In this document: positions 1 through 64,000 of the stretch, in pieces
Numbering within the stretch: the first letter of the stretch is position 1
Layout: each line of letters starts with the position of its first letter
NCBI GenBank assembly: GCA_963082975.1
Contig: OY720348.1
Span: 66,117,719 to 66,181,718, forward strand
DNA: 64,000 nt
Reading direction: 5' to 3'
From: Labia minor
Taxonomy: Eukaryota; Arthropoda; Insecta; Dermaptera; Spongiphoridae
Translations under genes and position numbers: made by a program
Notes under the pieces: generated by a model
Databases searched by the model: none
What the model was told of the DNA's origin: nothing
The model's input: the letters and a program-made list of their open reading frames with translations, nothing else

Positions 1-1007
1 CCAGGCTGTATTTATAGCAAAATTCACAGGTACAGTCGCATGCTAATAGAAGTAACTATTTAGAGTCAGTGAAAAAAAAATTAATCAAATAACTTTTTAA
101 AAAACATTATTTAAAAATAAATAATAAATATTTAAAAATAAAAAAAAAAATTAAAAAATAATAATATTAATTTAATCTTTATTGTTTTTGAACATTCACA
201 CATAATTTTATTTATTAATTTTAATGAATTATTTTGTTTGTTGTTATTAAATTATTTGTTTAAGAACATATTTCTATCATATTCTAATTAAATTGTTTTT
301 TACTTTATTAGTAATATTTTTTATAAAAAAAACACAACTGAATTTTAAAATACTTGAAATGAATAAAATATTATATTTTAAATTATTTGTCAATCTAATG
401 AAATATAATGACAACGAATTAATAAAATTTTTGTGATTTTCAGATATAAATTTAGAGATATATCTACATATTAATTGAAAATAGTACAGTTTAAAGAATG
501 GTAGTATCAAACTAAAGAAAAACAATTAAATAAATATTTTTTATTTTCAAGTACAACTATTGAAAAAAGCAAAATCTGCATACAAGTGAGTATAATAAAT
601 AAAAATGTAAATAGAATAAAGGAAATATATAAGGTTAAACTAAAATAAATGAAATAATAAGAAATATTTTTCAAACTTGAGATTTTTATTCAAATTTTTG
701 AGGTAAAAGTAACAAACAAAATAAAATTATAATAGAAATTGTTAGAATAAATAAATTTATTGTTTCAAATAATAGGAATGTTTACATAATGAAAACTAAT
801 AAAAATAGGAAAGTATTATAAATAAATAAATAAATAAATAAAAAAAAAGGAAAAATGTTTAAATAGAGAAATTATTTTTAGTACATGTTAATAAATAATA
901 AATCTTTTTGATAAGGAGATGTATTAATTAAATTATATCAACTCGAAGGAAAAAATAATATATTTCCCTCTCTTACACCTGTCATGTTAATATCTCTTAT
1001 ATATTAA

Positions 1008-1529
1008 TTATAATAATCGTCTTAGTTTTTGTTTATTTTTAATGTTTTGTTTCTCATGTTGAATTTGATTCGTGGTTTGTTTTAAAAATGTTTTCTTTTT
1101 TCTTGTCATTTGTCTATTTTCACTGGTTTCAACTATTCTACTATCTAAGAATTTGTTTGATTTATTTATATTTCTAGTGTTTGAATTGATGATATTAATA
1201 GAATTAATAGAATCAATGGATTTATTCTGATAATGTCTCGTATTAATTATTTTAGAAATTTCATTCATATGAAATTCTATATCGGTATTCATGCGTCTAT
1301 TATATGTTCTATAAGATTTTATTTTATTATATAAACGAGAATGTTTTTTAATAATACTTTTCCATTTTTTGCAGACATGATATGATTGATATAACGAAAC
1401 GATATCTAATTTGTTAAATATAATTTCAATAATTTCGATTGGTAAATTATTTATAAAATTTTCATTAAGAATGATGGATTCTGAAAATAAAGAAAAATTG
1501 TAGGCAAATAAATCGTAATTGACATTCAT
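1008..1529 (-). CDS. F-box protein, array copy 1 (reference copy)
   Basis: This is a 173-residue protein starting at an ATG with A at -3 and ending in TAA. Residues about 27-68 form an F-box: Leu29-Pro30, the IEIIEIIFNKLD helix, then the VCKKWKSI segment with the conserved Trp56 and Arg65 after it. F-boxes bind Skp1 and make the protein the substrate adaptor of an SCF ubiquitin ligase; that this copy does so is inference. The rest (75-173) is polar and low in complexity, rich in Asn, Ser, Ile and Lys, with basic patches at 143-146 and 169-171. I see no WD40, LRR or Kelch repeats, so no substrate domain is recognisable. There is no intron in the frame. A TATA box (1872-1879) and initiator (about 1847) lie upstream on the same strand, giving a 5' leader of about 318 nt. 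A TTTATT at about 757 is a possible poly(A) signal on the minus strand. Unit 1-1863. Confidence 0.8.
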   Translation of the reverse strand: MNVNYDLFAYNFSLFSESIILNENFINNLPIEIIEIIFNKLDIVSLYQSYHVCKKWKSIIKKHSRLYNKIKSYRTYNRRMNTDIEFHMNEISKIINTRHYQNKSIDSINSINIINSNTRNINKSNKFLDSRIVETSENRQMTRKKKTFLKQTTNQIQHEKQNIKNKQKLRRLL

Positions 1530-1846
1530 TATGTTAGTGAAAAGAATAACTTTGATATACCTACAATAGATAATAATAAATAAAATTGATAATTCAATGA
1601 AAGAAAAAGAGAATTATGTTTGAAGAATAATTTGTAAGTTATTTTAGAAGAAAAATATTATTTTTCTGAAAATATAATATAAATAATAATTACAATGAAA
1701 TGAAATAAATATATATATAAAAATAATTAATCCACAGAGTCGATAAAGAATGAAATTAAAAAGAATCAATATTTAATGAGTAAATAGAAATTGTACTAAA
1801 ACTATTTTGATAATGTGTGTATCGGCTATGAAGTCCGGAGACAAAG

Positions 1847-1879
1847 TGAAATCCATGTATAGTCCAGGCTGTATTTATA
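1847..1879 (-). promoter_or_regulatory. Core promoter (TATA box plus initiator) of each F-box unit, shown for copy 1
   Basis: On the minus strand TATAAATA (1872-1879) is followed 32 bases later by TTCACTTTG (A at 1847), close to the arthropod initiator TCA(G/T)T(C/T). The spacing is that expected of a TATA-Inr promoter. The surrounding 120 bp are the least AT-biased part of the unit. The same arrangement occurs at every complete unit boundary (TATA boxes at unit start +8 to +15; those for copies 2-25 are given with each copy) and is missing only upstream of copy 3. The TATA box at 9-16 would serve a copy left of the window. A short frame from an ATG at 1855-1857 would start upstream of the predicted start site and is unlikely to be used. 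Confidence 0.5.
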
Positions 1880-2869
1880 GCAAAATTCACAGGTACAGTC
1901 GCATGCTAATAGAAGTAACTATTTAGAGTCAGTGAAAAAAAAATTAATCAAATAACTTTTTAAAAAACATTATTTAAAAATAAATAATAAATATTTAAAA
2001 ATAAAAAAAAAAATTAAAAAATAATAATATTAATTTAATCTTTATTGTTTTTGAACATTCACACATAATTTTATTTATTAATTTTAATGAATTATTTTGT
2101 TTGTTGTTATTAAATTATTTGTTTAAGAACATATTTCTATCATATTCTAATTAAATTGTTTTTTACTTTATTAGTAATATTTTTTATAAAAAAAACACAA
2201 CTGAATTTTAAAATACTTGAAATGAATAAAATATTATATTTTAAATTATTTGTCAATCTAATGAAATATAATGACAACGAATTAATAAAATTTTTGTGAT
2301 TTTCAGATATAAATTTAGAGATATATCTACATATTAATTGAAAATAGTACAGTTTAAAGAATGGTAGTATCAAACTAAAGAAAAACAATTAAATAAATAT
2401 TTTTTATTTTCAAGTACAACTATTGAAAAAAGCAAAATCTGCATACAAGTGAGTATAATAAATAAAAATGTAAATAGAATAAAGGAAATATATAAGGTTA
2501 AACTAAAATAAATGAAATAATAAGAAATATTTTTCAAACTTGAGATTTTTATTCAAATTTTTGAGGTAAAAGTAACAAACAAAATAAAATTATAATAGAA
2601 ATTGTTAGAATAAATAAATTTATTGTTTCAAATAATAGGAATGTTTACATAATGAAAACTAATAAAAATAGGAAAGTATTATAAATAAATAAATAAATAA
2701 ATAAAAAAAAGGAAAAATGTTTAAATAGAGAAATTATTTTTAGTACATGTTAATAAATAATAAATCTTTTTGATAAGGAGATGTATTAATTAAATTATAT
2801 CAACTCGAAGGAAAAAATAATATATTTCCCTCTCTTACACCTGTCATGTTAATATCTCTTATATATTAA

Positions 2870-3391
2870 TTATAATAATCGTCTTAGTTTTTGTTTATTT
2901 TTAATGTTTTGTTTCTCATGTTGAATTTGATTCGTGGTTTGTTTTAAAAATGTTTTCTTTTTTCTTGTCATTTGTCTATTTTCACTGGTTTCAACTATTC
3001 TACTATCTAAGAATTTGTTTGATTTATTTATATTTCTAGTGTTTGAATTGATGATATTAATAGAATTAATAGAATCAATGGATTTATTCTGATAATGTCT
3101 CGTATTAATTATTTTAGAAATTTCATTCATATGAAATTCTATATCGGTATTCATGCGTCTATTATATGTTCTATAAGATTTTATTTTATTATATAAACGA
3201 GAATGTTTTTTAATAATACTTTTCCATTTTTTGCAGACATGATATGATTGATATAACGAAACGATATCTAATTTGTTAAATATAATTTCAATAATTTCGA
3301 TTGGTAAATTATTTATAAAATTTTCATTAAGAATGATGGATTCTGAAAATAAAGAAAAATTGTAGGCAAATAAATCGTAATTGACATTCAT
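2870..3391 (-). CDS. F-box protein, array copy 2
   Basis: Encodes the same 173 residues as copy 1. Unit 1864-3725, the plain haplotype with the shorter A-run at about 2703. TATA box 3734-3741, predicted start about 3709. Confidence 0.78.
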   Translation of the reverse strand: MNVNYDLFAYNFSLFSESIILNENFINNLPIEIIEIIFNKLDIVSLYQSYHVCKKWKSIIKKHSRLYNKIKSYRTYNRRMNTDIEFHMNEISKIINTRHYQNKSIDSINSINIINSNTRNINKSNKFLDSRIVETSENRQMTRKKKTFLKQTTNQIQHEKQNIKNKQKLRRLL

Positions 3392-4732
3392 TATGTTAGT
3401 GAAAAGAATAACTTTGATATACCTACAATAGATAATAATAAATAAAATTGATAATTCAATGAAAGAAAAAGAGAATTATGTTTGAAGAATAATTTGTAAG
3501 TTATTTTAGAAGAAAAATATTATTTTTCTGAAAATATAATATAAATAATAATTACAATGAAATGAAATAAATATATATATAAAAATAATTAATCCACAGA
3601 GTCGATAAAGAATGAAATTAAAAAGAATCAATATTTAATGAGTAAATAGAAATTGTACTAAAACTATTTTGATAATGTGTGTATCGGCTATGAAGTCCGG
3701 AGACAAAGTGAAATCCATGTATAGTCCAGGCTGTATTTATAGCAAAATTCACAGGTACAGTCGCATGCTAATAGAAGTAACTATTTAGAGTCAGTGAAAA
3801 AAAAATTAATCAAATAACTTTTTAAAAAACATTATTTAAAAATAAATAATAAATATTTAAAAATAAAAAAAAAAATTAAAAAATAATAATATTAATTTAA
3901 TCTTTATTGTTTTTGAACATTCACACATAATTTTATTTATTAATTTTAATGAATTATTTTGTTTGTTGTTATTAAATTATTTGTTTAAGAACATATTTCT
4001 ATCATATTCTAATTAAATTGTTTTTTACTTTATTAGTAATATTTTTTATAAAAAAAACACAACTGAATTTTAAAATACTTGAAATGAATAAAATATTATA
4101 TTTTAAATTATTTGTCAATCTAATGAAATATAATGACAACGAATTAATAAAATTTTTGTGATTTTCAGATATAAATTTAGAGATATATCTACATATTAAT
4201 TGAAAATAGTACAGTTTAAAGAATGGTAGTATCAAACTAAAGAAAAACAATTAAATAAATATTTTTTATTTTCAAGTACAACTATTGAAAAAAGCAAAAT
4301 CTGCATACAAGTGAGTATAATAAATAAAAATGTAAATAGAATAAAGGAAATATATAAGGTTAAACTAAAATAAATGAAATAATAAGAAATATTTTTCAAA
4401 CTTGAGATTTTTATTCAAATTTTTGAGGTAAAAGTAACAAACAAAATAAAATTATAATAGAAATTGTTAGAATAAATAAATTTATTGTTTCAAATAATAG
4501 GAATGTTTACATAATGAAAACTAATAAAAATAGGAAAGTATTATAAATAAATAAATAAATAAATAAAAAAAAAGGAAAAATGTTTAAATAGAGAAATTAT
4601 TTTTAGTACATGTTAATAAATAATAAATCTTTTTGATAAGGAGATGTATTAATTAAATTATATCAACTCGAAGGAAAAAATAATATATTTCCCTCTCTTA
4701 CACCTGTCATGTTAATATCTCTTATATATTAA

Positions 4733-5254
4733 TTATAATAATCGTCTTAGTTTTTGTTTATTTTTAATGTTTTGTTTCTCATGTTGAATTTGATTCGTGG
4801 TTTGTTTTAAAAATGTTTTCTTTTTTCTTGTCATTTGTCTATTTTCACTGGTTTCAACTATTCTACTATCTAAGAATTTGTTTGATTTATTTATATTTCT
4901 AGTGTTTGAATTGATGATATTAATAGAATTAATAGAATCAATGGATTTATTCTGATAATGTCTCGTATTAATTATTTTAGAAATTTCATTCATATGAAAT
5001 TCTATATCGGTATTCATGCGTCTATTATATGTTCTATAAGATTTTATTTTATTATATAAACGAGAATGTTTTTTAATAATACTTTTCCATTTTTTGCAGA
5101 CATGATATGATTGATATAACGAAACGATATCTAATTTGTTAAATATAATTTCAATAATTTCGATTGGTAAATTATTTATAAAATTTTCATTAAGAATGAT
5201 GGATTCTGAAAATAAAGAAAAATTGTAGGCAAATAAATCGTAATTGACATTCAT
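4733..5254 (-). CDS. F-box protein, array copy 3 (core promoter deleted)
   Basis: The protein is identical to copy 1, but the sequence upstream (higher coordinates) is cut at 5517. The 161 bp that carry the TATA box and initiator in every other unit are missing. The frame is intact, but transcription would need another promoter. It may therefore be a silent copy. Confidence 0.7.
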   Translation of the reverse strand: MNVNYDLFAYNFSLFSESIILNENFINNLPIEIIEIIFNKLDIVSLYQSYHVCKKWKSIIKKHSRLYNKIKSYRTYNRRMNTDIEFHMNEISKIINTRHYQNKSIDSINSINIINSNTRNINKSNKFLDSRIVETSENRQMTRKKKTFLKQTTNQIQHEKQNIKNKQKLRRLL

Positions 5255-5516
5255 TATGTTAGTGAAAAGAATAACTTTGATATACCTACAATAGATAATA
5301 ATAAATAAAATTGATAATTCAATGAAAGAAAAAGAGAATTATGTTTGAAGAATAATTTGTAAGTTATTTTAGAAGAAAAATATTATTTTTCTGAAAATAT
5401 AATATAAATAATAATTACAATGAAATGAAATAAATATATATATAAAAATAATTAATCCACAGAGTCGATAAAGAATGAAATTAAAAAGAATCAATATTTA
5501 ATGAGTAAATAGAAAT

Positions 5517-5521
5517 TAAAT
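5517..5521. other. Junction of a 161-bp deletion between units 3 and 4
   Basis: Left of 5517 is normal unit-3 tail (AATAGAAATT). Right of 5521 is unit-4 sequence that normally starts about 93 bp into the unit. Missing are the last 71 bp of unit 3 and the first 90 or so bp of unit 4. A few A/T bases at the join could be microhomology or filler. The spacing between flanking F-box starts is 1702 instead of 1862. Confidence 0.95.
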
Positions 5522-6434
5522 TTTTAAAAAACATTATTTAAAAATAAATAATAAATATTTAAAAATAAAAAAAAAAATTAAAAAATAATAATATTAATTT
5601 AATCTTTATTGTTTTTGAACATTCACACATAATTTTATTTATTAATTTTAATGAATTATTTTGTTTGTTGTTATTAAATTATTTGTTTAAGAACATATTT
5701 CTATCATATTCTAATTAAATTGTTTTTTACTTTATTAGTAATATTTTTTATAAAAAAAACACAACTGAATTTTAAAATACTTGAAATGAATAAAATATTA
5801 TATTTTAAATTATTTGTCAATCTAATGAAATATAATGACAACAAATTAATAAAATTTTTGTGATTTTCAGATATAAATTTAGAGATATATCTACATATTA
5901 ATTGAAAATAGTACAGTTTAAAGAATGGTAGTATCAAACTAAAGAAAAACAATTAAATAAATATTTTTTATTTTCAAGTACAACTATTGAAAAAAGCAAA
6001 ATCTGCATACAAGTGAGTATAATAAATAAAAATGTAAATAGAATAAAGGAAATATATAAGGTTAAACTAAAATAAATGAAATAATAAGAAATATTTTTCA
6101 AACTTGAGATTTTTATTCAAATTTTTGAGGTAAAAGTAACAAACAAAATAAAATTATAATAGAAATTGTTAGAATAAATAAATTTATTGTTTCAAATAAT
6201 AGGAATGTTTACATAATGAAAACTAATAAAAATAGGAAAGTATTATAAATAAATAAATAAATAAATAAAAAAAAAGGAAAAATGTTTAAATAGAGAAATT
6301 ATTTTTAGTACATGTTAATAAATAATAAATCTTTTTGATAAGGAGATGTATTAATTAAATTATATCAACTCGAAGGAAAAAATAATATATTTCCCTCTCT
6401 TACACCTGTCATGTTAATATCTCTTATATATTAA

Positions 6435-6956
6435 TTATAATAATCGTCTTAGTTTTTGTTTATTTTTAATGTTTTGTTTCTCATGTTGAATTTGATTCGT
6501 GGTTTGTTTTAAAAATGTTTTCTTTTTTCTTGTCATTTGTCTATTTTCACTGGTTTCAACTATTCTACTATCTAAGAATTTGTTTGATTTATTTATATTT
6601 CTAGTGTTTGAATTGATGATATTAATAGAATTAATAGAATCAATGGATTTATTCTGATAATGTCTCGTATTAATTATTTTAGAAATTTCATTCATATGAA
6701 ATTCTATATCGGTATTCATGCGTCTATTATATGTTCTATAAGATTTTATTTTATTATATAAACGAGAATGTTTTTTAATAATACTTTTCCATTTTTTGCA
6801 GACATGATATGATTGATATAACGAAACGATATCTAATTTGTTAAATATAATTTCAATAATTTCGATTGGTAAATTATTTATAAAATTTTCATTAAGAATG
6901 ATGGATTCTGAAAATAAAGAAAAATTGTAGGCAAATAAATCGTAATTGACATTCAT
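6435..6956 (-). CDS. F-box protein, array copy 4
   Basis: The protein is identical to copy 1. The unit (about 5521-7290) lacks its own head, which belongs to the promoter of copy 3, but keeps its tail, so its own TATA box (7299-7306) and initiator (about 7274) are present. It carries a private G-to-A change at about 5843, outside the F-box frame. Confidence 0.78.
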   Translation of the reverse strand: MNVNYDLFAYNFSLFSESIILNENFINNLPIEIIEIIFNKLDIVSLYQSYHVCKKWKSIIKKHSRLYNKIKSYRTYNRRMNTDIEFHMNEISKIINTRHYQNKSIDSINSINIINSNTRNINKSNKFLDSRIVETSENRQMTRKKKTFLKQTTNQIQHEKQNIKNKQKLRRLL

Positions 6957-8296
6957 TATGTTAGTGAAAAGAATAACTTTGATATACCTACAATAGATAA
7001 TAATAAATAAAATTGATAATTCAATGAAAGAAAAAGAGAATTATGTTTGAAGAATAATTTGTAAGTTATTTTAGAAGAAAAATATTATTTTTCTGAAAAT
7101 ATAATATAAATAATAATTACAATGAAATGAAATAAATATATATATAAAAATAATTAATCCACAGAGTCGATAAAGAATGAAATTAAAAAGAATCAATATT
7201 TAATGAGTAAATAGAAATTGTACTAAAACTATTTTGATAATGTGTGTATCGGCTATGAAGTCCGGAGACAAAGTGAAATCCATGTATAGTCCAGGCTGTA
7301 TTTATAGCAAAATTCACAGGTACAGTCGCATGCTAATAGAAGTAACTATTTAGAGTCAGTGAAAAAAAAATTAATCAAATAACTTTTTAAAAAACATTAT
7401 TTAAAAATAAATAATAAATATTTAAAAATAAAAAAAAAAATTAAAAAATAATAATATTAATTTAATCTTTATTGTTTTTGAACATTCACACATAATTTTA
7501 TTTATTAATTTTAATGAATTATTTTGTTTGTTGTTATTAAATTATTTGTTTAAGAACATATTTCTATCATATTCTAATTAAATTGTTTTTTACTTTATTA
7601 GTAATATTTTTTATAAAAAAAACACAACTGAATTTTAAAATACTTGAAATGAATAAAATATTATATTTTAAATTATTTGTCAATCTAATGAAATATAATG
7701 ACAACGAATTAATAAAATTTTTGTGATTTTCAGATATAAATTTAGAGATATATCTACATATTAATTGAAAATAGTACAGTTTAAAGAATGGTAGTATCAA
7801 ACTAAAGAAAAACAATTAAATAAATATTTTTTATTTTCAAGTACAACTATTGAAAAAAGCAAAATCTGCATACAAGTGAGTATAATAAATAAAAATGTAA
7901 ATAGAATAAAGGAAATATATAAGGTTAAACTAAAATAAATGAAATAATAAGAAATATTTTTCAAACTTGAGATTTTTATTCAAATTTTTGAGGTAAAAGT
8001 AACAAACAAAATAAAATTATAATAGAAATTGTTAGAATAAATAAATTTATTGTTTCAAATAATAGGAATGTTTACATAATGAAAACTAATAAAAATAGGA
8101 AAGTATTATAAATAAATAAATAAATAAATAAAAAAAAGGAAAAATGTTTAAATAGAGAAATTATTTTTAGTACATGTTAATAAATAATAAATCTTTTTGA
8201 TAAGGAGATGTATTAATTAAATTATATCAACTCGAAGGAAAAAATAATATATTTCCCTCTCTTACACCTGTCATGTTAATATCTCTTATATATTAA

Positions 8297-9163
8297 TTAT
8301 AATAATCGTCTTAGTTTTTGTTTATTTTTAATGTTTTGTTTCTCATGTTGAATTTGATTCGTGGTTTGTTTTAAAAATGTTTTCTTTTTTCTTGTCATTT
8401 GTCTATTTTCACTGGTTTCAACTATTCTACTATCTAAGAATTTGTTTGATTTATTTATATTTCTAGTGTTTGAATTGATGATATTAATAGAATTAATAGA
8501 ATCAATGGATTTATTCTGATAATGTCTCGTATTAATTATTTTAGAAATTTCATTCATATGAAATTCTATATCGGTATTCATGCGTCTATTATATGTTCTA
8601 TAACAGAGGTTCTTAAACTTATGTACTCCGCGAACCCCCACTTGAAAAAAATTTTTTTGACGGACCCCATCCCAACTTTAGTTACTTTACGTCATTTTAT
8701 TAGTTAATTTCTGGCTTACGATCTCATAAGGACAAGGATATATGATGAATACACGCCGATGCAAACGACATCGACACCCGAAACTAGCAACACGCAACGC
8801 GGTAAATTTTCGAGTGTAGGATAAACAATAAACTTTAAATATTTATATACGATGATTTTTTTGTCAAATGGCTTTGCGGACCCCCAGTAAAGGCTTCGCG
8901 GACCCCCAGGGGTCCGCGGACCACAGTTTAAGAACCTCTGTTCTATAAGATTTTATTTTATTATATAAACGAGAATGTTTTTTAATAATACTTTTCCATT
9001 TTTTGCAGACATGATATGATTGATATAACGAAACGATATCTAATTTGTTAAATATAATTTCAATAATTTCGATTGGTAAATTATTTATAAAATTTTCATT
9101 AAGAATGATGGATTCTGAAAATAAAGAAAAATTGTAGGCAAATAAATCGTAATTGACATTCAT
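8297..9163 (-). pseudogene. F-box protein, array copy 5, split by a hAT element
   Basis: The frame starts normally at 9163 and matches copy 1 through residue 75 (KSYRT). It then runs into the transposon inserted at 8604-8940. The resulting frame (8864-9163) is 99 residues: the complete F-box followed by 24 residues read from the element, ending in a stop inside it. The remainder of the original tail (about residues 73-173) lies at 8297-8600 without its own ATG. The promoter (TATA 9506-9513) is intact, so a truncated F-box-only protein could still be made; that is inference. Unit 7291-9497. Confidence 0.88.
8604..8940. mobile_element. Non-autonomous hAT element (MITE), 337 bp
   Basis: The ends are perfect 16-bp inverted repeats, CAGAGGTTCTTAAACT, typical of hAT elements. 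The insertion is flanked by an 8-bp target duplication TTCTATAA at 8596-8603 and 8941-8948; the uninterrupted site with one TTCTATAA is seen in all other units. The inside is much more GC-rich near both ends (GCGGACCCC motifs) and contains no transposase frame, so it must have been moved by a relative elsewhere. Only one of 25 units has it, so it inserted after the array had formed. Confidence 0.93.
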
Positions 9164-10504
9164 TATGTTAGTGAAAAGAATAACTTTGATATACCTACAA
9201 TAGATAATAATAAATAAAATTGATAATTCAATGAAAGAAAAAGAGAATTATGTTTGAAGAATAATTTGTAAGTTATTTTAGAAGAAAAATATTATTTTTC
9301 TGAAAATATAATATAAATAATAATTACAATGAAATGAAATAAATATATATATAAAAATAATTAATCCACAGAGTCGATAAAGAATGAAATTAAAAAGAAT
9401 CAATATTTAATGAGTAAATAGAAATTGTACTAAAACTATTTTGATAATGTGTGTATCGGCTATGAAGTCCGGAGACAAAGTGAAATCCATGTATAGTCCA
9501 GGCTGTATTTATAGCAAAATTCACAGGTACAGTCGCATGCTAATAGAAGTAACTATTTAGAGTCAGTGAAAAAAAAATTAATCAAATAACTTTTTAAAAA
9601 ACATTATTTAAAAATAAATAATAAATATTTAAAAATAAAAAAAAAAATTAAAAAATAATAATATTAATTTAATCTTTATTGTTTTTGAACATTCACACAT
9701 AATTTTATTTATTAATTTTAATGAATTATTTTGTTTGTTGTTATTAAATTATTTGTTTAAGAACATATTTCTATCATATTCTAATTAAATTGTTTTTTAC
9801 TTTATTAGTAATATTTTTTATAAAAAAAACACAACTGAATTTTAAAATACTTGAAATGAATAAAATATTATATTTTAAATTATTTGTCAATCTAATGAAA
9901 TATAATGACAACGAATTAATAAAATTTTTGTGATTTTCAGATATAAATTTAGAGATATATCTACATATTAATTGAAAATAGTACAGTTTAAAGAATGGTA
10001 GTATCAAACTAAAGAAAAACAATTAAATAAATATTTTTTATTTTCAAGTACAACTATTGAAAAAAGCAAAATCTGCATACAAGTGAGTATAATAAATAAA
10101 AATGTAAATAGAATAAAGGAAATATATAAGGTTAAACTAAAATAAATGAAATAATAAGAAATATTTTTCAAACTTGAGATTTTTATTCAAATTTTTGAGG
10201 TAAAAGTAACAAACAAAATAAAATTATAATAGAAATTGTTAGAATAAATAAATTTATTGTTTCAAATAATAGGAATGTTTACATAATGAAAACTAATAAA
10301 AATAGGAAAGTATTATAAATAAATAAATAAATAAATAAAAAAAAAGGAAAAATGTTTAAATAGAGAAATTATTTTTAGTACATGTTAATAAATAATAAAT
10401 CTTTTTGATAAGGAGATGTATTAATTAAATTATATCAACTCGAAGGAAAAAATAATATATTTCCCTCTCTTACACCTGTCATGTTAATATCTCTTATATA
10501 TTAA

Positions 10505-11026
10505 TTATAATAATCGTCTTAGTTTTTGTTTATTTTTAATGTTTTGTTTCTCATGTTGAATTTGATTCGTGGTTTGTTTTAAAAATGTTTTCTTTTTTCT
10601 TGTCATTTGTCTATTTTCACTGGTTTCAACTATTCTACTATCTAAGAATTTGTTTGATTTATTTATATTTCTAGTGTTTGAATTGATGATATTAATAGAA
10701 TTAATAGAATCAATGGATTTATTCTGATAATGTCTCGTATTAATTATTTTAGAAATTTCATTCATATGAAATTCTATATCGGTATTCATGCGTCTATTAT
10801 ATGTTCTATAAGATTTTATTTTATTATATAAACGAGAATGTTTTTTAATAATACTTTTCCATTTTTTGCAGACATGATATGATTGATATAACGAAACGAT
10901 ATCTAATTTGTTAAATATAATTTCAATAATTTCGATTGGTAAATTATTTATAAAATTTTCATTAAGAATGATGGATTCTGAAAATAAAGAAAAATTGTAG
11001 GCAAATAAATCGTAATTGACATTCAT
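10505..11026 (-). CDS. F-box protein, array copy 6
   Basis: Identical protein. Unit 9498-11360, plain haplotype with the longer A-run. TATA box 11369-11376, predicted start about 11344. Confidence 0.78.
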   Translation of the reverse strand: MNVNYDLFAYNFSLFSESIILNENFINNLPIEIIEIIFNKLDIVSLYQSYHVCKKWKSIIKKHSRLYNKIKSYRTYNRRMNTDIEFHMNEISKIINTRHYQNKSIDSINSINIINSNTRNINKSNKFLDSRIVETSENRQMTRKKKTFLKQTTNQIQHEKQNIKNKQKLRRLL

Positions 11027-12365
11027 TATGTTAGTGAAAAGAATAACTTTGATATACCTACAATAGATAATAATAAATAAAATTGATAATTCAATGAAAG
11101 AAAAAGAGAATTATGTTTGAAGAATAATTTGTAAGTTATTTTAGAAGAAAAATATTATTTTTCTGAAAATATAATATAAATAATAATTACAATGAAATGA
11201 AATAAATATATATATAAAAATAATTAATCCACAGAGTCGATAAAGAATGAAATTAAAAAGAATCAATATTTAATGAGTAAATAGAAATTGTACTAAAACT
11301 ATTTTGATAATGTGTGTATCGGCTATGAAGTCCGGAGACAAAGTGAAATCCATGTATAGTCCAGGCTGTATTTATAGCAAAATTCACAGGTACAGTCGCA
11401 TGCTAATAGAAGTAACTATTTAGAGTCAGTGAAAAAAAAATTAATCAAATAACTTTTTAAAAAACATTATTTAAAAATAAATAATAAATATTTAAAAATA
11501 AAAAAAAAATTAAAAAATAATAATATTAATTTAATCTTTATTGTTTTTGAACATTCACACATAATTTTATTTATTAATTTTAATGAATTATTTTGTTTGT
11601 TGTTATTAAATTATTTGTTTAAGAACATATTTCTATCATATTCTAATTAAATTGTTTTTTACTTTATTAGTAATATTTTTTATAAAAAAAACACAACTGA
11701 ATTTTAAAATACTTGAAATGAATAAAATATTATATTTTAAATTATTTGTCAATCTAATGAAATATAATGACAACGAATTAATAAAATTTTTGTGATTTTC
11801 AGATATAAATTTAGAGATATATCTACATATTAATTGAAAATAGTACAGTTTAAAGAATGGTAGTATCAAACTAAAGAAAAACAATTAAATAAATATTTTT
11901 TATTTTCAAGTACAACTATTGAAAAAAGCAAAATCTGCATACAAGTGAGTATAATAAATAAAAATGTAAATAGAATAAAGGAAATATATAAGGTTAAACT
12001 AAAATAAATGAAATAATAAGAAATATTTTTCAAACTTGAGATTTTTATTCAAATTTTTGAGGTAAAAGTAACAAACAAAATAAAATTATAATAGAAATTG
12101 TTAGAATAAATAAATTTATTGTTTCAAATAATAGGAATGTTTACATAATGAAAACTAATAAAAATAGGAAAGTATTATAAATAAATAAATAAATAAATAA
12201 AAAAAAGGAAAAATGTTTAAATAGAGAAATTATTTTTAGTACATGTTAATAAATAATAAATCTTTTTGATAAGGAGATGTATTAATTAAATTATATCAAC
12301 TCGAAGGAAAAAATAATATATTTCCCTCTCTTACACCTGTCATGTTAATATCTCTTATATATTAA

Positions 12366-12887
12366 TTATAATAATCGTCTTAGTTTTTGTTTATTTTTAA
12401 TGTTTTGTTTCTCATGTTGAATTTGATTCGTGGTTTGTTTTAAAAATGTTTTCTTTTTTCTTGTCATTTGTCTATTTTCACTGGTTTCAACTATTCTACT
12501 ATCTAAGAATTTGTTTGATTTATTTATATTTCTAGTGTTTGAATTGATGATATTAATAGAATTAATAGAATCAATGGATTTATTCTGATAATGTCTCGTA
12601 TTAATTATTTTAGAAATTTCATTCATATGAAATTCTATATCGGTATTCATGCGTCTATTATATGTTCTATAAGATTTTATTTTATTATATAAACGAGAAT
12701 GTTTTTTAATAATACTTTTCCATTTTTTGCAGACATGATATGATTGATATAACGAAACGATATCTAATTTGTTAAATATAATTTCAATAATTTCGATTGG
12801 TAAATTATTTATAAAATTTTCATTAAGAATGATGGATTCTGAAAATAAAGAAAAATTGTAGGCAAATAAATCGTAATTGACATTCAT
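12366..12887 (-). CDS. F-box protein, array copy 7
   Basis: Identical protein. Unit 11361-13221, one A shorter in the poly(A) tract near 11500. TATA box 13230-13237. Confidence 0.78.
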   Translation of the reverse strand: MNVNYDLFAYNFSLFSESIILNENFINNLPIEIIEIIFNKLDIVSLYQSYHVCKKWKSIIKKHSRLYNKIKSYRTYNRRMNTDIEFHMNEISKIINTRHYQNKSIDSINSINIINSNTRNINKSNKFLDSRIVETSENRQMTRKKKTFLKQTTNQIQHEKQNIKNKQKLRRLL

Positions 12888-14227
12888 TATGTTAGTGAAA
12901 AGAATAACTTTGATATACCTACAATAGATAATAATAAATAAAATTGATAATTCAATGAAAGAAAAAGAGAATTATGTTTGAAGAATAATTTGTAAGTTAT
13001 TTTAGAAGAAAAATATTATTTTTCTGAAAATATAATATAAATAATAATTACAATGAAATGAAATAAATATATATATAAAAATAATTAATCCACAGAGTCG
13101 ATAAAGAATGAAATTAAAAAGAATCAATATTTAATGAGTAAATAGAAATTGTACTAAAACTATTTTGATAATGTGTGTATCGGCTATGAAGTCCGGAGAC
13201 AAAGTGAAATCCATGTATAGTCCAGGCTGTATTTATAGCAAAATTCACAGGTACAGTCGCATGCTAATAGAAGTAACTATTTAGAGTCAGTGAAAAAAAA
13301 ATTAATCAAATAACTTTTTAAAAAACATTATTTAAAAATAAATAATAAATATTTAAAAATAAAAAAAAAAATTAAAAAATAATAATATTAATTTAATCTT
13401 TATTGTTTTTGAACATTCACACATAATTTTATTTATTAATTTTAATGAATTATTTTGTTTGTTGTTATTAAATTATTTGTTTAAGAACATATTTCTATCA
13501 TATTCTAATTAAATTGTTTTTTACTTTATTAGTAATATTTTTTATAAAAAAAACACAACTGAATTTTAAAATACTTGAAATGAATAAAATATTATATTTT
13601 AAATTATTTGTCAATCTAATGAAATATAATGACAACGAATTAATAAAATTTTTGTGATTTTCAGATATAAATTTAGAGATATATCTACATATTAATTGAA
13701 AATAGTACAGTTTAAAGAATGGTAGTATCAAACTAAAGAAAAACAATTAAATAAATATTTTTTATTTTCAAGTACAACTATTGAAAAAAGCAAAATCTGC
13801 ATACAAGTGAGTATAATAAATAAAAATGTAAATAGAATAAAGGAAATATATAAGGTTAAACTAAAATAAATGAAATAATAAGAAATATTTTTCAAACTTG
13901 AGATTTTTATTCAAATTTTTGAGGTAAAAGTAACAAACAAAATAAAATTATAATAGAAATTGTTAGAATAAATAAATTTATTGTTTCAAATAATAGGAAT
14001 GTTTACATAATGAAAACTAATAAAAATAGGAAAGTATTATAAATAAATAAATAAATAAATAAAAAAAAGGAAAAATGTTTAAATAGAGAAATTATTTTTA
14101 GTACATGTTAATAAATAATAAATCTTTTTGATAAGGAGATGTATTAATTAAATTATATCAACTCGAAGGAAAAAATAATATATTTCCCTCTCTTACACCT
14201 GTCATGTTAATATCTCTTATATATTAA

Positions 14228-14749
14228 TTATAATAATCGTCTTAGTTTTTGTTTATTTTTAATGTTTTGTTTCTCATGTTGAATTTGATTCGTGGTTTGT
14301 TTTAAAAATGTTTTCTTTTTTCTTGTCATTTGTCTATTTTCACTGGTTTCAACTATTCTACTATCTAAGAATTTGTTTGATTTATTTATATTTCTAGTGT
14401 TTGAATTGATGATATTAATAGAATTAATAGAATCAATGGATTTATTCTGATAATGTCTCGTATTAATTATTTTAGAAATTTCATTCATATGAAATTCTAT
14501 ATCGGTATTCATGCGTCTATTATATGTTCTATAAGATTTTATTTTATTATATAAACGAGAATGTTTTTTAATAATACTTTTCCATTTTTTGCAGACATGA
14601 TATGATTGATATAACGAAACGATATCTAATTTGTTAAATATAATTTCAATAATTTCGATTGGTAAATTATTTATAAAATTTTCATTAAGAATGATGGATT
14701 CTGAAAATAAAGAAAAATTGTAGGCAAATAAATCGTAATTGACATTCAT
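14228..14749 (-). CDS. F-box protein, array copy 8
   Basis: Identical protein. Unit 13222-15083, plain haplotype. TATA box 15092-15099. Confidence 0.78.
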   Translation of the reverse strand: MNVNYDLFAYNFSLFSESIILNENFINNLPIEIIEIIFNKLDIVSLYQSYHVCKKWKSIIKKHSRLYNKIKSYRTYNRRMNTDIEFHMNEISKIINTRHYQNKSIDSINSINIINSNTRNINKSNKFLDSRIVETSENRQMTRKKKTFLKQTTNQIQHEKQNIKNKQKLRRLL

Positions 14750-16089
14750 TATGTTAGTGAAAAGAATAACTTTGATATACCTACAATAGATAATAATAAA
14801 TAAAATTGATAATTCAATGAAAGAAAAAGAGAATTATGTTTGAAGAATAATTTGTAAGTTATTTTAGAAGAAAAATATTATTTTTCTGAAAATATAATAT
14901 AAATAATAATTACAATGAAATGAAATAAATATATATATAAAAATAATTAATCCACAGAGTCGATAAAGAATGAAATTAAAAAGAATCAATATTTAATGAG
15001 TAAATAGAAATTGTACTAAAACTATTTTGATAATGTGTGTATCGGCTATGAAGTCCGGAGACAAAGTGAAATCCATGTATAGTCCAGGCTGTATTTATAG
15101 CAAAATTCACAGGTACAGTCGCATGCTAATAGAAGTAACTATTTAGAGTCAGTGAAAAAAAAATTAATCAAATAACTTTTTAAAAAACATTATTTAAAAA
15201 TAAATAATAAATATTTAAAAATAAAAAAAAAAATTAAAAAATAATAATATTAATTTAATCTTTATTGTTTTTGAACATTCACACATAATTTTATTTATTA
15301 ATTTTAATGAATTATTTTGTTTGTTGTTATTAAATTATTTGTTTAAGAACATATTTCTATCATATTCTAATTAAATTGTTTTTTACTTTATTAGTAATAT
15401 TTTTTATAAAAAAAACACAACTGAATTTTAAAATACTTGAAATGAATAAAATATTATATTTTAAATTATTTGTCAATCTAATGAAATATAATGACAACGA
15501 ATTAATAAAATTTTTGTGATTTTCAGATATAAATTTAGAGATATATCTACATATTAATTGAAAATAGTACAGTTTAAAGAATGGTAGTATCAAACTAAAG
15601 AAAAACAATTAAATAAATATTTTTTATTTTCAAGTACAACTATTGAAAAAAGCAAAATCTGCATACAAGTGAGTATAATAAATAAAAATGTAAATAGAAT
15701 AAAGGAAATATATAAGGTTAAACTAAAATAAATGAAATAATAAGAAATATTTTTCAAACTTGAGATTTTTATTCAAATTTTTGAGGTAAAAGTAACAAAC
15801 AAAATAAAATTATAATAGAAATTGTTAGAATAAATAAATTTATTGTTTCAAATAATAGGAATGTTTACATAATGAAAACTAATAAAAATAGGAAAGTATT
15901 ATAAATAAATAAATAAATAAATAAAAAAAAGGAAAAATGTTTAAATAGAGAAATTATTTTTAGTACATGTTAATAAATAATAAATCTTTTTGATAAGGAG
16001 ATGTATTAATTAAATTATATCAACTCGAAGGAAAAAATAATATATTTCCCTCTCTTACACCTGTCATGTTAATATCTCTTATATATTAA

Positions 16090-16611
16090 TTATAATAATC
16101 GTCTTAGTTTTTGTTTATTTTTAATGTTTTGTTTCTCATGTTGAATTTGATTCGTGGTTTGTTTTAAAAATGTTTTCTTTTTTCTTGTCATTTGTCTATT
16201 TTCACTGGTTTCAACTATTCTACTATCTAAGAATTTGTTTGATTTATTTATATTTCTAGTGTTTGAATTGATGATATTAATAGAATTAATAGAATCAATG
16301 GATTTATTCTGATAATGTCTCGTATTAATTATTTTAGAAATTTCATTCATATGAAATTCTATATCGGTATTCATGCGTCTATTATATGTTCTATAAGATT
16401 TTATTTTATTATATAAACGAGAATGTTTTTTAATAATACTTTTCCATTTTTTGCAGACATGATATGATTGATATAACGAAACGATATCTAATTTGTTAAA
16501 TATAATTTCAATAATTTCGATTGGTAAATTATTTATAAAATTTTCATTAAGAATGATGGATTCTGAAAATAAAGAAAAATTGTAGGCAAATAAATCGTAA
16601 TTGACATTCAT
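16090..16611 (-). CDS. F-box protein, array copy 9
   Basis: Identical protein. Unit 15084-16945, plain haplotype. TATA box 16954-16961. Confidence 0.78.
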   Translation of the reverse strand: MNVNYDLFAYNFSLFSESIILNENFINNLPIEIIEIIFNKLDIVSLYQSYHVCKKWKSIIKKHSRLYNKIKSYRTYNRRMNTDIEFHMNEISKIINTRHYQNKSIDSINSINIINSNTRNINKSNKFLDSRIVETSENRQMTRKKKTFLKQTTNQIQHEKQNIKNKQKLRRLL

Positions 16612-17953
16612 TATGTTAGTGAAAAGAATAACTTTGATATACCTACAATAGATAATAATAAATAAAATTGATAATTCAATGAAAGAAAAAGAGAATTATG
16701 TTTGAAGAATAATTTGTAAGTTATTTTAGAAGAAAAATATTATTTTTCTGAAAATATAATATAAATAATAATTACAATGAAATGAAATAAATATATATAT
16801 AAAAATAATTAATCCACAGAGTCGATAAAGAATGAAATTAAAAAGAATCAATATTTAATGAGTAAATAGAAATTGTACTAAAACTATTTTGATAATGTGT
16901 GTATCGGCTATGAAGTCCGGAGACAAAGTGAAATCCATGTATAGTCCAGGCTGTATTTATAGCAAAATTCACAGGTACAGTCGCATGCTAATAGAAGTAA
17001 CTATTTAGAGTCAGTGAAAAAAAAATTAATCAAATAACTTTTTAAAAAACATTATTTAAAAATAAATAATAAATATTTAAAAATAAAAAAAAAAATTAAA
17101 AAATAATAATATTAATTTAATCTTTATTGTTTTTGAACATTCACACATAATTTTATTTATTAATTTTAATGAATTATTTTGTTTGTTGTTATTAAATTAT
17201 TTGTTTAAGAACATATTTCTATCACATATTCTAATTAAATTGTTTTTTACTTTATTAGTAATATTTTTTATAAAAAAAACACAACTGAATTTTAAAATAC
17301 TTGAAATGAATAAAATATTATATTTTAAATTATTTGTCAATCTAATGAAATATAATGACAACGAATTAATAAAATTTTTGTGATTTTCAGATATAAATTT
17401 AGAGATATATCTACATATTAATTGAAAATAGTACAGTTTAAAGAATGGTAGTATCAAACTAAAGAAAAACAATTAAATAAATATTTTTTATTTTCAAGTA
17501 CAACTATTGAAAAAAGCAAAATCTGCATACAAGTGAGTATAATAAATAAAAATGTAAATAGAATAAAGGAAATATATAAGGTTAAACTAAAATAAATGAA
17601 ATAATAAGAAATATTTTTCAAACTTGAGATTTTTATTCAAATTTTTGAGGTAAAAGTAACAAACAAAATAAAATTATAATAGAAATTGTTAGAATAAATA
17701 AATTTATTGTTTCAAATAATAGGAATGTTTACATAATGAAAACTAATAAAAATAGGAAAGTATTATAAATAAATAAATAAATAAATAAAAAAAAGGAAAA
17801 ATGTTTAAATAGAGAAATTATTTTTAGTACATGTTAATAAATAATAAATCTTTTTGATAAGGAGATGTATTAATTAAATTATATCAACTCGAAGGAAAAA
17901 ATAATATATTTCACTCTCTTACACCTGTCATGTTAATATCTCTTATATATTAA

Positions 17954-18475
17954 TTATAATAATCGTCTTAGTTTTTGTTTATTTTTAATGTTTTGTTTCT
18001 CATGTTGAATTTGATTCGTGGTTTGTTTTAAAAATGTTTTCTTTTTTCTTGTCATTTGTCTATTTTCACTGGTTTCAACTATTCTACTATCTAAGAATTT
18101 GTTTGATTTATTTATATTTCTAGTGTTTGAATTGATGATATTAATAGAATTAATAGAATCAATGGATTTATTCTGATAATGTCTCGTATTAATTATTTTA
18201 GAAATTTCATTCATATGAAATTCTATATCGGTATTCATGCGTCTATTATATGTTCTATAAGATTTTATTTTATTATATAAACGAGAATGTTTTTTAATAA
18301 TACTTTTCCATTTTTTGCAGACATGATATGATTGATATAACGAAACGATATCTAATTTGTTAAATATAATTTCAATAATTTCGATTGGTAAATTATTTAT
18401 AAAATTTTCATTAAGAATGATGGATTCTGAAAATAAAGAAAAATTGTAGGCAAATAAATCGTAATTGACATTCAT
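17954..18475 (-). CDS. F-box protein, array copy 10 (CA-insertion haplotype)
   Basis: Identical protein. Unit 16946-18809 carries two markers: an extra CA at about 17224 (ATCACATATTC) and TTTCACTCTC instead of TTTCCCTCTC at about 17912, downstream of the F-box stop. TATA box 18818-18825. Confidence 0.78.
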   Translation of the reverse strand: MNVNYDLFAYNFSLFSESIILNENFINNLPIEIIEIIFNKLDIVSLYQSYHVCKKWKSIIKKHSRLYNKIKSYRTYNRRMNTDIEFHMNEISKIINTRHYQNKSIDSINSINIINSNTRNINKSNKFLDSRIVETSENRQMTRKKKTFLKQTTNQIQHEKQNIKNKQKLRRLL

Positions 18476-19815
18476 TATGTTAGTGAAAAGAATAACTTTG
18501 ATATACCTACAATAGATAATAATAAATAAAATTGATAATTCAATGAAAGAAAAAGAGAATTATGTTTGAAGAATAATTTGTAAGTTATTTTAGAAGAAAA
18601 ATATTATTTTTCTGAAAATATAATATAAATAATAATTACAATGAAATGAAATAAATATATATATAAAAATAATTAATCCACAGAGTCGATAAAGAATGAA
18701 ATTAAAAAGAATCAATATTTAATGAGTAAATAGAAATTGTACTAAAACTATTTTGATAATGTGTGTATCGGCTATGAAGTCCGGAGACAAAGTGAAATCC
18801 ATGTATAGTCCAGGCTGTATTTATAGCAAAATTCACAGGTACAGTCGCATGCTAATAGAAGTAACTATTTAGAGTCAGTGAAAAAAAAATTAATCAAATA
18901 ACTTTTTAAAAAACATTATTTAAAAATAAATAATAAATATTTAAAAATAAAAAAAAAAATTAAAAAATAATAATATTAATTTAATCTTTATTGTTTTTGA
19001 ACATTCACACATAATTTTATTTATTAATTTTAATGAATTATTTTGTTTGTTGTTATTAAATTATTTGTTTAAGAACATATTTCTATCATATTCTAATTAA
19101 ATTGTTTTTTACTTTATTAGTAATATTTTTTATAAAAAAAACACAACTGAATTTTAAAATACTTGAAATGAATAAAATATTATATTTTAAATTATTTGTC
19201 AATCTAATGAAATATAATGACAACGAATTAATAAAATTTTTGTGATTTTCAGATATAAATTTAGAGATATATCTACATATTAATTGAAAATAGTACAGTT
19301 TAAAGAATGGTAGTATCAAACTAAAGAAAAACAATTAAATAAATATTTTTTATTTTCAAGTACAACTATTGAAAAAAGCAAAATCTGCATACAAGTGAGT
19401 ATAATAAATAAAAATGTAAATAGAATAAAGGAAATATATAAGGTTAAACTAAAATAAATGAAATAATAAGAAATATTTTTCAAACTTGAGATTTTTATTC
19501 AAATTTTTGAGGTAAAAGTAACAAACAAAATAAAATTATAATAGAAATTGTTAGAATAAATAAATTTATTGTTTCAAATAATAGGAATGTTTACATAATG
19601 AAAACTAATAAAAATAGGAAAGTATTATAAATAAATAAATAAATAAATAAAAAAAAGGAAAAATGTTTAAATAGAGAAATTATTTTTAGTACATGTTAAT
19701 AAATAATAAATCTTTTTGATAAGGAGATGTATTAATTAAATTATATCAACTCGAAGGAAAAAATAATATATTTCCCTCTCTTACACCTGTCATGTTAATA
19801 TCTCTTATATATTAA

Positions 19816-20337
19816 TTATAATAATCGTCTTAGTTTTTGTTTATTTTTAATGTTTTGTTTCTCATGTTGAATTTGATTCGTGGTTTGTTTTAAAAATGTT
19901 TTCTTTTTTCTTGTCATTTGTCTATTTTCACTGGTTTCAACTATTCTACTATCTAAGAATTTGTTTGATTTATTTATATTTCTAGTGTTTGAATTGATGA
20001 TATTAATAGAATTAATAGAATCAATGGATTTATTCTGATAATGTCTCGTATTAATTATTTTAGAAATTTCATTCATATGAAATTCTATATCGGTATTCAT
20101 GCGTCTATTATATGTTCTATAAGATTTTATTTTATTATATAAACGAGAATGTTTTTTAATAATACTTTTCCATTTTTTGCAGACATGATATGATTGATAT
20201 AACGAAACGATATCTAATTTGTTAAATATAATTTCAATAATTTCGATTGGTAAATTATTTATAAAATTTTCATTAAGAATGATGGATTCTGAAAATAAAG
20301 AAAAATTGTAGGCAAATAAATCGTAATTGACATTCAT
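19816..20337 (-). CDS. F-box protein, array copy 11
   Basis: Identical protein. Unit 18810-20671, plain haplotype lying between CA-type units. TATA box 20680-20687. Confidence 0.78.
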   Translation of the reverse strand: MNVNYDLFAYNFSLFSESIILNENFINNLPIEIIEIIFNKLDIVSLYQSYHVCKKWKSIIKKHSRLYNKIKSYRTYNRRMNTDIEFHMNEISKIINTRHYQNKSIDSINSINIINSNTRNINKSNKFLDSRIVETSENRQMTRKKKTFLKQTTNQIQHEKQNIKNKQKLRRLL

Positions 20338-21680
20338 TATGTTAGTGAAAAGAATAACTTTGATATACCTACAATAGATAATAATAAATAAAATTGATAA
20401 TTCAATGAAAGAAAAAGAGAATTATGTTTGAAGAATAATTTGTAAGTTATTTTAGAAGAAAAATATTATTTTTCTGAAAATATAATATAAATAATAATTA
20501 CAATGAAATGAAATAAATATATATATAAAAATAATTAATCCACAGAGTCGATAAAGAATGAAATTAAAAAGAATCAATATTTAATGAGTAAATAGAAATT
20601 GTACTAAAACTATTTTGATAATGTGTGTATCGGCTATGAAGTCCGGAGACAAAGTGAAATCCATGTATAGTCCAGGCTGTATTTATAGCAAAATTCACAG
20701 GTACAGTCGCATGCTAATAGAAGTAACTATTTAGAGTCAGTGAAAAAAAAATTAATCAAATAACTTTTTAAAAAACATTATTTAAAAATAAATAATAAAT
20801 ATTTAAAAATAAAAAAAAAAATTAAAAAATAATAATATTAATTTAATCTTTATTGTTTTTGAACATTCACACATAATTTTATTTATTAATTTTAATGAAT
20901 TATTTTGTTTGTTGTTATTAAATTATTTGTTTAAGAACATATTTCTATCACATATTCTAATTAAATTGTTTTTTACTTTATTAGTAATATTTTTTATAAA
21001 AAAAACACAACTGAATTTTAAAATACTTGAAATGAATAAAATATTATATTTTAAATTATTTGTCAATCTAATGAAATATAATGACAACGAATTAATAAAA
21101 TTTTTGTGATTTTCAGATATAAATTTAGAGATATATCTACATATTAATTGAAAATAGTACAGTTTAAAGAATGGTAGTATCAAACTAAAGAAAAACAATT
21201 AAATAAATATTTTTTATTTTCAAGTACAACTATTGAAAAAAGCAAAATCTGCATACAAGTGAGTATAATAAATAAAAATGTAAATAGAATAAAGGAAATA
21301 TATAAGGTTAAACTAAAATAAATGAAATAATAAGAAATATTTTTCAAACTTGAGATTTTTATTCAAATTTTTGAGGTAAAAGTAACAAACAAAATAAAAT
21401 TATAATAGAAATTGTTAGAATAAATAAATTTATTGTTTCAAATAATAGGAATGTTTACATAATGAAAACTAATAAAAATAGGAAAGTATTATAAATAAAT
21501 AAATAAATAAATAAAAAAAAAGGAAAAATGTTTAAATAGAGAAATTATTTTTAGTACATGTTAATAAATAATAAATCTTTTTGATAAGGAGATGTATTAA
21601 TTAAATTATATCAACTCGAAGGAAAAAATAATATATTTCCCTCTCTTACACCTGTCATGTTAATATCTCTTATATATTAA

Positions 21681-22202
21681 TTATAATAATCGTCTTAGTT
21701 TTTGTTTATTTTTAATGTTTTGTTTCTCATGTTGAATTTGATTCGTGGTTTGTTTTAAAAATGTTTTCTTTTTTCTTGTCATTTGTCTATTTTCACTGGT
21801 TTCAACTATTCTACTATCTAAGAATTTGTTTGATTTATTTATATTTCTAGTGTTTGAATTGATGATATTAATAGAATTAATAGAATCAATGGATTTATTC
21901 TGATAATGTCTCGTATTAATTATTTTAGAAATTTCATTCATATGAAATTCTATATCGGTATTCATGCGTCTATTATATGTTCTATAAGATTTTATTTTAT
22001 TATATAAACGAGAATGTTTTTTAATAATACTTTTCCATTTTTTGCAGACATGATATGATTGATATAACGAAACGATATCTAATTTGTTAAATATAATTTC
22101 AATAATTTCGATTGGTAAATTATTTATAAAATTTTCATTAAGAATGATGGATTCTGAAAATAAAGAAAAATTGTAGGCAAATAAATCGTAATTGACATTC
22201 AT
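21681..22202 (-). CDS. F-box protein, array copy 12 (mixed haplotype)
   Basis: Identical protein. Unit 20672-22536 has the CA insertion (about 20950) but the plain TTTCCCTCTC downstream of the stop and the longer A-run. This looks like a recombinant of the CA haplotype and a plain unit. TATA box 22545-22552. Confidence 0.78.
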   Translation of the reverse strand: MNVNYDLFAYNFSLFSESIILNENFINNLPIEIIEIIFNKLDIVSLYQSYHVCKKWKSIIKKHSRLYNKIKSYRTYNRRMNTDIEFHMNEISKIINTRHYQNKSIDSINSINIINSNTRNINKSNKFLDSRIVETSENRQMTRKKKTFLKQTTNQIQHEKQNIKNKQKLRRLL

Positions 22203-23544
22203 TATGTTAGTGAAAAGAATAACTTTGATATACCTACAATAGATAATAATAAATAAAATTGATAATTCAATGAAAGAAAAAGAGAATTATGTTTGAAGAA
22301 TAATTTGTAAGTTATTTTAGAAGAAAAATATTATTTTTCTGAAAATATAATATAAATAATAATTACAATGAAATGAAATAAATATATATATAAAAATAAT
22401 TAATCCACAGAGTCGATAAAGAATGAAATTAAAAAGAATCAATATTTAATGAGTAAATAGAAATTGTACTAAAACTATTTTGATAATGTGTGTATCGGCT
22501 ATGAAGTCCGGAGACAAAGTGAAATCCATGTATAGTCCAGGCTGTATTTATAGCAAAATTCACAGGTACAGTCGCATGCTAATAGAAGTAACTATTTAGA
22601 GTCAGTGAAAAAAAAATTAATCAAATAACTTTTTAAAAAACATTATTTAAAAATAAATAATAAATATTTAAAAATAAAAAAAAAAATTAAAAAATAATAA
22701 TATTAATTTAATCTTTATTGTTTTTGAACATTCACACATAATTTTATTTATTAATTTTAATGAATTATTTTGTTTGTTGTTATTAAATTATTTGTTTAAG
22801 AACATATTTCTATCACATATTCTAATTAAATTGTTTTTTACTTTATTAGTAATATTTTTTATAAAAAAAACACAACTGAATTTTAAAATACTTGAAATGA
22901 ATAAAATATTATATTTTAAATTATTTGTCAATCTAATGAAATATAATGACAACGAATTAATAAAATTTTTGTGATTTTCAGATATAAATTTAGAGATATA
23001 TCTACATATTAATTGAAAATAGTACAGTTTAAAGAATGGTAGTATCAAACTAAAGAAAAACAATTAAATAAATATTTTTTATTTTCAAGTACAACTATTG
23101 AAAAAAGCAAAATCTGCATACAAGTGAGTATAATAAATAAAAATGTAAATAGAATAAAGGAAATATATAAGGTTAAACTAAAATAAATGAAATAATAAGA
23201 AATATTTTTCAAACTTGAGATTTTTATTCAAATTTTTGAGGTAAAAGTAACAAACAAAATAAAATTATAATAGAAATTGTTAGAATAAATAAATTTATTG
23301 TTTCAAATAATAGGAATGTTTACATAATGAAAACTAATAAAAATAGGAAAGTATTATAAATAAATAAATAAATAAATAAAAAAAAGGAAAAATGTTTAAA
23401 TAGAGAAATTATTTTTAGTACATGTTAATAAATAATAAATCTTTTTGATAAGGAGATGTATTAATTAAATTATATCAACTCGAAGGAAAAAATAATATAT
23501 TTCACTCTCTTACACCTGTCATGTTAATATCTCTTATATATTAA

Positions 23545-24066
23545 TTATAATAATCGTCTTAGTTTTTGTTTATTTTTAATGTTTTGTTTCTCATGTTGAA
23601 TTTGATTCGTGGTTTGTTTTAAAAATGTTTTCTTTTTTCTTGTCATTTGTCTATTTTCACTGGTTTCAACTATTCTACTATCTAAGAATTTGTTTGATTT
23701 ATTTATATTTCTAGTGTTTGAATTGATGATATTAATAGAATTAATAGAATCAATGGATTTATTCTGATAATGTCTCGTATTAATTATTTTAGAAATTTCA
23801 TTCATATGAAATTCTATATCGGTATTCATGCGTCTATTATATGTTCTATAAGATTTTATTTTATTATATAAACGAGAATGTTTTTTAATAATACTTTTCC
23901 ATTTTTTGCAGACATGATATGATTGATATAACGAAACGATATCTAATTTGTTAAATATAATTTCAATAATTTCGATTGGTAAATTATTTATAAAATTTTC
24001 ATTAAGAATGATGGATTCTGAAAATAAAGAAAAATTGTAGGCAAATAAATCGTAATTGACATTCAT
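23545..24066 (-). CDS. F-box protein, array copy 13 (CA-insertion haplotype)
   Basis: Identical protein. Unit 22537-24400 has both CA-haplotype markers (about 22815 and 23503). TATA box 24409-24416. Confidence 0.78.
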   Translation of the reverse strand: MNVNYDLFAYNFSLFSESIILNENFINNLPIEIIEIIFNKLDIVSLYQSYHVCKKWKSIIKKHSRLYNKIKSYRTYNRRMNTDIEFHMNEISKIINTRHYQNKSIDSINSINIINSNTRNINKSNKFLDSRIVETSENRQMTRKKKTFLKQTTNQIQHEKQNIKNKQKLRRLL

Positions 24067-25406
24067 TATGTTAGTGAAAAGAATAACTTTGATATACCTA
24101 CAATAGATAATAATAAATAAAATTGATAATTCAATGAAAGAAAAAGAGAATTATGTTTGAAGAATAATTTGTAAGTTATTTTAGAAGAAAAATATTATTT
24201 TTCTGAAAATATAATATAAATAATAATTACAATGAAATGAAATAAATATATATATAAAAATAATTAATCCACAGAGTCGATAAAGAATGAAATTAAAAAG
24301 AATCAATATTTAATGAGTAAATAGAAATTGTACTAAAACTATTTTGATAATGTGTGTATCGGCTATGAAGTCCGGAGACAAAGTGAAATCCATGTATAGT
24401 CCAGGCTGTATTTATAGCAAAATTCACAGGTACAGTCGCATGCTAATAGAAGTAACTATTTAGAGTCAGTGAAAAAAAAATTAATCAAATAACTTTTTAA
24501 AAAACATTATTTAAAAATAAATAATAAATATTTAAAAATAAAAAAAAAAATTAAAAAATAATAATATTAATTTAATCTTTATTGTTTTTGAACATTCACA
24601 CATAATTTTATTTATTAATTTTAATGAATTATTTTGTTTGTTGTTATTAAATTATTTGTTTAAGAACATATTTCTATCATATTCTAATTAAATTGTTTTT
24701 TACTTTATTAGTAATATTTTTTATAAAAAAAACACAACTGAATTTTAAAATACTTGAAATGAATAAAATATTATATTTTAAATTATTTGTCAATCTAATG
24801 AAATATAATGACAACGAATTAATAAAATTTTTGTGATTTTCAGATATAAATTTAGAGATATATCTACATATTAATTGAAAATAGTACAGTTTAAAGAATG
24901 GTAGTATCAAACTAAAGAAAAACAATTAAATAAATATTTTTTATTTTCAAGTACAACTATTGAAAAAAGCAAAATCTGCATACAAGTGAGTATAATAAAT
25001 AAAAATGTAAATAGAATAAAGGAAATATATAAGGTTAAACTAAAATAAATGAAATAATAAGAAATATTTTTCAAACTTGAGATTTTTATTCAAATTTTTG
25101 AGGTAAAAGTAACAAACAAAATAAAATTATAATAGAAATTGTTAGAATAAATAAATTTATTGTTTCAAATAATAGGAATGTTTACATAATGAAAACTAAT
25201 AAAAATAGGAAAGTATTATAAATAAATAAATAAATAAATAAAAAAAAGGAAAAATGTTTAAATAGAGAAATTATTTTTAGTACATGTTAATAAATAATAA
25301 ATCTTTTTGATAAGGAGATGTATTAATTAAATTATATCAACTCGAAGGAAAAAATAATATATTTCCCTCTCTTACACCTGTCATGTTAATATCTCTTATA
25401 TATTAA

Positions 25407-25928
25407 TTATAATAATCGTCTTAGTTTTTGTTTATTTTTAATGTTTTGTTTCTCATGTTGAATTTGATTCGTGGTTTGTTTTAAAAATGTTTTCTTTTTT
25501 CTTGTCATTTGTCTATTTTCACTGGTTTCAACTATTCTACTATCTAAGAATTTGTTTGATTTATTTATATTTCTAGTGTTTGAATTGATGATATTAATAG
25601 AATTAATAGAATCAATGGATTTATTCTGATAATGTCTCGTATTAATTATTTTAGAAATTTCATTCATATGAAATTCTATATCGGTATTCATGCGTCTATT
25701 ATATGTTCTATAAGATTTTATTTTATTATATAAACGAGAATGTTTTTTAATAATACTTTTCCATTTTTTGCAGACATGATATGATTGATATAACGAAACG
25801 ATATCTAATTTGTTAAATATAATTTCAATAATTTCGATTGGTAAATTATTTATAAAATTTTCATTAAGAATGATGGATTCTGAAAATAAAGAAAAATTGT
25901 AGGCAAATAAATCGTAATTGACATTCAT
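25407..25928 (-). CDS. F-box protein, array copy 14
   Basis: Identical protein. Unit 24401-26262, plain haplotype. TATA box 26271-26278. Confidence 0.78.
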   Translation of the reverse strand: MNVNYDLFAYNFSLFSESIILNENFINNLPIEIIEIIFNKLDIVSLYQSYHVCKKWKSIIKKHSRLYNKIKSYRTYNRRMNTDIEFHMNEISKIINTRHYQNKSIDSINSINIINSNTRNINKSNKFLDSRIVETSENRQMTRKKKTFLKQTTNQIQHEKQNIKNKQKLRRLL

Positions 25929-27270
25929 TATGTTAGTGAAAAGAATAACTTTGATATACCTACAATAGATAATAATAAATAAAATTGATAATTCAATGAA
26001 AGAAAAAGAGAATTATGTTTGAAGAATAATTTGTAAGTTATTTTAGAAGAAAAATATTATTTTTCTGAAAATATAATATAAATAATAATTACAATGAAAT
26101 GAAATAAATATATATATAAAAATAATTAATCCACAGAGTCGATAAAGAATGAAATTAAAAAGAATCAATATTTAATGAGTAAATAGAAATTGTACTAAAA
26201 CTATTTTGATAATGTGTGTATCGGCTATGAAGTCCGGAGACAAAGTGAAATCCATGTATAGTCCAGGCTGTATTTATAGCAAAATTCACAGGTACAGTCG
26301 CATGCTAATAGAAGTAACTATTTAGAGTCAGTGAAAAAAAAATTAATCAAATAACTTTTTAAAAAACATTATTTAAAAATAAATAATAAATATTTAAAAA
26401 TAAAAAAAAAAATTAAAAAATAATAATATTAATTTAATCTTTATTGTTTTTGAACATTCACACATAATTTTATTTATTAATTTTAATGAATTATTTTGTT
26501 TGTTGTTATTAAATTATTTGTTTAAGAACATATTTCTATCACATATTCTAATTAAATTGTTTTTTACTTTATTAGTAATATTTTTTATAAAAAAAACACA
26601 ACTGAATTTTAAAATACTTGAAATGAATAAAATATTATATTTTAAATTATTTGTCAATCTAATGAAATATAATGACAACGAATTAATAAAATTTTTGTGA
26701 TTTTCAGATATAAATTTAGAGATATATCTACATATTAATTGAAAATAGTACAGTTTAAAGAATGGTAGTATCAAACTAAAGAAAAACAATTAAATAAATA
26801 TTTTTTATTTTCAAGTACAACTATTGAAAAAAGCAAAATCTGCATACAAGTGAGTATAATAAATAAAAATGTAAATAGAATAAAGGAAATATATAAGGTT
26901 AAACTAAAATAAATGAAATAATAAGAAATATTTTTCAAACTTGAGATTTTTATTCAAATTTTTGAGGTAAAAGTAACAAACAAAATAAAATTATAATAGA
27001 AATTGTTAGAATAAATAAATTTATTGTTTCAAATAATAGGAATGTTTACATAATGAAAACTAATAAAAATAGGAAAGTATTATAAATAAATAAATAAATA
27101 AATAAAAAAAAGGAAAAATGTTTAAATAGAGAAATTATTTTTAGTACATGTTAATAAATAATAAATCTTTTTGATAAGGAGATGTATTAATTAAATTATA
27201 TCAACTCGAAGGAAAAAATAATATATTTCACTCTCTTACACCTGTCATGTTAATATCTCTTATATATTAA

Positions 27271-27792
27271 TTATAATAATCGTCTTAGTTTTTGTTTATT
27301 TTTAATGTTTTGTTTCTCATGTTGAATTTGATTCGTGGTTTGTTTTAAAAATGTTTTCTTTTTTCTTGTCATTTGTCTATTTTCACTGGTTTCAACTATT
27401 CTACTATCTAAGAATTTGTTTGATTTATTTATATTTCTAGTGTTTGAATTGATGATATTAATAGAATTAATAGAATCAATGGATTTATTCTGATAATGTC
27501 TCGTATTAATTATTTTAGAAATTTCATTCATATGAAATTCTATATCGGTATTCATGCGTCTATTATATGTTCTATAAGATTTTATTTTATTATATAAACG
27601 AGAATGTTTTTTAATAATACTTTTCCATTTTTTGCAGACATGATATGATTGATATAACGAAACGATATCTAATTTGTTAAATATAATTTCAATAATTTCG
27701 ATTGGTAAATTATTTATAAAATTTTCATTAAGAATGATGGATTCTGAAAATAAAGAAAAATTGTAGGCAAATAAATCGTAATTGACATTCAT
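27271..27792 (-). CDS. F-box protein, array copy 15 (CA-insertion haplotype)
   Basis: Identical protein. Unit 26263-28126 has both CA-haplotype markers (about 26541 and 27229). TATA box 28135-28142. Confidence 0.78.
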   Translation of the reverse strand: MNVNYDLFAYNFSLFSESIILNENFINNLPIEIIEIIFNKLDIVSLYQSYHVCKKWKSIIKKHSRLYNKIKSYRTYNRRMNTDIEFHMNEISKIINTRHYQNKSIDSINSINIINSNTRNINKSNKFLDSRIVETSENRQMTRKKKTFLKQTTNQIQHEKQNIKNKQKLRRLL

Positions 27793-29132
27793 TATGTTAG
27801 TGAAAAGAATAACTTTGATATACCTACAATAGATAATAATAAATAAAATTGATAATTCAATGAAAGAAAAAGAGAATTATGTTTGAAGAATAATTTGTAA
27901 GTTATTTTAGAAGAAAAATATTATTTTTCTGAAAATATAATATAAATAATAATTACAATGAAATGAAATAAATATATATATAAAAATAATTAATCCACAG
28001 AGTCGATAAAGAATGAAATTAAAAAGAATCAATATTTAATGAGTAAATAGAAATTGTACTAAAACTATTTTGATAATGTGTGTATCGGCTATGAAGTCCG
28101 GAGACAAAGTGAAATCCATGTATAGTCCAGGCTGTATTTATAGCAAAATTCACAGGTACAGTCGCATGCTAATAGAAGTAACTATTTAGAGTCAGTGAAA
28201 AAAAAATTAATCAAATAACTTTTTAAAAAACATTATTTAAAAATAAATAATAAATATTTAAAAATAAAAAAAAAAATTAAAAAATAATAATATTAATTTA
28301 ATCTTTATTGTTTTTGAACATTCACACATAATTTTATTTATTAATTTTAATGAATTATTTTGTTTGTTGTTATTAAATTATTTGTTTAAGAACATATTTC
28401 TATCATATTCTAATTAAATTGTTTTTTACTTTATTAGTAATATTTTTTATAAAAAAAACACAACTGAATTTTAAAATACTTGAAATGAATAAAATATTAT
28501 ATTTTAAATTATTTGTCAATCTAATGAAATATAATGACAACGAATTAATAAAATTTTTGTGATTTTCAGATATAAATTTAGAGATATATCTACATATTAA
28601 TTGAAAATAGTACAGTTTAAAGAATGGTAGTATCAAACTAAAGAAGAACAATTAAATAAATATTTTTTATTTTCAAGTACAACTATTGAAAAAAGCAAAA
28701 ACTGCATACAAGTGAGTATAATAAATAAAAATGTAAATAGAATAAAGGAAATATATAAGGTTAAACTAAAATAAATGAAATAATAAGAAATATTTTTCAA
28801 ACTTGAGATTTTTATTCAAATTTTTGAGGTAAAAGTAACAAACAAAATAAAAAAATAATAGAAATTGTTAGAATAAATAAATTTATTGTTTCAAATAATA
28901 GGAATGTTTACATAATGAAAACTAATAAAAATAGGAAAGTATTATAAATAAATAAATAAATAAATAAAAAAAAGGAAAAATGTTTAAATAGAGAAATTAT
29001 TTTTAGTACATGTTAATAAATAATAAATCTTTTTGATAAGGAGATGTATTAATTAAATTATATCAACTCGAAGGAAAAAATAATATATTTCCCTCTCTTA
29101 CACCTGTCATGTTAATATCTCTTATATATTAA

Positions 29133-29654
29133 TTATAATAATCGTCTTAGTTTTTGTTTATTTTTAATGTTTTGTTTCTCATGTTGAATTTGATTCGTGG
29201 TTTGTTTTAAAAATGTTTTCTTTTTTCTTGTCATTTGTCTATTTTCACTGGTTTCAACTATTCTACTATCTAAGAATTTGTTTGATTTATTTATATTTCT
29301 AGTGTTTGAATTGATGATATTAATAGAATTAATAGAATCAATGGATTTATTCTGATAATGTCTCGTATTAATTATTTTAGAAATTTCATTCATATGAAAT
29401 TCTATATCGGTATTCATGCGTCTATTATATGTTCTATAAGATTTTATTTTATTATATAAACGAGAATGTTTTTTAATAATACTTTTCCATTTTTTGCAGA
29501 CATGATATGATTGATATAACGAAACGATATCTAATTTGTTAAATATAATTTCAATAATTTCGATTGGTAAATTATTTATAAAATTTTCATTAAGAATGAT
29601 GGATTCTGAAAATAAAGAAAAATTGTAGGCAAATAAATCGTAATTGACATTCAT
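29133..29654 (-). CDS. F-box protein, array copy 16 (haplotype A)
   Basis: Identical protein. Unit 28127-29988 carries three markers shared only with unit 18 as a set: AAGAAGAAC at about 28642, AAAAACTGC at about 28700 and AATAAAAAAATAATAG at about 28847. All lie outside the F-box frame. TATA box 29997-30004. Confidence 0.78.
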   Translation of the reverse strand: MNVNYDLFAYNFSLFSESIILNENFINNLPIEIIEIIFNKLDIVSLYQSYHVCKKWKSIIKKHSRLYNKIKSYRTYNRRMNTDIEFHMNEISKIINTRHYQNKSIDSINSINIINSNTRNINKSNKFLDSRIVETSENRQMTRKKKTFLKQTTNQIQHEKQNIKNKQKLRRLL

Positions 29655-30994
29655 TATGTTAGTGAAAAGAATAACTTTGATATACCTACAATAGATAATA
29701 ATAAATAAAATTGATAATTCAATGAAAGAAAAAGAGAATTATGTTTGAAGAATAATTTGTAAGTTATTTTAGAAGAAAAATATTATTTTTCTGAAAATAT
29801 AATATAAATAATAATTACAATGAAATGAAATAAATATATATATAAAAATAATTAATCCACAGAGTCGATAAAGAATGAAATTAAAAAGAATCAATATTTA
29901 ATGAGTAAATAGAAATTGTACTAAAACTATTTTGATAATGTGTGTATCGGCTATGAAGTCCGGAGACAAAGTGAAATCCATGTATAGTCCAGGCTGTATT
30001 TATAGCAAAATTCACAGGTACAGTCGCATGCTAATAGAAGTAACTATTTAGAGTCAGTGAAAAAAAAATTAATCAAATAACTTTTTAAAAAACATTATTT
30101 AAAAATAAATAATAAATATTTAAAAATAAAAAAAAAAATTAAAAAATAATAATATTAATTTAATCTTTATTGTTTTTGAACATTCACACATAATTTTATT
30201 TATTAATTTTAATGAATTATTTTGTTTGTTGTTATTAAATTATTTGTTTAAGAACATATTTCTATCATATTCTAATTAAATTGTTTTTTACTTTATTAGT
30301 AATATTTTTTATAAAAAAAACACAACTGAATTTTAAAATACTTGAAATGAATAAAATATTATATTTTAAATTATTTGTCAATCTAATGAAATATAATGAC
30401 AACGAATTAATAAAATTTTTGTGATTTTCAGATATAAATTTAGAGATATATCTACATATTAATTGAAAATAGTACAGTTTAAAGAATGGTATTATCAAAC
30501 TAAAGAAAAACAATTAAATAAATATTTTTTATTTTCAAGTACAACTATTGAAAAAAGCAAAATCTGCATACAAGTGAGTATAATAAATAAAAATGTAAAT
30601 AGAATAAAGGAAATATATAAGGTTAAACTAAAATAAATGAAATAATAAGAAATATTTTTCAAACTTGAGATTTTTATTCAAATTTTTGAGGTAAAAGTAA
30701 CAAACAAAATAAAATTATAATAGAAATTGTTAGAATAAATAAATTTATTGTTTCAAATAATAGGAATGTTTACATAATGAAAACTAATAAAAATAGGAAA
30801 GTATTATAAATAAATAAATAAATAAATAAAAAAAAGGAAAAATGTTTAAATAGAGAAATTATTTTTAGTACATGTTAATAAATAATAAATCTCTTTGATA
30901 AGGAGATGTATTAATTAAATTATATCAACTCGAAGGAAAAAATAATATATTTCCCTCTCTTACACCTGTCATGTTAATATCTCTTATATATTAA

Positions 30995-31516
30995 TTATAA
31001 TAATCGTCTTAGTTTTTGTTTATTTTTAATGTTTTGTTTCTCATGTTGAATTTGATTCGTGGTTTGTTTTAAAAATGTTTTCTTTTTTCTTGTCATTTGT
31101 CTATTTTCACTGGTTTCAACTATTCTACTATCTAAGAATTTGTTTGATTTATTTATATTTCTAGTGTTTGAATTGATGATATTAATAGAATTAATAGAAT
31201 CAATGGATTTATTCTGATAATGTCTCGTATTAATTATTTTAGAAATTTCATTCATATGAAATTCTATATCGGTATTCATGCGTCTATTATATGTTCTATA
31301 AGATTTTATTTTATTATATAAACGAGAATGTTTTTTAATAATACTTTTCCATTTTTTGCAGACATGATATGATTGATATAACGAAACGATATCTAATTTG
31401 TTAAATATAATTTCAATAATTTCGATTGGTAAATTATTTATAAAATTTTCATTAAGAATGATGGATTCTGAAAATAAAGAAAAATTGTAGGCAAATAAAT
31501 CGTAATTGACATTCAT
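30995..31516 (-). CDS. F-box protein, array copy 17 (haplotype B)
   Basis: Identical protein. Unit 29989-31850 has GGTATTATC (plain: GGTAGTATC) at about 30488 and a private T-to-C change at about 30893. TATA box 31859-31866. Confidence 0.78.
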   Translation of the reverse strand: MNVNYDLFAYNFSLFSESIILNENFINNLPIEIIEIIFNKLDIVSLYQSYHVCKKWKSIIKKHSRLYNKIKSYRTYNRRMNTDIEFHMNEISKIINTRHYQNKSIDSINSINIINSNTRNINKSNKFLDSRIVETSENRQMTRKKKTFLKQTTNQIQHEKQNIKNKQKLRRLL

Positions 31517-32856
31517 TATGTTAGTGAAAAGAATAACTTTGATATACCTACAATAGATAATAATAAATAAAATTGATAATTCAATGAAAGAAAAAGAGAA
31601 TTATGTTTGAAGAATAATTTGTAAGTTATTTTAGAAGAAAAATATTATTTTTCTGAAAATATAATATAAATAATAATTACAATGAAATGAAATAAATATA
31701 TATATAAAAATAATTAATCCACAGAGTCGATAAAGAATGAAATTAAAAAGAATCAATATTTAATGAGTAAATAGAAATTGTACTAAAACTATTTTGATAA
31801 TGTGTGTATCGGCTATGAAGTCCGGAGACAAAGTGAAATCCATGTATAGTCCAGGCTGTATTTATAGCAAAATTCACAGGTACAGTCGCATGCTAATAGA
31901 AGTAACTATTTAGAGTCAGTGAAAAAAAAATTAATCAAATAACTTTTTAAAAAACATTATTTAAAAATAAATAATAAATATTTAAAAATAAAAAAAAAAA
32001 TTAAAAAATAATAATATTAATTTAATCTTTATTGTTTTTGAACATTCACACATAATTTTATTTATTAATTTTAATGAATTATTTTGTTTGTTGTTATTAA
32101 ATTATTTGTTTAAGAACATATTTCTATCATATTCTAATTAAATTGTTTTTTACTTTATTAGTAATATTTTTTATAAAAAAAACACAACTGAATTTTAAAA
32201 TACTTGAAATGAATAAAATATTATATTTTAAATTATTTGTCAATCTAATGAAATATAATGACAACGAATTAATAAAATTTTTGTGATTTTCAGATATAAA
32301 TTTAGAGATATATCTACATATTAATTGAAAATAGTACAGTTTAAAGAATGGTAGTATCAAACTAAAGAAGAACAATTAAATAAATATTTTTTATTTTCAA
32401 GTACAACTATTGAAAAAAGCAAAAACTGCATACAAGTGAGTATAATAAATAAAAATGTAAATAGAATAAAGGAAATATATAAGGTTAAACTAAAATAAAT
32501 GAAATAATAAGAAATATTTTTCAAACTTGAGATTTTTATTCAAATTTTTGAGGTAAAAGTAACAAACAAAATAAAAAAATAATAGAAATTGTTAGAATAA
32601 ATAAATTTATTGTTTCAAATAATAGGAATGTTTACATAATGAAAACTAATAAAAATAGGAAAGTATTATAAATAAATAAATAAATAAATAAAAAAAAGGA
32701 AAAATGTTTAAATAGAGAAATTATTTTTAGTACATGTTAATAAATAATAAATCTTTTTGATAAGGAGATGTATTAATTAAATTATATCAACTCGAAGGAA
32801 AAAATAATATATTTCCCTCTCTTACACCTGTCATGTTAATATCTCTTATATATTAA

Positions 32857-33378
32857 TTATAATAATCGTCTTAGTTTTTGTTTATTTTTAATGTTTTGTT
32901 TCTCATGTTGAATTTGATTCGTGGTTTGTTTTAAAAATGTTTTCTTTTTTCTTGTCATTTGTCTATTTTCACTGGTTTCAACTATTCTACTATCTAAGAA
33001 TTTGTTTGATTTATTTATATTTCTAGTGTTTGAATTGATGATATTAATAGAATTAATAGAATCAATGGATTTATTCTGATAATGTCTCGTATTAATTATT
33101 TTAGAAATTTCATTCATATGAAATTCTATATCGGTATTCATGCGTCTATTATATGTTCTATAAGATTTTATTTTATTATATAAACGAGAATGTTTTTTAA
33201 TAATACTTTTCCATTTTTTGCAGACATGATATGATTGATATAACGAAACGATATCTAATTTGTTAAATATAATTTCAATAATTTCGATTGGTAAATTATT
33301 TATAAAATTTTCATTAAGAATGATGGATTCTGAAAATAAAGAAAAATTGTAGGCAAATAAATCGTAATTGACATTCAT
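32857..33378 (-). CDS. F-box protein, array copy 18 (haplotype A)
   Basis: Identical protein. Unit 31851-33712 repeats all three haplotype-A markers of unit 16. TATA box 33721-33728. Confidence 0.78.
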   Translation of the reverse strand: MNVNYDLFAYNFSLFSESIILNENFINNLPIEIIEIIFNKLDIVSLYQSYHVCKKWKSIIKKHSRLYNKIKSYRTYNRRMNTDIEFHMNEISKIINTRHYQNKSIDSINSINIINSNTRNINKSNKFLDSRIVETSENRQMTRKKKTFLKQTTNQIQHEKQNIKNKQKLRRLL

Positions 33379-34718
33379 TATGTTAGTGAAAAGAATAACT
33401 TTGATATACCTACAATAGATAATAATAAATAAAATTGATAATTCAATGAAAGAAAAAGAGAATTATGTTTGAAGAATAATTTGTAAGTTATTTTAGAAGA
33501 AAAATATTATTTTTCTGAAAATATAATATAAATAATAATTACAATGAAATGAAATAAATATATATATAAAAATAATTAATCCACAGAGTCGATAAAGAAT
33601 GAAATTAAAAAGAATCAATATTTAATGAGTAAATAGAAATTGTACTAAAACTATTTTGATAATGTGTGTATCGGCTATGAAGTCCGGAGACAAAGTGAAA
33701 TCCATGTATAGTCCAGGCTGTATTTATAGCAAAATTCACAGGTACAGTCGCATGCTAATAGAAGTAACTATTTAGAGTCAGTGAAAAAAAAATTAATCAA
33801 ATAACTTTTTAAAAAACATTATTTAAAAATAAATAATAAATATTTAAAAATAAAAAAAAAAATTAAAAAATAATAATATTAATTTAATCTTTATTGTTTT
33901 TGAACATTCACACATAATTTTATTTATTAATTTTAATGAATTATTTTGTTTGTTGTTATTAAATTATTTGTTTAAGAACATATTTCTATCATATTCTAAT
34001 TAAATTGTTTTTTACTTTATTAGTAATATTTTTTATAAAAAAAACACAACTGAATTTTAAAATACTTGAAATGAATAAAATATTATATTTTAAATTATTT
34101 GTCAATCTAATGAAATATAATGACAACGAATTAATAAAATTTTTGTGATTTTCAGATATAAATTTAGAGATATATCTACATATTAATTGAAAATAGTACA
34201 GTTTAAAGAATGGTATTATCAAACTAAAGAAAAACAATTAAATAAATATTTTTTATTTTCAAGTACAACTATTGAAAAAAGCAAAATCTGCATACAAGTG
34301 AGTATAATAAATAAAAATGTAAATAGAATAAAGGAAATATATAAGGTTAAACTAAAATAAATGAAATAATAAGAAATATTTTTCAAACTTGAGATTTTTA
34401 TTCAAATTTTTGAGGTAAAAGTAACAAACAAAATAAAATTATAATAGAAATTGTTAGAATAAATAAATTTATTGTTTCAAATAATAGGAATGTTTACATA
34501 ATGAAAACTAATAAAAATAGGAAAGTATTATAAATAAATAAATAAATAAATAAAAAAAAGGAAAAATGTTTAAATAGAGAAATTATTTTTAGTACATGTT
34601 AATAAATAATAAATCTTTTTGATAAGGAGATGTATTAATTAAATTATATCAACTCGAAGGAAAAAATAATATATTTCCCTCTCTTACACCTGTCATGTTA
34701 ATATCTCTTATATATTAA

Positions 34719-35240
34719 TTATAATAATCGTCTTAGTTTTTGTTTATTTTTAATGTTTTGTTTCTCATGTTGAATTTGATTCGTGGTTTGTTTTAAAAAT
34801 GTTTTCTTTTTTCTTGTCATTTGTCTATTTTCACTGGTTTCAACTATTCTACTATCTAAGAATTTGTTTGATTTATTTATATTTCTAGTGTTTGAATTGA
34901 TGATATTAATAGAATTAATAGAATCAATGGATTTATTCTGATAATGTCTCGTATTAATTATTTTAGAAATTTCATTCATATGAAATTCTATATCGGTATT
35001 CATGCGTCTATTATATGTTCTATAAGATTTTATTTTATTATATAAACGAGAATGTTTTTTAATAATACTTTTCCATTTTTTGCAGACATGATATGATTGA
35101 TATAACGAAACGATATCTAATTTGTTAAATATAATTTCAATAATTTCGATTGGTAAATTATTTATAAAATTTTCATTAAGAATGATGGATTCTGAAAATA
35201 AAGAAAAATTGTAGGCAAATAAATCGTAATTGACATTCAT
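34719..35240 (-). CDS. F-box protein, array copy 19 (haplotype B)
   Basis: Identical protein. Unit 33713-35574 has the GGTATTATC marker. With unit 18 it repeats the A-B order of units 16-17. TATA box 35583-35590. Confidence 0.78.
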   Translation of the reverse strand: MNVNYDLFAYNFSLFSESIILNENFINNLPIEIIEIIFNKLDIVSLYQSYHVCKKWKSIIKKHSRLYNKIKSYRTYNRRMNTDIEFHMNEISKIINTRHYQNKSIDSINSINIINSNTRNINKSNKFLDSRIVETSENRQMTRKKKTFLKQTTNQIQHEKQNIKNKQKLRRLL

Positions 35241-36580
35241 TATGTTAGTGAAAAGAATAACTTTGATATACCTACAATAGATAATAATAAATAAAATTGA
35301 TAATTCAATGAAAGAAAAAGAGAATTATGTTTGAAGAATAATTTGTAAGTTATTTTAGAAGAAAAATATTATTTTTCTGAAAATATAATATAAATAATAA
35401 TTACAATGAAATGAAATAAATATATATATAAAAATAATTAATCCACAGAGTCGATAAAGAATGAAATTAAAAAGAATCAATATTTAATGAGTAAATAGAA
35501 ATTGTACTAAAACTATTTTGATAATGTGTGTATCGGCTATGAAGTCCGGAGACAAAGTGAAATCCATGTATAGTCCAGGCTGTATTTATAGCAAAATTCA
35601 CAGGTACAGTCGCATGCTAATAGAAGTAACTATTTAGAGTCAGTGAAAAAAAAATTAATCAAATAACTTTTTAAAAAACATTATTTAAAAATAAATAATA
35701 AATATTTAAAAATAAAAAAAAAAATTAAAAAATAATAATATTAATTTAATCTTTATTGTTTTTGAACATTCACACATAATTTTATTTATTAATTTTAATG
35801 AATTATTTTGTTTGTTGTTATTAAATTATTTGTTTAAGAACATATTTCTATCATATTCTAATTAAATTGTTTTTTACTTTATTAGTAATATTTTTTATAA
35901 AAAAAACACAACTGAATTTTAAAATACTTGAAATGAATAAAATATTATATTTTAAATTATTTGTCAATCTAATGAAATATAATGACAACGAATTAATAAA
36001 ATTTTTGTGATTTTCAGATATAAATTTAGAGATATATCTACATATTAATTGAAAATAGTACAGTTTAAAGAATGGTATTATCAAACTAAAGAAAAACAAT
36101 TAAATAAATATTTTTTATTTTCAAGTACAACTATTGAAAAAAGCAAAATCTGCATACAAGTGAGTATAATAAATAAAAATGTAAATAGAATAAAGGAAAT
36201 ATATAAGGTTAAACTAAAATAAATGAAATAATAAGAAATATTTTTCAAACTTGAGATTTTTATTCAAATTTTTGAGGTAAAAGTAACAAACAAAATAAAA
36301 TTATAATAGAAATTGTTAGAATAAATAAATTTATTGTTTCAAATAATAGGAATGTTTACATAATGAAAACTAATAAAAATAGGAAAGTATTATAAATAAA
36401 TAAATAAATAAATAAAAAAAAGGAAAAATGTTTAAATAGAGAAATTATTTTTAGTACATGTTAATAAATAATAAATCTTTTTGATAAGGAGATGTATTAA
36501 TTAAATTATATCAACTCGAAGGAAAAAATAATATATTTCCCTCTCTTACACCTGTCATGTTAATATCTCTTATATATTAA

Positions 36581-37102
36581 TTATAATAATCGTCTTAGTT
36601 TTTGTTTATTTTTAATGTTTTGTTTCTCATGTTGAATTTGATTCGTGGTTTGTTTTAAAAATGTTTTCTTTTTTCTTGTCATTTGTCTATTTTCACTGGT
36701 TTCAACTATTCTACTATCTAAGAATTTGTTTGATTTATTTATATTTCTAGTGTTTGAATTGATGATATTAATAGAATTAATAGAATCAATGGATTTATTC
36801 TGATAATGTCTCGTATTAATTATTTTAGAAATTTCATTCATATGAAATTCTATATCGGTATTCATGCGTCTATTATATGTTCTATAAGATTTTATTTTAT
36901 TATATAAACGAGAATGTTTTTTAATAATACTTTTCCATTTTTTGCAGACATGATATGATTGATATAACGAAACGATATCTAATTTGTTAAATATAATTTC
37001 AATAATTTCGATTGGTAAATTATTTATAAAATTTTCATTAAGAATGATGGATTCTGAAAATAAAGAAAAATTGTAGGCAAATAAATCGTAATTGACATTC
37101 AT
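36581..37102 (-). CDS. F-box protein, array copy 20 (haplotype B)
   Basis: Identical protein. Unit 35575-37436 with the GGTATTATC marker. TATA box 37445-37452. Confidence 0.78.
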   Translation of the reverse strand: MNVNYDLFAYNFSLFSESIILNENFINNLPIEIIEIIFNKLDIVSLYQSYHVCKKWKSIIKKHSRLYNKIKSYRTYNRRMNTDIEFHMNEISKIINTRHYQNKSIDSINSINIINSNTRNINKSNKFLDSRIVETSENRQMTRKKKTFLKQTTNQIQHEKQNIKNKQKLRRLL

Positions 37103-38442
37103 TATGTTAGTGAAAAGAATAACTTTGATATACCTACAATAGATAATAATAAATAAAATTGATAATTCAATGAAAGAAAAAGAGAATTATGTTTGAAGAA
37201 TAATTTGTAAGTTATTTTAGAAGAAAAATATTATTTTTCTGAAAATATAATATAAATAATAATTACAATGAAATGAAATAAATATATATATAAAAATAAT
37301 TAATCCACAGAGTCGATAAAGAATGAAATTAAAAAGAATCAATATTTAATGAGTAAATAGAAATTGTACTAAAACTATTTTGATAATGTGTGTATCGGCT
37401 ATGAAGTCCGGAGACAAAGTGAAATCCATGTATAGTCCAGGCTGTATTTATAGCAAAATTCACAGGTACAGTCGCATGCTAATAGAAGTAACTATTTAGA
37501 GTCAGTGAAAAAAAAATTAATCAAATAACTTTTTAAAAAACATTATTTAAAAATAAATAATAAATATTTAAAAATAAAAAAAAAAATTAAAAAATAATAA
37601 TATTAATTTAATCTTTATTGTTTTTGAACATTCACACATAATTTTATTTATTAATTTTAATGAATTATTTTGTTTGTTGTTATTAAATTATTTGTTTAAG
37701 AACATATTTCTATCATATTCTAATTAAATTGTTTTTTACTTTATTAGTAATATTTTTTATAAAAAAAACACAACTGAATTTTAAAATACTTGAAATGAAT
37801 AAAATATTATATTTTAAATTATTTGTCAATCTAATGAAATATAATGACAACGAATTAATAAAATTTTTGTGATTTTCAGATATAAATTTAGAGATATATC
37901 TACATATTAATTGAAAATAGTACAGTTTAAAGAATGGTATTATCAAACTAAAGAAAAACAATTAAATAAATATTTTTTATTTTCAAGTACAACTATTGAA
38001 AAAAGCAAAATCTGCATACAAGTGAGTATAATAAATAAAAATGTAAATAGAATAAAGGAAATATATAAGGTTAAACTAAAATAAATGAAATAATAAGAAA
38101 TATTTTTCAAACTTGAGATTTTTATTCAAATTTTTGAGGTAAAAGTAACAAACAAAATAAAATTATAATAGAAATTGTTAGAATAAATAAATTTATTGTT
38201 TCAAATAATAGGAATGTTTACATAATGAAAACTAATAAAAATAGGAAAGTATTATAAATAAATAAATAAATAAATAAAAAAAAGGAAAAATGTTTAAATA
38301 GAGAAATTATTTTTAGTACATGTTAATAAATAATAAATCTTTTTGATAAGGAGATGTATTAATTAAATTATATCAACTCGAAGGAAAAAATAATATATTT
38401 CCCTCTCTTACACCTGTCATGTTAATATCTCTTATATATTAA

Positions 38443-38964
38443 TTATAATAATCGTCTTAGTTTTTGTTTATTTTTAATGTTTTGTTTCTCATGTTGAATT
38501 TGATTCGTGGTTTGTTTTAAAAATGTTTTCTTTTTTCTTGTCATTTGTCTATTTTCACTGGTTTCAACTATTCTACTATCTAAGAATTTGTTTGATTTAT
38601 TTATATTTCTAGTGTTTGAATTGATGATATTAATAGAATTAATAGAATCAATGGATTTATTCTGATAATGTCTCGTATTAATTATTTTAGAAATTTCATT
38701 CATATGAAATTCTATATCGGTATTCATGCGTCTATTATATGTTCTATAAGATTTTATTTTATTATATAAACGAGAATGTTTTTTAATAATACTTTTCCAT
38801 TTTTTGCAGACATGATATGATTGATATAACGAAACGATATCTAATTTGTTAAATATAATTTCAATAATTTCGATTGGTAAATTATTTATAAAATTTTCAT
38901 TAAGAATGATGGATTCTGAAAATAAAGAAAAATTGTAGGCAAATAAATCGTAATTGACATTCAT
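38443..38964 (-). CDS. F-box protein, array copy 21 (haplotype B)
   Basis: Identical protein. Unit 37437-39298 with the GGTATTATC marker. TATA box 39307-39314. Confidence 0.78.
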   Translation of the reverse strand: MNVNYDLFAYNFSLFSESIILNENFINNLPIEIIEIIFNKLDIVSLYQSYHVCKKWKSIIKKHSRLYNKIKSYRTYNRRMNTDIEFHMNEISKIINTRHYQNKSIDSINSINIINSNTRNINKSNKFLDSRIVETSENRQMTRKKKTFLKQTTNQIQHEKQNIKNKQKLRRLL

Positions 38965-40304
38965 TATGTTAGTGAAAAGAATAACTTTGATATACCTACA
39001 ATAGATAATAATAAATAAAATTGATAATTCAATGAAAGAAAAAGAGAATTATGTTTGAAGAATAATTTGTAAGTTATTTTAGAAGAAAAATATTATTTTT
39101 CTGAAAATATAATATAAATAATAATTACAATGAAATGAAATAAATATATATATAAAAATAATTAATCCACAGAGTCGATAAAGAATGAAATTAAAAAGAA
39201 TCAATATTTAATGAGTAAATAGAAATTGTACTAAAACTATTTTGATAATGTGTGTATCGGCTATGAAGTCCGGAGACAAAGTGAAATCCATGTATAGTCC
39301 AGGCTGTATTTATAGCAAAATTCACAGGTACAGTCGCATGCTAATAGAAGTAACTATTTAGAGTCAGTGAAAAAAAAATTAATCAAATAACTTTTTAAAA
39401 AACATTATTTAAAAATAAATAATAAATATTTAAAAATAAAAAAAAAAATTAAAAAATAATAATATTAATTTAATCTTTATTGTTTTTGAACATTCACACA
39501 TAATTTTATTTATTAATTTTAATGAATTATTTTGTTTGTTGTTATTAAATTATTTGTTTAAGAACATATTTCTATCATATTCTAATTAAATTGTTTTTTA
39601 CTTTATTAGTAATATTTTTTATAAAAAAAACACAACTGAATTTTAAAATACTTGAAATGAATAAAATATTATATTTTAAATTATTTGTCAATCTAATGAA
39701 ATATAATGACAACGAATTAATAAAATTTTTGTGATTTTCAGATATAAATTTAGAGATATATCTACATATTAATTGAAAATAGTACAGTTTAAAGAATGGT
39801 AGTATCAAACTAAAGAAAAACAATTAAATAAATATTTTTTATTTTCAAGTACAACTATTGAAAAAAGCAAAATCTGCATACAAGTGAGTATAATAAATAA
39901 AAATGTAAATAGAATAAAGGAAATATATAAGGTTAAACTAAAATAAATGAAATAATAAGAAATATTTTTCAAACTTGAGATTTTTATTCAAATTTTTGAG
40001 GTAAAAGTAACAAACAAAATAAAAAAATAATAGAAATTGTTAGAATAAATAAATTTATTGTTTCAAATAATAGGAATGTTTACATAATGAAAACTAATAA
40101 AAATAGGAAAGTATTATAAATAAATAAATAAATAAATAAAAAAAAGGAAAAATGTTTAAATAGAGAAATTATTTTTAGTACATGTTAATAAATAATAAAT
40201 CTTTTTGATAAGGAGATGTATTAATTAAATTATATCAACTCGAAGGAAAAAATAATATATTTCCCTCCATTACATCTGTCATGTTAATATCTCTTATATA
40301 TTAA

Positions 40305-40826
40305 TTATAATAATCGTCTTAGTTTTTGTTTATTTTTAATGTTTTGTTTCTCATGTTGAATTTGATTCGTGGTTTGTTTTAAAAATGTTTTCTTTTTTCT
40401 TGTCATTTGTCTATTTTCACTGGTTTCAACTATTCTACTATCTAAGAATTTGTTTGATTTATTTATATTTCTAGTGTTTGAATTGATGATATTAATAGAA
40501 TTAATAGAATCAATGGATTTATTCTGATAATGTCTCGTATTAATTATTTTAGAAATTTCATTCATATGAAATTCTATATCGGTATTCATGCGTCTATTAT
40601 ATGTTCTATAAGATTTTATTTTATTATATAAACGAGAATGTTTTTTAATAATACTTTTCCATTTTTTGCAGACATGATATGATTGATATAACGAAACGAT
40701 ATCTAATTTGTTAAATATAATTTCAATAATTTCGATTGGTAAATTATTTATAAAATTTTCATTAAGAATGATGGATTCTGAAAATAAAGAAAAATTGTAG
40801 GCAAATAAATCGTAATTGACATTCAT
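40305..40826 (-). CDS. F-box protein, array copy 22 (haplotype C)
   Basis: Identical protein. Unit 39299-41160 has AATAAAAAAATAATAG (about 40019) and CCCTCCATTACATCTG (about 40263, plain CCCTCTCTTACACCTG) just past the F-box stop. TATA box 41169-41176. Confidence 0.78.
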   Translation of the reverse strand: MNVNYDLFAYNFSLFSESIILNENFINNLPIEIIEIIFNKLDIVSLYQSYHVCKKWKSIIKKHSRLYNKIKSYRTYNRRMNTDIEFHMNEISKIINTRHYQNKSIDSINSINIINSNTRNINKSNKFLDSRIVETSENRQMTRKKKTFLKQTTNQIQHEKQNIKNKQKLRRLL

Positions 40827-42166
40827 TATGTTAGTGAAAAGAATAACTTTGATATACCTACAATAGATAATAATAAATAAAATTGATAATTCAATGAAAG
40901 AAAAAGAGAATTATGTTTGAAGAATAATTTGTAAGTTATTTTAGAAGAAAAATATTATTTTTCTGAAAATATAATATAAATAATAATTACAATGAAATGA
41001 AATAAATATATATATAAAAATAATTAATCCACAGAGTCGATAAAGAATGAAATTAAAAAGAATCAATATTTAATGAGTAAATAGAAATTGTACTAAAACT
41101 ATTTTGATAATGTGTGTATCGGCTATGAAGTCCGGAGACAAAGTGAAATCCATGTATAGTCCAGGCTGTATTTATAGCAAAATTCACAGGTACAGTCGCA
41201 TGCTAATAGAAGTAACTATTTAGAGTCAGTGAAAAAAAAATTAATCAAATAACTTTTTAAAAAACATTATTTAAAAATAAATAATAAATATTTAAAAATA
41301 AAAAAAAAAATTAAAAAATAATAATATTAATTTAATCTTTATTGTTTTTGAACATTCACACATAATTTTATTTATTAATTTTAATGAATTATTTTGTTTG
41401 TTGTTATTAAATTATTTGTTTAAGAACATATTTCTATCATATTCTAATTAAATTGTTTTTTACTTTATTAGTAATATTTTTTATAAAAAAAACACAACTG
41501 AATTTTAAAATACTTGAAATGAATAAAATATTATATTTTAAATTATTTGTCAATCTAATGAAATATAATGACAACGAATTAATAAAATTTTTGTGATTTT
41601 CAGATATAAATTTAGAGATATATCTACATATTAATTGAAAATAGTACAGTTTAAAGAATGGTAGTATCAAACTAAAGAAAAACAATTAAATAAATATTTT
41701 TTATTTTCAAGTACAACTATTGAAAAAAGCAAAATCTGCATACAAGTGAGTATAATAAATAAAAATGTAAATAGAATAAAGGAAATATATAAGGTTAAAC
41801 TAAAATAAATGAAATAATAAGAAATATTTTTCAAACTTGAGATTTTTATTCAAATTTTTGAGGTAAAAGTAACAAACAAAATAAAAAAATAATAGAAATT
41901 GTTAGAATAAATAAATTTATTGTTTCAAATAATAGGAATGTTTACATAATGAAAACTAATAAAAATAGGAAAGTATTATAAATAAATAAATAAATAAATA
42001 AAAAAAAGGAAAAATGTTTAAATAGAGAAATTATTTTTAGTACATGTTAATAAATAATAAATCTTTTTGATAAGGAGATGTATTAATTAAATTATATCAA
42101 CTCGAAGGAAAAAATAATATATTTCCCTCCATTACATCTGTCATGTTAATATCTCTTATATATTAA

Positions 42167-42688
42167 TTATAATAATCGTCTTAGTTTTTGTTTATTTTTA
42201 ATGTTTTGTTTCTCATGTTGAATTTGATTCGTGGTTTGTTTTAAAAATGTTTTCTTTTTTCTTGTCATTTGTCTATTTTCACTGGTTTCAACTATTCTAC
42301 TATCTAAGAATTTGTTTGATTTATTTATATTTCTAGTGTTTGAATTGATGATATTAATAGAATTAATAGAATCAATGGATTTATTCTGATAATGTCTCGT
42401 ATTAATTATTTTAGAAATTTCATTCATATGAAATTCTATATCGGTATTCATGCGTCTATTATATGTTCTATAAGATTTTATTTTATTATATAAACGAGAA
42501 TGTTTTTTAATAATACTTTTCCATTTTTTGCAGACATGATATGATTGATATAACGAAACGATATCTAATTTGTTAAATATAATTTCAATAATTTCGATTG
42601 GTAAATTATTTATAAAATTTTCATTAAGAATGATGGATTCTGAAAATAAAGAAAAATTGTAGGCAAATAAATCGTAATTGACATTCAT
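42167..42688 (-). CDS. F-box protein, array copy 23 (haplotype C)
   Basis: Identical protein. Unit 41161-43022 repeats both haplotype-C markers of its neighbour unit 22. TATA box 43031-43038. Confidence 0.78.
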   Translation of the reverse strand: MNVNYDLFAYNFSLFSESIILNENFINNLPIEIIEIIFNKLDIVSLYQSYHVCKKWKSIIKKHSRLYNKIKSYRTYNRRMNTDIEFHMNEISKIINTRHYQNKSIDSINSINIINSNTRNINKSNKFLDSRIVETSENRQMTRKKKTFLKQTTNQIQHEKQNIKNKQKLRRLL

Positions 42689-44029
42689 TATGTTAGTGAA
42701 AAGAATAACTTTGATATACCTACAATAGATAATAATAAATAAAATTGATAATTCAATGAAAGAAAAAGAGAATTATGTTTGAAGAATAATTTGTAAGTTA
42801 TTTTAGAAGAAAAATATTATTTTTCTGAAAATATAATATAAATAATAATTACAATGAAATGAAATAAATATATATATAAAAATAATTAATCCACAGAGTC
42901 GATAAAGAATGAAATTAAAAAGAATCAATATTTAATGAGTAAATAGAAATTGTACTAAAACTATTTTGATAATGTGTGTATCGGCTATGAAGTCCGGAGA
43001 CAAAGTGAAATCCATGTATAGTCCAGGCTGTATTTATAGCAAAATTCACAGGTACAGTCGCATGCTAATAGAAGTAACTATTTAGAGTCAGTGAAAAAAA
43101 AATTAATCAAATAACTTTTTAAAAAACATTATTTAAAAATAAATAATAAATATTTAAAAATAAAAAAAAAAATTAAAAAATAATAATATTAATTTAATCT
43201 TTATTGTTTTTGAACATTCACACATAATTTTATTTATTAATTTTAATGAATTATTTTGTTTGTTGTTATTAAATTATTTGTTTAAGAACATATTTCTATC
43301 ATATTCTAATTAAATTGTTTTTTACTTTATTAGTAATATTTTTTATAAAAAAAACACAACTGAATTTTAAAATACTTGAAATGAATAAAATATTATATTT
43401 TAAATTATTTGTCAATCTAATGAAATATAATGACAACGAATTAATAAAATTTTTGTGATTTTCAGATATAAATTTAGAGATATATCTACATATTAATTGA
43501 AAATAGTACAGTTTAAAGAATGGTATTATCAAACTAAAGAAAAACAATTAAATAAATATTTTTTATTTTCAAGTACAACTATTGAAAAAAGCAAAATCTG
43601 CATACAAGTGAGTATAATAAATAAAAATGTAAATAGAATAAAGGAAATATATAAGGTTAAACTAAAATAAATGAAATAATAAGAAATATTTTTCAAACTT
43701 GAGATTTTTATTCAAATTTTTGAGGTAAAAGTAACAAACAAAATAAAATTATAATAGAAATTGTTAGAATAAATAAATTTATTGTTTCAAATAATAGGAA
43801 TGTTTACATAATGAAAACTAATAAAAATAGGAAAGTATTATAAATAAATAAATAAATAAATAAAAAAAAAGGAAAAATGTTTAAATAGAGAAATTATTTT
43901 TAGTACATGTTAATAAATAATAAATCTTTTTGATAAGGAGATGTATTAATTAAATTATATCAACTCGAAGGAAAAAATAATATATTTCCCTCTCTTACAC
44001 CTGTCATGTTAATATCTCTTATATATTAA

Positions 44030-44551
44030 TTATAATAATCGTCTTAGTTTTTGTTTATTTTTAATGTTTTGTTTCTCATGTTGAATTTGATTCGTGGTTT
44101 GTTTTAAAAATGTTTTCTTTTTTCTTGTCATTTGTCTATTTTCACTGGTTTCAACTATTCTACTATCTAAGAATTTGTTTGATTTATTTATATTTCTAGT
44201 GTTTGAATTGATGATATTAATAGAATTAATAGAATCAATGGATTTATTCTGATAATGTCTCGTATTAATTATTTTAGAAATTTCATTCATATGAAATTCT
44301 ATATCGGTATTCATGCGTCTATTATATGTTCTATAAGATTTTATTTTATTATATAAACGAGAATGTTTTTTAATAATACTTTTCCATTTTTTGCAGACAT
44401 GATATGATTGATATAACGAAACGATATCTAATTTGTTAAATATAATTTCAATAATTTCGATTGGTAAATTATTTATAAAATTTTCATTAAGAATGATGGA
44501 TTCTGAAAATAAAGAAAAATTGTAGGCAAATAAATCGTAATTGACATTCAT
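44030..44551 (-). CDS. F-box protein, array copy 24 (haplotype B)
   Basis: Identical protein. Unit 43023-44885 returns to the GGTATTATC marker, with the longer A-run. TATA box 44894-44901. Confidence 0.78.
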   Translation of the reverse strand: MNVNYDLFAYNFSLFSESIILNENFINNLPIEIIEIIFNKLDIVSLYQSYHVCKKWKSIIKKHSRLYNKIKSYRTYNRRMNTDIEFHMNEISKIINTRHYQNKSIDSINSINIINSNTRNINKSNKFLDSRIVETSENRQMTRKKKTFLKQTTNQIQHEKQNIKNKQKLRRLL

Positions 44552-45891
44552 TATGTTAGTGAAAAGAATAACTTTGATATACCTACAATAGATAATAATA
44601 AATAAAATTGATAATTCAATGAAAGAAAAAGAGAATTATGTTTGAAGAATAATTTGTAAGTTATTTTAGAAGAAAAATATTATTTTTCTGAAAATATAAT
44701 ATAAATAATAATTACAATGAAATGAAATAAATATATATATAAAAATAATTAATCCACAGAGTCGATAAAGAATGAAATTAAAAAGAATCAATATTTAATG
44801 AGTAAATAGAAATTGTACTAAAACTATTTTGATAATGTGTGTATCGGCTATGAAGTCCGGAGACAAAGTGAAATCCATGTATAGTCCAGGCTGTATTTAT
44901 AGCAAAATTCACAGGTACAGTCGCATGCTAATAGAAGTAACTATTTAGAGTCAGTGAAAAAAAAATTAATCAAATAACTTTTTAAAAAACATTATTTAAA
45001 AATAAATAATAAATATTTAAAAATAAAAAAAAAAATTAAAAAATAATAATATTAATTTAATCTTTATTGTTTTTGAACATTCACACATAATTTTATTTAT
45101 TAATTTTAATGAATTATTTTGTTTGTTGTTATTAAATTATTTGTTTAAGAACATATTTCTATCATATTCTAATTAAATTGTTTTTTACTTTATTAGTAAT
45201 ATTTTTTATAAAAAAAACACAACTGAATTTTAAAATACTTGAAATGAATAAAATATTATATTTTAAATTATTTGTCAATCTAATGAAATATAATGACAAC
45301 GAATTAATAAAATTTTTGTGATTTTCAGATATAAATTTAGAGATATATCTACATATTAATTGAAAATAGTACAGTTTAAAGAATGGTAGTATCAAACTAA
45401 AGAAAAACAATTAAATAAATATTTTTTATTTTCAAGTACAACTATTGAAAAAAGCAAAATCTGCATACAAGTGAGTATAATAAATAAAAATGTAAATAGA
45501 ATAAAGGAAATATATAAGGTTAAACTAAAATAAATGAAATAATAAGAAATATTTTTCAAACTTGAGATTTTTATTCAAATTTTTGAGGTAAAAGTAACAA
45601 ACAAAATAAAATTATAATAGAAATTGTTAGAATAAATAAATTTATTGTTTCAAATAATAGGAATGTTTACATAATGAAAACTAATAAAAATAGGAAAGTA
45701 TTATAAATAAATAAATAAATAAATAAAAAAAAGGAAAAATGTTTAAATAGAGAAATTATTTTTAGTACATGTTAATAAATAATAAATCTTTTTGATAAGG
45801 AGATGTATTAATTAAATTATATCAACTCGAAGGAAAAAATAATATATTTCCCTCTCTTACACCTGTCATGTTAATATCTCTTATATATTAA

Positions 45892-46413
45892 TTATAATAA
45901 TCGTCTTAGTTTTTGTTTATTTTTAATGTTTTGTTTCTCATGTTGAATTTGATTCGTGGTTTGTTTTAAAAATGTTTTCTTTTTTCTTGTCATTTGTCTA
46001 TTTTCACTGGTTTCAACTATTCTACTATCTAAGAATTTGTTTGATTTATTTATATTTCTAGTGTTTGAATTGATGATATTAATAGAATTAATAGAATCAA
46101 TGGATTTATTCTGATAATGTCTCGTATTAATTATTTTAGAAATTTCATTCATATGAAATTCTATATCGGTATTCATGCGTCTATTATATGTTCTATAAGA
46201 TTTTATTTTATTATATAAACGAGAATGTTTTTTAATAATACTTTTCCATTTTTTGCAGACATGATATGATTGATATAACGAAACGATATCTAATTTGTTA
46301 AATATAATTTCAATAATTTCGATTGGTAAATTATTTATAAAATTTTCATTAAGAATGATGGATTCTGAAAATAAAGAAAAATTGTAGGCAAATAAATCGT
46401 AATTGACATTCAT
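45892..46413 (-). CDS. F-box protein, array copy 25 (right-most)
   Basis: Identical protein. Unit 44886-46747, plain haplotype. Its promoter (TATA 46756-46763, start about 46731) is supplied by the truncated unit 26, so the last gene of the array is still equipped for transcription. Confidence 0.78.
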   Translation of the reverse strand: MNVNYDLFAYNFSLFSESIILNENFINNLPIEIIEIIFNKLDIVSLYQSYHVCKKWKSIIKKHSRLYNKIKSYRTYNRRMNTDIEFHMNEISKIINTRHYQNKSIDSINSINIINSNTRNINKSNKFLDSRIVETSENRQMTRKKKTFLKQTTNQIQHEKQNIKNKQKLRRLL

Positions 46414-46747
46414 TATGTTAGTGAAAAGAATAACTTTGATATACCTACAATAGATAATAATAAATAAAATTGATAATTCAATGAAAGAAAAAGAGAATTA
46501 TGTTTGAAGAATAATTTGTAAGTTATTTTAGAAGAAAAATATTATTTTTCTGAAAATATAATATAAATAATAATTACAATGAAATGAAATAAATATATAT
46601 ATAAAAATAATTAATCCACAGAGTCGATAAAGAATGAAATTAAAAAGAATCAATATTTAATGAGTAAATAGAAATTGTACTAAAACTATTTTGATAATGT
46701 GTGTATCGGCTATGAAGTCCGGAGACAAAGTGAAATCCATGTATAGT

Positions 46748-47355
46748 CCAGGCTGTATTTATAGCAAAATTCACAGGTACAGTCGCATGCTAATAGAAGT
46801 AACTATTTAGAGTCAGTGAAAAAAAAATTAATCAAATAACTTTTTAAAAAACATTATTTAAAAATAAATAATAAATATTTAAAAATAAAAAAAAAAATTA
46901 AAAAATAATAATATTAATTTAATCTTTATTGTTTTTGAACATTCACACATAATTTTATTTATTAATTTTAATGAATTATTTTGTTTGTTGTTATTAAATT
47001 ATTTGTTTAAGAACATATTTCTATCACATATTCTAATTAAATTGTTTTTTACTTTATTAGTAATATTTTTTATAAAAAAAACACAACTGAATTTTAAAAT
47101 ACTTGAAATGAATAAAATATTATATTTTAAATTATTTGTCAATCTAATGAAATATAATGACAACGAATTAATAAAATTTTTGTGATTTTCAGATATAAAT
47201 TTAGAGATATATCTACATATTAATTGAAAATAGTACAGTTTAAAGAATGGTAGTATCAAACTAAAGAAAAACAATTAAATAAATATTTTTTATTTTCAAG
47301 TACAACTATTGAAAAAAGCAAAATCTGCATACAAGTGAGTATAATAAATAAAAAT
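46748..47355. repeat. Truncated unit 26 and right edge of the array
   Basis: The sequence follows the unit, including the CA insertion at about 47027, until AATAAAAAT at 47355, where it switches to unrelated AT-rich DNA. It lacks the F-box frame but keeps the promoter for copy 25. No target duplication or transposon end is obvious at the break. Confidence 0.95.
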
Positions 47356-48228
47356 ATTTTATTTATTTTTAGAAAATTATTCTTATTATTTTTATATACA
47401 CCATATATTTAATTAATATAAATAAACAATTATTATAAATTGGAGTTTTAAATTAATAGTAAAATACTTTAAATGCTAGATGTTTTTTTATTATTTTGGA
47501 TATCATGTATCATTATATATATATATATTTTCACACAGACTCTTGGTCACCCAGACTAGGACTTCAAATCCTTTTCAGTGTTAACATTAAAGACATTCTT
47601 AAATGATAATTTTACTACATTTGTCTCATTTGGAGGGAGGCTCTCATTATATACGCTCTTATAGGGAATCAAATCTACCTAATATAATAATTAACATAAA
47701 AAAATGAGAAATCAGTTTAATTAATTAACTTTCATTATTTAAATTTAATTTGCATATAAATTTTTTATACGTATGGATATTTTTTCATAAATTTGATCAC
47801 AATTAACCACTATAATTTTTAATTAAATTTACTAAATGTAAAATATCTATGAATAGAAATATAACATATAACATATATATATATACCTAAGTATTAAAAT
47901 AGGATTTTATTTTTAATTTATTTATCGTATTTATTATGTAGATAAAATTTGTGATAATATATTATATCATTAGTAGATTAATACTTTCATTATAGGTTTA
48001 CATTATATAAGTTATATAAAACTATTCCAATTTCCAATCATAAATTTATAGTAAAAATCATTTTTAGAAAATACTAATTTTTATTGTTTTGATATAAAAA
48101 TTAATATGTAAATTGACATTGAAATAGTATTTTAAATAAGTTTATTTTTTTATTTTCATTTTTTAAAATAATAAAACTAATAATTAGTGAATTGATAATT
48201 GTACCTAACATCAGTCATTTTAAAATAC
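47356..48228. other. Unique AT-rich flank, no gene seen
   Basis: The sequence no longer resembles the array. It holds short AT microsatellites (for example 47514-47529 and 47873-47884). I see no long frame, conserved domain or inverted-repeat element. Confidence 0.6.
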
Positions 48229-48647
48229 CGCCATTAGGGAAAGCGATCTCGACATTAGCCAATGACGCAATTATTCCATTTTGTTTAGAATGTCAGCTTC
48301 AATTGTAATTTTTAATCACGTTTTTACTCAAATGATTCGTAATATTACTTTTGCTATCATGCAATTATTAATAATTTGAAAATTTGAATTATATATTTTA
48401 AAATTTTAAAAGTGAATCAATTATTTCGATGCCATTTTGATGTAATCATAATTTTAATTGTGTTCTTTATGTTATTTTAAAAATATTTATTTATTTAAAT
48501 TAAAACTCTCTTTTTTTATTTAATGAAAATTAATTTGTTGTAATTTTGATATAGTGAAAGTGTTTTGTATATAAGTAATATTATTTTCATAAATGTATTA
48601 ATATTTGCTTGTTTTTCTTCATGGCTTGAAATTTTCTTTGAAACTTG
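48229..48647 (+). promoter_or_regulatory. Possible promoter and untranslated leader exon
   Basis: A CCAAT box (48259-48263) overlaps TGACGCAA (48263-48270), a CRE/C/EBP-like site, in a slightly less AT-rich island. Farther on, AAACTTG/gtaagc at 48647/48648 is a good 5' splice site. Together they could be the start of the spliced gene proposed at 49884-53674. The only ATG near the donor (48621) is followed at once by TGA, so the exon would be untranslated. No start site can be fixed. Confidence 0.2.
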
Positions 48648-49428
48648 GTAAGCTTATTTTATTTTTTTATTTATTGGTATAATAATTCATGATTGATTCA
48701 TTAAAAAGTTTCAGTTGAATATTATTACTAGCATCTTTTTTTATATATGAGTATTAAATAAAACTATTAGTGCCATTTTTATTTGAAGTTGTCAAATCTT
48801 AATTTAATTTAAATTTTAAATTGATTGAATGAAATAAAAATTTACTATTTGCCTAGATTATAACAAATTAATAGAAAGTCTAAAAATTATATCCTAAATT
48901 TTTACTATTTTTGTTAAATTAGAGAATCTCAACTTTTCATTTTTTCCCCTCTTCAATTTTGTTTATTCAAAAACCTTCAAAAACAATTAGATGATTTTAT
49001 TTAAGTATTTCGAATATTTTTCTTTCTTTTTTTTTTTGAGAATCCCAAGTTTGTTTAAATATATAAACAAAATTGATGTAGTACGGATTTAGGTATAATA
49101 ATATCCAGAGGATTTTCTATTTATCTACTTACTATTAATAATAATAATCCTAATGAAAAGTAAAATAAGATGAAAATTTCTTTCTATAAAATATGTAATT
49201 TGTTTTCAATTTTCTATTTGCTATCCTAAATCAACTCCCGAATTTCCCAATGGTGGAATACCTGTTCTACCTTTTTATTTAAGCCACGTCCCCTCCTTTG
49301 GTGTTGGTTCATCGAAATGCTTCCAGTTTGGTTAGTGATCAGGAAGCATGGATGGATGGTCAAGTGTTTTTGTTTTGTAAAAAAAACATGTAAATCGAAT
49401 ATCAATGGTTTTATATGCAAACTTTAAT

Positions 49429-49530
49429 CCTTTTTATCTCTTAAACTAGAAGCGACCCACAAAAATTGCATAAGAAAAGTTTATTTGGAATTAAAAAAGT
49501 AACCCACTGGTAAAGTTTTCTCCAAATCAA
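49429..49530. repeat. Degenerate dispersed repeat Y, copy 1
   Basis: TTTTTATCTC(T/G)TAAACT, GGAAT(T/C)AAAAAAG and AA(C/T)CCACTG(G/T)TAAAGTTTT recur in the same order and spacing at 56900-56993. The copies are strongly diverged. The family is not recognised. Confidence 0.6.
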
Positions 49531-49883
49531 TGTCTCGATAACTCGATTGAATAATTACCAAAAAACTAATTTATTAAATATTTCTTCTAATACGCCGGTA
49601 TATATAACTATTTTTAATAAGTATATTCCCTCTCCCACCCTCTCTTGGGAAATCGCTCTTAGATTTATTTCTAAATGAATTGAAATAATATTTTGATTTA
49701 ATATTTAAATAGAAGCCCCGCCTTTCCTAAACATACCCCCTTTGTTTTTTTTTCAATTCAAATAAATTTATAATTTTATATTAAATTAACAAATGAAATA
49801 AAATCTTTTGTTTTAGACAATGCAGCATTTCAACCATCCAAATTCATCAACTTTTTGCATTTCGCTACATCCTTGCATCTTCA

Positions 49884-52800
49884 ATGTTAGCCATCTTTTT
49901 TGCAGTCTCCTCATCAGCACCCACCTTTGAAACGGTAAGTAATCCTCCATTCTTTTGATGGTATTCAAGATAGAATTTATAGAAATATTAATTGTTTACC
50001 TATCGAATGTCTGTATTTCAAAACAAATCAAATTCTCCCCAAAAGTCATATCATGTGTTAATAAAAAAGCAATCTTAATTTGTAATTTTATTTTTCAAAG
50101 TAATATTAAAATAAATATCCAGATAAATATTAAACATTCTTTATTCTCACTTTAATCTATCATGGATTTAATAATAAATCATATATTTCTAAAAGTGATT
50201 TTTTTTTTGTAATTTGGTGAAAACAGAATGGAATAGTTTAATAATAAAAGAAAATGTTTTATGCATTATACTATTTTTCGTTTAAGTTAACAGCTTTTTT
50301 TAGTGCATTTATTAATTAATTTGAATAAAACACTTTTTTTAAAATTTTTTATTAATCCTATGTATAGAATTGGAAAATCAAATTTAAAATGATTTTTTAT
50401 TTATATCATAGATTTCATAATTTTTAATTTCCATATCAGATGTTGATTTAATTTTAATTAATACTAATACTAGAATCAATTATCAACTGATTATTTATTA
50501 TTTTACCGATATTGATTAATTCGATGTAGGTATACTAAAAATAAAATAGTAAATAACCTAGAAATTTATATATAATTAATTAATGTAATTATAATCTGGC
50601 TCGTTAAATTATAGAATACAGTTTATTCTGTACGTTTGTTATTGGCATATAAAATATTTTTTTATGATTGAAGAATTGGAGGGGGTTACTTACACATACT
50701 TGAATTTAAGTTGCTTCCTGTTTTTTTTTTCTTTACCCGGCGTTCTGGGACTTGTTCAATAATAATATATCATGGATTTTATATTTTTTATAATATTATC
50801 AATTCTCAATTATAAAATATAGTAGCTAACTAACCTCTCTAAATAATAATAATAATGATATTATTAATCTTTTGTTTTATCTTAATAATAATTTCAAATA
50901 GTTATTCAGAATCAAAACAAAATTGATTAATCAAATTGAATAAAAGTAAGTCACTTATGAGATTTAGTCTTAAACCTTTGAATAAAATTACTTACCTATT
51001 ATTACTTACCCTCCAAGGATTACTGGCAGTTTGATGGTCAACTTTTTCTAAAATTGTCCTTAAATCTTGTGTTTATAATAATTCTCATTAATCAATAAAT
51101 TCATATTAATACTTTTTATATTGAAGTAACTTGGTTTAATTTTTAAAAATTATATATTTTTAATATAAAGAAACAACAATAACTATCGAATAATGTATTC
51201 TCTTCTTATTATTAATATTAATGTATAATATATATATATTCAATTAAAATAATACTTTGTGTTCAGAATTATAAAATAATTAATAATAAACTATAAAACA
51301 ACTGTTATTTTTCTTATTTCTTTAAAAAAATAAAAATTGGTTTGGTTGACCGTAAAAGGGATAATAAAGGAAATAAAGGATTTTTAATTGGGTTTATTTA
51401 TTTGTTCTTAATAATAGCGTATCTTAAATAATCACAAATTATAGAAATATTTTTGCTTTTATTCAACATATTTAAAATAGTTATAAAGTTACAAATTGCT
51501 TAGACAAAAAAAAAAAATAAATACAATTATTAATATATTAATTTTTTTTTTTACAAATATGCATATATGGAAATTAAAATGATTGAAATGATTAATGAAA
51601 TTATCACATAGCTAGGTCTCCCGTAATAAAATAAAAAAATAAAATATAAATACATGTTTTATAGTATATTTGAGGGTTTTAGTTACATAAATGCGTAATA
51701 TATAACTAAGTTATACTATAATTATTAGGAGTATTTATTTTAAAATAATATAATTTGATTTTTTTTTTGTTTTCAAGTTAACTAATAATATGGCAGGATC
51801 ATGATAAATAAATATATATATTTAAGATTTAAGATGTAGGTATTATCTTTATCTTATTACAACTATTATATAAACTATTATAAATGATTTAAAAAAATTA
51901 AAGATTCATATTGAATAATAAAAAAAATGCCAAATAGATTAAATTTTTTATTATTTTTTTAATTAAATATATATATTAATTGATAATACAAATGACAGAC
52001 ACTATAATATATTTTATAAGAAAACAATTTGATATTTAGAATAATGCATGTGGATAAATAAATAAATAAATATATTAATAAAACTGTTTTTATTAACTCT
52101 AGATTTATTTTACAAAAATTAAAAAAAAATCTCTTCATGGGTTAAAATAAATTTAATTAAAAACTTAATGTATATTGTTTTAAGCTTTTTTGCATCTAAT
52201 TTTCAATACATATAAATATTTATAAATTGCAATGCAAAAAACAAAATAATATATATATATGTAAAATAATTATTAGCAAATTCATTTTTATTAATATAAT
52301 TTATTTAATTTAATAAGTACACTTATTAATAAATAAATAATACATATATATATATTTTATTTCAAGATGAGTTTTTCATTAAGAAAATATAATGAAAATT
52401 CATCTTGTATTATATATACATATATATAGGTCTTGTATATATATTTCAACCCAATTAACAGTGTTGAAAGAAAAAAATACAAGTTCAAAAATATATATAT
52501 AATAATTCAATTAATATTAAAATTAAAAAATCACATTTAAAAGTCAAAAGGAAAGAATCTTGTTTGGTTTAATATTAATATAATATAATTTATTTAATTT
52601 AATAAGTACACTTATTAATAAATAAATAATACATATATATATATTTTATTTCAAGATGAGTTTTTCATTAAGAAAATATAATGAAAATTCATCTTGTATT
52701 ATATATACATATATATAGGTCTTGTATATATATTTCAACCCAATTAACAGTGTTGAAAGAAAAAAATACAAGTTCAAAAATATATATATAATAATTCAAT

Positions 52801-53674
52801 TAATATTAAAATTAAAAAATCACATTTAAAAGTCAAAAGGAAAGAATCTTGTTTGGTTTATCCGTCCCCTATCCTCCCTAGCCCAAACCATCCCCTTTAT
52901 ATATATAGGTCTTGTATATATATTTCAACCCAATTAACAGTGTTGAAAGAAAAAAATACAAGTTCAAAAATATATATATAATAATTCAATTAATATTAAA
53001 ATTAAAAAATCACATTTAAAAGTCAAAAGGAAAGAATCTTGTTTGGTTTATCCGTCCCCTATCCTCCCTAGCCCAAGACATCCCCTTTCAAGTGCGACAA
53101 ACCTTATATACCCTCGTATGCCTCTCTTCCCCGCGTGCGGGGGCCCGAAGGCAGTCGGCCTCGGCCGAGTCTTGACGAAGAAGGCCAGTGGGAGGAGGGT
53201 AACCACGCCTCCGTGTTCGCTCGCTGCTCCGAGAAGCGGAGACCTGAGTCACCTCCCCTCCACCAGTTGGCCAGCTCGCCAAAGCTCGGACGAGAGTGGC
53301 CCGAGTGGCCTTTGCCTTCGGACATCCGCACGCGCGGTGTGTGTTGACAGGGGTATTAGGATTGCAGGAGCGGTATGGGAGGATTAAGGAAATTGGATAA
53401 GGCATGAAATGAAAGGGGGGGTTCATTTTTATAAATTATATTTATTGAACTGTGAAATAGTATATAAATATTACATTTAATGTATGACTTTTGAAAATTT
53501 AATTTTGTTTATTATATATACATCTATCATTTTAATTACATTTGAATAATTATGTTTTTATTTGATTTACATTAAATATTTTATTTTATTTTAATTTTTT
53601 TTTTTTTACAGATTTTTCCATACTTGGCTTTCTCACAATACAAGTCTGCATTCATCATCGAAAAGTTTAACTAA
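49884..53674 (+). CDS. Candidate spliced gene for a short secreted peptide (exons 49884-49934 and 53612-53674)
   Basis: An exon candidate at 49817-49934 is bounded by an acceptor (TTTTGTTTTAG) and a strong donor (ACG/GTAAGT). One frame is open across the whole 118 nt and contains ATG at 49884, giving MLAIFFAVSSSAPTFET. That has a short hydrophobic core and small residues, like a signal peptide. A second exon candidate begins at 53612 after a long pyrimidine tract and ACAG, and is in phase. It reads IFPYLAFSQYKSAFIIEKFN, then TAA, and is followed 43 bases later by AATAAA. Joined directly they give 37 residues of no family I recognise; further exons may lie in the 3.7-kb gap. The evidence is splice and poly(A) signals only. 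The terminal exon is open in all frames, and an earlier out-of-frame ATG (49820) opens a 37-codon reading frame, so this is tentative. Confidence 0.3.
49935..52295. other. AT-rich intergenic or intronic DNA
   Basis: Apart from repeat-like AT tracts I see no domain-bearing frame. On the minus strand a 37-nt stretch at 51012-51048 lies between an acceptor-like TTTTAG and a donor GTAAGTAAT, but this is too short to call. The 66-codon plus-strand frame at 49955-50155 has intron-like composition. Confidence 0.5.
52296..53050. repeat. Locally triplicated segment (289-bp and 190-bp steps)
   Basis: A block running from TTTATTTAATTTAATAAG to CTTGTTTGGTTTA occurs at about 52296-52571 and again at about 52580-52860, nearly identical. 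A third, 5'-shortened copy (about 52899-53050) starts at the ATATATATAGGTC motif. GGTCTTGTATATATATTTC is at 52429, 52718 and 52908. Copies 2 and 3 are both followed by TCCGTCCCCTATCCTCCC, the edge of the GC-rich block, so copying extended into that block. Confidence 0.95.
53051..53430. other. GC-rich block of foreign composition
   Basis: About 370 bp of high-GC, CpG-rich sequence stand in DNA that is otherwise extremely AT-rich. Frames are open on both strands (for example 53088-53426 minus and 53043-53387 plus), as expected from GC-richness alone, and I recognise no protein family. On the minus strand GGGTATATAAGG (about 53099-53110) is TATA-like. A fragment of its left edge (52861-52898) is repeated inside the triplication. 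It could be the UTR of a non-LTR retrotransposon, a pseudogene or a captured piece of other DNA. Confidence 0.5.
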
Positions 53675-53716
53675 AAAATGAAATAATAATTTAACTATAT
53701 ATTAAATATCTTTTTT

Positions 53717-53722
53717 AATAAA
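53717..53722 (+). terminator. Possible poly(A) signal AATAAA
   Basis: AATAAA lies 43 bases past the stop codon of the proposed terminal exon. Such hexamers are frequent by chance in DNA this AT-rich. Confidence 0.3.
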
Positions 53723-53740
53723 ATTGTATTATTGAATGAA

Positions 53741-54004
53741 TATTTATTGTATACAATGCATTAAAAATAAAATTCGTACTAAATATCTATTTAATTAATT
53801 ACTCACATTGGATTAAAAAACATTTATTGCTTTATATACATGACATATAAATAAATTCTTTATATTTATTCATTTTCATCAGTAAAAGTTTAAAATTAAT
53901 TTTATTTCATAATCAGAATATTACATTTAAGTAAAGATGGAAGATTACTAGAATCTCACAAACTGGAAAAAAAAAGATTTCATTCATTCAATTTTTATAC
54001 TATA
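53741..54004. other. AT-rich spacer
   Basis: I see nothing beyond simple AT sequence. Confidence 0.5.
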
Positions 54005-54075
54005 CTAGCTGATCAGAGCGCCTTCCAGGCGCTCTTCACACCTAGACGGGGGCTCCGCCCCCTGTACCCCCGAGT
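54005..54075. repeat. Hairpin-rich head of a dispersed element
   Basis: After ACTAGCTGATCA come two perfect hairpins: GAGCGCC (54016-54022) with GGCGCTC (54028-54034), and GGGGGC (54048-54053) with GCCCCC (54057-54062), followed by CTGTACCCCC. Such GC-rich paired heads are common in invertebrate interspersed repeats. The matching tail may be the block ending near 55850. The class is not determined. Confidence 0.5.
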
Positions 54076-54486
54076 GATACATAGTATTTGGTTGAAAGTC
54101 TGTATGTAAAAGGTTTTCATCCATTTTGTTTCAATCAGTATAAGTAGATAAGACATATATTTGTTTTCTTAGAAAATATATATTTTAATTTAATCAGTAA
54201 ATTAATTATATATTATTATTGCATATGTTATATTTATCTAACTCTGTGTCTATACAGTTTTCGAAAGTTCTTAGCTGCAGCATCCACTTTTCTCTAAGAG
54301 TCCTATCCTGAGCTACAACAAAATCCTGTCCCATCCTTCATTGTCCACCCACCTTGATCTTTGGTCTTCCACCGGATGTTTCCCAATATTTGCATGTGTG
54401 TCTGCATACATATCTACGTATATGATAACTGAATAATAATAAATTTAATATCATTTTAAATGAATATTAATTTATATAATAAATAT

Positions 54487-54576
54487 ATTTCGTAATTTGA
54501 TTCTAAAATATTATTAATTTCGTAATTTGATTCTAAAATATTATTAATTTCGTAATTTGATTCTAAAATATTATTA
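54487..54576. repeat. Three perfect 30-bp tandem repeats
   Basis: The 30-base word beginning ATTTCGTAATTTGATTC is present three times without change. It ends where the third copy runs into AAATAAATA. Confidence 0.95.
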
Positions 54577-55610
54577 AAATAAATATTTTTTATTCATAAA
54601 ACTAACTTATACTTACATCTCAAAAACAGCCTTTCTGGGAAATTGCAAAATGTGTTTATTTTTTTATATAAATAATGATCATGCAAATTACACTAAAAAT
54701 TAAAAAAATTATTAGCTATAATAAACTATTATTAGCTATAAATTAATTATAATTAATTAAATTAATAAAAATAATTTAAAGATACAACTCGTTGAGAAAT
54801 GAACTTATAATTAACATTTCCTTTAAAACTGTTTAAAACCCCAGAGTGGACGCTGACAATTTGGGTTTTTCCTGGTAAGACTGTCCCCCCCCTGGTTTTT
54901 CCCAATAACAAAGTGAAAGAAAATTCCCTTATGTTGCCTCCCCTTCCGACCCCCTAAGAGGGGTTATTTTAAAGGAACAATCGAAAAATAATTTTAAATG
55001 AATGAATAAATGAAAATTCAAATTTTATATATTTTTTATATATGTTTATTTATTCACAAAAAATTAATTAAATTGTAATTTAAATTCTTATAGTTTTATT
55101 AAATAAATCATTTTTAGTTATAATTTTATATAAGCATTTTTTAATTGAACCTATTCAATCTTGTCACTCCCTAATCAACATACGCGGTTTCAATAACCCT
55201 TTTAATTATTCTAAATTCAATCCAGAGTGCTACCAATTAATTAAACTTATTTTTAACCCAATTTTTCTTATAAAATACCTCACCCCTAATATCTTATACA
55301 CGACAATCTATATATAAGATGGTAGGTTTAATCAAATGGACTATAGAGAGATTTGTTTGCTAAAAACATCTTATTACATTAGAAAAATTTTAAATAATTA
55401 CAATAAATAGAATAATATATTCTTACCTAAAAACAAATTGGTTTTTATAGTCAACAATTCTTATCTTGTTAATAACTAAATAACTTAAGAGTATAACTAA
55501 TGGTTTTCAATTTATAAAATCTAATTTAACACACAACAATTCCGTCTCATTATTGTATTGTAATACAAAGTTAGAAATATTAAGTTTAAAAAAAATTAAA
55601 AATATTTGAA
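54577..55610. other. AT-rich DNA, perhaps interior of a dispersed element
   Basis: No coding frame. A patch with C- and G-runs at 54839-54966 (CCCCCCCCTGG, GACCCCCTAAGAGGGG) resembles the GC-rich parts of the flanking repeat pieces. Confidence 0.4.
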
Positions 55611-55850
55611 TTTGGAAAATTATATGTAGCGCCATCTGTCGATAGTTTTGTGTAACTACAGACTTTTAGCAAAATATTACTAATTAAATTAATTTTGGAT
55701 AAATTAATTTTGGATTTAACTACACTAAAACCTTCCCTGGGATGCCCACAACAATCCCTGAAAGTTTCACCGTAATCGGACGGGTAGTTTTTGAGTCTAT
55801 AAGAGACAGACACACAGACATTGCCTTTTATATATATAGATTTAAAATTA
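55611..55850. mobile_element. Tail-like fragment of an interspersed retroelement
   Basis: The block with GCGCCATCTGTCGATAG, then GTTTCACCGTAATCGGACGG, then GACAGACACACAGACATTGC and a short (TA)n stretch has the layout of invertebrate non-LTR or SINE-like repeat tails. The minus-strand frame at 55586-55813 is a chance reading of it. The family is not identified. Confidence 0.4.
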
Positions 55851-56410
55851 ACTGAACCTGGATTATTTTTAAATAAATTTATCTAATACTTTTTATAGAT
55901 TTATAATTAGTAATTATTTTTCTTATATAAGATATAATTTCTTATTATAAATACAATATTGTTATTATATTTTTTGGTTTTAATATAATAAAATAAAATT
56001 GGTGGTATGTATATATTTCAAATATTATTTAATATAACTTCAAATTCAATTCAATTCAATATTAATAAAATTTATTAATTAATTCATATACCTAATTTTA
56101 TCATTTTTAACACAGAATGAAGCTAAAATATTAAATTACTTTAATTAAAAATAGTTGAGTATCTTTTTTTATTTTAGGACCTAATTATAATTCTACTTTA
56201 CAAAAGTATTCAGAAAAAATCTACAAAAGAGGTAGGTAATCGTACAAGTATTATATTTGGTAGAGTAATATTAAAACTTCACTTTTACTTTTCGAAGATA
56301 TTTAAAATTTTCTATTTCGAATACTTGACATCCAAAGATTAGACAAACAAGAAATTGAAAAATAAAAATTCAATTAACTAAAAAAAAATGAATTCTTTTT
56401 TTAATTTATT
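55851..56410. other. AT-rich DNA, no gene seen
   Basis: Simple sequence only. Confidence 0.5.
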
Positions 56411-56620
56411 TTTACTATCTTGCCAGAGATAGTATTGCGATCACGAAAATTTTTCATCTCGAGATGTTGATGTTTTTATACGTTTTGAAGGTTCCTGAAT
56501 CATTTTCACTAAGGTTGAGAAAGATGTATGTGTGTGTATGTGTATGTATGTATGTATGTATGTATGTGTGTATGTAGACAAGATTACGCAAAAACGGTTT
56601 GAGCTAGAATCATGAAATTA
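56411..56620 (+). repeat. Dispersed repeat X, copy 1
   Basis: The order of segments is ACTATCTTGCCAGAGATAGT, TTGCGATCACGAAAATTTTT, GTTTTTATACGTTTTGAAG, CACTAAGGTTGAGAAA, a TATG/TG microsatellite (about 56524-56577) and GATTACGCAAAAACGGTTT. The reverse complement of all of these is found in the same order at 59258-59445. No terminal repeats or coding frame were seen. Confidence 0.85.
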
Positions 56621-56899
56621 TTTTTATTTGCATTTGATCTCTAGGTTCTTTTTAGCTAGGCTTCGCATTCATATTTATGTTAAATTTTTATGAGCATGGT
56701 GTGTTTTTAAAACCTTTTTCTCAAGTTCCATAACTCAGATTTAAACCTTTGATCTTTGCATTCCGATGAAATGAATCCTAAATGTTAAAAAAAAATTAAT
56801 ATAAAATAAACTCAATTTATTGTCCCAATAGACCCCACAAATTAAAGTAAAAACATGATATTTGAAAATATAATAAAGTTTAATTGGCAATTAGGTTTG

Positions 56900-56993
56900 A
56901 TAATTTTTATCTCGTAAACTGGAAGGGACCGCCACATACTCTTTTGTATGGAATCAAAAAAGGAATCCACTGTTAAAGTTTTATCCAAATCCA
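56900..56993. repeat. Degenerate dispersed repeat Y, copy 2
   Basis: Same orientation as the copy at 49429-49530, with about 60-70 percent of positions agreeing by eye. Confidence 0.6.
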
Positions 56994-57276
56994 TACATTG
57001 GGTTTAAATATTTAAATTTTACTATGTCTAAATAAATATCTTAAAAATTTAAATAAAGAAACATATCCCGAAAATTCAAAACATTTTCATTTAATTGTGG
57101 TACAAATTTTATAGGAGCCTACAACAAGCAAAATCAATTATATTCTTATTTAAAAAATAAAATAAAATAGAATTATTTGAAGAAATAGCTAAAAGAAAAA
57201 TCGAATTTCATTTTAAGTAAAAAACCAGCAAATAAAGGTTAGTGAAATTAACAATTATAAATTTATAAATATATTA
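56994..57276. other. AT-rich DNA, no gene seen
   Basis: Nothing recognisable. Confidence 0.5.
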
Positions 57277-57935
57277 CAGTGGCGCAACAAGGTTTTTTTA
57301 GGGTTTTAACCCCCCACCCTCCCCAGAAGAGAAAAAAAATTCAAATTGCTATATATTATGTACTATATTATAAATAGAAAAGAAAAAATAAACAATAAAA
57401 TGTACTTTGACACCTCTTTAAACTACCCTTACTTATGGTCCGATCTTGTCCAAAAACAATCCAATCGCCCCGTCATTCCCCCCAAAAAAACATCTAAATT
57501 TCAAGACAATATCTCATTTTGTTTAGAAGTAATCTCGGTAACGAACGGCCGGCCGGCCGGTTCAAAAACTTTTTTCCAGTTTTGGATTCAAAACCGTCTG
57601 AAAAGTGGAGATCTCAAAAAATCTCCGAGCAAAAATTTTCAAAATTTTCCGATCATCGTATAATCTATCCTTATTTCATGAGGAAAGCTAAAATGATTTA
57701 CTTATAGCTGGAAAAAAATATTTTCTTTCTAAAACTGTGAATACGCGTAAATAAAATACAAAATTAAATTTTTTTGCCAGATTTTGTAAAATCAGTGTTT
57801 CATTTACAAAACATTTTTTAAATATTTGATTTAAAAAAAAAATCTTGAGAGAGCCTGGGGGGGGGGGGGGCGCCATCGGAAGGTGGAACGGCTAGTTAAA
57901 CCCCCCCCCAGGATAAAATCTTGGTTGCGCCACTG
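57277..57935. mobile_element. Non-autonomous inverted-repeat DNA transposon, 659 bp
   Basis: The left end CAGTGGCGCAACAAGG and the right end, read inward as CAGTGGCGCAACCAAG, form terminal inverted repeats. TATATTA flanks both sides (57270-57276 and 57936-57942), close to the 8-bp duplication of hAT elements; a bare TA duplication (Tc1/mariner-type) is also possible. The inside has C- and G-runs close to each end, including 14 G in a row (57857-57870), a CGGCCGGCCGGCCG palindrome (57546-57559) and no transposase. The frames at 57346-57663 and 57519-57707 are not credible proteins. Confidence 0.85.
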
Positions 57936-58320
57936 TATATTATAAATATTTTATCAAGTTATTTCAATTAATTTGTATCATTGTAGGAAACAAATTTTTG
58001 ATGGGTCATTTTTAGAAAACCCATTTAACAATTGTAATAATTAAAAAATTGTAAAATTTTTAAAGTTTATAATAATAAATTCTAATATTATAAATTTGTT
58101 AAAGGGTCGAGCGAAAGCTCGGTGTTCCAGGTACTGTATTACTTATGATACCTATGTGCTTATTATTCTACATATATTATTATTTGAAATATAAGAAAAA
58201 AAATAAAAATTATATAAACAAGTAGCGATGAAATATTAAAAAAAAAATTAATAAATCGTCTTTAAATATATAAATTATACATACAATAGAATAGTATGTA
58301 TTAAAAGGAATGAAAAAACT
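57936..58320. other. AT-rich DNA with one tetraloop hairpin
   Basis: CGAGC-GAAA-GCTCG (58108-58121) is a perfect 5-bp stem with a GNRA loop inside a slightly GC-richer patch (58103-58135), probably a fragment of another dispersed repeat. Otherwise featureless. Confidence 0.45.
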
Positions 58321-58390
58321 CCACGTATAGAGGGTAATTTTTCCCGGATTATTTTCGTTCCCGGGAAACGGGATTCCAGGGAAATTTTAA
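58321..58390. repeat. GC-richer repeat fragment
   Basis: TTTTTCCCGG, TTCCCGGGAAACGGG and ATTCCAGGGAAA are short inverted and direct versions of one word, as in the subterminal regions of some hAT-type elements. No partner end was found nearby. Confidence 0.3.
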
Positions 58391-59257
58391 AAAATACTAA
58401 ATCAGAAGTGGAAATTGTAAAAATTTTTTTGCAAAAAAATAAAATAAATTAAATTAAAAAAAATTTTGTTTTTCTTATTTTGGTTTTTCTTTACTGTATT
58501 TATCTGTGATTTGGATGTTTTTGATATTTTTTTTATCACCACCCAAAAAGGCGGACTGAAATAACATACAAAATGTTTGAATATATATATATATCTTGAA
58601 TAAATAAATAAATAATATTTATTTATTTATCAAAAAATATAATTATGTCTTTACCTTTGTATTTATTAAAGCTTTTGTGGTTATTTTGATAATTATTAAG
58701 GAAATTTTTATAAAAAAAAATAGCGTCAAAATAAAGGAAACACAACATCAGAGTAACATAAACCACATAAACAAATGTCTTCTCTCACCTCAAATATAAA
58801 AGACGAAATTAAAAACGAAAATAAGAATTTATAAGGTAACTTGTGAATGTAAATTAGCTGGAGTGTCTCCACTCGACTATCTCGCAATTTGAATTGGATT
58901 AAATAACATAATATATTATATTTAAATTAAATTTAATTAATTATAAATTATAAATAATAAATATTAAACCAGCGCATGTTTGGCTTATTGTTAATGGCAC
59001 CACGTCACGTGTTGGCGCGTGAGATTTGCAGTGTTAAAAAATTAATTCTGGTAATTTCAGCGATTTCAATCAAGCTGAAATTATATATATAGCAGTTTTA
59101 TACAATTATTAATCATGTGAAAAATTATTAAACATAAATCTTTATTTTTGCGGTCACTTTAGAGGAAAAAAAATCAAAACGTTGTAAGTAATGACCCTCT
59201 TCCGGTTGAGCTACATTTCTCAAAAGTTGATAGAAAACTACGAATTTTGAATAATGC
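58391..59257. other. AT-rich DNA, no gene seen
   Basis: A (TA)n/TAAA tract lies at 58580-58630. A small GC-richer patch with CACGTCACGTG at 59001-59011 contains E-box-like sequence. No frame or element end was recognised. Confidence 0.4.
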
Positions 59258-59445
59258 TCATGTACCAAATTTCATCATTCTAGCTGAAACCGTTTTTGCG
59301 TAATCTTGGTTACATACATACACACACACAGAGACATTTTTCTCAACCTTAGTGACAATGATTCTTCAAAACGTATAAAAACATCAAAATCTCAACATCG
59401 AAAAATTTCGTGATCGCAATAATATCTCTTACGAGATAGTAAAAA
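59258..59445 (-). repeat. Dispersed repeat X, copy 2 (inverted)
   Basis: Read on the minus strand it follows copy 1 (56411-56620): ACTATCTCGTAAGAGATA, TTGCGATCACGAAA, GTTTTTATACGTTTTGAAG, CACTAAGGTTGAGAAA, a shorter TGTG/TATG tract and GATTACGCAAAAACGGTTT. It directly abuts the Penelope-like fragment at 59446. Confidence 0.85.
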
Positions 59446-59679
59446 GTATACATTGGTGAAACAAGTAGAAAGATTTCTATAAGACTGTCTGAACATGAGA
59501 GAGCCATTAGATTTTAACATCCAAATCAATCAGCAATTGCAGAACATGCCTTAACAACAGGACATAAAATTAATTTAGATTATGTAGAAACACTTCATAT
59601 TGAAAACAATTGATGGAAAATAGACTGGATAGATGGATATAGACTTAATAAGATGTGGAACATAGTGTTGGATGAGTAA
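59446..59679 (+). pseudogene. Penelope-like retroelement, GIY-YIG endonuclease fragment
   Basis: One frame reads VYIGETSRKISIRLSEHERA, then (after a stop) PNQSAIAEHALTTGHKINLD, YVETL and a second stop. YIGET, R-L-x-EH and the S-A-x-AEH-x-x-x-x-GHKI pattern are the core of the GIY-YIG nuclease that Penelope-like elements carry after their reverse transcriptase. Two in-frame stops (TAA, TGA) and no upstream reverse transcriptase show a dead, 5'-truncated copy. A group I intron homing endonuclease is less likely, because it would not show the AEH-x4-GHKI segment. Confidence 0.75.
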
Positions 59680-59778
59680 AATTTGTCAGATTGAATGTTA
59701 TATAATTAATCTAGTGTGTATATATCTTGAATATAGAAATAATTTACTATCTTTATTGTAAAGACATAAAAAACAGTT

Positions 59779-59850
59779 CGCTTGAATCAGAGCAAGCGTA
59801 CGGTTACTTGAAAACGACTGCAGAATAAGCAGTCGCAACGTTGTACAGTT
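59779..59850 (+). other. Two stem-loops downstream of the Penelope fragment, ribozyme-like
   Basis: CGCTTG/CAAGCG (59779-59784 with 59793-59798) and CGACTGC/GCAGTCG (59815-59821 with 59829-59835) are perfect stems. The second is preceded by CTTGAAAA and followed by CAACGTTGTAC. Penelope-like elements are known to carry hammerhead ribozymes, whose core is CUGAUGA-stem-GAAAC. The arrangement here would be a decayed version. This is an inference from position and layout; the core bases do not match fully. Confidence 0.3.
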
Positions 59851-60473
59851 ATTTTAATTTAATAAATAATTTTATACAAACAATGTGGTCTTTTAATAAA
59901 AATTCCCATAATAAATGTCTTTACCTTACTCGCTCTCAACGACAGCTTATTTATATTAATTTAAGTTAAGGGGTAGGTGATGGAGAGCGATTAATTTGAA
60001 GGGTGTGAGGAAAATTACTTTCTTTCCAAATAGTCAAGTGCAATAGTGTATTTTATTATTGTTACCTGTTCAAGAACCATTTTCTATAGAACCCTTACCA
60101 AGGTGTCAGGTATGGCAATTAAAACAGACCCAAGCTTGTGAAATCGAATTTTAAGTCTAAAAGTTGATTGACAGTTATAAAGTTGTGCCATTTTCTATTA
60201 CACGTGCAGATATATAACTATTTATGTACAAAAAAAGTTAAATACATAATAATTTGGCAATGGCAACTGCCGTCTGCCAGAGGTTCACTGTAAAAAAAAG
60301 CTCAAAAAATAGAAAAATTTTAAAGAAAAATTAAAGGGAGAGAAAGAGAAAGAAAAAGGAAAAAAAAAAAAAAAAAATTATAACAAAAGACAAATGTATG
60401 TATGAACACTTGTATTTTATATTTATTAGGACTATTTCAGTTAACAAACAAATATTTCGGTATCGGCATCATA
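59851..60473. other. AT-rich DNA, no gene seen
   Basis: An imperfect inverted pair CGCTCTC (59931-59937) and GAGAGCG, and a long A-run (60361-60377). No coding frame. Confidence 0.4.
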
Positions 60474-60481
60474 ATCAGCAT

Positions 60482-61553
60482 TAGGGCCTACAATACCGAA
60501 CAAAAATCTGAATACCGGTATCTGATATTTGAAATATCGGGATACCGGTATTATTAATAAAAAATTTACTCGTTATATTTTTACTTACATCAGATGTTAT
60601 ATTGACTTGTTAACAAATATAATATATGAAATCCTATAAATATAGTTCTGAAATGAGTATATATATAGATATTATTTATTTTATTACATAGAGAGTAGGA
60701 AGGAGTAGATAGATACAAAAAAACGTGCAAGTAAAAAAAGTATATATATTAAATTAAGTTTTTTTCTTTAACGCGTTTATGGTTACCTTGTCAGATTCTA
60801 ATACTGTTTCATTACTAATTTGGCAAGTTATTAAGTTATTGGAAGGGATGTTTCTTGCACAACTTCCATATCTTCTGTATCTTCTAGATTTTCATGTCGC
60901 CGTTTAGTTAAACTTACAATTATTTTAATGATTGTAAATTTGGACATGATTTTAAATACTTCTCCATACTTTTTCATGCTTCCAATAATTCTAATGCAAT
61001 TGCAGATTTTTGCTGGGAAAGAGTATCTAACATAAATGTTAAAGAAACGTCAGCCGCAAAAAAAGATTTGCATCTTTTCGGCATAATGCATCTACTGTTA
61101 ATTTTACAGGAGTAAGAGCAGCAATAATTAAAGATAATAAATTAAAAATTCTCAGATACATGAATATCAGAACTAATGTCAATAAGCGCTTTTTGAATAC
61201 AAAATTTAATTTCTTCAAATTTTTCTATCATAAATAACATACTGTTCCATCTTGTTTGACAATCTCATTTTAGCGCTTTTCTTTACCTAAATGTTCTCTC
61301 ACCTACCTTTGTAAATATTAGAATTTTTAGAAGGTGAATTTTAAATGTTTTCACCACTTTCCGAATTTTTGAAACTAGAGATGATATACCAGTATGTCTA
61401 ATTTCAAAAAATATTTCTTGTAATGATTTAATATTATTTTAAATTAGATTTATATTGTGCATAAATTCAATTTTTATCAACTAATGTAATACCGAAATAC
61501 CGGTTTTTAATAAGGGACAAAAATCGTCCGAGATCCCGGTATTGTAAGCCCTA
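60482..61553. mobile_element. Degenerate hAT transposon, 1072 bp
   Basis: The ends TAGGGCCTACAATACCG and (read inward from the right) TAGGGCTTACAATACCG differ at one base. A perfect 8-bp target duplication ATCAGCAT flanks them (60474-60481 and 61554-61561), which is diagnostic of hAT-type insertion. Both subterminal regions repeat ATACCGGTAT and CCGGTATT words, as expected of transposase-binding sites. The inside carries part of a transposase gene on the minus strand. Confidence 0.9.
60962..61261 (-). pseudogene. hAT transposase fragment
   Basis: Starting at 61261 the frame reads CQTRWNSMLFMIEKFEEIKF and CIQKALIDISSDI, the region around the conserved TRWNS motif of hAT transposases. A stop follows, and after a frame shift ADVSLTFMLDTLSQQKSAIA and LELLEA continue the family pattern. 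The BED zinc finger and the C-terminal dimerisation region are not recognisable, so the gene is dead. It lies wholly inside the element 60482-61553. Confidence 0.75.
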
Positions 61554-61596
61554 ATCAGCATGAAAAATAATTTTTTTTTTGTGGGAAAAAAAAAAT

Positions 61597-61624
61597 TATA
61601 ACCTCCCTTTAAAGGGAGGTTATA
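61597..61624. repeat. Perfect 28-bp palindrome
   Basis: TATAACCTCCCTTT is followed directly by its exact reverse complement, with no spacer. It lies 43 bp past the hAT element's right end, outside its target duplication. It could be a cruciform site, a two-fold protein-binding site or the fused ends of a lost element. Confidence 0.95.
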
Positions 61625-62615
61625 TAAATAGGTTGTGAATATTGATCCACCACTTCTTAGTCATGATTATATAATTATATATACTTGTATAATTTATAAA
61701 GATTGAAAATTTGTTTTGATTTCAAGATATATAAATATATTTATAGAAAAAAAAATATTATTATTCAATTAAATTAAAATCATTTTTACATTAAAGCCAA
61801 ATGTAAGATATTATTTCATTTAATGTTGAAAATTAAATTAATAAAAAAATATAGATATAATAATTAAACTCACCATGGAGCAAGAAATTGATGAAATTAT
61901 CCTATATTTCATAACCAAATGGCATCTAAAGAGATAGAAATTCATCTGCTCAGATGAATATAGAGAAACAGCTTCAATTGCAATTAATAAACAATCACGA
62001 TAGAATTCTTATTATAAGTTTGACGAAATAAATTACTATTAATCAAGTAAATATTTGACAAATTAATAGTCGTATGAGATCACATTAAAATCCAAGAATA
62101 ATTATCAGATCAAAAACAAAGGATATTTGTTCATATACCGGTAAAGCAACAACTATAAAAATAATAATAAAAAAAGATGGATGAACGAATGAACGGCGCG
62201 TGAATGACAGGGAGCAGTGAATATAAAATAGGGACGTATAAAGATTCTTTGGAAATAGGCGGTCAATATGATCGCCGTGATAAAATATTTATTTATTTTT
62301 TATAAAATATTTTTAAATTACTATATAAATAAAACTTTTATCTTGAGATATTCTTATTAAATAAATGAAAATTATTTTTCTAAAAAATATAAGATTCTTG
62401 AGACAAGAAGAATATATAATAAATATAATAATTATTATTAGTATTTCGAATTCTATATATCTAAAACATAGTATTAGTCTGCAGATAGTTCAGAATTAAA
62501 ATTTATTGAATATCTTCACATTTCATGACCTGTAGAATTCAAAAGTGATGACTTTAGAATTTTTCATGTCGCTCTGCCCCTGTCTAGATGAGAGGAACGC
62601 GAAGGCGGTTTGAGT
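61625..62615. other. AT-rich DNA, no convincing gene
   Basis: An ATG in strong Kozak context (CACCATGG at 61875) opens only 21 codons. Read on the minus strand, the same spot is a good donor (ATG/GTGAGT), with an acceptor-like CTCTTTAG near 61931, so a 58-nt exon is conceivable. A GC-richer patch lies at 62187-62275. Nothing is recognised. Confidence 0.35.
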
Positions 62616-62623
62616 AGCTAGTT

Positions 62624-62980
62624 CAGCGGTTCCCTACCTGTGGGGCGCCCTCCCCCCCAAGGAGTCTGTTGCAAGGGACGCGCGAAGGCAATTCAAGTGC
62701 CCACAAACTTTTGAAAATTTTTGATTTTTTTTCAATTTTTTTCCAATATGGTTCTAAAAAAAAGTAAGATGATTTTGTGTACAAACTTTTGAACATTTTC
62801 GATTTTTTTCATTTTTTTTCATTATTGTTCTAAAAGAAAAAGTTCAGATGATTTTGCGATGCTCTGAACCATGGCCCACCCCTGTTCCCTGTTGTTATAT
62901 TATTTCAGAAATGTGAAAGGGGCGCAAGCATTTTTTTTAGAAAAAGGGGGGCGTCGTTACAGAAAGGTTGGACTCCACTG
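62624..62980. mobile_element. hAT MITE, 357 bp
   Basis: The left end CAGCGGTTCCCTACCTG and the right end, read inward as CAGTGGAGTCCAACCT, fit the common hAT terminus CAGNGGTTCCCAACC. The flanks AGCTAGTT (62616-62623) and AGCTAGAT (62981-62988) agree at 7 of 8 bases, a slightly decayed target duplication. GGGGCGCCC and GGGGGGCG lie just inside the ends. The interior contains a diverged direct repeat (ACAAACTTTTGAA at about 62702 and 62780). No transposase. Confidence 0.8.
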
Positions 62981-63161
62981 AGCTAGATAATACTAAAGTT
63001 TTTAAATTTTTTTATTTATAAAAATATATGACAATCTCTAATCTCCTACATTTAAAATTGATCGACAATGAATAGAATATAATAGTATGATCAAAATAAA
63101 TAAATAAAGTTAAATAAAGAATATTTATATTCAGAGAAGCTAATATAGATGATTAAAGAAA

Positions 63162-63493
63162 ATGGAAAAAGTGAATTTCGTGTGCTCATTAAGGATTATT
63201 TGTTGCTGAAAAAAAAACATCACTGAAACCAAGGCTTAGCTTGATAAATATTAAGGGAACTCAAAATCAACAATTTCCATGGTAAAGTAGTGGTTTACAG
63301 ATTTCGTTGTGGCCTTAAAATCAGATGGGTGCCGCGTTTGATCACTATCGACCACAAACGCAATCGTGGGACAACTTCGCAGGAGCGTTTGGCGTTATTT
63401 ATCCGTAATATGGACGAGTTTTTGGGCCGTTTCGTAACCGTGGATGATACGTGGATGCACCACATCATACCAGAGACAAAAAAGTCTTTATAA
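63162..63493 (+). pseudogene. mariner transposase remnant
   Basis: ATG at 63162 begins MEKVNF; with frame shifts it continues RVLIKDYLLLK, ITETKA and STISMVK-stop-WFTDF, the N-terminal helix-turn-helix region of mariner transposases. The next segment, in one frame from 63290, includes RWVPRLITIDHKRNRGTTSQ, ERLALFIRNMDEFLGRFVTV and DDTWMHHIIPETKKSL. That is the WVP(R/H)LLT linker and the block containing the first catalytic Asp (TVDDTW). Roughly 70-80 residues between the two parts are missing and everything after ETKKSL is lost, so this is a dead, internally deleted copy. The terminal inverted repeats were not found. Confidence 0.85.
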
Positions 63494-64000
63494 AATATGT
63501 TATTGTTAATAATAATAATAAATTAGAGGGGGGGATTAAAAAGAGGCTCAATTCATATTGCTCATTCGGAAGAGGACCATGTTTACATTTTTTTTCCTCT
63601 AAACTGACCGTAAAAATAACGATATATGTTTGATAGTGTTTTTTTTAAAGATACTCATGAAATTCTCCTAAAGATACATAACAAAATTAAAAAAACATCG
63701 TGAATTTTTCACTTGATTTATACATTAGAAAGATAAATAAAATTACATTTTATTAAATATAAAGAGAATAAGACGTTTATTTGAAGTGCAAGATATACTA
63801 TTAATAGTAAATTGAAATCGATGGAGAAGATAATTAATATTATATATAATATTTGTTGGTTATAGTATAATGTAAAGATTTGGGTTAATTTGCAATTTTA
63901 TTCAGTGAATAATGATTTATATTTGAAATTATTTCAATTCTATACAATCTAAGCCTGATTTTACTTATAAAATCATGTTTTGATTGGTGATATTTATTTG
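63494..64000. other. AT-rich DNA, no gene seen
   Basis: A short G-run (63530-63536) and simple AT sequence. The 60-codon plus-strand frame at 63451-63633 overlaps the mariner remnant out of frame and is not credible. Confidence 0.5.

What the first reader, a model, noticed from the sequence alone, without database searches (positions are those of the whole stretch)
1..47355. A gene-bearing macrosatellite: at least 25 near-identical F-box genes in one tandem array
Large homogeneous arrays are normally non-coding satellites, or rDNA, histone or snRNA genes. Here each 1862-bp unit carries its own promoter and an apparently intact F-box protein gene. Mass amplification of one SCF adaptor could mean dosage selection, a role in germline conflict or meiotic drive, or a young amplified sex- or B-chromosome locus. 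These meanings are inference; the array itself is directly visible.
Basis: partly seen in the sequence, partly recalled or inferred. Interest (0 to 1): 0.85.

Follow-up and report, generated by a model that had tools for sequence, protein, structure and literature searches.

The report
Tandem array of F-box genes
An unidentified, very AT-rich genome carries at least 26 near-identical head-to-tail copies (a few partial) of a 1.86-kb block, 24 of them with the same intact short gene for an F-box protein, a part that picks proteins for destruction; arrays built around a gene are known elsewhere, so it is unusual rather than unheard of, and what it does is not yet known.

Summary
Window 1-47355 is a head-to-tail array of an ~1862-bp unit, 26 units counting partial ones, mean pairwise identity 99.88%. 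It runs off the left edge, so its size is unknown. The genes are on the minus strand. Intact genes number 24 (522 nt, letter-identical), not 25: one copy is split by a 337-bp transposon, and the last unit ends before the ORF. One of the 24 has lost its core promoter to a ~160-bp deletion. The F-box is real (Pfam E 3.6e-8); the ORF exceeds chance (0 of 3000). A TATA/initiator-like pair lies 318 nt before the start codon, with no ATG between. Outside the deletion junction, 11 of 11 substitution sites miss core promoter, leader and ORF: suggestive of constraint, though both large lesions hit that region. Best reading: a young, homogenised array of a short, possibly expressed F-box gene, built like the human RS447/USP17 megasatellite. 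Drive, sex- or B-linkage and dosage selection are untested: no genome, expression data or homologue. Host unknown; composition fits aphid-parasitoid braconids.

The parts
1..47355 (.). Macrosatellite array, 26 head-to-tail units (u1-u26; u3/u4 joined by a deletion, u5 with an insert, u26 cut off); left end open at window edge
9498..11360 (.). Reference unit (u6), 1863 bp
11344..11376 (-). Predicted core promoter of the gene at 10505-11026: TATA-like box (first T at 11376) and initiator-like A (11344), 32 nt apart; the core block is repeated at the same distance before 23 of the 24 intact ORFs
11027..11344 (-). Predicted 5' leader of the same gene, 318 nt, no ATG
1008..1529 (-). F-box ORF, 173 aa, intact (u1)
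2870..3391 (-). F-box ORF intact (u2)
4733..5254 (-). F-box ORF intact, core promoter deleted (u3)
5513..5517 (.). Junction of the ~160-bp deletion that removes about unit positions 1793-1862 and 1-86, with the predicted TATA and initiator
6435..6956 (-). F-box ORF intact (u4)
8297..9163 (-). F-box ORF of u5, split by the insert at 8604-8940
8604..8940 (.). Short DNA transposon without coding capacity seen (hAT-like MITE; family recalled): 16-bp perfect inverted ends and 8-bp target duplication at 8596-8603 and 8941-8948
10505..11026 (-). F-box ORF intact (u6)
12366..12887 (-). F-box ORF intact (u7)
14228..14749 (-). F-box ORF intact (u8)
16090..16611 (-). F-box ORF intact (u9)
17954..18475 (-). 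F-box ORF intact (u10)
19816..20337 (-). F-box ORF intact (u11)
21681..22202 (-). F-box ORF intact (u12)
23545..24066 (-). F-box ORF intact (u13)
25407..25928 (-). F-box ORF intact (u14)
27271..27792 (-). F-box ORF intact (u15)
29133..29654 (-). F-box ORF intact (u16)
30995..31516 (-). F-box ORF intact (u17)
32857..33378 (-). F-box ORF intact (u18)
34719..35240 (-). F-box ORF intact (u19)
36581..37102 (-). F-box ORF intact (u20)
38443..38964 (-). F-box ORF intact (u21)
40305..40826 (-). F-box ORF intact (u22)
42167..42688 (-). F-box ORF intact (u23)
44030..44551 (-). F-box ORF intact (u24)
45892..46413 (-). F-box ORF intact (u25)
46748..47355 (.). Truncated last unit (u26), no ORF; holds the TATA-like part of the core promoter of the u25 gene

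Best explanation
A young tandem array of one short F-box gene without visible introns in its ORF, amplified as a ~1862-bp unit and kept alike by unequal exchange and gene conversion. Each standard unit is a complete predicted transcription unit: TATA/initiator core, 318-nt leader, 173-codon ORF, AATAAA signals downstream. The predicted protein would bind Skp1 through residues ~26-65, and its basic, low-complexity, helix-predicted tail would bind a substrate, so that the array raises the dose of one SCF ubiquitin-ligase adaptor. Shown: array, identity, ORF, F-box domain. Predicted from sequence: promoter, leader, polyadenylation. Inferred: expression, Skp1 binding, SCF function, dosage effect. 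Why it was amplified is not shown; constraint on the gene is only suggested, and a dosage or conflict role is a further inference.
For: Pfam F-box 33.4 bits (cut-off 20.5) and F-box-like 32.6 bits (cut-off 24.3). ORF 173 codons, against a mean longest ORF of 46 and a maximum of 130 in 3000 Markov-1 random units. TATA-like and initiator-like sites 32 nt apart, then 318 nt without ATG where 4.0 are expected (P 0.019); the ATG-free gap that holds this leader is the longest of the unit, 327 nt. 24 letter-identical ORFs. 0 of the 11 substitution sites away from the deletion junction fall in core promoter, leader or ORF (50.5% of the unit): P 4e-4 by site, 0.007 grouped into 7 events. Recurrent variant haplotypes (u16/u18; u19-u21 with u17 and u24 close; u22/u23) fit unequal exchange.
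Against: No transcript data and no homologue, so no dN/dS. Codon-position signal is weak: GC 21.8, 23.0 and 19.0% at positions 1-3. For the ORF alone P is 0.027 by site and 0.10 by event. Regions were partly chosen after seeing the data, and the SNP-free arc also covers spacer 94-415. Both large lesions in the array, the transposon in u5 and the deletion at u3/u4, hit the ORF or the core promoter and are still there. The neighbour-likeness test is weak: P 0.09, 0.04, 0.14, 0.25, 0.14 at lags 1-5, uncorrected. The match to solved F-box structures is weak: phmmer E 0.058, Foldseek E 0.77 at best. No recognised domain beyond the F-box.
Confidence: 0.6

Rival explanations
1. A neutral macrosatellite that happened to capture an F-box gene. 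The unit spread by recombination alone, and the ORFs are intact only because the array is young and homogenised.
For: 99.88% identity leaves little time for decay. Two large lesions sit in the gene or its promoter. Weak codon-position signal.
Against: Substitutions avoid core promoter, leader and ORF; ATG-free leader between predicted start site and start codon. Both are suggestive only.
Confidence: 0.27
2. A selfish or conflict-driven amplification (sex- or B-linked driver, suppressor, or toxin-antidote partner) in which copy number is the weapon or the shield. This is one possible reason for the best explanation, so the two odds overlap.
For: Multicopy gene families are the pattern in Stellate/Su(Ste) and Slx/Sly (PMC10618873, passages). 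F-box proteins act as antidotes that degrade toxins in Caenorhabditis tropicalis (PMC12680543, passages).
Against: Resemblance of pattern only. Partner genes, a second array and sex linkage could not be looked for. No second F-box copy in the 16.6-kb right flank (tblastn, best E 2.2).
Confidence: 0.15
3. A parasitoid gene expanded against host or symbiont, in a braconid aphid parasitoid. It also overlaps with the best explanation.
For: Right-flank GC 24.8% fits Lysiphlebus fabarum (23.8%) and Aphidius ervi (25.8%), called the most AT-rich arthropod genomes at the time, with F-box/LRR families of 68 and 232 genes (PMC7257214, passages).
Against: No LRR in this protein. No signal peptide seen by eye (not tested). 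Composition does not identify a host.
Confidence: 0.12
4. Assembly artefact: one or two copies multiplied by the assembler.
For: 18 of 26 units share their exact sequence with another unit. No read data to check.
Against: 14 distinct unit sequences, a private transposon with target duplication, a private deletion, haplotypes shared by non-adjacent units.
Confidence: 0.05

Closest known systems
Human RS447 megasatellite / USP17 (DUB-3)
   Same: Tandem array in which each unit carries an ORF for a ubiquitin-pathway protein; most but not all copies intact (20 of 23 on chromosome 4); 20-103 copies (PMC2874809, passages)
   Different: 4746-bp unit and a 1593-bp deubiquitinase ORF; here ~1862 bp and a 522-bp F-box ORF, very AT-rich. 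No homology was tested.
Drosophila Stellate / Su(Ste)
   Same: Tandemly repeated protein gene in many copies (PMC10618873, passages)
   Different: Casein kinase II beta-like protein, X-linked, piRNA target. Linkage and small RNAs could not be tested here.
Tandem F-box gene clusters of Brassicaceae
   Same: F-box genes amplified in tandem (78 tandemly arrayed in one syntenic block of Eutrema salsugineum, 59 in Arabidopsis; PMC3604812, passages)
   Different: There, spread over ~15 and ~5 Mb and treated as a diverging family; here a 47-kb run of letter-identical ORFs.
F-box antidotes KSS-1/KSS-2 of Caenorhabditis tropicalis
   Same: F-box proteins that use SCF-dependent degradation in genetic conflict (PMC12680543, passages)
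   Different: Paired with a toxin and with a C-terminal solenoid; here one gene, no partner seen, no recognised C-terminal domain.
F-box/LRR expansions of Aphidius ervi and Lysiphlebus fabarum
   Same: F-box expansion in extremely AT-rich insects (PMC7257214, passages)
   Different: Those carry LRRs; none found here.

Membership tests
Gene-bearing macrosatellite (RS447 type) | Head-to-tail array of kilobase units, near-identical | tested here: met
   26 units of ~1862 bp, 99.88% mean identity over 25 of them
Gene-bearing macrosatellite (RS447 type) | Intact ORF in most units | tested here: met
   24 of 26 units
Gene-bearing macrosatellite (RS447 type) | Functional promoter in the unit | tested here: inconclusive
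   TATA/initiator-like pair before 23 of 24 intact ORFs; activity not testable
Gene-bearing macrosatellite (RS447 type) | Copy number varies in the population | not testable with these tools
   one sequence only
F-box protein (PF00646) | F-box domain above the curated cut-off | tested here: met
   33.4 bits against 20.5
F-box protein (PF00646) | Fold like Skp1-bound F-boxes | tested here: inconclusive
   single-sequence model, mean pLDDT 69, pTM 0.34; 3 of 10 Foldseek hits are F-box proteins in Skp1 complexes, E 0.77, 2.1 and 9.0
F-box protein (PF00646) | Known substrate-binding domain beyond the F-box (common, not required by the Pfam model) | tested here: not met
   no Pfam match in residues 71-173 at E up to 1
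SCF ubiquitin-ligase adaptor | Binds Skp1 | not testable with these tools
   needs a binding assay
Sex-linked amplified driver (Stellate type) | Sex-chromosome location and germline expression | not testable with these tools
   no genome held
Toxin-antidote element with F-box antidote | Linked toxin gene | tested here: inconclusive
   no other ATG ORF above 37 aa in the unit; 10 of 90 right-flank frames of 45 aa or more scanned, none above a Pfam cut-off; the left flank is outside the window
Non-coding satellite | No ORF beyond chance | tested here: not met
   0 of 3000 Markov-1 random units reach 173 codons

The most novel reading that the evidence does not exclude
The array is a dosage weapon or shield in an intragenomic conflict: a macrosatellite whose repeat is itself a working F-box gene, so that array length sets the dose of a ubiquitin-ligase adaptor that degrades (or protects from) a rival chromosome's product.
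Probability: 0.12. Interest if true: 0.85.

Novelty: new member of a known kind. Interest (0 to 1): 0.5.

Why it matters
If expressed, this adds a ubiquitin-ligase adaptor to the protein genes known to live as homogeneous macrosatellites, and makes the question 'does array length set the dose of a protein?' testable with one sequence-identical gene. If it proves sex- or B-linked, it becomes a candidate for conflict-driven amplification that works through protein degradation. If silent, it shows how a gene can turn into a satellite.

Tried and rejected
Own-genome search: no genome held. Structural RNA: no Rfam match at gathering thresholds in the window; no tRNA by ARAGORN. The more GC-rich ends of the unit (29% and 37% GC in the first and last bins) were first thought of as a small-RNA gene; they are better read as the minus-strand core promoter. 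Viral origin: no relative in viral contigs by protein (9 pattern matches, none confirmed) or by exact promoter DNA. Prokaryotic contigs, in case of host contamination: 50 pattern matches, none confirmed; exact promoter-region DNA 0. Bacterial promoter scan: 53 found against 46.8 expected in shuffles. Unit against right flank by blastn: only short AT-rich matches, best E 0.002. A splice-donor-like site after the stop codon was set aside; its GT is changed in u22 and u23 (site 978). Right-flank frames: 10 of 90 of 45 aa or more were scanned; the two weak matches (HNH E 0.064, SAM_Exu E 0.02) are below cut-off.

Paper searches for an F-box macrosatellite, array, B- or sex-chromosome amplification: 0 papers, 14 papers listed, 10 of 16 listed, 4 listed; none of these describes one as far as titles and starts of abstracts show. 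One search found one paper, on plant tandem F-box genes (passages read). Searches gave the comparison papers. Passages only were read of PMC2874809, PMC12680543, PMC10618873, PMC12062965, PMC7257214, PMC7728225 and PMC3604812. So 'not in print' means not found in these open-access searches.

Rows dropped and limits: u26 was left out of the identity comparison and the neighbour test. One search printed 13 substitution sites because it merged neighbouring columns; the full list is 14. Three of them (86, 89, 93; u4 only) sit at the deletion junction and depend on the alignment, and 86 lies one base outside the region called promoter; the tests quoted use the other 11. One search also ran 13 sites (P 1e-4). 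The random model is first-order Markov, not an exact shuffle.
Full report
What was checked. The window has 64000 bases and no N. In 1-47355 self-match peaks at lag 1862. BLAST of the first unit gives 27 pieces that make 26 units; spacings between unit anchors are 1861-1865, except 1702 (a deletion) and 2207-2208 (an insertion). Mean identity among the 25 units other than u26 is 99.88%, minimum 99.49%, over 300 pairs with gap columns left out. 14 of 26 unit sequences are distinct, and 18 of 26 share their exact sequence with another unit. The array touches the left edge of the window, so copy number is a lower bound; on the right it ends at 47355, within a unit, against other AT-rich DNA. GC is 18.5% in the array and 24.8% in the right flank.

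The gene. On the minus strand of the reference unit lies an ORF of 173 codons; no other ATG ORF there exceeds 37 aa. 24 copies of the 522-nt ORF are letter-identical. Pfam gives F-box at E 3.6e-8 over residues 26-65 and F-box-like at 6.7e-8, both above cut-off; F-box_4 is below it. In 3000 random units of the same first-order composition the longest ORF averaged 46 codons and reached 130 at most. Codon-position GC differs little (21.8, 23.0, 19.0%). Among solved structures the only sequence match up to E 1 is yeast Cdc4, over its F-box, at E 0.058, which is not significant by itself. A single-sequence AlphaFold2 model has mean pLDDT 69 and pTM 0.34, with helices at 23-27, 31-40, 43-50 and 54-62 in the F-box, a helix at 64-122 whose second half is poorly supported, and a better-scored helix at 136-172. 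Foldseek gave 10 matches up to E 10, none up to 0.001; the best two are Skp1-Cdc4 entries (E 0.77 and 2.1) and the ninth is SKP1-FBXO22 (E 9.0).

The transcription unit. On the minus strand a TATA-like box and an initiator-like site lie 32 nt apart, and the first ATG after that site is the ORF start, 318 nt on. The ATG-free gap that holds this leader is the longest of the unit (327 nt); 4.0 ATGs are expected in the leader, and 1.9% of random leaders have none. The site was picked before the count, but by eye. The core block lies 352 nt before 23 of the 24 intact ORFs; the exception is the u3 gene, whose block fell in the ~160-bp deletion. Three AATAAA hexamers lie 247-463 nt after the stop codon, as chance would also give in such DNA. 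None of this shows transcription.

Variation. The full list has 14 substitution columns, three of them at the u4 deletion junction, where the alignment is unsure. None of the other 11 lies in core promoter, leader or ORF (50.5% of the unit): P 4e-4 by site and 0.007 in seven linked groups; for the ORF alone 0.027 and 0.10. The longest SNP-free arc is 1300 nt for the 11 sites (P 5e-5) and 1307 nt for the seven groups (P 0.0046). This favours constraint, but the regions were partly chosen after the data were seen, the arc also covers spacer, and a recent conversion event could do the same. Against it, both large lesions hit the gene or its promoter. Haplotypes recur in nearby units (u16 and u18; u17 close to u19-u21; u22 and u23); neighbour tests give P 0.09, 0.04, 0.14, 0.25 and 0.14 at lags 1-5, uncorrected. 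That is weakly what unequal exchange predicts.

Damage. The u5 copy is split by a 337-bp element at 8604-8940 with 16-bp perfect inverted ends and an 8-bp target duplication; 'hAT-like' is recalled. It is seen in this unit only, so the array probably stood when it landed.

What it is. The closest architecture is the human RS447 megasatellite: 4746-bp unit, USP17 ORF, 20-103 copies, 20 of 23 ORFs intact on chromosome 4 in one assembly (PMC2874809, passages); also a ubiquitin-pathway gene. The array here meets the structural tests; promoter activity and polymorphism could not be tested. Tandem F-box genes as such are known in plants (PMC3604812, passages). Stellate and Slx/Sly show that amplified genes can take part in sex-chromosome conflict (PMC10618873, passages), and F-box proteins are antidotes in a nematode (PMC12680543, passages).

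Host. Not identified. The flank composition fits the aphid parasitoids Lysiphlebus fabarum (23.8% GC) and Aphidius ervi (25.8%), which also have expanded F-box/LRR families (PMC7257214, passages). Other AT-rich lineages are possible.

Verdict. Observation confirmed, with the intact count corrected to 24. Interpretation partly supported: a gene-bearing macrosatellite with a real F-box gene, whose reason for existing is open.

Noticed in passing
8604-8940: MITE-like element with 16-bp perfect inverted ends and 8-bp target duplication inside one F-box copy; family (hAT) recalled.
   Followed up: partly
57277-57935: Second element with inverted ends CAGTGGCGCAACAAGG / CTTGGTTGCGCCACTG and TATATTA direct repeats on both sides.
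   Followed up: partly
56409-56634 and 59253-59445: Two copies of one repeat in inverted orientation, 82-89% complementary in three pairs of arms (I1, I2, I4).
   Followed up: no
52292-53050: 289-bp direct duplication plus a partial third copy, next to a GC-rich stretch at about 53060-53420.
   Followed up: no
63248-63490: Reading frame that resembles a piece of a mariner transposase by eye (recalled motif); Pfam gave no match above cut-off.
   Followed up: partly
49797-49955: Possible coding exon with a hydrophobic, signal-peptide-like stretch before a GTAAGT donor; no Pfam match.
   Followed up: partly
9447-9560: A 37-aa plus-strand ORF that crosses the unit boundary, antisense to the predicted core promoter; probably chance.
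   Followed up: no
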